DNA of 27,905 nucleotides from positions 1 through 27,905 of the IMG/VR virus record IMGVR_UViG_3300046536_000107; one strand, 5' to 3'. The notes under the pieces were generated by a model. That model was given only the letters and a program-made list of their open reading frames with translations, was not told where the DNA came from and ran no database searches. Of the stretch, positions 1 to 27,905 are shown piece after piece. This stretch comes from a virus. Within the stretch, counting starts at the first letter, position 1. Every line of letters starts with the position of its first letter. Both the position numbers and the translations under genes were made by a program.

Positions 1-30
1 GGTCAACCGCCTGGCACCCCAACCGTTTGA
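1..30 (+). CDS. 3' end of an upstream gene (partial)
   Basis: Frame 1 is open from the window edge to a TGA at 28-30 and gives the tail GQPPGTPTV. The next gene's Shine-Dalgarno begins right after this stop, as expected for tightly packed phage genes. Only nine codons are visible, so neither function nor reality of the gene can be judged further. Confidence 0.35.
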   Translation, partial: GQPPGTPTV

Positions 31-43
31 TGGGAGAGCAGAC

Positions 44-406
44 ATGGACGCGATCGACCGGGCTCGCAGCTACGGCGTTCGGATGGATGAGGCGCTGACC
101 TCTGAGGAGATCACCGCCCTGCACAGCAGCGTGGACCACGGCACGCGCGTCTACTGGAACGACGCCCGTCTCGCCCGCGTTGTTCGCCTGCGCCTGATTG
201 GCTGCTCGCGCGACTACCCGCGCTGGGACGTTTCCTACTGCTATGGCGAGCTGCGCGACGGAACCCGCGTCCGCGTCGATCTGCCCACGGACCGGATCGC
301 GCGCAACTGGCGAGCGCACCTGATCGCCCTTGGCAAGGCCGAGGGCGTGTTCGCCAAGGGACTCGGGTTGCTCGATGACGAGGTCGTGAGCCGGCTCGCC
401 GGATGA
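44..406 (+). CDS. Hypothetical protein, 120 aa
   Basis: I do not recognise this protein. It is soluble, with no membrane segment, and rich in Arg, Asp and Tyr. The middle (about residues 40-85) alternates short hydrophobic and charged stretches as in a small beta domain. The ATG is preceded by GGGAGAG at a normal distance, which supports this start. The gene is followed by a strong GC hairpin (413-439) and then a copy of the dispersed 12-bp box, so it looks like the last gene of a transcription unit that begins left of the window. Codon use matches the neighbours. Role unknown. Confidence 0.65.
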   Translation: MDAIDRARSYGVRMDEALTSEEITALHSSVDHGTRVYWNDARLARVVRLRLIGCSRDYPRWDVSYCYGELRDGTRVRVDLPTDRIARNWRAHLIALGKAEGVFAKGLGLLDDEVVSRLAG

Positions 407-412
407 GTCCTC

Positions 413-439
413 GGCCCCCGGGAGCGCATCCCGGGGGCC
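413..439 (+). terminator. GC-rich hairpin after the 120-aa gene
   Basis: GGCCCCCGGGA (413-423) and TCCCGGGGGCC (429-439) form a perfect 11-bp stem with a 5-nt loop. No T-run follows, so this is either an imperfect intrinsic terminator of the actinobacterial kind or an mRNA-stabilising hairpin. It lies 7 nt after a stop codon. Confidence 0.55.
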
Positions 440-443
440 TCCC

Positions 444-455
444 ACGCCCAACGTT
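444..455 (+). promoter_or_regulatory. Dispersed 12-bp box, copy 1 (ACGCCCAACGTT)
   Basis: This is an exact copy of the repeat family also found at 1264, 1429, 11354, 13632, 15892, 26027 and 26651. Here it sits 4 nt after a hairpin and 36 nt before the ATG at 492, in the direction of transcription. The function is inferred: protein-binding site or RNA signal. Confidence 0.6.
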
Positions 456-491
456 ATGCGCATCAGACCTAGACCAGACCGGAGTCAGACC

Positions 492-1145
492 ATGGACATT
501 CTCAAGGCCGTGAAGTTCAGCGCCTACATCATCGCCCTCATTGCGGGCGTGATGTCCTACGGGCATCAGGCGACGCTGTTGCTCCATGCACACGCCGGGG
601 TGTACTCGTACGCCGTGCCGCTGACGGTCGACGTGTTGGCGTTCATCGCGGCCCTGATGCGCAACTCGGACCATGTCGAGGCGACCTCGCGGAAGGCGGC
701 CGTCGCGACGCTGGTCCTCGCCGGCGCCATGAGCATCGCCGCGAACATCGCGGTCGGCGAGAATTTGATTCAACGGATCGTCGGGTTCTGGACGGTCGCG
801 GCCTACCTGCTCGCCGAGTGGTTCGTGAGTTGCCTCAAGGCGAAGCCTGCCGCCGAAGTCGTCGAGCCGGCCGTCGTCGAGGCGCCTGTCGTCGAGGCCG
901 TCGAGACGGCCGTCGTCGAGCCCGCGAAGCCCGCCATTGACCCCGAGGTGTTTGCCAAGCGGTCCGAGGCTGCCAAGCGTGGCGCCGCGACCCGCGCCGC
1001 GAAGCGCGAGCAGCAACTCAGGGAAGCCCGCCTCGCCGGCCGCCGCGAGCGTCGCGCCGCTCAGGCCGCCTCGGCAACGACCCTCGCAACCCTCGAAGAC
1101 GCCTATGCCGTCACCGCCGAGGAGCGTACGCATATCAACGCCTAA
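492..1145 (+). CDS. DUF2637-like four-TM membrane protein with charged tail
   Basis: The start is set at the ATG at 492, which has GGAG 7 nt upstream; an in-frame ATG at 456 lacks a good ribosome site. Four hydrophobic segments (about residues 6-32, 40-56, 70-90 and 95-115) resemble the DUF2637 family of Streptomyces plasmids and phages, some of which are annotated as spread or regulatory proteins. A Val/Glu/Pro/Ala linker with repeated VVE units follows (about 120-150). The tail is strongly basic and coiled, rich in Arg, Ala and Lys (about 160-205), and is likely cytoplasmic. The family's biochemical role is not established. A membrane sensor or a superinfection-related function is possible but unproven. 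Membrane topology is well supported; the family name is moderately supported. Confidence 0.7.
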   Translation: MDILKAVKFSAYIIALIAGVMSYGHQATLLLHAHAGVYSYAVPLTVDVLAFIAALMRNSDHVEATSRKAAVATLVLAGAMSIAANIAVGENLIQRIVGFWTVAAYLLAEWFVSCLKAKPAAEVVEPAVVEAPVVEAVETAVVEPAKPAIDPEVFAKRSEAAKRGAATRAAKREQQLREARLAGRRERRAAQAASATTLATLEDAYAVTAEERTHINA

Positions 1146-1167
1146 ACCGCACCACACGCCCCACTGG

Positions 1168-1193
1168 CCCCGGCTGTCACAGCCGGGGTTTCT
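1168..1193 (+). terminator. Intrinsic terminator after the DUF2637-like gene
   Basis: CCCCGGCTG (1168-1176) and CAGCCGGGG (1180-1188) form a perfect 9-bp stem with a 3-nt loop, followed by TTTCT. It lies 22 nt after the stop codon at 1145. Confidence 0.8.
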
Positions 1194-1207
1194 GCCGTTC
1201 CAGAAAC

Positions 1208-1302
1208 TTGACGAAAGCTTGACTATTCAACGTTGCAAAGGGCAGCATCAGCGCACGCCACCTACGCCCAACGTTCCGCGCATTACTTACGGGTAGGTTT
1301 CC
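1208..1302 (+). promoter_or_regulatory. Leader region of the 1303 gene with possible promoter
   Basis: Two -35-like hexamers in tandem, TTGACG (1208-1213) and TTGACT (1219-1224), lie between a terminator and the next gene. The best -10 for the second is CAGCAT at 1243-1248 (18-nt spacing), which is weak. A CAACGTT half-match at about 1228 and an exact dispersed box at 1264-1275 lie downstream of it, as an operator would. Confidence 0.35.
1264..1275 (+). promoter_or_regulatory. Dispersed 12-bp box, copy 2
   Basis: Exact ACGCCCAACGTT in the 5' untranslated region, 27 nt before the ATG at 1303 and downstream of the tandem TTGAC hexamers. Same orientation as transcription. Confidence 0.6.
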
Positions 1303-2049
1303 ATGAATGATCTCGCCGCGAAGCAGGACCAACACTCGGCCGCTTTGACCTACCTCGATACGGGCACACTCGCGCTCGCGGAAATCCTCGCGGCGCTCGA
1401 CGACGAGCCGCCCGAGGATGGGCCAGACGCGCCCAACGTTCCGCGTCGCCATCGGCGCCGCCGGGCTGTCTCCTGGGGGCTCTGGGGTGTCCGTACGGGC
1501 GCAATGGCCGCTGCGGTAGGTCTCGGCCTCTTCGCTCTCGCGCCGCACGCCTCGGAGCCCGCTCACGCCGCTCCGCCGGTCGCTGCATCGCCCTTCGACG
1601 ACGACACGTTCCGCGCCTCGGCCGCCGCCGCCGGCCTGACGTGCACCCCTCAGACCGTCCACCATGCCGTGTGCGCCGACGCCTCGGGCGACGTCGTGCC
1701 CATGGACGCTTACATAGGTGATACGGACATGCGCTACGTCGACACTGTCAAGACCCCCGTGGGCGTCGCGAGGAACGTCCTGGTCGTCTTTGCTTCCGAC
1801 GATGCCGAGGACGCTTTTCTAGCCTCGGACGCGCCCGCGCTTCAGAACGTGCGACAGGGCAAGCGTTGGGTGGCATGGAGCAACACCCCGGCCGCCGTGG
1901 ACGCCGCGACGCACACGCTCCCGCCCCGGCCGGCCGTGCCGAAGCCCTCGGCCGCGCCGCAGCCCTCGGCGCGCACGTCGAAGCCCGCGCCGTGGGCGTT
2001 GAAGTCGCCGGCCCCCGGGCACGCCAAGAAGTCGCCGCCGAAGCACTGA
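1303..2049 (+). CDS. Membrane-anchored protein with external domain; possible lysogenic-conversion gene
   Basis: The 248-aa product has a cytoplasmic N-terminus with a run of basic residues (RRHRRRR, about 48-54). One transmembrane segment follows (about 60-80), positively charged on the inner side, so the rest should lie outside the membrane. The outer part holds a small domain with two cysteines about 11 residues apart (LTC...HAVC) that could form a disulphide, and a Pro/Ala/Ser/Lys tail (about 205-248) typical of wall-spanning stalks. I do not recognise a family. It ends at a strong terminator immediately before the attP candidate, so in a prophage it would be the last gene at one edge. 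That position is common for morons such as superinfection exclusion genes. The function is inference only. A 12-bp dispersed box lies inside the gene at 1429-1440. Confidence 0.65.
   Translation: MNDLAAKQDQHSAALTYLDTGTLALAEILAALDDEPPEDGPDAPNVPRRHRRRRAVSWGLWGVRTGAMAAAVGLGLFALAPHASEPAHAAPPVAASPFDDDTFRASAAAAGLTCTPQTVHHAVCADASGDVVPMDAYIGDTDMRYVDTVKTPVGVARNVLVVFASDDAEDAFLASDAPALQNVRQGKRWVAWSNTPAAVDAATHTLPPRPAVPKPSAAPQPSARTSKPAPWALKSPAPGHAKKSPPKH
1429..1440 (+). promoter_or_regulatory. Dispersed 12-bp box, copy 3 (inside a gene)
   Basis: GCGCCCAACGTT, differing from the commonest form only at the first base. It is in coding sequence for the residues APNV of the 1303 gene. Confidence 0.5.
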
Positions 2050-2074
2050 CGGCCTAAGTCACCTCACGCCCCGC

Positions 2075-2106
2075 GCCCCGGTCCTCACCGACCGGGGCCT
2101 TTCTTT
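2075..2106 (+). terminator. Intrinsic terminator between the 1303 gene and attP
   Basis: GCCCCGGTC (2075-2083) and GACCGGGGC (2090-2098) form a perfect 9-bp stem with a 6-nt loop, followed by CTTTCTTT. It insulates the integrase promoter from upstream transcription. Confidence 0.85.
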
Positions 2107-2152
2107 GTACTGAACTCGAACCTTAGTGTCCACCAAGGTTTGAGTTGAGTAC
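2107..2152. other. attP: Candidate attP site for the serine integrase
   Basis: GTACTGAACTCGAACCTT (2107-2124) and AAGGTTTGAGTTGAGTAC (2135-2152) are inverted copies matching at 16 of 18 positions. Inside them GTG and CAC flank a central TC at 2129-2130, so the whole 46-bp site is symmetric at 19 of 22 pairs around a non-palindromic dinucleotide. Large serine integrases are known to use attP sites of about 50 bp with just this design, usually beside the int gene; here int starts 21 bp away. No T-run follows and a separate terminator lies just upstream, so a terminator is less likely. Confidence 0.65.
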
Positions 2153-2173
2153 ATAGAGTGCTATGGTGCTCGC
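2140..2173 (+). promoter_or_regulatory. Integrase promoter, probably giving a leaderless mRNA
   Basis: TTGAGT (2140-2145) and TATGGT (2162-2167) are 16 nt apart. The -10 ends 6 nt before the ATG at 2174, so transcription should begin at or next to the start codon. No Shine-Dalgarno is present. The -35 lies in the right arm of the attP candidate, so integrase bound at attP could affect this promoter. Confidence 0.45.
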
Positions 2174-3604
2174 ATGCCCTTTGACCAGCGTCAACCCCGC
2201 CGGATGCGCGCCTCTATCTATGTGCGCCTGTCCAACGCCGCGACCGAAACGAACCTGAGTAAGGACGGCATGGCTAAAGACCTGCACGCCCTTGCCCGGA
2301 CTCTCAACGCCGACGTGATCGCCGTTCACATCGACGACGGCATATCCGGTTCGGTCCGCGACCGGCATGAGTTCCTTGAGTGGCTGCGCGACGGCCGCGA
2401 GGGCAAGGCTGACATGATCCTTGCTTGGTCAGGCGACCGGCTCACCCGCGAGGGTATCAACGCCGCCGCCATGGTCCTTGACGTCGTCGAGGGCAAAGAC
2501 ACGACGACAGGCAAGGTTGTGCGCCCCGGCGTGCGCTTCGTGTCCTACGACGACCGACTCGACAGTGAGGAAGGCGACGCGTTCCGCTGGCGCTTCGTTA
2601 TCGCCGCCGAGGTCGCTCGCAGCGAGCGACAGCGCATCGTGGCGCGCATGGAAGCACGCGCCCGCCGCATGCTCGACCAGGGGCGCCACGTCGGCCGCGT
2701 CCCGAACGGCTACCGCTTCGACCCTGAGAACCCCGGATTCCTGATCGTGGTTCCCGAAGAGGCCGCCGTCATCAAGGAAGCGGCGCGGCTGATGCTCGCC
2801 GACGTCAAGCCGTCGCAGGTCGCCCGATCGCTGAACGCCGCCGGGGTGACAACCATCATGGGCGCTCCGTGGACGCGCTCAACGTTGGTTCGCAGCGTCA
2901 CGAACCTTGCCAACGCTGGGGAGCCGTTGCGCCCCGGCACGCCCGCACGTGAGGCCATCCTCTCGTATGCCGATGTCACTGAGCTGCGCCGGAAGTTCGC
3001 TCCGGAGAAGACCGGAAAGCGCGGTGGCGCCCGCTCGCCTCGCCAGTCGAAAGCGATGCTCGCCGGTCTTCTCCTGTGCCATGACTGCCAACTGCCGATG
3101 CGCTCGACGTCCGGCCGCTATGTGTGCATGACCGCAGCGGACGGCCGCACGTGCAGCGGCGCCGTTTCCGTGACTAAGGAGATTTCCGAGACCGCCGCCG
3201 AATCCGCCTACCTTCAGCGCTGGGGCCGTGTCGCCGAGACGGTCGCCGAGGTGACCATGCCCGGCGCCGCCGAGCGCGACCGCTTGGAGCGCGAGCACGC
3301 CGCTATCATGGCGCGGCTCGCCGAGAAGCCCACGGCCGCCGACTTCGAGGCGCTGCAAGCCGTTGCCGCTGCCCGCTCGGTATTCGACGAGACGCCGCCC
3401 GAGCGTGTCGTTCGCCGCCGAACCACGGGCCGCACGCTGGCCGACGCGTGGAAGGCAGCAACGACCGAGGACCGGCGCGACCTGTTGGCCAACGCGTATG
3501 AGTACGCCATGTGCTACCCGCGTGGCGTCTCGCCCCGACTCGTGTTCACCGAACGGCCCGAGGTGGCCGAGCTTTCCGTCGACGAGTTCGGCGACGTCAT
3601 CTGA
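2174..3604 (+). CDS. int: Large serine integrase
   Basis: This 476-aa site-specific recombinase should integrate the phage by joining attP to a host attB through a covalent serine-DNA link. The resolvase domain begins at once: IYVRLS places the nucleophile at Ser20 with Arg18 beside it, and the RLTR and SERQRI stretches are typical of the catalytic domain and helix E. A recombinase domain follows (about 170-290). A zinc ribbon has Cys302, Cys305, Cys318 and Cys327, then a coiled-coil region (about 350-400). Length is in the usual range for the family. The gene is a single unit with its own leaderless-type promoter and terminator. No excision partner is recognisable in the window. It differs clearly from the phiC31 integrase as I recall that sequence. 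Confidence 0.93.
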   Translation: MPFDQRQPRRMRASIYVRLSNAATETNLSKDGMAKDLHALARTLNADVIAVHIDDGISGSVRDRHEFLEWLRDGREGKADMILAWSGDRLTREGINAAAMVLDVVEGKDTTTGKVVRPGVRFVSYDDRLDSEEGDAFRWRFVIAAEVARSERQRIVARMEARARRMLDQGRHVGRVPNGYRFDPENPGFLIVVPEEAAVIKEAARLMLADVKPSQVARSLNAAGVTTIMGAPWTRSTLVRSVTNLANAGEPLRPGTPAREAILSYADVTELRRKFAPEKTGKRGGARSPRQSKAMLAGLLLCHDCQLPMRSTSGRYVCMTAADGRTCSGAVSVTKEISETAAESAYLQRWGRVAETVAEVTMPGAAERDRLEREHAAIMARLAEKPTAADFEALQAVAAARSVFDETPPERVVRRRTTGRTLADAWKAATTEDRRDLLANAYEYAMCYPRGVSPRLVFTERPEVAELSVDEFGDVI

Positions 3605-3615
3605 CGACGCCCTCG

Positions 3616-3645
3616 AAAGGCCCCCGAACCAATCGGGGGCCTTTT
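3616..3645 (+). terminator. Intrinsic terminator after int
   Basis: AAAGGCCCCCGA (3616-3627) and TCGGGGGCCTTT (3633-3644) pair over 12 bp with a 5-nt loop, and the T-run continues to 3645. A canonical terminator 11 nt after the int stop. Confidence 0.9.
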
Positions 3646-3660
3646 TGTTGCAAAGATCGC

Positions 3661-3682
3661 GTTTCCCCCCGGTCGACATGTA
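3661..3682 (+). promoter_or_regulatory. 22-bp C-run/ACATGTA box, copy A
   Basis: GTTTCCCCCC, five variable bases, then ACATGTA. The same arrangement occurs at 5801 and 27729. It lies after the int terminator and 36 bp before the first gene of the next operon. A TAGTAC sits near where a -10 would be if TTTCCC acted as a -35 (about 17 nt). It is a promoter or operator candidate for the early-type operon. Confidence 0.6.
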
Positions 3683-3718
3683 TCTAGTACACCCCCGACG
3701 ACCAGGGAGGAAACAGAA

Positions 3719-3919
3719 ATGGATCAGGAAACCGCCGAACACCGCGCGTGTCGCACGCGCACGCCCGAGGAAGACCGCGCCATCCGCGCGGCGACCTTCA
3801 ATCACGCGATGCAGAACCTCGGCCGCATGCTCAGTGGTCGGTTCGCTGTCACGCCGATTCCGGCGCAACAGACCGCCCGCCCGTGCGGCTGCGGTCAGTG
3901 CAAGTGTGGTGGCGCATGA
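3719..3919 (+). CDS. Small protein with C-terminal cysteine cluster
   Basis: This 66-aa protein starts at an ATG with GGGAGGAAA about 8 nt upstream, a very good ribosome site. It is mostly polar and helical. It ends in CGCGQCKCGGA, giving Cys56, Cys58, Cys61 and Cys63, a compact cluster that could bind zinc or another metal; Cys11 is isolated. No family is recognised. It is the first gene of the operon behind box copy A, and its stop overlaps the next start (ATGA), so the two are translationally coupled. Small Cys-rich early phage proteins often bind host proteins, but that is only a suggestion here. Confidence 0.7.
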   Translation: MDQETAEHRACRTRTPEEDRAIRAATFNHAMQNLGRMLSGRFAVTPIPAQQTARPCGCGQCKCGGA

Positions 3920-4215
3920 TCGACGCCGCTGCAATCTCGGTCGACGTGAACAAGGCTGTGACCTTCGTCCGCGCGGAAGCACTGGAAAGGGCGCGCGAGT
4001 TCGTCGAGGGCTTCGCGCCCACGAAGAACGCCCGAGGCTACTCGGACGGCACGATCAGGCCCGACGAGCGTGTAAAGCTGATTATGACGGTCGCCGATTG
4101 GCTGCTGAACGACCAGGCCGCCATCACACGCGCCGTCGAGGAAACCGCCGCAGCGCTCGACGCCTACGGCTATGACTCGGCCGCGTCCTACGTGCGAAGG
4201 CGGATCGAGGCATGA
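3916..4215 (+). CDS. Hypothetical protein, 99 aa
   Basis: The chosen start ATG overlaps the previous stop (ATGA), with GGTGG just upstream. Longer in-frame starts would run through the Cys-cluster gene and are rejected. The protein is helical and charged (for example RAEALERAREFVEGF, then RRRIEA at the end). No membrane segment or known motif is visible. Its own stop overlaps the next ATG, so it is the second gene of a coupled series. Function unknown. Confidence 0.65.
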   Translation: MIDAAAISVDVNKAVTFVRAEALERAREFVEGFAPTKNARGYSDGTIRPDERVKLIMTVADWLLNDQAAITRAVEETAAALDAYGYDSAASYVRRRIEA

Positions 4216-4571
4216 CCGTCATCCCAGACCCGCGCGAGGAGAAGCTACCCGCGTGGGCTCGCCGATAGATCGCCGCGCTGCGCGCCGAGGCCGCATACGA
4301 GCGCGCCCGCGCCGCTACGGCCGTCGAGGACGCGAGGCGCGTCCGGCAAGGCACGAACCCCGACGAGTCGTCGGCCATCCTGCACCCCTACGACGAAGTA
4401 CCCGTAGGGCTCGGCCCTGACGCGCGCGTCCGATTCAAGCTCGGCCGGCACAACTGGGCGGACGTCCGCGTGAACGAAACCGGCAACTCAATCGACGTCA
4501 CCGGCGGTCGAACGCTCCTCATCCGCCCGCAGTGCGGCAACGTCGTCACGATCGCCTCGGAAGGCTGGTAA
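4212..4571 (+). pseudogene. Amber-interrupted actinophage protein gene
   Basis: The frame begins at an ATG that overlaps the previous stop (ATGA). It reads 18 codons (MTVIPDPREEKLPAWARR), hits TAG at 4266-4268, then stays open to a TAA at 4569-4571. The full frame would give 119 residues. The downstream part has a helical stretch (IAALRAEAAYERARAA) and a beta-rich end (VRFKLGRHNWADVRVN, ending ASEGW), a layout I have seen in intact small actinophage proteins. TAG is one change from CAG (Gln), which suits the gap between RR and IAAL. It may be a point mutation, a base-call error, suppressor readthrough, or a downstream restart. The rest of the frame is not decayed, so the lesion is recent or tolerated. 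Confidence 0.7.
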
Positions 4572-4574
4572 CGC

Positions 4575-5222
4575 ATGCCCACGGCACATCACCTCATCGG
4601 CCTGACCGGACACGCCCGCGCTGGTAAGGACAGCGTCGCCGCGTACCTCGTCGAGCACTACGGGTTCGGGCGCGTGGCGTTCGCCGACGCGCTGCGCGAG
4701 GCCGCTCTCGCCCTCGACCCGATCATCGACTACGGCCACGGCCGGCCGTTGATGCGTTGGGAGCGGCGCACCGGCCTGCACGGTCGTCGCTACGTCCGCT
4801 TGTCCGAGTACGTCGAAGCGTTCGGATGGGAGGAAGCAAAAGAGGTCCCCGAGGTCCGCCGCACGCTCCAGCGCTACGGCGTCGCGATCCGTGAGATGGA
4901 CCCGGAATTCTGGATTCGCACCGCCCTCGCGCCCATGGCGTACATGTCGCGGCCCGTGGTCGTGACTGACGTGCGTTTCCCGAACGAGGTCGACGCCGTC
5001 CGCAGCCGAGGCGGTCTGTTCGTCCGAGTTCGCCGGCCTGGCGCGACCGGGAACGGGCACATAAGCGAGCACGCCGTCGACGACATCGCGGCCGACGTCG
5101 ACATCGACAACACGGGCACGCTGGCGGATCTCAGGGACGCTGTCGAGCGCCTGATCGTCGAGCCGTACAACCTGCCGCGCGTCGCCCGCTACAGCGTCCT
5201 CGGTGCTGTCAGGGGGGTCTGA
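4575..5222 (+). CDS. Deoxynucleoside monophosphate kinase
   Basis: The 215-aa product should phosphorylate dNMPs to dNDPs with ATP, supplying precursors for phage DNA synthesis. The P-loop is GHARAGKDS (Gly12 to Ser20), the form seen in T4 gene-1-like kinases. Further matches to that family are an early FADALREAA segment, a central region with YVRLSEYVEAFGW, and VVVTDVRFPNE (around residue 133), which precedes the lid and base-binding part. The ATG is preceded by GGAAGG at about 10 nt. The stop overlaps the next ATG (TGATG). It is the only clear nucleotide-metabolism gene in the window. Confidence 0.85.
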   Translation: MPTAHHLIGLTGHARAGKDSVAAYLVEHYGFGRVAFADALREAALALDPIIDYGHGRPLMRWERRTGLHGRRYVRLSEYVEAFGWEEAKEVPEVRRTLQRYGVAIREMDPEFWIRTALAPMAYMSRPVVVTDVRFPNEVDAVRSRGGLFVRVRRPGATGNGHISEHAVDDIAADVDIDNTGTLADLRDAVERLIVEPYNLPRVARYSVLGAVRGV

Positions 5223-5455
5223 TGGGCATTCGCCGACGCAAGCCCGCCGCAGTGATCCCACTGACGAAGGCTGACCGGTGCGACCGGTGCGGCGCAGAGG
5301 GTCACGTTCGTCTCGTAAAGGACGGCCTAGACCTGGTGTTCTGCGCGCACCACTACCGGACGCATGACATCGCGCTTTCGTTCGCCGGATTCCTGATCAA
5401 CGACGACACGCGGGACACGCTCACGACGCGACCCGCAGACGTGAGGGGCGCATGA
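5222..5455 (+). CDS. DUF7455-like zinc-binding protein
   Basis: A 77-aa protein with LTKADRCDRCGAEGHVR followed by LVFCAHHYRTHD. The pattern Cys20-x2-Cys23 ... Cys41-x-His43-His44 is that of the small DUF7455 family common in actinobacteria and their phages, where it likely forms a zinc knuckle. Biochemical role unknown. The start overlaps the dNMP kinase stop, and its own stop overlaps the following ATG, so translation is coupled on both sides. Confidence 0.75.
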   Translation: MGIRRRKPAAVIPLTKADRCDRCGAEGHVRLVKDGLDLVFCAHHYRTHDIALSFAGFLINDDTRDTLTTRPADVRGA

Positions 5456-5796
5456 CGTTCGGGTTCAGCAGTTCCAGCGCAAACGGCGACGTCGACAGGC
5501 TCGTCGACGCGATTTACGCCGACCTCGGCCTAAGGCGCGGTTCCGTCTCGCGTCGCCGTGTCGCCGCGTTCGTCACTGCGCGAAGCCTGCTCGACGAAGG
5601 CCACGGGCCGGCGCCGGCGCCTGAGGACACGCTCGCCGTGGCGTCATGGCTGTCGACTGGCCGCGTTGCACTGGACGCCGAGGACGACGACGACGACGAG
5701 GACGACGACGAATTCGAGGAGGAAGCGGCCGGCGCGGAAACCATGCTGCGCGACTGGTGGCCGCCCGTGCGTGCGCTGCGCCGCCGTCGTGCATGA
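5452..5796 (+). CDS. Hypothetical protein with acidic tract
   Basis: 114 aa, starting at an ATG that overlaps the previous stop (ATGA). The N-terminal two thirds are a compact soluble region (VDRLVDAIYADLGL... and DTLAVASWLSTG). An almost pure Asp/Glu tract follows (about residues 77-92), then a hydrophobic-basic end (MLRDWWPPVRALRRRRA). Acidic tracts of this kind occur in DNA-mimic proteins and in proteins that bind basic partners; nothing here shows which, if either, applies. It is the last gene of the coupled operon, 4 nt before the next 22-bp box. Confidence 0.65.
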   Translation: MTFGFSSSSANGDVDRLVDAIYADLGLRRGSVSRRRVAAFVTARSLLDEGHGPAPAPEDTLAVASWLSTGRVALDAEDDDDDEDDDEFEEEAAGAETMLRDWWPPVRALRRRRA

Positions 5797-5800
5797 TCGG

Positions 5801-5822
5801 GTTTCCCCCCGTCAGACATGTA
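5801..5822 (+). promoter_or_regulatory. 22-bp C-run/ACATGTA box, copy B
   Basis: GTTTCCCCCC, GTCAG, ACATGTA, then CCGTATAGAG. GTATAG lies about 17 nt after TTTCCC, so this copy looks most like a promoter. It is about 100 bp upstream of the HNH gene. Confidence 0.6.
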
Positions 5823-5837
5823 CCGTATAGAGGCTCT

Positions 5838-5896
5838 GGGTTCGCCTGACGCCTAGTGCTACTGACCCGATGCGGATGCACGGGTTCAGGCGACCC
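5838..5896. repeat. Inverted repeat in the HNH leader
   Basis: GGGTTCGCCTGA (5838-5849) is followed 36 nt later by TCAGGCGACCC (5886-5896), an inverted copy with one mismatch. The spacer contains a second partial pairing (GACCCG with CGGGTTC). It could be a leader structure controlling the HNH gene or the end of an inserted cassette. No T-run follows. Confidence 0.4.
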
Positions 5897-5919
5897 CCTT
5901 CTCAGCGAAAGCATCTCCC

Positions 5920-6321
5920 GTGGCATGGTCAAATAGTTCTGCGCGCCGTGGAGAGCTACCGCCTGACTGGCAAGTCATACGTGCGCGCGTGCTGCGCAGG
6001 GATCGATATCGCTGCCAAATGAGAGACGAGCGAGGTATCCCGTGTGGTGCGCCGGCGTCTGACGTGGACCATATCCAGCGTGGCAACGATCACAGCATGG
6101 CCAATCTGAGAGCCCTGTGTAAGGCGTGCCATGCACGCAAGTCCAGTGCCGAGGGCGTTGCTGCACGTCAGACACGGTATCGACCAGCACGCCCACACCC
6201 CGGCGTGATTGAACGCCTGTATCGGGTGGCTATGCCCCGCCCTATACGGCTAGGCCACACGTATCATGCGTCTGCCCTGCGCAAACGTGCAGGTCAAAGC
6301 GTTGTGCGTTCAAAGCGATAG
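5920..6321 (+). CDS. HNH endonuclease
   Basis: A 133-aa protein of the small phage HNH family. The core runs from RARVLRRDRYRC through CGAPASDVDHI to LRALCKACHARKS: Asp-His with the following Asn and His form the catalytic ββα-metal site, and the paired cysteines (two before, CKAC after) should hold a structural zinc. The start is GTG at 5920; stops at 5854 and 5860 exclude a longer frame and the ribosome site is poor. HNH proteins encoded beside terminase genes are known in several phages to take part in DNA cutting at packaging, but many are free-standing homing enzymes. The gene is visibly less GC-rich than its neighbours, which suggests later acquisition. Confidence 0.85.
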   Translation: MAWSNSSARRGELPPDWQVIRARVLRRDRYRCQMRDERGIPCGAPASDVDHIQRGNDHSMANLRALCKACHARKSSAEGVAARQTRYRPARPHPGVIERLYRVAMPRPIRLGHTYHASALRKRAGQSVVRSKR

Positions 6322-6473
6322 GTAAAGCCGCAGGTCACAGCGTCGCAGTGGCCTACAGTACCTGGGGGTTGACTCCCTGACCTGCGCTTTTCTTGCCCGG
6401 TTGGCATAGCAGCTCGCTGTACGTACGGGCATACAACTTTCAGTGATCACGATCTACGTCCGGAGGCGTCACC
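6322..6473. other. Gene-free stretch before the packaging genes; long-range hairpin
   Basis: No gene is seen in these 152 bases. GCAGGTCA (6330-6337) pairs with TGACCTGC (6378-6385), followed by GCTTTTCTT, so transcription from the HNH gene may end here. The later part (about 6420-6460) is relatively AT-rich and ends in a GGAGG ribosome site for the next gene. A cos or pac site is often found at this place in phage genomes, but no cos-like sequence can be recognised by eye. Confidence 0.4.
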
Positions 6474-6719
6474 GTGCGTGATGACGACAACTACGCCCCG
6501 CCCGAGGACGTCTTCGCCCCGAACAACTCCGAGCGGGTCGTATGGGGATACCCGCTCGACCTCGCCGATTGGGAAAGCTACCTCGTCGCACACCGGCCGT
6601 GGCGGAACGCCGGCGAGACGGCGGCGGCATACGTCGCCCGCGTCGCCCCGTTCTACCCCGACTTCACCCCCGAGGAGATCGCCCAATGGTTCGAGTCCGC
6701 CAGCGCGCTACCGGCGTGA
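6474..6719 (+). CDS. Hypothetical protein, 81 aa
   Basis: The GTG start has GGAGG 7 nt upstream. The product is acidic and soluble and rich in Trp and Tyr (for example WGYPLDLADWESYL and PFYPDFTPEEIAQWF), like a small helical adaptor. I do not recognise it. Its 3' end overlaps the start of the next gene by 34 nt; the GAGGAGA ribosome site of that gene lies within this one. Confidence 0.65.
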   Translation: MRDDDNYAPPEDVFAPNNSERVVWGYPLDLADWESYLVAHRPWRNAGETAAAYVARVAPFYPDFTPEEIAQWFESASALPA

Positions 6720-7072
6720 CACTGCGCCACTCCGGGCGCCCGCACGCTCGCGCCGCCGCTCTGCTCGCCGCGCTGTCCGCCGTCGCCCTCGCCGCGACGA
6801 TCCACACGACACGGCCGGCCCCGTCGCCGGCCGTTACGCCGCCGGCCTCGGCCGTGCCCTCCTCCTCGACGCCGTTCGCCGTCGAGCCCTCGGCCGTGAC
6901 GCCGTTCTCGTCGCCGTCCACGCCGTTCACGGCGCCGACGACGACCGTGACGCCGCGCCCAACGGCGAGCGAACCGCCGGCCGCGACCCGCTACGTCCCG
7001 TCGCGCCCAACGTCGAGCGCGACTCGCCGCGTGACGAGCACGCCGAAGCCCACCGCCACGAAGACGAAGTAA
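6686..7072 (+). CDS. Small membrane-anchored Pro/Ser/Thr-rich protein
   Basis: The start is the ATG at 6686, with GAGGAGA upstream; a longer frame from 6542 would overlap the previous gene almost entirely. The 128-aa product has a basic N-terminus, one hydrophobic segment (about residues 22-40), and then an extended region almost wholly of Pro, Ser, Thr, Ala and Val ending in KPTATKTK. This is the layout of a signal anchor with a wall-spanning stalk. Family unknown. Two near-matches to the dispersed box (6955, 7003) lie in the stalk-coding part. Confidence 0.6.
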   Translation: MVRVRQRATGVTLRHSGRPHARAAALLAALSAVALAATIHTTRPAPSPAVTPPASAVPSSSTPFAVEPSAVTPFSSPSTPFTAPTTTVTPRPTASEPPAATRYVPSRPTSSATRRVTSTPKPTATKTK

Positions 7073-7084
7073 GGAAGCTTCCAC

Positions 7085-7366
7085 GTGTCCACGCCCCTCA
7101 CGCCGACGCCGGCGATTGGCGCTCTCGTCGCCGCAATCGCTGCGGTCGAGGCTGCGCTACCGGCCGTCAGCCCGTCGTCCCCGACGCCCGACCTGACGGC
7201 CTACAACGCTCTCGTTCAGACGGTCCTCGCGATCTGGTCGCCGCTCTACAACCTGAACGAGGTTGCTGCCGCCGAGGCCGCTGCCGCTGCCGCTGCCGCT
7301 GCTGCCGCTGCCGCACAGACCACGACGACCACGACCACGGACCCGGGCTCGACCCCGGCCCCGTAA
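7085..7366 (+). CDS. Small protein with polyalanine and polythreonine tracts
   Basis: The GTG start has AAGGAAG upstream. The 93-aa product begins with a mildly hydrophobic Ala/Val/Pro region, has a short ordered part (TAYNALVQTVLAIWSPLYNLNEV), and then a run of about 15 Ala interrupted once by Glu, seven Thr, and a short Pro/Ser tail. The homopolymer runs come from GCx and ACx codon repeats and are likely to vary in length between related phages. No family recognised. It may be a small virion or membrane-associated protein. Confidence 0.55.
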   Translation: MSTPLTPTPAIGALVAAIAAVEAALPAVSPSSPTPDLTAYNALVQTVLAIWSPLYNLNEVAAAEAAAAAAAAAAAAAQTTTTTTTDPGSTPAP

Positions 7367-7508
7367 ACGCCCCGACTCGACCGCCGCCCCGCAACCTTCT
7401 ACGCGGATGTGCGGACACAGCGCGCAAGATGGTGCGCCTGTTCTGCGGTCGTCGGGCCGCCGCTCCCCACGGCGGACACAAGCGCGTGCATGCAGCGCAT
7501 GGGGGCCT

Positions 7509-7580
7509 TGGCTTGTAGCTCAGTAGGTAGAGCGCTCGGCTGAAACCCGAGGCGCGCAGGTTCGATCCCTGCCAGGCCAG
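7509..7580 (+). tRNA. tRNA-Phe (anticodon GAA)
   Basis: A complete cloverleaf can be folded. The acceptor is TGGCTTG with CAGGCCA (one G-U pair). Positions 8-9 are TA. The D-arm is GCTC/GAGC with an AGTAGGTA loop. The anticodon arm is CTCGG/CCGAG with loop CTGAAAC (GAA at 7542-7544). The variable region is 4 nt. The T-arm is GCAGG TTCGATC CCTGC. No 3' CCA is encoded (CCC follows the discriminator). Two points are odd for tRNA-Phe: the first pair is T-A instead of G-C, and the discriminator base is G where bacterial tRNA-Phe normally has A. It lies between two gene groups, 32 nt before the terminase small subunit gene. Confidence 0.88.
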
Positions 7581-7612
7581 CCCTTCCCAACCCATCCCGA
7601 GGAGGTGAACGC

Positions 7613-8089
7613 ATGGCTAGAGGTACCGCGCACGCGCCCAAGCCTGACGGCATGCGTCGCCGCCGCAACGCACCGGCCGGCCCCGGCGAGCGCGTGTTCG
7701 AGCGCACCGGCGAGACCTTCGGCCCGACGATCGAGGCCGCGACCTTCCGCACTGACTGGCCAGAGCCGGTCATCGCATGGTGGGAGACCTGGCGCGTTCA
7801 GCCTCAGGCCGCCGCATTCGAAGGTACCGACTGGCAGCGCCTCGCCGACCTCGCGCCGCTGCGCGCGATGCTGCTCGACCGCGATCTCTCGCCGGGCGAG
7901 CGTACGAAGATCCTCGGCGAGGTCCGCATGAACGAGGAACGCCTCGGCGCCACATTCACCGACCGTCAGCGCGCCCGAATCCGCTTCACCGACGCCGACC
8001 CGTCCGACGACGGCGCTCCCGGCATGGCTTCCGTCACCAGCATCGCCGCCGCCCGCGAGCGATGGCTCGCCGAGGCCGACGACGACTGA
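7613..8089 (+). CDS. terS: Terminase small subunit
   Basis: 158 aa, ATG with GAGGAGG 6 nt upstream. The small subunit recognises the packaging start site on phage DNA and recruits the large subunit. The pattern WWETWRVQPQAAAF, then TDWQRLADLAPLRAMLLD, a GERTKILGEVRMNEERLGAT segment and DRQRARIRF matches small terminase subunits of actinophages as I know them. Its position directly before the large subunit gene supports this. The N-terminus is basic (MRRRRNAPAG), suitable for DNA contact. Confidence 0.8.
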   Translation: MARGTAHAPKPDGMRRRRNAPAGPGERVFERTGETFGPTIEAATFRTDWPEPVIAWWETWRVQPQAAAFEGTDWQRLADLAPLRAMLLDRDLSPGERTKILGEVRMNEERLGATFTDRQRARIRFTDADPSDDGAPGMASVTSIAAARERWLAEADDD

Positions 8090-8133
8090 CGCGAAGGCAG
8101 GCCCGCGCGTCCCACGACGAGGCAGGCCCCCGC

Positions 8134-9870
8134 GTGTCCCTCAAGCCCATCAAGACCCTAGACCGCTTCGATCCCGAGATTCCTACTCTCGGGTGGGGCG
8201 TCATTGAGTTCATCGAGACGTGGCTCATCCAGCCGGACGGCGACCACGCCGGCGAGCCGTTCACGCTGACCCGCGAACAGAAGAATTTCATCCTCTGGTA
8301 TTACGCCGTCGCCCCGGACACCGGCCGTTGGCGCTTCCGCCGCGCCGTCCTCCGCCGTGCGAAGGGGTGGGGTAAGTCGCCGTTCCTCGGCGCGCTATGT
8401 CTCGCCGAACTGGTCGGCCCCGTCGTCTTCGCCGGGTGGGACCACAACGGCGACCCGATCGGCCGGCCGCACGCCTCGCCGTGGGTCGTCATCGCCGGCG
8501 TCTCCGAGACACAGACCGCGAACACCCTCGACGCGATCCGCGCCATGATCACCGGCGAGTTCTCCGAGGCGTTCGGCCTCGACGTCGGTATCACGCGTAT
8601 CTATGTCGCCGGCGGCGGGAAGCTCGTCCCGATCACCACGAACCCCGCCACGCAGGAAGGCGCCCGCCCGACCTTCGCAGTCATGGACGAGGTCCACCAT
8701 TGGACGCTCGGCAACGGCGGGAAGAACCTCGCGAAGGTCATCCGCCGCAACCTGGCGAAGGTCAGGGGACGCTCGATCGTCACCACGAACGCCCACAACC
8801 CCGCTCAGGACACTGTCGGCCGCGACTACTACGACGCACACCTCGCGCAGGTCGAGGGCCGCACGCGCCGCGCTGACTTGCTATATGACAGCACCGAGGC
8901 GCCAGCCCTGACCGACGAGGATTTCGCGAACGAGGAGACGCTACGGGCCGCGCTTCGGTGCGCGTACGGCGACGCCTGCGCGTGGGTCGAACTCGACGAC
9001 CTCATCAGCGAGATCTACTCGCCCGACACGCCGATCGAAGATAGCTGTCGGTTCTACCTCAACCAGATCGTGGACGCCGCCGACGCGTGGGCGACGGCCG
9101 GCGAATGGGACGCGAACACGCTTCCCTCCCTTGTCGCGCTGAAGCACGCGACGCCTGGTCAGTGGCGCAAGGGCGACACCGTGTGCCTCGGCTTCGACGG
9201 CGGCCGTACCGATGACAGTACGGCCCTGGTCGCTATCCGCGTCAGCGACGGCGCGCCGTTCCTCCTCGGCCTCTGGGAGCGCCCCGAGGGCGCCGCCGGC
9301 GAGGGCTGGGAAGTGAACCGCGAGGCCGTCCGGGGCGCTGTCGACAATGCTTTCGCGACCCTCGACGTCGTGGCGTTCTTCGCCGACGTCGCCGAGTGGG
9401 AAACCGACGTCGACGACTGGCGCGACACCTACGGCGAGCGGCTGTATCACAAGGCCACCGCGAAGCACGCGATCGCCTGGGACATGCGCGCCCATGGCGC
9501 CGACACGGTCCGCGCGACCGAGGCGCTTCACCGCGCCATCTGCGATAAGGCCGTACCCCACAACGCGGACCCGCGCCTACGTCGCCACGTGCTGAACGCG
9601 CGTCGCCGGCCCGGCCGGTGGGGAATCTCGTTCGGCAAGGAATCGCGGGAGAGCCCGCACAAGGTCGACGCCCTCGCCGCCATGCTGCTCGCCCGCATGG
9701 CCGCGTCGTGCATCACCGGTACGAACGCCCTCGCGAAGCGCGGCGGCGTCGGCGTGCTGACCGGATACGGCCGCCGGAATCACGCCCTCGCGCAGCAGCA
9801 GGCCGCCGCGTATACCGCCGCCATCGCCGCCGCCGAAGCCAAGGCCCGATCAGGCCCCAAAACGCCCTAG
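8134..9870 (+). CDS. terL: Terminase large subunit
   Basis: This is the ATPase and nuclease that drives DNA into the prohead. From the GTG at 8134 it is 578 aa. Walker A is KGWGKSP (about residues 77-83), Walker B is FAVMDE (about 181-186). The RNase H-like nuclease domain shows CLGFDGGRTDDS (Asp near 355) and a C-terminal HKVDALAAML Asp (about 512). The start is not certain: the ribosome site at GGCAGG is weak, and an in-frame ATG near 8063 overlapping the small subunit would add a basic leader. Nothing is missing from the motif set. Confidence 0.93.
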   Translation: MSLKPIKTLDRFDPEIPTLGWGVIEFIETWLIQPDGDHAGEPFTLTREQKNFILWYYAVAPDTGRWRFRRAVLRRAKGWGKSPFLGALCLAELVGPVVFAGWDHNGDPIGRPHASPWVVIAGVSETQTANTLDAIRAMITGEFSEAFGLDVGITRIYVAGGGKLVPITTNPATQEGARPTFAVMDEVHHWTLGNGGKNLAKVIRRNLAKVRGRSIVTTNAHNPAQDTVGRDYYDAHLAQVEGRTRRADLLYDSTEAPALTDEDFANEETLRAALRCAYGDACAWVELDDLISEIYSPDTPIEDSCRFYLNQIVDAADAWATAGEWDANTLPSLVALKHATPGQWRKGDTVCLGFDGGRTDDSTALVAIRVSDGAPFLLGLWERPEGAAGEGWEVNREAVRGAVDNAFATLDVVAFFADVAEWETDVDDWRDTYGERLYHKATAKHAIAWDMRAHGADTVRATEALHRAICDKAVPHNADPRLRRHVLNARRRPGRWGISFGKESRESPHKVDALAAMLLARMAASCITGTNALAKRGGVGVLTGYGRRNHALAQQQAAAYTAAIAAAEAKARSGPKTP

Positions 9871-9883
9871 GAGGAGTGAGGCA

Positions 9884-11395
9884 GTGGCCATCATCAGCAA
9901 CCCCGCCGCGCTGGCTGCTGACCTCATCAGTCGGCACGGCGAGACAGTGTCCCGCGAGGGTCATCACGGCATCGTCGCCCGGTATCTCGACGGCGATCAT
10001 GACTTGCCGTACATGCCGCGCGAGCACCGCGCCGAGTACCTGATCATGGCGAAGCGGAGCATTACGAATTTGCTCCCGCGCGTCTCCGACACGTTCGTCA
10101 AGCTCCTGTTTGTCGACGGGTATCGCGAGTCAGGCCAGAAAGACAACGTTCCGGCGTGGGACTACTGGCAGGCGAACAAGCTCGACGCCCGCCAGACGAT
10201 CGCCCACCGTGGCGCGATCGAGTACGGCGCGAGCTACGTCCTGGTGCTGCCCGGGAAGGCGAAGGGCGGCAAGAAGACCCCCGTCATCCGGCCGCTTGAC
10301 CCGCTGCGGTCAATGGCCTGGTACGAGGACGAGGATGACGAATGGCCGCAGTACGGGCTACGCCACCGTGGCAAGGACGCGGCCGGCGACATGATTTGGG
10401 AGATCATCGACGACCAGAACGTCTATACGGTCGTGGGATCTGGCTCCGAGTACCGCCTCACGCTGACCGAGAAGCACGGCCTCGGCGTGACGCCGATGGT
10501 CCGGTTCCGCGACCGGCTCGACGGGAAGCCCACGGGGATTATTCGCCCGCTGGTGATCGTTCAGGACCGCATCAACGACAGCGTTTTCGCCCTGATGATG
10601 GCTATGCACTTCGCGTCGTTCCGCCAGCGTTGGGCGACCGGTCTGGTCATTCCGACCGACGAGAACACGACGATCCCCGTCCCAAACCCGAGCTATGACC
10701 CGACCGGCTCGACGGACCCGACCGTCAACCCCGCGACGATCGACGTCCCGAATCCGAATTTCGGTCAGCCGATCGAGACGTTCCAAGCGGCCGTTGATCG
10801 CTTGTGGGTCACCGACCAGGCGACGGCGACGTTCGGCGAGTTCAATCAGACGCACGTCGAAGGGCACCTCTCCGCCCTCGACGCGTCGATCGAGCACCTT
10901 GCGACCCTCGGGCAACTCCCGTCCGGCACGCTCAAGGGGAACCTGATCAACGTGGCGGCCGAGGCGCTGGCCTCGCTGTACGACGTCACGAAAAGGCAGT
11001 CTGACGTGTACGCGTTGCTTTTCGGCGAGTCCTGGGAGCAGGTGCTCAACCTCGCCGCCGTCGCCGCCGGCGATGCGCCGGTCGACGATGCGCAAGTTCG
11101 GTGGCGCGACACCGAGGCCCGCTCGTTCGCGGCCGTTGTGGACGCCCTCGGGAAAATGGTTCAGATGATGGACGTTCCGCCGGAAGCCACGTGGGAAATG
11201 GTCCCCGGGGTCACCGACACGGACATCAAGCGGTGGCGCACCATGGCCAAGACGAACGACGGCCTCGCCGCCCTCACCGCCGCCCTGACCCGCCAGACCA
11301 CGCCGAACGCCCCGACCACGCCGGCCGAGGCGGTCCAACAGGCACAAGGTGCTACGCCCAACGTTGCGCCGCCGGCCCCCCCGCCGGCGAAGTGA
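9884..11395 (+). CDS. Portal protein (SPP1 gp6-like)
   Basis: 503 aa, GTG start with AGGAG 8 nt upstream. The portal forms the dodecameric ring at one head vertex through which DNA passes. Recognised by overall similarity to the SPP1 gp6-like family: an N-terminal region with HHGIVARYLDGDHDLPYM, LPRVSDTFVKLLFVDGY, the central TPMVRFRDRLDGKPTG-type strand, and the long helix region LDASIEHLATLGQLP. The Pro/Ala-rich C-terminus (about 470-503) contains a dispersed box encoding TPNVAPPAP. Its stop overlaps the next gene's GTG. Confidence 0.9.
   Translation: MAIISNPAALAADLISRHGETVSREGHHGIVARYLDGDHDLPYMPREHRAEYLIMAKRSITNLLPRVSDTFVKLLFVDGYRESGQKDNVPAWDYWQANKLDARQTIAHRGAIEYGASYVLVLPGKAKGGKKTPVIRPLDPLRSMAWYEDEDDEWPQYGLRHRGKDAAGDMIWEIIDDQNVYTVVGSGSEYRLTLTEKHGLGVTPMVRFRDRLDGKPTGIIRPLVIVQDRINDSVFALMMAMHFASFRQRWATGLVIPTDENTTIPVPNPSYDPTGSTDPTVNPATIDVPNPNFGQPIETFQAAVDRLWVTDQATATFGEFNQTHVEGHLSALDASIEHLATLGQLPSGTLKGNLINVAAEALASLYDVTKRQSDVYALLFGESWEQVLNLAAVAAGDAPVDDAQVRWRDTEARSFAAVVDALGKMVQMMDVPPEATWEMVPGVTDTDIKRWRTMAKTNDGLAALTAALTRQTTPNAPTTPAEAVQQAQGATPNVAPPAPPPAK
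11354..11365 (+). promoter_or_regulatory. Dispersed 12-bp box, copy 4 (3' end of portal gene)
   Basis: Exact ACGCCCAACGTT, 30 nt before the end of the portal gene and just ahead of the next start. The following GCGCCGCCG is also shared with the copy at 26027, giving 21 identical bases in two unrelated genes. Confidence 0.55.
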
Positions 11396-12069
11396 CCGCC
11401 GCGACGCTCGACGCCGCCGCATTTCAGCTCACGGACGCTCACCGAGTCGCGCAAGCGAACATCGCCCTCGACTCGGTGGGTCAGCTGACGGCCGCGTGGA
11501 AAACGCTTATGACCCCGTCGAACCTCGACAACTACGCCACATACATGCAAGCGATGACCGGGGTCATCAAGTCCGGCCGCGAAACCTCGGCGCAGGTCGC
11601 CGCCGCGTACTACGACACGATGCGCACCCTCTACGACGTCGAGGGTCTATACGACCCCGTCATCGTCGACGCCGCGCCCGACGTCCAAATCCAGACCTCG
11701 CTACTCGTCACCGGCCCCGTCCGTGTCAAGACGCTGCTAGCGAGCGGCGACTCGATGAACGCCGCCCTCATGAAAGCGCTGCTCGCCAGCGCCGGCGCGA
11801 CGACGCGGCTCGTCGCCGACGCCGGCCGAGGCACCGTCCGAGGGAACGTCCTCGCCGACGACCAGGCCGAGGCCTGGCGTCGCGTGACTGACGGGCACCC
11901 GTGCTCTTTCTGCGCGATGCTCGCCGGCCGAGGCGCCGTCTACAAGTCCGCAGAGAACGCGGGCGAGGGCGACCCGTATCACGACCACTGTCTGTGCACG
12001 GTCGAGCCTCAATTCGTCGGGCGGATCGACCGCCCCGGCCGCAAGAACGGCAGTCGCCACGGGCGCTGA
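11392..12069 (+). CDS. MuF-like minor capsid protein
   Basis: From the GTG at 11392, which overlaps the portal stop (GTGA), the product is 225 aa. Placement between portal and scaffold is that of the MuF/SPP1 gp7-like capsid proteins, which bind the portal and are packaged inside the head. The C-terminal part carries HPCSFCAMLAGRGAVYKS and then YHDHCLCTVEP. This CxxC ... HxxCxC arrangement is typical of this family in actinophages and probably binds a metal. The N-terminal half is helical. Longer in-frame starts inside the portal gene are not supported. Protease activity is sometimes attributed to this family, but no catalytic set can be identified here. Confidence 0.8.
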   Translation: MTAATLDAAAFQLTDAHRVAQANIALDSVGQLTAAWKTLMTPSNLDNYATYMQAMTGVIKSGRETSAQVAAAYYDTMRTLYDVEGLYDPVIVDAAPDVQIQTSLLVTGPVRVKTLLASGDSMNAALMKALLASAGATTRLVADAGRGTVRGNVLADDQAEAWRRVTDGHPCSFCAMLAGRGAVYKSAENAGEGDPYHDHCLCTVEPQFVGRIDRPGRKNGSRHGR

Positions 12070-12134
12070 CCGTCCGTACCCACCCCACCGCGTGATGGCA
12101 GGTCCAGCGCGCGACCACGTCCAGGAGACGACCC

Positions 12135-12686
12135 ATGCCCGAATCCGTCCAGCCCGCCGACAGCACGCAGACCCCCGACGCTTCCGTCTCGACCGCGCCC
12201 ACCGCGCCGACCGAGGCCGCGCCGCCGTGGGGCGAGAACTTCGATGCCGGCCGCGCCTGGTCCCTGATCCAGGGACTTCGCAGCGACAAGGAAAAGCTGT
12301 CCGGCAAGGTCTCCACCTTCGAAAAGGCCGCTCAGGAGCAGGCCGACAAGGAAAAGACCGACCTACAGCGCGCCATGGAGCGCGCCGAGCGGGCGGAAAA
12401 GGCCATCGCGGACCGCGAGGCCGCCGACAAGCGCCGGACCGTGCTCAGTAAGCACGGGCTCACCGGCGACGACGCCGCATTCCTCGCGGGCGTCTCCGAC
12501 GACGATCTCGACGCGCGCGCGCAGCAGCTCGCCGCCCGGCTCGGCGTCGGCAAGTCCACGGACGCCGCCGAGGCGATCCCTGGCAAGCCCACCCCGACAC
12601 TCACCGCCGGTCACGAGTCCAGTGACGCGGCCGAGGCATTCGACCCGCTGGCGCTCGCGGACAAGGTCCACAAGCGCCTCATCTAA
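12135..12686 (+). CDS. Scaffolding protein
   Basis: 183 aa, ATG with CAGGAGA upstream. It directly precedes the coat protein gene and has the composition of head scaffolds: a disordered Pro/Thr/Ala start (1-30), a highly charged coiled coil (about 48-100, Lys/Glu/Ala-rich), a small helical part with LSKHGLTGDDAAFLAGVSDDDL, and a short basic C-terminal helix (ALADKVHKRLI) suited to bind coat protein. It should direct prohead assembly and then leave. No motif identifies a specific family. Confidence 0.8.
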   Translation: MPESVQPADSTQTPDASVSTAPTAPTEAAPPWGENFDAGRAWSLIQGLRSDKEKLSGKVSTFEKAAQEQADKEKTDLQRAMERAERAEKAIADREAADKRRTVLSKHGLTGDDAAFLAGVSDDDLDARAQQLAARLGVGKSTDAAEAIPGKPTPTLTAGHESSDAAEAFDPLALADKVHKRLI

Positions 12687-12704
12687 CGAGAGGACGTCGC
12701 CGCC

Positions 12705-13625
12705 ATGGCGAACACTTTCAAGACCATTCTGGCCGACAACCTGTCGGCCACCGCTTCCGCGCTGGTCAGCAAGGACATGAGCCTTGCGGGCGTCGTCAAC
12801 CGGTCGTGGTCGAGCGACTTTGCCGGCAAGCGCGGCGCGACCGTGAACGTCCGCATCCCGGCCGCGCTGACCGCGTCCAGCCGCGCCCTGGACGCCTCGA
12901 CCGCGCTGACCGTCTCGACCCTGTCCGAGACCACTCAGCCCGTGTCGCTGAGCACGAACATCTACTCGGCCGTGGCGCTGTCCGACGAAGACCTGACGCT
13001 GCGCATCGAGGATGGCGTCGCGCAGGTGCTCGCCCCGCAGACCCTCGCCGTCGCCGAGGCGGTCGAAAACCTGGTCGTGTCGAAGCTTCAGACCGTCGCC
13101 GAAACGGCCGCGCTGGACTCGATCTACACCATGGGCACCGTGGGCACCCTGATGCCCCTGTTCCTGCTCGCTCGCAAGACCCTGCGCGACATGTCCGCGC
13201 CGGCGACCGGCCTGTATGCGGCCGTGGGCACCGGCGTCTACGCGGACGTGCTGGCGCAGGTGTCGGCGGTCGGCGCCGAGGGTGGCGCGGACCCGTTCGC
13301 GAACACCGGCGCGGCCCGCATCGCGGGCTTCAACGTGATCGAGTCGAACCGGCTCCAGCCCACCGAGGCGATCTTCTTCCACCGCGACGCTGTGACTCTG
13401 GCGCTGCGGGCGCCGGTCGTGCCGCAGGGCGTGCCCTACGGCGCGTCGATCCAGGCCCCCGGCGGCGTCCCGGTCCGCCTGATCCGCGACTACGACGCGA
13501 CCGCCCTGGGCGACCGCCAGATCCTCAACGTCTACGCGGGCGCCGCGCTGATGAACGCTCAGGTCAGCTCGACCGGCGTCCCGGTGAACTTCGTGCTGCG
13601 CGTGAACGACGGCGCCGGCGCCTGA
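12705..13625 (+). CDS. Major capsid protein (P22 coat-like, HK97 fold)
   Basis: 306 aa, ATG with GAGAGGA upstream. Position after the scaffold and before the head completion genes identifies the major coat protein. The sequence resembles the P22 coat-like family of actinophages: SLAGVVNRSWSSDFAGKRGATVNVRIP near the start, TQPVSLSTNIYSAVALSDEDLTL, a helical spine region with VAEAVENLVVSKL, and the C-terminal VPVRLIRDYDATALGDRQILNVYAGA. No protease delta-domain is seen, in keeping with a separate scaffold. Just after the stop come a dispersed box and a hairpin, which may set the coat gene apart from later genes in transcript level. Confidence 0.88.
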   Translation: MANTFKTILADNLSATASALVSKDMSLAGVVNRSWSSDFAGKRGATVNVRIPAALTASSRALDASTALTVSTLSETTQPVSLSTNIYSAVALSDEDLTLRIEDGVAQVLAPQTLAVAEAVENLVVSKLQTVAETAALDSIYTMGTVGTLMPLFLLARKTLRDMSAPATGLYAAVGTGVYADVLAQVSAVGAEGGADPFANTGAARIAGFNVIESNRLQPTEAIFFHRDAVTLALRAPVVPQGVPYGASIQAPGGVPVRLIRDYDATALGDRQILNVYAGAALMNAQVSSTGVPVNFVLRVNDGAGA

Positions 13626-13631
13626 TCCGCC

Positions 13632-13643
13632 ACGCCCAACGTT
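13632..13643 (+). promoter_or_regulatory. Dispersed 12-bp box, copy 5 (after the coat gene)
   Basis: Exact ACGCCCAACGTT 6 nt after the coat protein stop, and 11 nt before a hairpin. With the following GG the core is the palindrome CCAACGTTGG. Confidence 0.6.
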
Positions 13644-13654
13644 GGTCGTTGATA

Positions 13655-13683
13655 GGGGGTCGCTGTCGCTGACGGCGGCCCCC
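13655..13683 (+). terminator. Hairpin after the major capsid gene
   Basis: GGGGGTCGC (13655-13663) pairs with GCGGCCCCC (13675-13683) over 9 bp including one G-T pair, with an 11-nt loop. No T-run. It is likely a partial terminator or a 3' end stabiliser, because genes for essential head parts follow at once. Confidence 0.5.
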
Positions 13684-13718
13684 GCCCTCGTTCCGCTCAC
13701 CGAAAGGAAGACCCACCG

Positions 13719-13859
13719 ATGGCCGCAACTTCCGGCAATCAGGCCGAGGTCGTGCGTCTGCTCCACGTGCTGATCCGCGCGTTCCTGACCGGCGGCCCGG
13801 CGAGCATCGCCGCCGCCCGTGCCGACCTGACCGCCGCTCTCGCCGCGTACGACGCGTAA
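13719..13859 (+). CDS. 46-aa small protein after the coat gene
   Basis: The ATG is preceded by GAAAGGAAG at about 9 nt, and the frame ends in TAA. The product is one basic-hydrophobic helix (VVRLLHVLIRAFLTGG) followed by an Ala-rich helix (SIAAARADLTAALAAY). The gene fills the space between the capsid hairpin and the connector gene, with normal spacing on both sides, which supports it as real. Function unknown; a minor head or assembly part is plausible from position. Confidence 0.65.
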   Translation: MAATSGNQAEVVRLLHVLIRAFLTGGPASIAAARADLTAALAAYDA

Positions 13860-13874
13860 CCCGGAGGCCCCGCG

Positions 13875-14351
13875 ATGACCGCTCTCCCCGTGCTGGCCAC
13901 GATCGCGCAGCTTGAGACTCGCCTCGGCCTCGCTACGGGCACGCTCGCGGGGCTCGACCTCGACCGCGCCACGGCCGCACTTCAGGACGCCTCCGACCTG
14001 GTCCGCGCCGAGGGTCACATCGCATGGACCGACTCGACCGGCACGCCCGAGGCCCCGCCCGCCGTGGTCGTGGTCGTGCTGCAAGTCGCCATGCGCGCCT
14101 ACAACAACCCGAACGGGTACGCGTCCGAAACCGTCGCAGCGGACGGCGCGACCTACAGCTATAGCAACAATCAGCAGGCGCTCAGCATCTACCTGACCGC
14201 CGACGAGCTGCACACGGTCCAGCTCGCCGCCGATGCCGCAACGTACGCCCCCGGCAAGTCGTGGCGGGGTACGGGCTCGATCCTGACGTCGAAGCCCGAC
14301 GTTCGTGGGCTCCCCGCTGGGGGCTGGCAACGCTGGACGTGGCGCGGATGA
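13875..14351 (+). CDS. Head-tail connector (adaptor) protein
   Basis: 158 aa, ATG with CCGGAGG upstream. It is the first of four short coupled genes between coat and major tail protein, the standard place for the connector of the SPP1 gp15/HK97 gp6 kind, which docks below the portal. The N-terminal helical part (ATIAQLETRLGLATGTL, then DRATAALQDASDLVRAEGH) is typical, as is a middle Val-rich helix before NNPNGYASETVAADGATYSYS. Its stop overlaps the next ATG. Family assignment rests on order and general sequence character. Confidence 0.75.
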   Translation: MTALPVLATIAQLETRLGLATGTLAGLDLDRATAALQDASDLVRAEGHIAWTDSTGTPEAPPAVVVVVLQVAMRAYNNPNGYASETVAADGATYSYSNNQQALSIYLTADELHTVQLAADAATYAPGKSWRGTGSILTSKPDVRGLPAGGWQRWTWRG

Positions 14352-14623
14352 AGTTCCCCGACACCGTCACGATAGAGCGCGCCACGGCCGCCGACGTGTA
14401 CGGCAACGCCAACACGGCCGGATGGACCACCATTGCCACGACTCCGGGCGCCCGCATGGGGCTCGCCGTGTTCCTCCCGCCGGCCGCCGACATCCGGCCT
14501 CACGACCGGCTCACCGTGGGCGGCGCGCTGTATGCGGTCAAGGGTCTGCCCGTGTCGCTCGGGCCGCCCGGCCGGCGCGTCATGTGGGTCGCCACCCTCG
14601 ACCGCCTCCCGGACGGCGCCTGA
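14348..14623 (+). CDS. Head closure (stopper) protein
   Basis: The ATG at 14348 overlaps the connector stop; the longer in-frame start at 14261 would sit inside that gene. The 91-aa product is beta-rich (FPDTVTIERATAADVYGN, then ADIRPHDRLTVGGALYAVKGLP, VMWVATLDRL). This is the pattern of small head-tail joining or stopper proteins (SPP1 gp16 and related), with the typical damage-to-base phrase on original value and mapping absent, so assignment is by shape and position. Its stop overlaps the next start (TGATG). Confidence 0.7.
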   Translation: MKFPDTVTIERATAADVYGNANTAGWTTIATTPGARMGLAVFLPPAADIRPHDRLTVGGALYAVKGLPVSLGPPGRRVMWVATLDRLPDGA

Positions 14624-14892
14624 TGGCCGAGTCGAACGTGACGCTCGATCACAGGGGGCTCGCCGAAGTCCTCAAGTCGGCCGAGGTCCACGCCCTGATG
14701 AACGACATCGCGCACCAAGTCGCCGAGGCCGCAGCCGAGGCCGTCAACGGCGCGAGCCCGGTTCCGGTCCACGAGTACACGACCGACCGAGGCGCCGCGA
14801 GTGTGTCGATCCGCGCGAAATATCAGGTCACTGACGGCGTGCTGACCCGCGCCGCTACCGGCCTCGGATTGGAGGTGCGCGATCGTGCCTGA
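14623..14892 (+). CDS. HK97 gp10-like tail completion protein
   Basis: 89 aa, ATG overlapping the previous stop. The sequence LAEVLKSAEVHALMNDIAHQVAEAAAEAV, then PVPVHEYTTDRGAASVSI, is typical of the HK97 gp10 group of neck/tail proteins: a long N-terminal helix and a short beta end. It is shorter than many family members. Its end overlaps the next gene by 8 nt, and the GGAGGTG ribosome site of that gene lies inside it. Confidence 0.7.
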   Translation: MAESNVTLDHRGLAEVLKSAEVHALMNDIAHQVAEAAAEAVNGASPVPVHEYTTDRGAASVSIRAKYQVTDGVLTRAATGLGLEVRDRA

Positions 14893-15331
14893 CCTCTGGG
14901 CGTTCGGTGATCCGCTGCTCGGCACCCTCGCCGTTCTGCGCGCTGCGACGCCTCCCGGGGGTGTCTCGGTCACGTGGGGGACGATCCTCCCGGACACGGC
15001 CAACACCGGCGCCCCGAACCTGCCGTTCGGTCTGGTTGCCTCGGACGGCGAGACCTCGAAGACCTCGGCCGACTCGACCGCCGTGGTCCGCATTGCGATC
15101 TGGGCGACGTCCGAAGCCAACGCCCGCGCCCTCGCCGGTTGGGCGCGTGCTGTGCTGCTCGCCTCACACGGCGACGGCGCCAATGTCCGGCACTTCGGCC
15201 GTGGAGGCGGGCTCTTGTCGACGCGCGCGCAGCTCGCCGTCAAGACATCGCAGACCAGCCGCGTCGACACGAGCGGGTTTCAGGTCTGCTCATTCACCGT
15301 AGCGGCTCGCCTGCTACCCGTATTGATCTAG
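14885..15331 (+). CDS. Tail terminator protein
   Basis: 148 aa, GTG start with GGAGGTG about 7 nt upstream. It comes directly before the major tail protein gene, the usual place of the tail terminator that caps the tail tube and joins it to the head. The alternating beta/alpha character (VSVTWGTILPD, PFGLVASDGE, STAVVRIAIWATSEANARALAGWARAVLL, then FQVCSFTVAARLLPV) fits the minor tail protein U-like fold. No sequence motif is diagnostic. Confidence 0.7.
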   Translation: MPDLWAFGDPLLGTLAVLRAATPPGGVSVTWGTILPDTANTGAPNLPFGLVASDGETSKTSADSTAVVRIAIWATSEANARALAGWARAVLLASHGDGANVRHFGRGGGLLSTRAQLAVKTSQTSRVDTSGFQVCSFTVAARLLPVLI

Positions 15332-15339
15332 GAGACACC

Positions 15340-15885
15340 ATGAGTGGTGACCCGACGAACACAGCGCTCTGGCAGAACGCCGACGTCTACATCGCCCCCT
15401 CAGGGACCGCCGGCCCGACCGACGTTTCTACCGCGTGGGCATCCGGCTGGGACGCTGTCGGTCTGCTCGACGGCGAAAAGGGTTTCACCGAGGCTCGGTC
15501 CGACACCTCGTCCGACTACTACGCATGGGGCGGCATCCTCGTCCGCAAGACGAAGACGAAGCACAAGCGGACCATCAAGTTCATCGCCCTGGAAGACAAC
15601 GACACCGTGTTCAACCTGGTGAACCCGGGGTCGGCCCGCACGACCGCAACCGGCATCACCACGGCGACTGTCAAGGTTCCGACGAACGCCGACTTCGCGA
15701 TCGGGTTCGAGGTCCGCGACGGTACCAAGGTCCGGCGCCGGTCGGTCCTGCGCGCGACGCTGGAGAGCGTCGGCGACGTCGTCAACAGCGAGGGCACCCT
15801 CACAGCGCACGAGTTGACCGTCGTTCTGTACCCGGCCTCGGACGGCACCCTCTATACCGACGTGTCCGGGACCGTCGTCGCCTAA
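15340..15885 (+). CDS. Major tail protein
   Basis: 181 aa, ATG with GGAGA immediately upstream. It should polymerise into the tail tube. The start MSGDPTNTALWQNADVYIAPSG and the sections GLLDGEKGFTEARSD, RKTKTKHKRTIKFIALEDNDTVFNL (given here in parts: basic loop then strand) and the closing LTAHELTVVLYPASDG are characteristic of actinophage tail tube proteins. Longer in-frame starts inside the previous gene are rejected. A perfect palindromic box and a 15-bp hairpin follow directly. Confidence 0.88.
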   Translation: MSGDPTNTALWQNADVYIAPSGTAGPTDVSTAWASGWDAVGLLDGEKGFTEARSDTSSDYYAWGGILVRKTKTKHKRTIKFIALEDNDTVFNLVNPGSARTTATGITTATVKVPTNADFAIGFEVRDGTKVRRRSVLRATLESVGDVVNSEGTLTAHELTVVLYPASDGTLYTDVSGTVVA

Positions 15886-15891
15886 CAAGCC

Positions 15892-15909
15892 GCGCCCAAC
15901 GTTGGGCGC
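15892..15909. promoter_or_regulatory. Dispersed box, copy 6, as a perfect 18-bp palindrome
   Basis: GCGCCCAACGTTGGGCGC is self-complementary over its full length. It is the only fully symmetric member of the dispersed box family, suggesting the other copies are half-sites with a palindromic AACGTT core. It starts 7 nt after the major tail protein stop. Confidence 0.65.
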
Positions 15910-15913
15910 TCTC

Positions 15914-15954
15914 AGAGCCCGGAGTGCGGCCGTGGGAAGCGCACTCCGGGCTCT
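15914..15954 (+). terminator. 15-bp hairpin after the major tail gene
   Basis: AGAGCCCGGAGTGCG (15914-15928) and CGCACTCCGGGCTCT (15940-15954) form a perfect stem with an 11-nt loop, followed by a C/T-rich stretch instead of a T-run. Tail genes follow on the same strand, so it likely attenuates transcription or protects the 3' end of the abundant upstream message. Confidence 0.7.
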
Positions 15955-16006
15955 CCCCTTCCCACACCTCCCCTTCCCGCCACTGTCCACGGAGGACGCA
16001 CACACC

Positions 16007-16285
16007 ATGGCTACCGCCGCCCGCAAGCCCGCCACCGCCAAGACCGACGCCACGACCACAGAGATCGCCTTCGAGTACGACGGGGCCGAGTACACGATCC
16101 CGACCTCGGGCGACTGGGACCTTCCGGTTCTGGAGGCGTACGAGGATGGCCGCGTCGTCGCGTTCACGCGCGAACTGCTCGGCCCCGCGCAGTGGGCCGC
16201 GTTCAAGCGCAAGCCCCGCAAGGTCTCGGACATCACGGGGCTTTTCGAGGCCATCGAGACCGCCTCGGTCGGCCGGGGAAACTGA
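16007..16285 (+). CDS. Tail assembly chaperone, upstream frame (gpG-like)
   Basis: 92 aa, ATG with GGAGG about 11 nt upstream. It lies between the major tail protein and the tape measure gene, as lambda gpG does, and should help the tape measure protein fold during tail assembly. After a Lys/Ala/Thr start come EIAFEYDGAEYTIPTSGDWD and ELLGPAQWAAFKRKPRKVSD, typical of this family. The gene ends with G GGA AAC directly before the TGA, a canonical -1 slippery heptamer, so part of the ribosomes should continue into the next frame. Confidence 0.88.
   Translation: MATAARKPATAKTDATTTEIAFEYDGAEYTIPTSGDWDLPVLEAYEDGRVVAFTRELLGPAQWAAFKRKPRKVSDITGLFEAIETASVGRGN
16276..16282 (+). promoter_or_regulatory. 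Programmed -1 frameshift site GGGAAAC
   Basis: Zero-frame reading is G GGA AAC followed by TGA at 16283-16285. A -1 slip gives GGG AAA C and continues CTG ACG CGG CTC into the long downstream frame. It matches the XXXYYYZ rule and the known position of the lambda G-T shift. The stop codon directly after the heptamer may add a pause. Confidence 0.9.
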
Positions 16286-16647
16286 CGCGGCTCGCCGTCG
16301 CCCTGAGAGACCACGCCGACGCCGTAGAGGCCGATTTTCAGCGGTACTACGGCGTTGACGTGGGTGGTCTCTGGCGCGGCGAGCTTTCGCCCCGGAGAGC
16401 GGCCGTCCTGCTCCAAAACCTTCCCGTAGGTAGTGCCACGTGGGCCGCGCAGGTCGACGTCCCTTACGGCTGGTCGCTCACTGATCTTTTGCTCGCGGAT
16501 CTCTTCCACGCCATCCACGGCGAAGCCCACCCCCTGCATCCGAGCAGCGGCGTCGAGGCGAAGGCCGCCAAGAACGCCGATGCCATTGCACGGCTTCAGG
16601 CGCAGCGCGAGCGCCTTGCGGCGACGAGGGCCGCTGAATCCGCATAG
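16282..16647 (+). CDS. Tail assembly chaperone, downstream frame (gpT-like part)
   Basis: This is read only after the -1 shift at 16276-16282 and gives a 213-aa fusion with the preceding 92 residues (joined 16007-16282 and 16282-16647). The downstream part begins LTRLAVALRDHADAVEADFQRYYGVDVGGL, contains WSLTDLLLADLFHAIHG, and ends in a charged coiled coil (IARLQAQRERLAATRAAES). The LADLFHAIHG phrase is typical of actinophage T-part proteins. There is no good independent start for this frame, which supports expression through the shift. The stop is followed at once by the tape measure ribosome site. Confidence 0.88.
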   Translation: MTRLAVALRDHADAVEADFQRYYGVDVGGLWRGELSPRRAAVLLQNLPVGSATWAAQVDVPYGWSLTDLLLADLFHAIHGEAHPLHPSSGVEAKAAKNADAIARLQAQRERLAATRAAESA

Positions 16648-16659
16648 GAGGAACGCGCC

Positions 16660-19221
16660 GTGTCCAATGTCGGATACGCCACCATTTCGATCATCCCGAA
16701 CCTAAAGGGATTCCAGGAAAAGCTCACCGAGGAAACTGAGGGCGCGTCCGTCAGCGCTGGCAAGTCTGGAGGCCTCGGCCTCGGCAAGGCCATGCTGGGC
16801 ACCCTCGGCGGTCTCGGTATCGGGATGGCCGTGGGCAAGGCCCTCGACATCGGTAAGTCCGTCCTTGAGTTCGACAGCGGTATTCAGCAGTCGACGACCG
16901 CACTGACGACGCTTCTGCACAGCGCACCGGCCGCGAACGCTCTGGTCAAGCAGCTTCAAGACCTCGCGCAGGCGTCGAGCCTGCTCGACACCGGTAACGC
17001 CGTCCACCTCGGTCAGGTGCTCATCGGCATGGGTGACCCCGTGGCGAACGTGACCAAGGACATGCAAGCCCTCGGCGACGCGACGGCCGGCGTTGGCGGC
17101 ACACAGGACACGCTGAACTCCCTTGCCCTGGCATGGGGCCAGATGTCCGCCAAGGGCAAGATCCAGTCTGACGAGATCTTGCAGATGACCGAGCAGGGCG
17201 TTCCGGCGCTTCAGCTCCTCGCCAAGGCGTACGGCGTCCCCACCGCGCAAATGTCGAACATGATCCAAAAGGGTCAGGTTCTCTCGTCTGACGCTCTGCC
17301 CAAGCTGCGCGACCAGATCGAGAAGTCCTTCGGCGGGGCGGACGCCGCCGCCGGCGCGAACTCGATCGGTGGCGCCTTCGACCGCATCAAGGAAGCGGCA
17401 ATAGGCCTCGCCGGCGCGGCCGTCATGCCGGTAATCAAGGCCCTGACTCCCGTCATTGCGAACATGGCCGACGCCCTCAGCTCGCCGGGGGTTCAGGCGT
17501 TCGTCAACTCGATCGGTCCGAAGCTCGCCGGCATTTTTGGCGGGTTCGGTAACGCCAGTGGCCTGATGTCCAAGATCGGCCCCTATTTCGAGCAAATTGT
17601 CACGGCGGGTCAAAAGCTCTGGACCGTGCTTCAGCCGATCGTCACGCAGATATTCGACCGGCTGCAAAAGGACATCCTTCCGAACCTCGTTCCAATGCTT
17701 CAGAAGACCTTTAAAGTACTCGCCGACGCCTTGACCACGATCGCTGTCGTCGTCGACAAGCTTTGGCAGATCTTCGGCCCCTCGATCCTCGGCGCGATCG
17801 ACGTTGTCATAAAGACGATCGTCAATATGTTCAACGCTGCCTATCAGGTCGTCGAGGGCGTTTTCGAGGTGATCCAAGGACTTTTCACCGGGGATTGGTC
17901 GAAGCTCTGGCAGGGCGTGAAGGACATTTTCGGGGGCGTCTGGGATTACGTGGTCGCGGAATTCCGTGGCGCCTGGGACCTAATGGGCAAGATCCTGCAA
18001 GCCGCGTGGGCGCTCATCGTCGAACTCTTCGGCGGGCTCGCGAAGTGGTTCGAGGATTACGTCTGGCATCCGATCGTCGACGGCGTGAAGCTCTATATCG
18101 GGCTGCTCGTGCTCGAATTCAAGCTCGCGTGGGACGGCATCAAGGCCGTGTGGTCTGCGGTCACCGGGTTTTTTTCGGCGATCTGGGACGGGCTCGTCTC
18201 GGGCGTGAAGACCACCGTTGACGCCGTCGTCACATTCTTCACCGACCTTCCCGGCTGGATTCTCGGTGCGCTTCAGGCGCTGCCTGGACTGGCAATGCAA
18301 GGTCTGAAGGATTTTGCATACGCGGTCGGATTCGGAATGGGTCTTGTGGTCAAGGAAGTGATGGCGTTTCCTGGTCAAGTCGTCGATATCTTCACGACCT
18401 TGTGGCACGGTGTCGTCAATATCGGAACGTCGTTGTTTACCGACATCACATCCGGATTTGTTGCGATGGTCGCCGCCGTCGTTGGTGCCGTAACGGCACT
18501 CCCCGGCCAGGTCGGCGGCTTCTTCGTGTCCATGTGGCATTCAGCCACTCAGACCGCAATCAATATGTGGCATGACGTCGAGGGATACGTCGGCCGAATG
18601 GTCGGCGACGTCGTTAACTTCGTGAGCGGCCTCCCCGGTCAGGTCGGTAGTGTTTTTCTGCAACTGTGGCACGACGCCGAGACGACATTCAGCACCGGAG
18701 TCGACACGGTCGTCGGGTACGTCGCCGGACTTCCCAGTAAGGCGACGACCGCCATTTCCGGACTCAGCACTGACATTAAGTCCGTCTGCTCTGACGCCGT
18801 TCACTGGCTGGAACAGGCGGGTTCCGACGTCATTGACGGATTGGTCAACGGCATCAAGGGCGCGTGGCACAAGGTCACCGACCTCGCCGGGCAACTCGGC
18901 GACGCCGTGTCGAAGGGCTTCAAGGACGCCCTAGGGATCAACTCACCGTCGAAGGTCTTCAAGGCATTTGGTGAGGGCACCGTCGAGGGCTACGTCATGG
19001 GCGTCACCGGCACGCAGCACCAGGCGATCAACTCTGTCCGCTCCATGGCGAGCGGGGTCGTCAACGCGTTCAACGGTACCGGCCCGGTCGGCGTTGGCGC
19101 CGCGCTTGCAAACGCAGTCGGCGGCGGCGGCCGAACTCTCAACTACTACGCAAACGGCAACGGCCTGTCGTCGGAAGACGAACTGTTCGCCGCTGCCGGT
19201 CGGGCAAGGATGGTGTGGTAA
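16660..19221 (+). CDS. Tape measure protein
   Basis: 853 aa, GTG with TAGGAGG about 8 nt upstream. It fixes tail length and occupies the tube until DNA ejection. The N-terminal part has the usual tape measure signature (FDSGIQQSTTALTTLLHS..., LAQASSLLDTGNAV..., QMTEQGVPALQLLAKAYG). Hydrophobic, Trp-rich stretches follow (about 370-520), then a region with loose repeats built on LPGQV and LWH or MWH (about 560-700), and a C-terminal part with GINSPSKVFKAFGEGTVEGY, common to the family. By the rule of about 0.15 nm per residue, tail length would be near 130 nm. No peptidase motif is evident. Confidence 0.93.
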   Translation: MSNVGYATISIIPNLKGFQEKLTEETEGASVSAGKSGGLGLGKAMLGTLGGLGIGMAVGKALDIGKSVLEFDSGIQQSTTALTTLLHSAPAANALVKQLQDLAQASSLLDTGNAVHLGQVLIGMGDPVANVTKDMQALGDATAGVGGTQDTLNSLALAWGQMSAKGKIQSDEILQMTEQGVPALQLLAKAYGVPTAQMSNMIQKGQVLSSDALPKLRDQIEKSFGGADAAAGANSIGGAFDRIKEAAIGLAGAAVMPVIKALTPVIANMADALSSPGVQAFVNSIGPKLAGIFGGFGNASGLMSKIGPYFEQIVTAGQKLWTVLQPIVTQIFDRLQKDILPNLVPMLQKTFKVLADALTTIAVVVDKLWQIFGPSILGAIDVVIKTIVNMFNAAYQVVEGVFEVIQGLFTGDWSKLWQGVKDIFGGVWDYVVAEFRGAWDLMGKILQAAWALIVELFGGLAKWFEDYVWHPIVDGVKLYIGLLVLEFKLAWDGIKAVWSAVTGFFSAIWDGLVSGVKTTVDAVVTFFTDLPGWILGALQALPGLAMQGLKDFAYAVGFGMGLVVKEVMAFPGQVVDIFTTLWHGVVNIGTSLFTDITSGFVAMVAAVVGAVTALPGQVGGFFVSMWHSATQTAINMWHDVEGYVGRMVGDVVNFVSGLPGQVGSVFLQLWHDAETTFSTGVDTVVGYVAGLPSKATTAISGLSTDIKSVCSDAVHWLEQAGSDVIDGLVNGIKGAWHKVTDLAGQLGDAVSKGFKDALGINSPSKVFKAFGEGTVEGYVMGVTGTQHQAINSVRSMASGVVNAFNGTGPVGVGAALANAVGGGGRTLNYYANGNGLSSEDELFAAAGRARMVW

Positions 19222-19224
19222 CTG

Positions 19225-20124
19225 ATGCCGAGTCTCAGGCTTGAATCAGCGACGGACGCATTCGACCTCGACGGCATATTCGGATCGGGGCTCGGCGTCG
19301 CGGCGCTCGACGGCGTCAACGGCGTCGGGCTCCCGTCCGTGTCCGCGCAATGGATCGAGGGCGCCGGCGACGGCGCCGTGTGGCGCGGCGAGCGCGTGCT
19401 ACCGCGTGATGTAGATCTTCCGATCGCCATTGTCGCTCCGGACCGCGCCACGCTGCGCGCCACGACGACGCGCCTCGCGCGCATGCTCGCCGGCCCGATG
19501 ACGCTGCGGTTCACGGAGGATGACGGCACGTCCTGGACGCTTGACGTCCGCCGTCAGGGCGGCGGTCAGATGGTCCTCGGGACCGACACGAACCGCGCCG
19601 TGACCGAGGCACAGACTGTCATCTCGCTTCGCGCGGGTGACCCGTTCTGGACGTCCTCGGTCGCGCAGCGCGCCACCGTCACGGCCCTATCCGGCCGGGG
19701 CCTGCTCAGCTATGACCCTGACGGCCCCGGCCCGACCGCGCGCGCCGGCTCGTCGCTGTCGTTCCTTCGTGTGTCGGCGTCACAGACGCTCGGCGACTTC
19801 ACGATGACGAACGACGGCGACGCGGCGGCGTTCCCGGTGTGGACGATCACCGGCCCCGGCTCGAACCTCGTCGTCACGAGTTCCACGGGCGAATCGTTCG
19901 CGTGGAACGGCACGCTGACGGCGACCGACACGCTCACGATCGACACCCGTCAAGGCACCGTGACGGACCAGACGAGCGCGTCACGGTATGCGTCCCTCGG
20001 TCCTGCGCCGCGCTTGTGGAAGGTACAGCCCGGCGTCACGACTGCTCACGTTGCCCTTACGGGCTCAACCACGGCCACCGTCATCGCGGTCGAGTGGCAA
20101 CCTAGGAGATGGACGGTCGTCTGA
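19225..20124 (+). CDS. Distal tail protein (Dit-like)
   Basis: 299 aa, ATG 4 nt after the tape measure stop. The gene following the tape measure in siphoviruses usually encodes Dit, the hub ring at the tail end. The sequence agrees: an N-terminal region with WIEGAGDGAVWRGERVLPRDVDLPI, TTRLARMLAGPMTLRFTEDDG, and a C-terminal beta domain with MTNDGDAAAFPVWTITGPGSNLVV and a TLTIDTRQGTV strand. These are typical of the phage tail protein family that includes Dit. No ribosome site is clear, so reinitiation after the tape measure gene is likely. Confidence 0.82.
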   Translation: MPSLRLESATDAFDLDGIFGSGLGVAALDGVNGVGLPSVSAQWIEGAGDGAVWRGERVLPRDVDLPIAIVAPDRATLRATTTRLARMLAGPMTLRFTEDDGTSWTLDVRRQGGGQMVLGTDTNRAVTEAQTVISLRAGDPFWTSSVAQRATVTALSGRGLLSYDPDGPGPTARAGSSLSFLRVSASQTLGDFTMTNDGDAAAFPVWTITGPGSNLVVTSSTGESFAWNGTLTATDTLTIDTRQGTVTDQTSASRYASLGPAPRLWKVQPGVTTAHVALTGSTTATVIAVEWQPRRWTVV

Positions 20125-20125
20125 C

Positions 20126-22813
20126 ATGTTCGAGTTCACCGTCGAGGTTCGTGACAAGACCCTCGCGCGCGTAGGTCAGATCCTCCCGGAAGACCTGAAC
20201 CTGACCGTGAACGAGACGTTCAACAACGTCGGTTCGTGGACGCTCGTCCTCGCCAACGGTCACCCGATGGTGCCCACGCTCCGAACGCCGGGCGCGGGCA
20301 TCATCGTGACACGCGTGGACACCGGCGCTGTCCTGTTCTCCGGGCCGGTCGTAAGCCCGTCCCTCGAAGTATCGACCGCCGCCCCGGACGGTACCGTCAC
20401 GATCTCCGGGGTGTCCGACTCGGTCATTCTCGCCGACCGCCTCGCCTACCCGTCGCCAACCATCGGCGACGCCACCGCGCAGACCTCTTCCAACGACACC
20501 CGCACCGGCATCGCCGAAGACCTGATGTTCGCCTACGTGGATCAGAACATCGGCCCCTCCGTGATCCCGCCCAACATCCTGTCTGGCGACGCCTCGACCT
20601 TCGAAACGAGCATTGGCGGGTGGTGGGACTCAGTCAATGCCGCCCTGTCGCACACCAGCGCGCAGGCGCACAGCGGTACAAACTCCCTTACGGCCGTCTC
20701 CTCAACCGCCGGCGACATGGACGCTGCGAGCTGCGCCGCCGCGAACATCACGACGTCAGGATGGGTCGCCGGGCCCGGCGACCACTGGGTCGCGTCCGCA
20801 TGGGTCCGGGCCGCCGTAACCCCCCGTTCGGTGTTGGCAGGTTTGCAGTTCTTCAGCGCGGCCGGTGTGTCGCTGGGCACGTTCTACGGAACAACCATCA
20901 CCGACAGCACGTCCGCGTGGACGCAGGTGTCTGTCACCACGACGGCGCCCGCAAGCACGGCCTATGTCCGCATGCACCTCGTGTGGCAAACGGCCGCCGC
21001 GAGCGAGACCCATTACGCCGACGATATCGTCGTTCAGCGTGGTTACGGCCGTCGCGACCCGCGCCTGTCGCTCGGTACGAATGGCCACCGTGGCGCCACC
21101 CTTACGAAGTCGCCGCGCTTTCAGGCGCTCGGCGCGCTGCTGAACGAGATAGCTACCATCGCCGACTACCCGAACGGGACTGGTCAGCCTCTCGGCTTCC
21201 GCGTCGTTCAGAACGGCGCGACGCTTCAGTTCCAGACCTACGCCACCAACGACATGTCGGCCGGGGTCCGGTTCGATGTAGAGAACGGAACCCTCGCGTC
21301 GAGCAAGGTCGCCACGGCCGCGCCGACCGTCACGCGGACGATTGTCGGCGGACAAGGCGGCGGCACTGACCGGCTGATAGAAGAGGTCACCAGCACAGAC
21401 AGCCTGACCGCTGAGACCTCGTGGGGTCGTCGCATTGAGCAGTTCATAGACCAGCGCCAGACCAACGACCCCGCGCAGCTAACGGCCGCCGGAAACTCCG
21501 CGCTGGCGCAAGGTGGGCTGTCGCAGTTCGCAATGCAGCTCACGCCCGCCGATGACACGGTGTGGGTATACGGCCTCGACTACGGCCTCGGCGACATCGT
21601 GACCGTGGTGGTTCGCGACGGCGGCGGCGACCAACTCGCCGCGACCGAACTCGCGACCACCGTGACGGGCTACATTCTTAAGGCCGACTCCACGGGCGTG
21701 CGCTTCGGCGCGCTGCTAGGCCAGCCCTACGGCGACCAACTCGCGCAGTTCTCCGCGCGCCTGTCGAACCTCGAAACGGCCGGCGCGACCAGTTCCGGAA
21801 CTGGCACCAGCGCAACCCTCGCCGGGCTGTCCGATGTTGTCCTAACCACCCCGTCAACAAACGACACGCTCAGCTTTGATGGCGCCACCGGTAAGTGGTT
21901 CAACTCGACCGATTTGAGTTTGGGCGCTCCGTCCAACACGGCCGCCGTGATCAACGTCGCCCGGAACACCCTGACCGACGACGCCATCGCAGTTCAGGGA
22001 TCGGGAGACGGGAACGGCCGGTTCTTCCTCGCCGTGTCCGGTCAGCACCGGTGGAGCGATGGAACCAACAGCTCCGACACGCGCCTCTATCGCTCGGCCG
22101 CCGCGACTCTGACCACTGACGGCGATTTCAACGTCGCCGGGAACCTGACCGGTGCTGGCGCTCCGATGCAGCGCCAGATATTCACCGCTAACGGCACCTG
22201 GACGAAGCCCGCCGGCGCGAAGTGGGTCCGCCTCGTCGCCCTCGGCGGCGGCGGGGGAGGCGGCGGCGCTGGCGCAGCCTCGGCCGGCAACTCCACCCAC
22301 GCCGGCGGCGGTCAGGCGGGAAGCTACTCCGAGTCGTATCTCGCCGCGTCCACCTTCTCAAGCACCGCGACCATTGTGATCGGCGCCGGCGGTACGGGCG
22401 CCACCAGCGCCGCGAACGGCGGCGCCGGCGGCACAACGACCGTGGGCGGGACGATCGTTACCGCCCCCGGCGGCAATGGCGGTCTTGCGTCCACCACGAA
22501 CGCGAGCGTCTACGGGATTCAAGGCGGTAGCGGCGCCACGGCCGGAACCGGTCAGCTCGCCACCGCCGGCGCGCCCGGCGGCTACGGCTTCGGCGGTCCG
22601 GCGTTCGGCACCGGTGGCGCCGGCGGTAGCTCGCACTACGGCGCGGGCGGCGTCGGCGGCGCAGCCTCGACCGCAAACCAGGTCGCGGCGGGAAGCGCGG
22701 CAACTGGCCGAGGCGCGGGCGGCGGCGGGGGAGCGGGCGCCGCGACGACTTCGACAGTCGCGAACGGCGGCGCAGGCGCCGGCGGCCTGGTCATCATCGA
22801 CACCTATTTCTAA
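20126..22813 (+). CDS. Tal-like tail protein with carbohydrate-binding and glycine-rich parts; receptor-binding candidate
   Basis: 895 aa from the ATG at 20126. Residues 1-140 and about 306-590 look like a ReqiPepy6 Gp37-like tail-associated hub (start MFEFTVEVRDKTLARVG; later LSQFAMQLTPADDTVWVYG, then GDIVTVVV). Between them, about 150-305, lies a jelly-roll-like insert (NILSGDASTFE..., HSGTNSLTAVSS, ending ETHYADDIVVQRG) of the CBM4/9 type. About 600-710 holds tail-fibre segments (LAGLSDVVLTTPSTNDTLSFDG). The end, about 715-895, starts QIFTANGTWTKPAGAKWVRL and is very Gly-rich, like glycine-rich tip domains of phage adhesins. It probably binds the host wall polymer. The ORF extends upstream in frame, but that part overlaps the Dit gene. 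Confidence 0.85.
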   Translation: MFEFTVEVRDKTLARVGQILPEDLNLTVNETFNNVGSWTLVLANGHPMVPTLRTPGAGIIVTRVDTGAVLFSGPVVSPSLEVSTAAPDGTVTISGVSDSVILADRLAYPSPTIGDATAQTSSNDTRTGIAEDLMFAYVDQNIGPSVIPPNILSGDASTFETSIGGWWDSVNAALSHTSAQAHSGTNSLTAVSSTAGDMDAASCAAANITTSGWVAGPGDHWVASAWVRAAVTPRSVLAGLQFFSAAGVSLGTFYGTTITDSTSAWTQVSVTTTAPASTAYVRMHLVWQTAAASETHYADDIVVQRGYGRRDPRLSLGTNGHRGATLTKSPRFQALGALLNEIATIADYPNGTGQPLGFRVVQNGATLQFQTYATNDMSAGVRFDVENGTLASSKVATAAPTVTRTIVGGQGGGTDRLIEEVTSTDSLTAETSWGRRIEQFIDQRQTNDPAQLTAAGNSALAQGGLSQFAMQLTPADDTVWVYGLDYGLGDIVTVVVRDGGGDQLAATELATTVTGYILKADSTGVRFGALLGQPYGDQLAQFSARLSNLETAGATSSGTGTSATLAGLSDVVLTTPSTNDTLSFDGATGKWFNSTDLSLGAPSNTAAVINVARNTLTDDAIAVQGSGDGNGRFFLAVSGQHRWSDGTNSSDTRLYRSAAATLTTDGDFNVAGNLTGAGAPMQRQIFTANGTWTKPAGAKWVRLVALGGGGGGGGAGAASAGNSTHAGGGQAGSYSESYLAASTFSSTATIVIGAGGTGATSAANGGAGGTTTVGGTIVTAPGGNGGLASTTNASVYGIQGGSGATAGTGQLATAGAPGGYGFGGPAFGTGGAGGSSHYGAGGVGGAASTANQVAAGSAATGRGAGGGGGAGAATTSTVANGGAGAGGLVIIDTYF

Positions 22814-22824
22814 GGACCTTGCGA

Positions 22825-23508
22825 ATGGCCATCTCCTACTACCCCTTCGAAAACGCCGACACAACCGAGACGCAATACAGCTCCCTGACGCGCGAGTTTC
22901 AGGAGTCGGGCGTTTGTGACTCGGCCGGCGGGACCGGCCTCAAGGTCTCCGTGGGGTCCGGCTCATCCGTGAACATCCTCGCCGGCTCCGCGATCCTGCG
23001 CGGGTTTCAGGTCATCAGCGACGCGACCGAGAACCGCACGGTCACCGGCCCGGCCGCCTCGACGCGGATTGACCTCGTGGTCGCCCGCCTGGACCCGACA
23101 GCGAACACGATCAATTTCTTCGTGGTCGCAGGAACGCCGGGCTCCGGTTCCGCGCCCGCGCCGGCCAGCTCGCTGACGGACGTCTTCGAAATCCCGCTCG
23201 CAACCGTCACGGTCTCGACCTCTGGAACGCTGACCGTCGCCGACGCCCGCCCGTTCGTCGGCATGCGCGTCCGCGTGCACAGCAACGCGACCCGTCCGGC
23301 GCCGAACGCGGTCCGCCTCGGTCAGCTCGCCTTCAACACGGACACGTTGTCGTACGAGTACAGCAACGGCTCGGCGTGGGGCGCGCTGCTCCCGACCCTG
23401 GTGAACCAGGCGACGAAGTGGGGGCCGGGCAGCGGTTACGCGCTGATCGTGTCGACGAGCACGCCGCCCGTTACGGCGAACACCGTTTGGATCAAGCCCA
23501 CCGCGTAA
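22825..23508 (+). CDS. Minor tail protein
   Basis: 227 aa. The ATG at 22825 has AAGGA about 10 nt upstream; a TTG two codons earlier is less likely. The region around residues 30-110 (VNILAGSAILRGFQVISDATENRTV, RIDLVVARLDPTANTINFFVVAGTPG) is typical of baseplate-type minor tail proteins found after the Tal gene in actinophages. The C-terminus has a short tip motif (LGQLAFNTDTLSYEYSNGSAW, ending VWIKP). It probably forms part of the tail tip or a side fibre. Exact role unknown. Confidence 0.75.
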   Translation: MAISYYPFENADTTETQYSSLTREFQESGVCDSAGGTGLKVSVGSGSSVNILAGSAILRGFQVISDATENRTVTGPAASTRIDLVVARLDPTANTINFFVVAGTPGSGSAPAPASSLTDVFEIPLATVTVSTSGTLTVADARPFVGMRVRVHSNATRPAPNAVRLGQLAFNTDTLSYEYSNGSAWGALLPTLVNQATKWGPGSGYALIVSTSTPPVTANTVWIKPTA

Positions 23509-23520
23509 GGACCGCAACTC

Positions 23521-24627
23521 ATGCCAAGCTATTACGGGTCGACGGCCGATGGCGGGCGCGTTTACATCACGGTCAGCCTGGTCAGTCAGTCGCAGGCGAA
23601 CAACAACTCGGCGATCTCGTGGGTGTTCGGATGGGATTTCATCAGCTCACCTTACGACCGCGAGCTAGATAACGGGTACGTCGTGATTGACGGCGTCGCC
23701 CGCTACAACGTGCCCGGCCGCGTCCGTGACTACCCGCTCGGCCGCAGCGGAGCCGGGTTCTATCAGGTTGCCTCCGGTTCCTTCACGGTCGGGCACGACG
23801 CGAACGGCTACCACACCGTTGCCGTTGACGGTCACCTTCAGGGATACCCGAGCGCTTACTCGGCACTGACGTCAATTGGCCAGTTCGTGCTACCGCGCAT
23901 CCCGAAGCCCCCGGGCGCCCCGGGCGTTCCAGGGCTTTCGCTTGCGGCGGGGTCAGGCCCGAACTCCCGAACCATCAACATCACTATTCCGTTCCCGTCC
24001 GATGACGGCGGTTCGGCGATCAACTCGTTCCGGATACAGGTCGCGACGGATTCCGGGTTCTCGAACATCGCGGCGGACTACACGACCGGCTACGGGTCGA
24101 CTTTCACCGGGAACTACGCGACCACGTACTACGTGCGCGCGTGGGCGAACAACAACATCGGGACCGGTCCGGTGAGCGGTACCGCGAACATCAGGACCGG
24201 CGCCGACGTTCCGACCTCGCCGACCATCACCGCTCCCATAGGGCCGATCGGCCCGACCAGTGTCACTGTCGCGTGGTCGCCGCCATACACGAACAACGGC
24301 TCTGCCGTGACCGGGTACACGCTCCAGTGCGCGACCGACTCGCAGTTCGCGAACGTCGTTAAGTCGTACTCCGGTCTCGCCGGCCCGTCGTACACGATTA
24401 CGGGCCTGAACCCCTCGACCACGTACTACCTCCGCGTGTCTGCTCAGAACGCCGTGGGGTCGGGTCCCTACTCGCCCGTGCCGCAGTTCCAGACACTTCC
24501 GTCCGTGCTGCTGCCGAACTCGGCCGGCACGGCGTGGGCCGACGCGGTCGTCTACATCGTGTCCGGCGGTCAGTGGGTGCCAGCGCAGATCAAGACCCGT
24601 TCAACAGATGGGACAGCGTGGGCGTAG
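23521..24627 (+). CDS. Minor tail protein with two fibronectin type III domains
   Basis: 368 aa, ATG with AAGGA upstream at about 9 nt. The N-terminal domain (about 1-127; RVYITVSLVSQSQANNNSAISW..., GSFTVGHDANGYHTVAVDG) resembles the DUF859-type siphovirus tail region. Two Fn3 domains follow (about 129-228 and 230-327), the second with the clear TYYLRVSAQNAVGSGPYSP strand. The first is more diverged. The end (WADAVVYIVSGGQWVPAQIKT) is a short Trp-rich tip common in actinophage tail proteins. Fn3 domains in tail proteins are generally taken to hold the virion loosely on cell-surface sugars. Confidence 0.82.
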   Translation: MPSYYGSTADGGRVYITVSLVSQSQANNNSAISWVFGWDFISSPYDRELDNGYVVIDGVARYNVPGRVRDYPLGRSGAGFYQVASGSFTVGHDANGYHTVAVDGHLQGYPSAYSALTSIGQFVLPRIPKPPGAPGVPGLSLAAGSGPNSRTINITIPFPSDDGGSAINSFRIQVATDSGFSNIAADYTTGYGSTFTGNYATTYYVRAWANNNIGTGPVSGTANIRTGADVPTSPTITAPIGPIGPTSVTVAWSPPYTNNGSAVTGYTLQCATDSQFANVVKSYSGLAGPSYTITGLNPSTTYYLRVSAQNAVGSGPYSPVPQFQTLPSVLLPNSAGTAWADAVVYIVSGGQWVPAQIKTRSTDGTAWA

Positions 24628-24630
24628 CTC

Positions 24631-24924
24631 ATGGACTCAACGATTACCGCCGCCATCATCGCGACCCTGCCAGGCGCCGCGACACTCGTCCTCGCCGCCC
24701 GCAACCGGCGCCACACCGCCGTAATCCGGGCCGAGGTCAAGAACTCCCACACGACCAATCTCCGCGAGGACGTCGACAGAGTGCTCGACAAGCTTGACGC
24801 CGTGATCGATGGTCAGGCGCGCCACGACTCTGAGATCTCCGGGCTCCGCGCTGACATGCGCGTCGAGCGTAAGGAACGCCTCGCCCTCGCCGAACGCCTT
24901 AAGGAGGCACCGCCCCATGAGTGA
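24631..24924 (+). CDS. DUF2746-like membrane protein; holin candidate
   Basis: 97 aa. One N-terminal transmembrane segment (about residues 5-23; ITAAIIATLPGAATLVLAA) is followed by the RRHTAVIRAEVKNSHTTNLREDVDR stretch (in parts) typical of the DUF2746 family found beside lysins in actinophages, then a charged coiled coil to the end. It starts 3 nt after the tail gene and overlaps the lysin start by 8 nt, so it belongs to the lysis cassette. It may be a holin, a holin partner or a spanin-like factor. Since a two-TM r1t-type holin is encoded at the end of the next frame, an accessory role is as likely as the main holin role. Confidence 0.72.
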   Translation: MDSTITAAIIATLPGAATLVLAARNRRHTAVIRAEVKNSHTTNLREDVDRVLDKLDAVIDGQARHDSEISGLRADMRVERKERLALAERLKEAPPHE

Positions 24925-26641
24925 TGCAGGACTCGACTATGCATGGGCACACCCCGACCTGAACACCGCATGGAACTCGGGCTACCGGTTTATGTGCCGC
25001 TACCTGTCTTGGCTCCCGAACGGGAAGGTCATCACAGTCGCGGAGTATCAGCAGCTCCTCGCGAAGGGCTTCGAGGTCGCCCTGAACTGGGAATATGGCG
25101 CCAAGGACCAGTTGGGCGCCGCCGCGTCCGGCAAGCTGCACGCGGCCGAGGCCGTCCGCCAGGCGCGCGCGCTCGGGTACCCGGCAGGGAAGACGATCTA
25201 TTTCTCGGCCGACTTCGACGCGACCGAGGCGCAGCAAGCCCCGATCAACGCCTACATGGCAGCCGCGAAGGCGATTCTTCACGCGGCCGGCTACCGCATC
25301 GGCATCTACGGGGGCTTCTACGTCGTCAAGCGCGCGTTCGACGCGGGCGTCACTGACGACGGATGGCAGACCTACGGGTGGTCCGGCGGTCAGTGGGACT
25401 CGCGCGCTGCGATCCGCCAGGACCACAACGAGATTCAGTGCGGCGGCGCGGACTGCGACCACAACACCCGCGTAGGCGCCACCTACCTCGCCGGCGGGCA
25501 CTCGGCCGCCCCGGCTCCGCCCCCCCCGGCTCCGCACCCGCCTGCGCCGACGCCGCCCCCGCCCTCGACCGCGCGGACCTACACGGTCCAGAGCGGCGAT
25601 TCGCTGTCGGGCATCGCGGCGAGGTTCGGGATCGGGGATTGGCACACGCTCTACAACGCGAACGTGCGTGTCATCGGCTCAAACCCGAACCTGATCCGCG
25701 CGGGTCAGGTGCTCACGATCCCGGGGGCCTCCGCGCCGGCCCCGCCGCCCCCGCCGGCTCCCGCTCCGCCCCCGCCGCCCCCGACGACCACGAAGAGTGT
25801 CCCGAAGACCTACACGGTCCAGAGCGGCGACAACTTGTCGGCCATCGCGGCGAAGTTCGGGATCAGGGATTGGCACACGCTCTACAACGCGAACGCGCAC
25901 GTCGTCGGTTCGAACCCGAACCTGATCCGCGCCGGCGAAGTGCTGACGATCCCTGGTCAGTTCGTGACCGTCACGGTCAAGGCCGCCGCTGCTCCAATCG
26001 TGCGCGCCGTCGCGCCGCCGGCCGTCACGCCCAACGTTGCGCCGCCGCCTCCCCCGCCGCCGCCGCCGCCGGCCCCGGTCGCGGTCGAGGCGCCGGCCCC
26101 CGCTCCGCCGCCGGCCCCGGTCGTAGTCGAGGCGCCGGCCCCCGCTCCGCCGCCGCCGGCTCCCGCCACGCCAGTCGAGAGCCCGGCTCCGCCGCCGGCT
26201 CCAGCCCCCGCAGCGCCCGCCGAGGCACCTGCCCCGGCCCCTGTGCCCGCGCCCGCCAGCGAGGCGCACAGCGCCCCCTCATGGACCGACGAGATTACGG
26301 CCGCCGTGGTCCGGGCCGAGGCGATCATTCACCACCTGCCCACCGTCGAGGTTCCCGTCGTTCCCGACGACCTCGCGCCCGCACCGGAAGGAAGCCCCCG
26401 CGCTATGTTCACCCGCGCCTATTGGCAGTACATCGCAGAGCGTTCGATCAAGACGTTCGTTCAGTCCCTCGTCGCCCTGCTGGGCATCGGGCAGACGAAC
26501 ATGATCTCCGTCAACTGGTCGAACATGGCGGCCGTCGCGGGTAGTGCGGCGCTCGTCTCCGTGCTGACCTCGATCAGCTCGCTGTCGGGCTCAGCGGTCG
26601 TCGAGCCGGTCGACACGCACCCCTCGGCCAACCTCAAGTAA
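24917..26641 (+). CDS. Endolysin: DUF1906 catalytic domain, two LysM, Pro/Ala linker, fused r1t-type holin
   Basis: 574 aa, ATG with AAGGAGG upstream. Residues 1-200 are a DUF1906 glycosidase-like domain (start GLDYAWAHPDLNTAWNSGYRF; TIYFSADFDAT and YRIGIYGGFYVVKRA mark the barrel strands). Two LysM wall-binding domains (about 221-270 and 298-348) each start YTVQSGD and end VLTIPG. A long Pro/Ala region follows (about 355-460). The last 78 residues (497-574, from MFTRAYWQYIAERSIKTFVQS) have the sequence and two hydrophobic segments of an r1t-type holin. Lysin and holin are normally separate genes, so this is a fusion or a locus with an internal start. A dispersed box lies at 26027 in the linker. 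Confidence 0.88.
   Translation: MSDAGLDYAWAHPDLNTAWNSGYRFMCRYLSWLPNGKVITVAEYQQLLAKGFEVALNWEYGAKDQLGAAASGKLHAAEAVRQARALGYPAGKTIYFSADFDATEAQQAPINAYMAAAKAILHAAGYRIGIYGGFYVVKRAFDAGVTDDGWQTYGWSGGQWDSRAAIRQDHNEIQCGGADCDHNTRVGATYLAGGHSAAPAPPPPAPHPPAPTPPPPSTARTYTVQSGDSLSGIAARFGIGDWHTLYNANVRVIGSNPNLIRAGQVLTIPGASAPAPPPPPAPAPPPPPPTTTKSVPKTYTVQSGDNLSAIAAKFGIRDWHTLYNANAHVVGSNPNLIRAGEVLTIPGQFVTVTVKAAAAPIVRAVAPPAVTPNVAPPPPPPPPPPAPVAVEAPAPAPPPAPVVVEAPAPAPPPPAPATPVESPAPPPAPAPAAPAEAPAPAPVPAPASEAHSAPSWTDEITAAVVRAEAIIHHLPTVEVPVVPDDLAPAPEGSPRAMFTRAYWQYIAERSIKTFVQSLVALLGIGQTNMISVNWSNMAAVAGSAALVSVLTSISSLSGSAVVEPVDTHPSANLK
25580..25957 (+). repeat. Tandem LysM duplication
   Basis: The two LysM coding segments repeat with a period of 231 bp (first copy from about 25580, second from about 25811). 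They share long exact stretches, for instance the bases for YTVQSGD and for DWHTLYNAN. Both copies are near-identical at DNA level, so the duplication is recent or is kept similar by recombination. Confidence 0.85.
26027..26038 (+). promoter_or_regulatory. Dispersed 12-bp box, copy 7 (in the lysin linker)
   Basis: Exact ACGCCCAACGTT in the Pro/Ala linker coding part, encoding TPNV. The nine following bases match those after the copy in the portal gene. Confidence 0.5.
26405..26641 (+). CDS. Possible separate r1t-type holin from an internal start
   Basis: An in-frame ATG at 26405 has GGAAGGAAG (26386-26394) 10 nt upstream, a convincing ribosome site inside the lysin frame. Translation from it gives 78 aa: an amphipathic start (MFTRAYWQYIAERSIKTF), a first membrane segment with SLVALLGIG, a polar turn with Asn and Trp, a second segment (AAVAGSAALVSVLTSISSL) and a short polar tail. 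This equals the usual length and layout of r1t-type holins, which make the membrane hole that releases the lysin. It is the same reading frame as the lysin, so both a fusion and a free holin may be made. Confidence 0.6.
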   Translation: MFTRAYWQYIAERSIKTFVQSLVALLGIGQTNMISVNWSNMAAVAGSAALVSVLTSISSLSGSAVVEPVDTHPSANLK

Positions 26642-26650
26642 GCTCAAGTC

Positions 26651-26662
26651 ACGCCCAACGTT
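26651..26662 (+). promoter_or_regulatory. Dispersed 12-bp box, copy 8 (after the lysin)
   Basis: Exact ACGCCCAACGTT 9 nt after the lysin stop, abutting the terminator hairpin. Confidence 0.6.
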
Positions 26663-26706
26663 ACGCCCCGCCTAGCTGCCGGATTCCGGCGCTGGGCGGG
26701 GCGTTT
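26663..26706 (+). terminator. Terminator at the end of the lysis cassette
   Basis: ACGCCCCGCC (26663-26672) pairs with GGCGGGGCGT (26695-26704). The stem continues inwards through AGC/GCT and CCGG/CCGG with small bulges, and a short T-run follows. This probably ends the late transcript. Confidence 0.8.
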
Positions 26707-26710
26707 CGCT

Positions 26711-26746
26711 TTGCGATAGCTAGGAGTCGCGCCCTACGATAAGCGC
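26711..26746 (+). promoter_or_regulatory. Promoter of the 26747 gene, leaderless type
   Basis: TTGCGA (26711-26716) and TACGAT (26735-26740) are 18 nt apart, and the -10 ends 6 nt before the ATG. There is no Shine-Dalgarno next to the ATG. The arrangement copies that of the integrase gene. Confidence 0.5.
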
Positions 26747-27385
26747 ATGCCTACTAAGCGTCAGATCGAAGCGGAAATTAAGCGGCAACTCCGCGCCATC
26801 CGGGCACTTCCGGATGATGACCGCGAACGCAAGACGGCGTTGCTGCGCGACCTCGCTGAGAGCACCGTCGAGTTTCGCGAACACTTCGCGCTTAGCTCCG
26901 GTGACGTCGACTGGGCCGGCCGAACGGGCGCCTACCGTGCCGAGATCGCAGAACTGTACTTAGAGGCGGGCTTCCCGCAGGCCGAAGCGAAGGCCATTCA
27001 GAAACTTACGCGCTATCACATCGCCAACACTCTCCGTCAGCGTCTGTCCACCGACGAAATCGAGGCGATAGGGCTGCGCGCCGAGTCGCCGCGCGAACGT
27101 CAGACCGAGCTGCGCTCGCGCACGGCCGCTATCGTCGCCGCCGCCGCCGTGTCTGCCGTCAGCGCTGGCGTCCCTGAGACGGCCGAGGAGCGCATTGCGT
27201 ACCTGCATGGTGTCCTTGCCACCCTCAACGAGGTCGGGCCGCTCAGCGAGGCAGAGAGGGGCAGCAAGGACTACGTTCCGCACTACCGCACCGCTAAGAC
27301 GCTGCTGGACCAGATTGTTCGCACTGCCCGCAACATCGCGAAGACGTGGCCAGCGCCAGAGGGCGAAGACCCCACCATCGCGTGA
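26747..27385 (+). CDS. Unrecognised 212-aa protein; candidate lysogeny regulator
   Basis: I cannot assign a family. The protein is soluble, mostly helical and strongly charged. It has a basic start (MPTKRQIEAEIKRQLRAI), a central part that could include a helix-turn-helix (about 64-105: AEIAELYLEAGFPQAEA, KLTRYHIANTLRQRL), an Ala/Val helix (about 127-140), and a C-terminal part with VPHYRTAKTLLDQIVRTARNI. It stands alone between a late terminator and its own terminator, with a leaderless-type promoter like that of int. It is followed by iteron-like repeats. Repressor genes often show such isolation and leaderless messages. This is inference from context; a replication function is an alternative because of the iterons. 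Confidence 0.6.
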   Translation: MPTKRQIEAEIKRQLRAIRALPDDDRERKTALLRDLAESTVEFREHFALSSGDVDWAGRTGAYRAEIAELYLEAGFPQAEAKAIQKLTRYHIANTLRQRLSTDEIEAIGLRAESPRERQTELRSRTAAIVAAAAVSAVSAGVPETAEERIAYLHGVLATLNEVGPLSEAERGSKDYVPHYRTAKTLLDQIVRTARNIAKTWPAPEGEDPTIA

Positions 27386-27571
27386 GGGTCGCAAAGGGTC
27401 GCAGGGTCGCACGAGTAGGGCCGCAGGGTCGCAGAGGCGCACGCCTTGCGACCCTGTTTTTTGTCTGCACGGTCACATAGTGTCCTAGTTTCTTCCTGTC
27501 CGGATCGGGTGATGGCGCCCGCCTATGCCCGTTTTGGAGGGTCGCAAGGTCGCAAGGGTCGCAGGGACGCA
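27386..27571. repeat. GGGTCGCA iteron cluster
   Basis: Exact GGGTCGCA at 27386, 27396, 27404, 27426, 27539 and 27556; an inverted exact copy at 27447-27454; one-base variants at 27418, 27547 and 27564. Further inverted copies lie at 27700-27707 and, diverged, at 27709-27716. Several are directly adjacent at 8-10 bp spacing. The region has no supportable gene. Iterons of this density mark replication origins or regulator binding regions. Confidence 0.75.
27424..27462 (+). terminator. Intrinsic terminator after the 26747 gene
   Basis: CAGGGTCGCA (27424-27433) and TGCGACCCTG (27447-27456) form the stem, extended by AGGC/GCCT around a GCAC loop, with T6 at 27457-27462. The stem is built from two inverted iteron copies. 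Confidence 0.85.
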
Positions 27572-27610
27572 CGGCTGCCCTCTCGCGATCCGCCGCCGCG
27601 CCGCCACCGC

Positions 27611-27675
27611 TTCCCCCCTTTTTGTAATTCGGACATTCCTACTCTCTCTTCTCTTTTTATATAAGTTCTTACATG
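27611..27675. other. AT-rich, polypyrimidine tract in the iteron region
   Basis: About 65 bases with very low GC for this genome: a C/T-rich run on the + strand ending in TTTTTATATAAG (27654-27665). No good -35 is found for the TATATA on either strand. Next to iterons, such a tract could be the melting region of a replication origin; it could also be a promoter region for a phage-specific factor. Confidence 0.5.
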
Positions 27676-27728
27676 CGCCGGCCTGCTGCGCCCGCGATTT
27701 GCGACCCTTCCGACCCTGCTCGGCGCGG

Positions 27729-27750
27729 GTTTCCCCCCACTCGACATGTA
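27729..27750 (+). promoter_or_regulatory. 22-bp C-run/ACATGTA box, copy C
   Basis: GTTTCCCCCC, ACTCG, ACATGTA, with CCCCGTACA after it. It lies 45 bp before the GTG of the exonuclease-like gene. CCCGTACAA (27752-27760) and TTGTACGGG (27772-27780) form a perfect inverted repeat right after the box, whose right arm overlaps the gene's ribosome site (GGGAAGG, 27778-27784). Confidence 0.6.
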
Positions 27751-27795
27751 CCCCGTACAACAGTCCGCCCTTTGTACGGGAAGGCAGCTCTACCT

Positions 27796-27905
27796 GTGAC
27801 AACGCCCAAAGTTCGTACCCTGACCCGAGGAAACTCCCGCTACTACGTCCACCCGGACACGGGCGCAAAGGTTCCGGGCGTCACCTCGGTCCTCGGTATG
27901 CTCCC
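27796..27905 (+). CDS. Probable phage exonuclease, 5' part only
   Basis: A GTG with GGGAAGG about 11 nt upstream opens a frame that runs off the window after 36 codons. The visible part includes SRYYVHPDTGAKVPGVTSVLGML. This resembles the N-terminus of Cas4/RecB-like PD-(D/E)XK exonucleases of actinophages, where a short hairpin with a Gly-Val-Thr-Ser-Val phrase precedes the nuclease core. The catalytic residues lie outside the window, so the call is tentative. Its place behind box copy C suggests it opens an early DNA-metabolism operon. A one-mismatch dispersed box (ACGCCCAAAGTT, 27802-27813) lies over codons 3 to 6. Confidence 0.5.
   Translation, partial: MTTPKVRTLTRGNSRYYVHPDTGAKVPGVTSVLGML

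Follow-up and report, generated by a model that had tools for sequence, protein, structure and literature searches.

The short boxes scattered through this phage genome are probably the operators and stoperators of an immunity repressor, for which the product of the gene at 26747-27385 is the most likely candidate. The host of these boxes is a temperate soil phage, and the large serine integrase that marks its lifestyle (2174..3604, + strand, as are all features given below) counts in favour of this interpretation. A sequence-only reading of the same DNA had suggested prophage silencing or transcript control, and this proposal is supported because the box recurs in the sense of transcription only throughout a group of related phages, because its position is kept while its flanks diverge and because codon usage fails to account for it. 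We read the system as silencing in the manner of the L5 stoperators and the phiC31 conserved inverted repeats (CIRs), exerted by what would be an unrecognised repressor family.

Sequence and Polarity of the Box

In the window, by which we mean the whole stretch of 27,905 nt that was analysed, RCGCCCAACGTT occurs in eight exact copies on the + strand (444, 1264, 1429, 11354, 13632, 15892, 26027 and 26651), whereas dinucleotide shuffles of the window contain 0.00 copies. The eight copies reported earlier thus hold in coordinates and exactness, and our own gene calls confirm that five of them are intergenic, the other three (1429, 11354 and 26027) lying within genes. The statement that all copies point in the direction of transcription stands for these eight, but a ninth match is found on the minus strand (15898-15909), because the copy at 15892 forms the perfect 18-bp palindrome GCGCCCAACGTTGGGCGC. 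Accordingly, the site is not a plain asymmetric 12-mer: the box represents the conserved half and the centre of a longer, imperfect 18-bp palindrome, rCGCCYAACGTTrGGCGY, which is perfect at 15892-15909. A one-mismatch copy at 27802 (ACGCCCAAAGTT) was rejected as a member of the family, since it lies in the coding sequence for the conserved N-terminus (TTPKVRT) of the exonuclease and the relatives do not keep its DNA word. Conversely, a degenerate copy that was absent from the earlier list, GCGCCCTACGATAAGCGC at 26729-26746, abuts the ATG of gene 26747 and probably matters.

An IMG/VR-wide search with the 18-bp palindrome gave matches essentially confined to this phage group, and bacterial genomes searched with a 19-mer yielded only four scattered single matches, which we take as chance; no capsid relatives were found in the genome scan. 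Within 15 contigs of the group we count 79 sites, and every one of them carries the transcription-sense half: 48 have the sense half only, 31 have both halves and none has the antisense half alone (p = 6e-8 for the 24 sense-only sites that are unique by flank).

Three Genomic Settings

The sites are found in early promoters, after stop codons and inside genes. In the promoter setting, the box fills the 18-bp spacer of TTGCGC-N18-TAnnnT, and TAnnnT stands at the fixed distance in 17 of the 20 sites with a preceding TT as opposed to 2 of the 59 others (p = 2e-12). Promoter-class early sites are known from relatives only; the window holds none because its record is a fragment.

Intergenic sites mostly lie 30-100 nt before the next start, and many directly follow a stop codon. 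ACGCCCAACGTT-ATGCGC (444..461) is located 31 bp before a DUF2637-like gene (492-1145), with sites at the same place in contigs G001 and G011, and ACGCCCAACGTT-CCGCGC (1264..1281) lies between genes, 22 bp before gene 1303-2049, with none at the same place in G001 or G004. In total, 26 of the 79 sites are within 20 nt of the preceding stop, usually at 7 nt (summarised as 3-13 nt), and in the window strong hairpins follow these stop-class boxes directly on the 3' side. The box at 13632..13649 begins 7 nt past the major capsid stop, is kept, exact or altered at one or two positions, in 14 contigs while the flanks diverge, and is followed by a 13-bp hairpin (13655..13683) that relatives have too. 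The palindrome at 15892..15909, likewise 7 nt past the stop codon of a tail-protein gene, precedes a strong hairpin (15914..15954). The box at 26651..26668, 10 nt past the lysis-gene stop and kept in G001, G002 and G004, runs into a very stable hairpin with a subsequent T-rich stretch (26663..26704; z = -5.9), an intrinsic terminator between the lysis gene and the candidate repressor gene.

The remaining setting comprises 27 of the 79 sites, which are embedded in genes, structural and sigma-factor genes among them, and 25 of these 27 share one reading frame, passing through Pro-Asn-Val (PNV) codons. In the window they encode A-P-N-V-P-R in gene 1303-2049 (1429..1446), T-P-N-V-A-P near the 3' end of the portal gene (11354..11371; kept in G001, G003, G004, G005, G011, G012, G013, G015 and G017) and T-P-N-V-A-P-P in the proline-rich linker of the endolysin (26027..26044). 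PNV is spelled CCC AAC GTT in 27 of 31 instances, whereas GTT makes up 664 of 6995 Val codons (9.5%); the binomial value of 5e-24 is uncorrected for orthologues and refers to a tripeptide chosen after the boxes had been seen. The concern that the repeats might be a codon-usage artefact is thereby answered.

A Candidate Immunity Repressor

Gene 26747..27385 encodes a candidate immunity repressor of 212 aa without a recognised domain. Its predicted leaderless promoter consists of a -35 element TTGCGA (26711..26716) and a -10 element TACGAT (26735-26740), the latter inside the degenerate box at 26729..26746, a predicted autoregulatory site. Four group members cover this region, and in each of them the gene has a leaderless promoter combined with a box variant. 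When scored with a profile built without the repressor promoters, however, the variant ranks only among the top 1-3% of windows; a genome-wide ranking of the repressor-promoter words was uninformative, since codon-rich words dominate it. The gene order, lysis/dNMK - repressor - Cas4-type exonuclease, matches that around phiC31 c and resembles that around R4 gp29.

Homologues of the protein are Elezi gp27, Yang gp25, Powerpuff gp25 and Samy SAMYPH_32 (profile E 2.7e-22). SAMYPH_32 is a putative immunity repressor that is highly expressed in all conditions, including lysogens (PMC11302927), and this single distant homologue is the expression support for the family; no clear box was seen in the 150 bp upstream of it. 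In the Azeevirinae homologues, the promoter is likewise leaderless and a box variant is located at -36/-35, and the pattern is weaker in the homologues from Microbacterium and Curtobacterium phages. Promoter, gene order and the Samy homologue together strengthen the earlier nomination of the 26747 product as a regulator. Comparison with Pfam, NCBIfam and PHROGs revealed no recognised DNA-binding domain in the family of this product, and PDB profile searches gave no credible relative, the matches being coiled-coil and other chance ones, with no cluster A repressor among them.

How might a single repressor keep the dormant phage silent? We infer that the 26747-27385 product binds rCGCCYAACGTTrGGCGY and that it acts in three ways. 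In the early arm, it would occupy the 18-bp TTGCGC/TAnnnT spacer of host sigma-70-type promoters and block initiation. At sense-oriented sites after stop codons or within genes, it would block elongation, and late and replication genes, that for the phage sigma factor included, might in this way be silenced in layers. Finally, the degenerate site over the -10 of its own leaderless promoter may set the level of the repressor.

Alternative Explanations

It is conceivable, albeit rather unlikely, that the boxes are operators for another binder (a LAGLIDADG-like 128-aa protein, a small early protein or a host regulator) and that gene 26747 is one of its targets. The lack of a recognised DNA-binding fold in the 26747 product would fit this notion, as would the conservation of the LAGLIDADG-like protein between this group and the Azeevirinae (E 5e-43), given that dimeric members of the LAGLIDADG fold bind pseudo-palindromes. 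However, this protein retains the acidic residues of its motif and has relatives annotated as endonucleases, and for such an enzyme dozens of sites within the phage's own DNA would be harmful. An XRE-type gene pair of G004 is without counterpart in the other genomes, and lysogens of Samy express the homologue of 26747.

A role of the boxes as middle or late promoter elements for the phage's own sigma factor is improbable. Such a factor is encoded (G001:4606-5541; Sigma70_r4, 4.5e-12), and HMM comparison links it to sigma genes of Elezi and Yang, tblastn having found no relative in the phage collection; moreover, the boxes are always sense-oriented and a subset has -35/-10 geometry. Yet 57 of the 79 sites have neither a preceding TT nor a -10, 27 are intragenic, and the -10 lies outside the site, which is itself a dyad, the promoter-class -10 elements being ordinary TAnnnT. 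The phiC31 CIRs, which are closest in layout, are repressor operators. We consider it marginally less probable still that the boxes act in RNA, as gene-end hairpins or protein sites that tune termination, antitermination or decay. The strong hairpins after the stop-class boxes of the window would suit such a function, and the perfect palindrome can itself fold; more than half of the sites, however, have no mirror half and cannot fold in the same way, promoter-class boxes, being upstream of the start point, would not be part of that transcript, and the repressor-promoter variant overlaps the -10. That chance, codon usage or a shared TPNVA peptide motif explains the repeats is scarcely credible, because despite the common frame of the intragenic copies the same DNA word is found between genes and in promoter geometry, is absent from shuffles and shows the GTT bias described above.

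Related Phages and Comparison with Known Systems

In the Azeevirinae (cluster AZ: Elezi, Yang, Powerpuff, MaGuCo, VroomVroom), the homologous gene with its leaderless promoter is annotated as 'hypothetical protein', and no repressor has been recognised. Their box, TNGCGTAAGGCGCC, differs in sequence from that of the present group but has the same layout, being sense-biased and located in -35/-10 spacers, at stops and in the repressor promoter; a leaderless promoter with its own box variant thus characterises the family in both groups. Samy, a distant phage, has a different box again, an all-sense repeat around AAAACGACTCACG. Cluster AZ phages such as Powerpuff form stable, immune lysogens without a known repressor (PMC8758107), and a 2024 report still lists no identifiable AZ repressor (PMC11600132). 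If the 26747 family is a repressor, clusters AZ and EH, for which none has been reported, would have one; by naming one gene (26747; Powerpuff gp25, Elezi gp27) and, for each lineage, one DNA site, our findings point to the repressor that a large group of phages of Arthrobacter and Microbacterium has seemed to lack. Evidence against our main reading comes from a second abundant motif of AZ and EH phages, GTTTACAC, which adjoins the -10 in the Azeevirinae and could be their main operator. On balance, we think it rather likely that the family constitutes a third, unrecognised class of actinophage immunity repressors, which shares no sequence relationship with either the L5/R4 type or phiC31 c and uses oriented, half-palindromic operators and stoperators of lineage-specific sequence. 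Such a class would provide clusters AZ and EH, their Curtobacterium relatives and the present group with the repressor they have lacked, and in the present group its operators would also have been written into coding sequence, with linker peptides bent to TPNV to fit the DNA site.

How does this arrangement relate to known systems? The likeness to the start-associated sequences of cluster K, which had been suggested earlier, does not extend beyond the trait of a short repeat family in an actinophage, because the boxes lie after stops, in genes or in -35/-10 spacers and not at ribosome-binding sites or start codons. L5 and Bxb1 (cluster A) as well as Streptomyces phage R4 have many short, transcription-oriented sites throughout their genomes, some in promoters and most not, and a repressor gene near a gene for a Cas4-family or other exonuclease (PMC6550527, PMC9283540, PMC10276819). 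The same is seen here for the sites and the candidate repressor gene, with eight sites in the window and 79 in the group, 17 of promoter geometry and 57 with neither the TT nor the -10; unlike in those phages, the word is a different one, many sites are full dyads, and stop-adjacent and in-gene copies are prominent. R4 gp29 is annotated as 'similar to L5 gp71', and neither HMM nor hhalign comparison reveals similarity between it and the 26747 family; by this and the PDB comparison, a gp71-type repressor with HTH and stoperator domain is not found here.

The phiC31 CIRs, reportedly described as autoregulating operators of repressor c (Ingham et al. 1994), number about 15 copies, several of them 8-19 nt after stops and before terminator-like sequence, and one upstream of c, much as stop-adjacent boxes and a variant at the 26747 promoter occur here. 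The gene order is also shared, from dNMK through repressor, exonuclease, gp3, primase, polymerase and sigma factor to integrase. The CIR (CCTACTCACGTGAGTAGG), however, is a near-perfect, highly conserved and symmetric repeat, whereas most sites here have one conserved half only, and phiC31 c (683 aa) has no significant HMM or hhalign similarity to the 26747 family. By layout, the closest systems are therefore the phiC31 CIRs as well as the L5/Bxb1 stoperators, and if our reading is true, an independent protein family joins the oriented-stoperator strategy of the L5/R4-type repressors.

Results

The window, a 27.9-kb IMG/VR record, encodes a serine integrase, dNMK, terminase, portal, capsid, tail and endolysin, and among named phages the Azeevirinae (Arthrobacter cluster AZ) are closest to it. 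Searching IMG/VR by pattern recovered further box-rich contigs, of which G001 (41.6 kb) and G004 (42.2 kb) have capsid proteins 94-95% identical to that of the window and seem to be near-complete genomes of this phage group. By that measure, about a third of the genome is missing from the window, including most early and replication genes, among them a sigma factor (Sigma70_r4, 4.5e-12). The 148-aa product of 14885-15331 is similar in contig G003 and has a counterpart of about 304 aa in G001, G004, G005 and G006. A divergent gene pair present in G004 only (G004:21709-22748, +) seemingly consists of an XRE-type regulator and a small partner, and has the look of a host-derived moron.

All eight plus-strand copies of RCGCCCAACGTT reported by a sequence-only reading are present where it had placed them, and shuffled sequences give 0.00. 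A ninth match falls on the minus strand because the copy at 15892 is a perfect palindrome, GCGCCCAACGTTGGGCGC. With up to two mismatches in the 11-mer core, 35 matches are found against 13.8 expected. The near-copy at 27802, which had been counted with the family, is better dropped, as it codes for the conserved exonuclease N-terminus and its DNA is not preserved in relatives. A possible extra site, GCGCCCAACGTCGAGCGC (7003-7020, within a small gene), matches the full palindrome at 16 of 18 positions.

A scan of all IMG/VR for the 18-bp palindrome gave 15 stretches, practically all of them from the window's phage group and many multi-copy. Across 15 contigs, 79 RCGCCYAACGTT sites lie in the sense of transcription; 48 have the sense half only, 31 have the mirror half too and none has the mirror half only, which bears out in relatives the strand bias proposed from the window. 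Collapsing orthologues by flank similarity leaves 24 sense-only sites (p = 6e-8). The sites thus form an imperfect dyad that has a polarity.

The sites occupy three settings. At early promoters they follow the pattern ACTTGCGCCCAACGTTGGGCGY-n4-TAnnnT, in which the -35-like TTGCGC belongs to the box and is followed by an 18-bp spacer and the -10; this -10 is present in 17 of 20 sites preceded by TT vs 2 of 59 others (p = 2e-12). At gene ends, 26 of the 79 sites lie within 20 nt past a stop codon, typically at 7 nt, and each such box in the window has a hairpin directly 3' of it. That boxes keep their position as flanks diverge is borne out by the one 3' of the capsid gene, found in 14 contigs with no more than two changes. 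The strong hairpins at 13655-13683 and 15914-15954, which lie between stop-codon box and next gene and have no clear T run, may be partial terminators or mark the 3' ends of mRNAs.

Inside genes there are 27 sites, often in proline-rich or linker regions of portal, scaffold, endolysin and sigma factor, and 25 of them share one frame encoding [TA]-P-N-V. Could such sites be an artefact of codon usage, as the sequence-only reading had allowed? PNV is written CCC AAC GTT in 27 of 31 tripeptides, although GTT makes up 9.5% of valine codons, which argues against this and points to a constraint on DNA rather than peptide (binomial 5e-24, uncorrected for orthology and for the choice of PNV once the boxes were known). 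The sigma-70-family gene (G001:4606-5541, -; G004:24517-25515, -; G002:24407-25345, +), which diverges fast between groups, contains two or three boxes within its reading frame, and a further box lies some 65-90 bp upstream of it.

The candidate binder of the box is the 212-aa product of 26747-27385 (+), conserved in G001, G002 and G004, for which we infer DNA binding. In the four group members that hold the region, its gene lies downstream of the lysis gene, with a box and then a strong terminator between them, and has a predicted leaderless promoter, TTGnnn-N18-TACGAT-N6-ATG, whose -10 falls within the box variant GCGCCCTACGATRAGCGC (ACGTCCTACGATGGGCGC in G002). Most homologues have a matching promoter plan with a box-like word. 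With a profile trained without these promoters, an Azeevirinae-type match at -36 or -35 ranks in the top 2% of windows in five Arthrobacter phages; it is weaker in Mabodamaca and Zeta1847. Searching with the homologue from phage Elezi brings up related proteins in 101 phage records, almost all called 'hypothetical protein' among the matches listed. Searches of the family found no named domain in Pfam, NCBIfam or PHROGs, and no similarity to any PDB entry, to phiC31 c or to R4 gp29. A homologue in the Streptomyces phage Samy (profile E 2.7e-22) is annotated as a putative immunity repressor and is reported to be highly expressed under all conditions (PMC11302927).

In the Azeevirinae Elezi, Yang and Powerpuff, TNGCGTAAGGCGCC occurs in settings like those of the box: it lies in the spacer ahead of TAGACT, overlaps stop codons and is present in the promoter of the 26747-type gene. 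A profile trained on Elezi and Yang, with Powerpuff as independent case, gives sense/antisense matches scoring at least 15 of 9/1, 7/0 and 6/2 in Elezi, Yang and Powerpuff, respectively; permuted profiles give under 0.5 in all. Powerpuff lysogens are immune (PMC8758107), and the repressor of AZ and EH phages has not been identified (PMC8758107, PMC11600132). A second abundant motif, GTTTACAC, is found in Elezi (17 sense, 6 antisense), Yang and, as TGTTTACACGCGTGTA, Zeta1847; it adjoins or overlies the -10 of early promoters, is absent from promoters of 26747-type genes, and may be bound by a second regulator. Zeta1847 also carries the palindrome CGAGCTCG 81 times vs about 17 expected.

Discussion

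How might the boxes act? They are best read as sites of an immunity repressor, some being promoter operators and others oriented sites outside promoters. At the operators, the promoter geometry suggests that a bound repressor would block initiation. The block of elongation reported for cluster A and R4, with orientation dependence also in L5 (PMC9283540, PMC6550527, PMC10276819), suggests by analogy that it might block elongation at the oriented sites. Because the site overlies the -10 of the candidate repressor's own gene, negative autoregulation is predicted.

The box system would function like the L5/R4 stoperators, as the proposed likeness to stoperators implied, and like the phiC31 CIRs. 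It shares their layout, its candidate repressor shows no similarity to phiC31 c or R4 gp29, and it departs from the CIRs in site symmetry. Like the stop-codon boxes of the window, which precede hairpins, several CIRs are found directly ahead of terminator-like sequence or within it. The 26747 region has the phiC31 gene order (dNMK - c - exonuclease - gp3 - primase - polymerase - sigma - integrase) and resembles that of R4 (repressor gp29 - gp30 - exonuclease). Elezi 25366-26079, labelled 'unknown function', matches PF18897 (phiC31 gp3-like recombination directionality factor; 2.5e-16) and is homologous to G001:11236-11985. Among other actinophages, Samy has seven copies of AACGACTCAC, all sense, and Kalimba has the related ACGACTCACG in the promoter of its 26747-type gene and twice near the start of a sigma-like gene; ACTCACG is also contained in the phiC31 CIR. 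The box system would be a known functional strategy, carried out with a candidate repressor outside the families of R4 gp29 and phiC31 c.

Follow-up and report, generated by a model that had tools for sequence, protein, structure and literature searches.

An in-frame endolysin-r1t holin fusion with a conserved predicted internal start in a small group of soil phages

Results

Organisation of the lysis region

The window, by which we mean the whole 27,905-nucleotide stretch of DNA analysed here, is a 27.9-kb virus record (IMG/VR IMGVR_UViG_3300046536_000107) carrying terminase, portal, tape measure, distal tail and minor tail genes in that order and, 3′ of the tail genes, a single frame that runs from a lysin into a holin (Table 1). 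The nearest relatives of its terminase (~60%) are those of Arthrobacter, Microbacterium and Curtobacterium phages, which suggests that the host is probably an actinobacterium.

Table 1. Features of the lysis region, in window coordinates
Feature	Position	Strand	Basis or remark
Overlapping upstream gene, 97-aa DUF2746/LysF1b-like protein	24631-24924	+	One N-terminal TM (residue 5), charged tail
Main-start ribosome site AAGGAGG	24901-24907	+	Strong; duplex -11.4 kcal/mol, top of 247 window ATGs
Lysin-holin fusion ORF, 574 aa	24917-26641	+	Translation, Pfam, PHROG; same fusion in L001-L004
Rv2525c/DUF1906 glycoside-hydrolase-like catalytic domain (PF08924)	24917-25516	+	Pfam E 3.9e-25, residues 18-174
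Two LysM wall-binding domains, Pro-rich spacer between	25577-25957	+	PF01476 (Pfam)
Pro/Ala/Val-rich linker, 149 aa	25958-26404	+	75-149 aa among relatives; sequence variable in alignment
Internal ribosome-site-like GGAAGGA (codons GAA GGA)	26386-26392	+	Invariant in five relatives
r1t holin domain; predicted free 78-aa holin from ATG 26405	26405-26641	+	PF16945, residues 499-564
GC-rich hairpin, then T-containing stretch, after stop	26684-26712	+	Pattern match only; count not above shuffles

A preliminary description of this DNA, made from the sequence alone, had reported one open frame from lysin to holin, and the 574 codons from the ATG at 24917 to the TAA at 26639-26641 are indeed free of stops. 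The architecture that it gave, DUF1906, two LysM, a Pro/Ala linker and a holin, was likewise recovered by Pfam as PF08924, LysM (twice) and PF16945. The DUF1906 domain also matches the solved Rv2525c structures 4pmq and 4pmn (E about 3e-5), and its family and genome position suggest that it is a putative peptidoglycan hydrolase. The assignment of the C-terminus to the r1t holins, for which a search against PF16945 had been proposed, holds: the last 78 residues in isolation match this family with E 3.5e-22 and 78.7 bits (cut-off 26.9), over profile positions 1-66 of 72, and the holin part also matches PHROG holin family phrog_443 (E 4.9e-20). AlphaFold gives the holin part a two-helix hairpin (residues 4-28 and 38-61) at a modest pLDDT of 64; the model of the full-length fusion is too weak to be read beyond secondary structure. 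Three K/R lie among the 17 N-terminal holin residues, and an N-in/C-in orientation is taken from the r1t family.

The start of this frame is overlapped by 8 nt by the 3′ end of the upstream gene, whose product shows 44% identity to Streptomyces phage proteins annotated as DUF2746. Against PF10874 the window copy scores below the cut-off of 23 bits (E 0.0021, 18.9 bits), and its counterpart in a related contig, L001, scores above it (E 4.6e-6, 27.4 bits). A hydropathy scan of the window found no other obvious TM gene of a lysis cassette.

These two families meet in the F1 mycobacteriophages Girr and NormanBulbieJr, in which deletions show that the holin-like proteins LysF1a and LysF1b are both needed for efficient lysis (PMC13056207). 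NormanBulbieJr gp32 (LysF1a) matches PF16945 (6e-22) and shares 42% identity with the window holin across 59 residues; gp33 (LysF1b) matches PF10874 (1e-12). Thus the window carries a relative of one member of an experimentally tested pair of holins as the tail of its lysin, and a probable relative of the other in the upstream gene. The F1 phages likewise place a two-TM PF16945 protein and a one-TM PF10874 protein in the lysis cassette, but there the two-TM gene is separate and follows lysin A and lysin B, whereas in the window the two-TM protein is the lysin C-terminus and the one-TM gene comes first.

The same fusion in related contigs

The in-frame fusion is present in four further IMG/VR contigs, derived from three metagenome data sets, with protein identities to the window fusion of 77% (L001), 70% (L002), 72% (L003) and 55% (L004); its carriers are a small group of soil phages. 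The fusions vary in how many LysM domains they have, and in L004 two PG_binding_1 domains (PF01471) replace LysM, but all keep an open frame into the holin. PF16945 was matched above its cut-off once in each of the five contigs, by the fused copy, and our search of these contigs for a second, separate r1t holin found none. In another contig, L005, a DUF1906-type domain lies within a 700-aa frame (2870-4972) that has additional N-terminal sequence.

Beyond this group the arrangement appears to be rare. The r1t loci surveyed in viral contigs and genomes numbered 97. A lysin fusion was found at two of these, both belonging to the group, and the other 95 viral or prophage loci carried no recognisable lysin in frame. 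When ~1190 Actinomycetota genomes were sampled in partly overlapping draws, and their r1t loci read on both strands, no recognisable in-frame lysin was seen at the 62 loci examined of 66 fetched; the long open frames at those loci were mostly of non-coding-like composition or were tandem holins. A scan of genome contigs for the fusion gave no match.

Other elongated r1t frames were met in these surveys. The r1t locus of L138 has a 168-aa extension, and in L197 (1492-2154) the holin bears a C-terminal extension of about 150 residues. The holin of Rhodococcus phage Sleepyhead (gp21; L144, 3438-4001) combines two r1t domains in tandem within a single protein, and tandem r1t-like matches in one frame also occur at the genome loci L173, L171 and L179.

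The internal start site

The preliminary description had noted an internal ribosome site, GGAAGGAAG, and this sequence does lie 10 nt before an in-frame ATG at 26405. The codon that starts there, Met 497 of the fusion, corresponds in the alignment to the Met with which free-standing r1t holins begin. Taken alone the window site is of moderate strength, with a duplex to the anti-Shine-Dalgarno sequence of -5.7 kcal/mol (rank 35 of 247 window ATGs), and of the 88 start codons that occur in frame inside 11 window ORFs, 2 have a comparable site in front of them (1 of 10 among ATGs). Prediction of such starts also yields false positives, as in 15% of portal genes (PMC9430671).

Comparison of the five relatives gives the proposed site strong support. 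The codons CCG GAA GGA are identical in all five while the linker around them varies, the start codon is kept (ATG in four; GTG in L004), and the spacing from GGAAGGA to it is fixed at 12 nt. In L004, which is without the neighbouring HLPTVEVPV segment, the site is still present and its duplex is stronger (-8.0 kcal/mol). Both codons are uncommon in these genes: GAA makes up 12 of 78 Glu codons and GGA 13 of 201 Gly codons when the five junction copies of each are counted, and ~10% and ~4%, respectively, when the junction is left out. At 24 invariant Gly columns, GGA is used by all five sequences at the junction only and by at most one sequence elsewhere; GAA is less telling, in that another Glu column has GAA in four of the five. 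These counts come from five sequences that are related to one another and are not independent events. At 90-97% of positions in each gene the mRNA is predicted to be more structured locally than at the site, a difference that may partly reflect the base composition of the holin part. Because rare codons persist at one functional spacing while their surroundings diverge, the candidate site is, by its conservation, more than a chance occurrence.

Discussion

A lysis gene with two predicted products

In textbook lysis the enzyme and the hole are separate; timing depends on the hole alone, and the enzyme escapes by diffusion. The arrangement described here, a conserved natural fusion of a lysin to a holin family with a demonstrated role in lysis, poses the question of whether an endolysin can function when attached to its holin. 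It also raises the questions of what size or mobility r1t holes need to have, and of whether lysis time is set by the proportion of fused to free holin.

We think it reasonably probable that this is a two-product lysis gene of a tailed phage of actinobacterial type, encoding a holin-tethered lysin and a free holin. Translation from 24917 would yield a lysin ending in a full r1t (LysF1a-family) holin, and internal initiation at 26405 would yield the same holin alone; comparative sequence evidence makes this two-product step a well supported prediction. The middling strength of the internal site weighs against it, and the conservation of Pro-Ala-Pro-Glu-Gly could reflect constraint on the protein, though the rare codons would then be unexplained.

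Beyond the sequence evidence, we infer that both products appear in the cell and mix there, that the enzyme works while tethered, and that lysis timing is affected. Since the long and short products carry the same membrane hairpin they should co-assemble, with the DUF2746/LysF1b-like protein as a second, partner holin component. The positive charge on the N-terminal side of the hairpin and the lack of an apparent signal peptide suggest that the lysin should stay cytoplasmic, so that the enzyme would be anchored at the cytoplasmic side of the membrane for as long as the latter is intact. On triggering of the holin complex, the lysin, already at the lesion, would pass through, and the long Pro/Ala linker would let the still-tethered enzyme reach the wall; fully extended, at 0.31 nm per residue, the linkers of the group would span ~23-46 nm, in principle enough to do so. 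More tentatively, we suggest that co-assembly of free holin and tethered lysin could pre-load the enzyme at the future hole, where it would act while attached to the membrane, making lysis local and coupling the dose of lysin to that of holin. If the fusion and its conserved start do operate in this way, these phages could time and aim host lysis differently.

Alternative readings

The frame is open throughout, and it could be that only the full-length protein is made, serving as both holin and lysin, with GGAAGGA a relic or a protein-level constraint. The moderate strength of the internal site would fit this, as would the published holin-endolysin fusion of Clostridium sporogenes, for which no internal start is reported (PMC9527704). 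We nevertheless consider a single product unlikely: the rare codons and the start codon are kept in five diverged relatives, even in L004 where the surrounding linker segment is missing, and the start lies exactly at the r1t family's own start.

Alternatively, two products could be made of which the long form is mainly a brake, delaying the holes formed by the short form, so that their ratio sets lysis time. This is a variant of the two-product reading that we prefer, and both may hold at once. The existence of dual-start holin genes is established (mentioned in PMC9671378), and the hairpin is common to the long and short forms; here, however, the N-terminal extension is a whole enzyme and not a short charged tail, and we give this version about the same low probability as the previous one.

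The preliminary description had proposed three outcomes, a lysin tethered on the cytoplasmic face, a dual-product locus, and processing in the linker. Our analysis favours the second, with the lysin of the fusion presumably tethered as in the first, and lends no support to the third, in which a host or phage protease would cut the linker and free the lysin from the holin. A long, exposed Pro/Ala linker might invite cleavage, and for the Clostridium fusion this has been put forward as one option (PMC9527704); but the linker varies in length (75-149 aa) and in sequence, and across all five relatives we found no conserved linker motif besides the start-site segment, so we regard cleavage as distinctly improbable.

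An assembly or sequencing artefact, such as a missed stop or frameshift, is to all intents ruled out by the same fusion in four other contigs, 55-77% identical, from three metagenome data sets, and the C-terminus does match a holin family; both of the weaknesses that the preliminary description had allowed for are thus excluded.

Relation to known systems and a possible origin

These comparisons show the conserved fusion, with its conserved predicted internal start, to be real. Its two elements, a holin-endolysin fusion and a two-product endolysin gene, are already known separately, and the rarity first claimed for it, holin and lysin being described as nearly always separate, somewhat overstates its novelty in view of the published Clostridium fusion, which is of another family and order (PMC9527704). 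That TpeE-family holin-endolysin is likewise a natural in-frame fusion in one gene, but its holin is N-terminal, with a single TM and an amphipathic helix, and belongs to another family; in the window the holin is C-terminal, of the two-TM r1t family, and accompanied by the conserved internal start. A further fused holin-endolysin, possibly natural, is reported for RL phage (Basit 2021).

Endolysin genes with in-frame internal starts are known from experiment (PMC9430671; Ms6 lysA, PMC3111421). They too use one frame and an internal ribosome site to give a C-terminal second product; their known second products, however, are wall-binding or shorter enzyme forms, whereas the predicted second product here is a holin. 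The Enc34 and M4Lys endolysins likewise combine an N-terminal catalytic domain with a C-terminal membrane segment, and overproduced M4Lys lyses cells without a holin (PMC8943055, PMC7143992). In contrast to the window protein, these enzymes have a TMD that is not reported to belong to a known holin family, and no internal start is described; Enc34 also has a separate holin-like gene. A C-terminal r1t holin-lysin fusion with an internal start was not met in the literature that we searched, which lay mostly outside subscription journals.

Contig L024 (IMGVR_UViG_645951842_000001) may indicate how the fusion arose. The last 8 nt of its DUF1906 lysin gene (PF08924, E 9e-33) overlap the beginning of a free r1t holin gene, whose ribosome site AAGGAGG sits inside the lysin frame. 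L024 resembles the window in having the same lysin and holin families, adjacent to one another, with the holin ribosome site within the lysin, and differs in that the two frames are separate and overlap by 8 nt. If the lysin stop were lost from a locus of this kind, and the frames matched, the result would be a fused gene with its start signal intact; the fusion most likely arose by stop loss where a holin start and ribosome site already overlapped the lysin end. Streptomyces phage R4, considered separately as a pre-fusion state, was rejected: its gene order is the same, but the small gene encodes DUF7439 and not r1t.

Sequences 3′ of the fusion

Sequence similar to the hairpin region at 26684-26712 follows the fusion in all five contigs. 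Directly 3′ of the lysin-holin gene the five contigs are also similar around the start of an ORF of 212 aa (window 26747-27385), which gave no match in PHROG and none above the cut-off in Pfam. Past the lysis region, the window contains seven direct repeats of the AGGGTCGCA type between 27385 and 27720, together with several inverted copies (TGCGACCCT).

Follow-up and report, generated by a model that had tools for sequence, protein, structure and literature searches.

The locus studied here raises the question of what a dense array of short repeats does where it separates a repressor-like gene from the first early gene of a phage. The window, i.e., the whole stretch of DNA that was analysed, is a viral record of 27,905 bases whose gene order is of the actinophage type, with a serine integrase (2174), a terminase (7777), a portal (9884), a capsid (12705), a tape measure (16660), and a lysis gene (24809). 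At the right end, the lysis gene is followed by ORF 26747, by the repeats, and by the 5' end of an exonuclease gene (27796-27905, plus strand) that is cut by the contig end. The exonuclease is a homologue of Sue2 gp28, BT1 gp1, and phiC31 gp1, and its GTG start at 27796 opens a match to Sue2 gp28 in the right frame. The virus is a phiC31/AZ-type temperate actinophage infecting soil bacteria. Its lysis gene (24809-26641) is a single ORF of 610 aa combining an Rv2525c-like glycoside hydrolase, LysM domains, and an r1t-type holin domain, an endolysin-holin fusion. As the earlier note had it, the repeats lie in non-coding DNA, bounded by the stop of ORF 26747 (27385) and the start of the exonuclease (27796). 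Mechanical ORFs do cross the region, but no family convincingly matches the one at 27525 (best E 0.2).

The repeats are strongly clustered. Eight of the nine exact copies of GGGTCGCA in the window, counting both strands, are found inside 27386-27707 (6 direct, 2 inverted), and whole-window shuffles contain on average 2.2 copies (sd 1.5, maximum 6). This octamer is not palindromic. When up to one mismatch to AGGGTCGCA is allowed, the window has 22 matches, 12 of which lie within the 333 bp of 27385-27717 (9 direct, 3 inverted). An initial estimate of about ten direct and two inverted copies was thus close, the additional inverted copy being the one at 27709-27717, which has one mismatch. The array consists of three blocks. 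The left block (27385-27455) has five direct copies on the plus strand within 27385-27433, starting at 27385, 27395, 27403, 27417 (one mismatch), and 27425. The middle block (27538-27571) has four direct copies on the plus strand, in tandem every 8-9 bp (27538, 27546, 27555, and 27563), and one AGGGACGCA is present in the window, at 27563. The right block (27700-27717) has two inverted copies on the minus strand, one exact (27700-27708) and the above-mentioned one at 27709-27717. Between the last direct copies of the middle block and the first right-hand inverted copy there is an AT-rich pyrimidine core (27617-27675), a candidate DNA unwinding element. The AT-rich tract previously noticed beside the repeats is real, since 27618-27667 is the 50-mer of lowest GC content in the window (30%), the next lowest places being at 42%. 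Our automatic array finder listed nothing AT-rich in the window and missed the arrays of phiC31 and DrManhattan, because it requires copies within 85 bp of the core.

The same word is found in close relatives. Four IMG/VR records (L194, L196, L211, and L040) have the same gene pair and the same array, with a c-like protein that is 60-69% identical and a single GGGTCGCA cluster per record. Two further matches, in L104 and L030, derive from the contigs of L194 and L196. The alignment of these relatives shows that the iterons, including the five direct copies of the left block, and most of the right block are kept, as is the core motif TTCnGACATTnCTACTCT, conserved in all five aligned members; the spacer between the left and middle blocks has diverged. 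Apart from the clusters, G004 has a single stray copy of GGGTCGCA, and G002 has a partial match of 23 bp. The octamer also occurs in IMG/VR contigs of about 37-42% GC where printed (L026, L034, L032, L075, L089, L119, and L097), which have inverted GGGTCGCA arrays mostly spaced by 11 bp. In L032 and L097 the array is near a gene encoding a PD-(D/E)XK nuclease, and L032 also has PolA and a UvrD-like helicase. The arrays of these AT-rich contigs are possibly convergent. The pattern scan of viral contigs returned at least 120 stretches, and many single matches are expected by chance.

At a larger evolutionary distance, the place and the anatomy of the element are kept and the word changes. We identified a related exonuclease in 252 phage records, phiC31-type phages included. 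Upstream of the orthologous exonuclease we find a common design made of forward iterons, an AT-rich pyrimidine core, and inverted iterons. This anatomy is present in Sue2, Reedo, Shady, phiC31, BT1, TG1, and many IMG/VR relatives, and the element is flanked by a repressor-like gene on one side and by the exonuclease, the first early gene, on the other. The consensus iteron words align with each other (AGTGACGAA, ATGACGAA, AGTGACA, AGGGACGCA, and AGGGTCGCA), and from this comparison the arrays look like one orthologous site whose specificity drifts from phage to phage. The shared anatomy was deduced from sequences inspected by eye and from self-BLAST. Exact 8-mer counting, which is too crude for diverged iterons, placed only 15 of the 82 regions upstream of exonucleases above all 40 shuffles. 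There is no such array in the region printed ahead of the exonuclease in L160 and L164, nor before the exonuclease of Zeta1847 and Dismas. The earlier note had named a lack of conservation of the repeats in relatives among the results that would refute its reading. The exact word is kept in the four close relatives, whereas the architecture is kept far more widely. Another group of contigs, L157 and L161-L192 (mostly phages of 55-60 kb), has a large palindrome ahead of the exonuclease, the arms of which resemble CCAAACT/AGTTTGG and flank centres of the TAACGCGTTA type; a P4-type primase is mostly absent from the stretch examined.

Most of these phages have the array twice. Self-BLAST detected a further copy, with 73-92% identity across 90-138 bp, in 13 of 16 phage records, phiC31 included. 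It starts between -3 and +154 bp from the integrase stop in all 11 of these 13 that have an annotated integrase. Of 400 random 230-bp control queries, 14 gave a comparable repeat. In phiC31, BT1, and TG1 the paired arrays are located before gene 1 and after int (phiC31, L232: about 21660-21760 and 40416-40547; one array each at 40703-40809 in BT1, L231, and at 39131-39235 in TG1, L244). The best match of every second copy among the 13 first copies is the first copy of its own phage (13 out of 13). Hence, both sites of a given phage appear to evolve in concert, which is what a single phage protein recognising the two would lead one to expect. Shady, Zeta1847, and Dismas lack a second copy by self-BLAST. 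In Shady, inspection by eye reveals a degenerate copy after int, and Zeta1847 (L248) has 12 dense GGCGGACG-type units directly after the integrase (38546-38738). The window has one enlarged copy and no visible pair; we did not find a second array after its integrase, at 3560-4620.

A candidate for the protein that reads the iterons is encoded in the early region of relatives. Sue2 and BT1 have clear P4-family primase-helicases there (TIGR01613 and/or D5_N), with homologues across the group. The window family has a divergent relative of 500 aa, weakly matched by the PHROG "DNA primase" (E 6e-6), which is present in three of the four records of the family, the fourth record being short; the window's own gene lies outside the contig. 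This helicase is 32% identical to the Zeta1847 primase over 496 aa. Zeta1847 (two records) is the only phage of the phage collection that shares the helicase type of the window family, and a large array is common to both. Dismas encodes a P4-type primase and has no array according to the automatic finder, and we found no array in the 9.0 and 20.5 kb examined of L258 and L259, two distant relatives of the 500-aa helicase. In L194, phiC31, and Sue2, the helicase gene lies 3-5 kb downstream of the array. The C-terminus of the window family's helicase differs from that of the majority. The structure model of the 500-aa protein is poor overall (mean pLDDT 50), too poor for a structure search, and the C-terminal part, where most blocks have a pLDDT of about 70-88, shows the order helix-strand-helix-helix-helix-strand-strand, which is winged-helix-like. 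According to PMC7581432, proteins of the D5/Primase_Cterm kind use their C-terminal domain to bind the iterons of origins; SCCmec Cch2 recognises, and requires, AAGTG repeats, and SaPI Rep recognises the iterons of its own origin. The common phage iteron contains AAGTG. Literature searches on the SaPI, P4, and phiC31 origins also gave background passages in PMC7145576, PMC7302621, and PMC5311408.

We compared iteron similarity with protein identity using Mantel tests on 19 AZ-like and 8 phiC31-like loci, having dropped L135 (no clear iteron) and L152 (truncated primase). The phages of 55-60 kb (e.g., L157-L192) were left out because they have another type of array and mostly no P4-type primase in the stretch examined. 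Iteron similarity correlates with the identity of primase residues 735-791, in the C-terminal region (rho 0.28, p 0.015, k=5, n=19). The partial test on the whole primase gave 0.25 (p 0.02) at k=5 and 0.10 (p 0.20, not significant) at k=4, and there is a second covariation peak at residues 421-478. These values suggest a weak covariation between iterons and primase.

These results make it rather probable, in our opinion, that the element is an iteron replication origin of the P4/D5-helicase kind, which in the window family is enlarged and combined with a terminator. The P4/D5-type primase-helicase of each phage would bind the iterons, most likely by means of a winged-helix-like domain at its C-terminus. 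It would form rings on the blocks that face each other, the AT-rich core in the middle would be melted, and replication would start just ahead of the early operon. Most relatives have one copy before the exonuclease and another after the integrase, an arrangement that would be in line with an origin in two parts. An origin had already been proposed in the earlier note, with the product of ORF 26747 as a protein to be tested for binding. The first part gains from the conservation of the position of iterons and AT-rich core while the word drifts, and from the P4/D5-type primase-helicases encoded by these phages; the second part is not supported (see below). Some observations speak against the origin reading. 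GC skew lends it no support, as it does not switch at the site: in Sue2 the cumulative skew declines without a break across it, and the medians to the left and right are near zero over 80 loci. The weak covariation, the different C-terminus and poor model of the window family's helicase, the lack of an array in Dismas, L258, and L259 in the searches described above, and the distance between array and helicase gene also count against it, as does the absence of the window's own helicase gene from the contig.

The element resembles several known systems without being identical to any. Origins of iteron plasmids (RepA/TrfA/pi type) have tandem iterons beside an AT-rich tract, as seen here, but we saw no RepA/TrfA/pi-type Rep gene and the phage iterons flank the AT-rich tract in opposite orientation. 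In the satellite phage P4, the alpha protein binds ori and crr, two separate cis regions with iterons of about 10 bp. The phages have in common with P4 a primase-helicase of this family and two separate cis regions of short iterons, whereas their pairs are near-duplicates at fixed places. According to PMC7581432, SaPI origins and the putative SCCmec Cch2 origin also have multiple short iterons, and the phages encode an initiator helicase of the same family; the AAGTG core of the Cch2 site is present in many of these phages. However, the SaPI origin is directly downstream of rep, which is not the case of the phage array with its distance of 3-5 kb to the helicase gene. In addition, the phage iterons face each other across the AT-rich core, most phages examined have two copies, and their iterons are putative binding sites. 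The open literature that we searched, a search that did not extend to the phiC31 genome paper, contained no description of a replication origin for the phiC31 group.

The main rival explanation is a regulatory boundary element: paired arrays at the borders of transcription units would bind a phage protein that controls early promoters or insulates late from early genes, with no role in replication. We regard this as unlikely, even if the surroundings of the array give it some appeal. Both copies are intergenic, and one and the same element, CTGGCGGACTCCTCTAGTGTCC, comes after each of the two arrays of Sue2. In the window, 12 bp separate the end of the array from a promoter-like repeat, TTTCCCCCC-N2-TCGACATGTAnCnnGTACA, located ahead of the exonuclease (27730-27759, plus strand), copies of which with 0-7 mismatches are also present in the four close relatives. 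An inverted repeat, CCCGTACAA-N11-TTGTACGGG (27752-27780), the only such site in the window, overlaps this element. However, promoter-like elements also occur without arrays, both in the window (the same element at 3662 and a copy with 4 mismatches at 5802) and in Liebe (several copies). Furthermore, an operator leaves unexplained why an AT-rich core lies between facing iteron blocks.

A second rival, to which we give a low probability, regards the repeats as the arms of stems that end the lysis/repressor transcript. It builds on an intrinsic-terminator-like hairpin at 27424-27462 (plus strand), where the last iteron of the left block (27424-27433) pairs with the first inverted iteron (27447-27456) in a perfect 10-bp stem followed by six T (60-nt fold of -31.6 kcal/mol), a feature that the earlier note does not mention. 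Our consensus terminator scan, whose loop limit is 8, did not list it. The stem is preserved in L194, L211, and L196, the last with the paired change GGGCCGCA/TGCGGCCC; T runs are weaker in these relatives, and L040 folds otherwise. Yet, this is the only place within the array that has a GC-rich stem with a U run, and a terminator needs neither the direct copies at 27538-27571, nor the AT-rich core, nor the right block. It would also leave unexplained the phage-specific word common to two distant copies. The hairpin fits within the origin reading as an addition of the window family, in which the left end of the single enlarged array would double as an intrinsic terminator, ending upstream (late/repressor) transcription just before the early promoter-like repeat at 27730.

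The gene preceding the array suggests a third rival. ORF 26747 (26747-27385, plus strand) encodes a protein of 212 aa of the phiC31-repressor (c-like) family, a candidate immunity repressor that has no convincing match in Pfam, PHROGs, or NCBIfam. An HMM built from 62 members of its family finds the ORFs at the repressor position of phiC31-like phages (best E 1e-13; Shady gp23 1.4e-5), and hhalign matches this family to the BT1/TG1-type c family with 97% probability (96% in reverse) over 100 columns. The BT1 c protein corresponds to the Pfam family "Streptomyces phage repressor protein c". The structure model of the ORF 26747 protein is confident (mean pLDDT 89.6) and consists almost entirely of helices. 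In BFVD, it best matches a protein of an Arthrobacter phage and, weakly, a protein of Streptomyces phage Shawty and the immunity repressor of Nesbitt; there is no match in the PDB at E<=0.001. Hence, the description of this gene as a candidate regulator can be made more precise: it belongs to a family with homology to the c repressor of phiC31, and the protein is probably an immunity-type repressor. Homologues are found in 94 phage records (Arthrobacter, Curtobacterium, and Microbacterium phages), in the gene before the exonuclease (e.g., Sue2 gp27). They are annotated as hypothetical among the records listed and are likely phiC31-repressor-family proteins.

Could the array be the operator of this repressor, given that gene and array adjoin? 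We find this very improbable, because the operators of the family appear to be scattered palindromes that are separate from the array. The dominant scattered palindrome of phiC31 and BT1 is CTACTCACGTGAGTAG, with about 15-16 palindromic copies in each genome, distinct from the array. We take it to be the known repressor operator, CIR. The window has a scattered palindrome of its own, CGCCCAACGTTGGGCG, with 12 sites within 3 mismatches (445, 1265, 1430, 7004, 11355, 13633, 15893, 26028, 26652, and others) versus 0-2 in 10 shuffles. Some of these sites are far from the next gene start, perhaps inside genes. A variant with 4 mismatches, the operator-like palindrome CGCCCTACGATAAGCG, lies directly before ORF 26747 (26730-26745). 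The four close relatives also have the CGCCCAACGTTGGGCG palindrome, as well as an equivalent palindrome 17 nt before their ORF 26747 homologue. We thus propose CGCCCAACGTTGGGCG as a candidate repressor operator like the CIR of phiC31. CIRs and arrays are both repeated short intergenic words in the same phage family, but CIRs are scattered single palindromes and the array consists of one or two dense clusters of another word; in the window, 8 of the 9 exact copies are in one cluster. Moreover, iteron similarity does not track the identity of the c-like protein once the primase region is controlled for (partial about 0). It follows that the repressor probably does not use the array as its operator, and we no longer regard the ORF 26747 protein as a likely binder of the array. 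The least probable explanation is a partition, packaging, or recombination site: the copies are paired and one is always beside the integrase where this is annotated, but there is no partition gene among the annotations examined, the place beside the exonuclease fits none of these functions specifically, and the annotated attP of BT1 is upstream of int while its array is downstream.

If the element is a replication origin, the observations on the phiC31/AZ superfamily can be assembled into a broader picture, which we put forward as a tentative one. Twin arrays bracketing the early region would form a two-part replication control and evolve in step within each phage. Each phage would have an iteron code of its own, recognised by the C-terminal part of its primase-helicase, so that replication specificity would diverge as fast as immunity specificity. 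In the window family, the system would have shrunk to a single enlarged array with a second function as a terminator. The phage family concerned is of wide use, as phiC31 and its relatives are standard tools. In phiC31 itself, the candidate origin sites are at about 21660-21760 and 40416-40547 and the candidate initiator is gp9a. With named sites, a named initiator, and an iteron code that changes phage by phage, the question of the phiC31 origin becomes directly testable. Finally, a large family of "hypothetical proteins" in phages of Arthrobacter, Curtobacterium, and Microbacterium gains a likely function as phiC31-type repressors.
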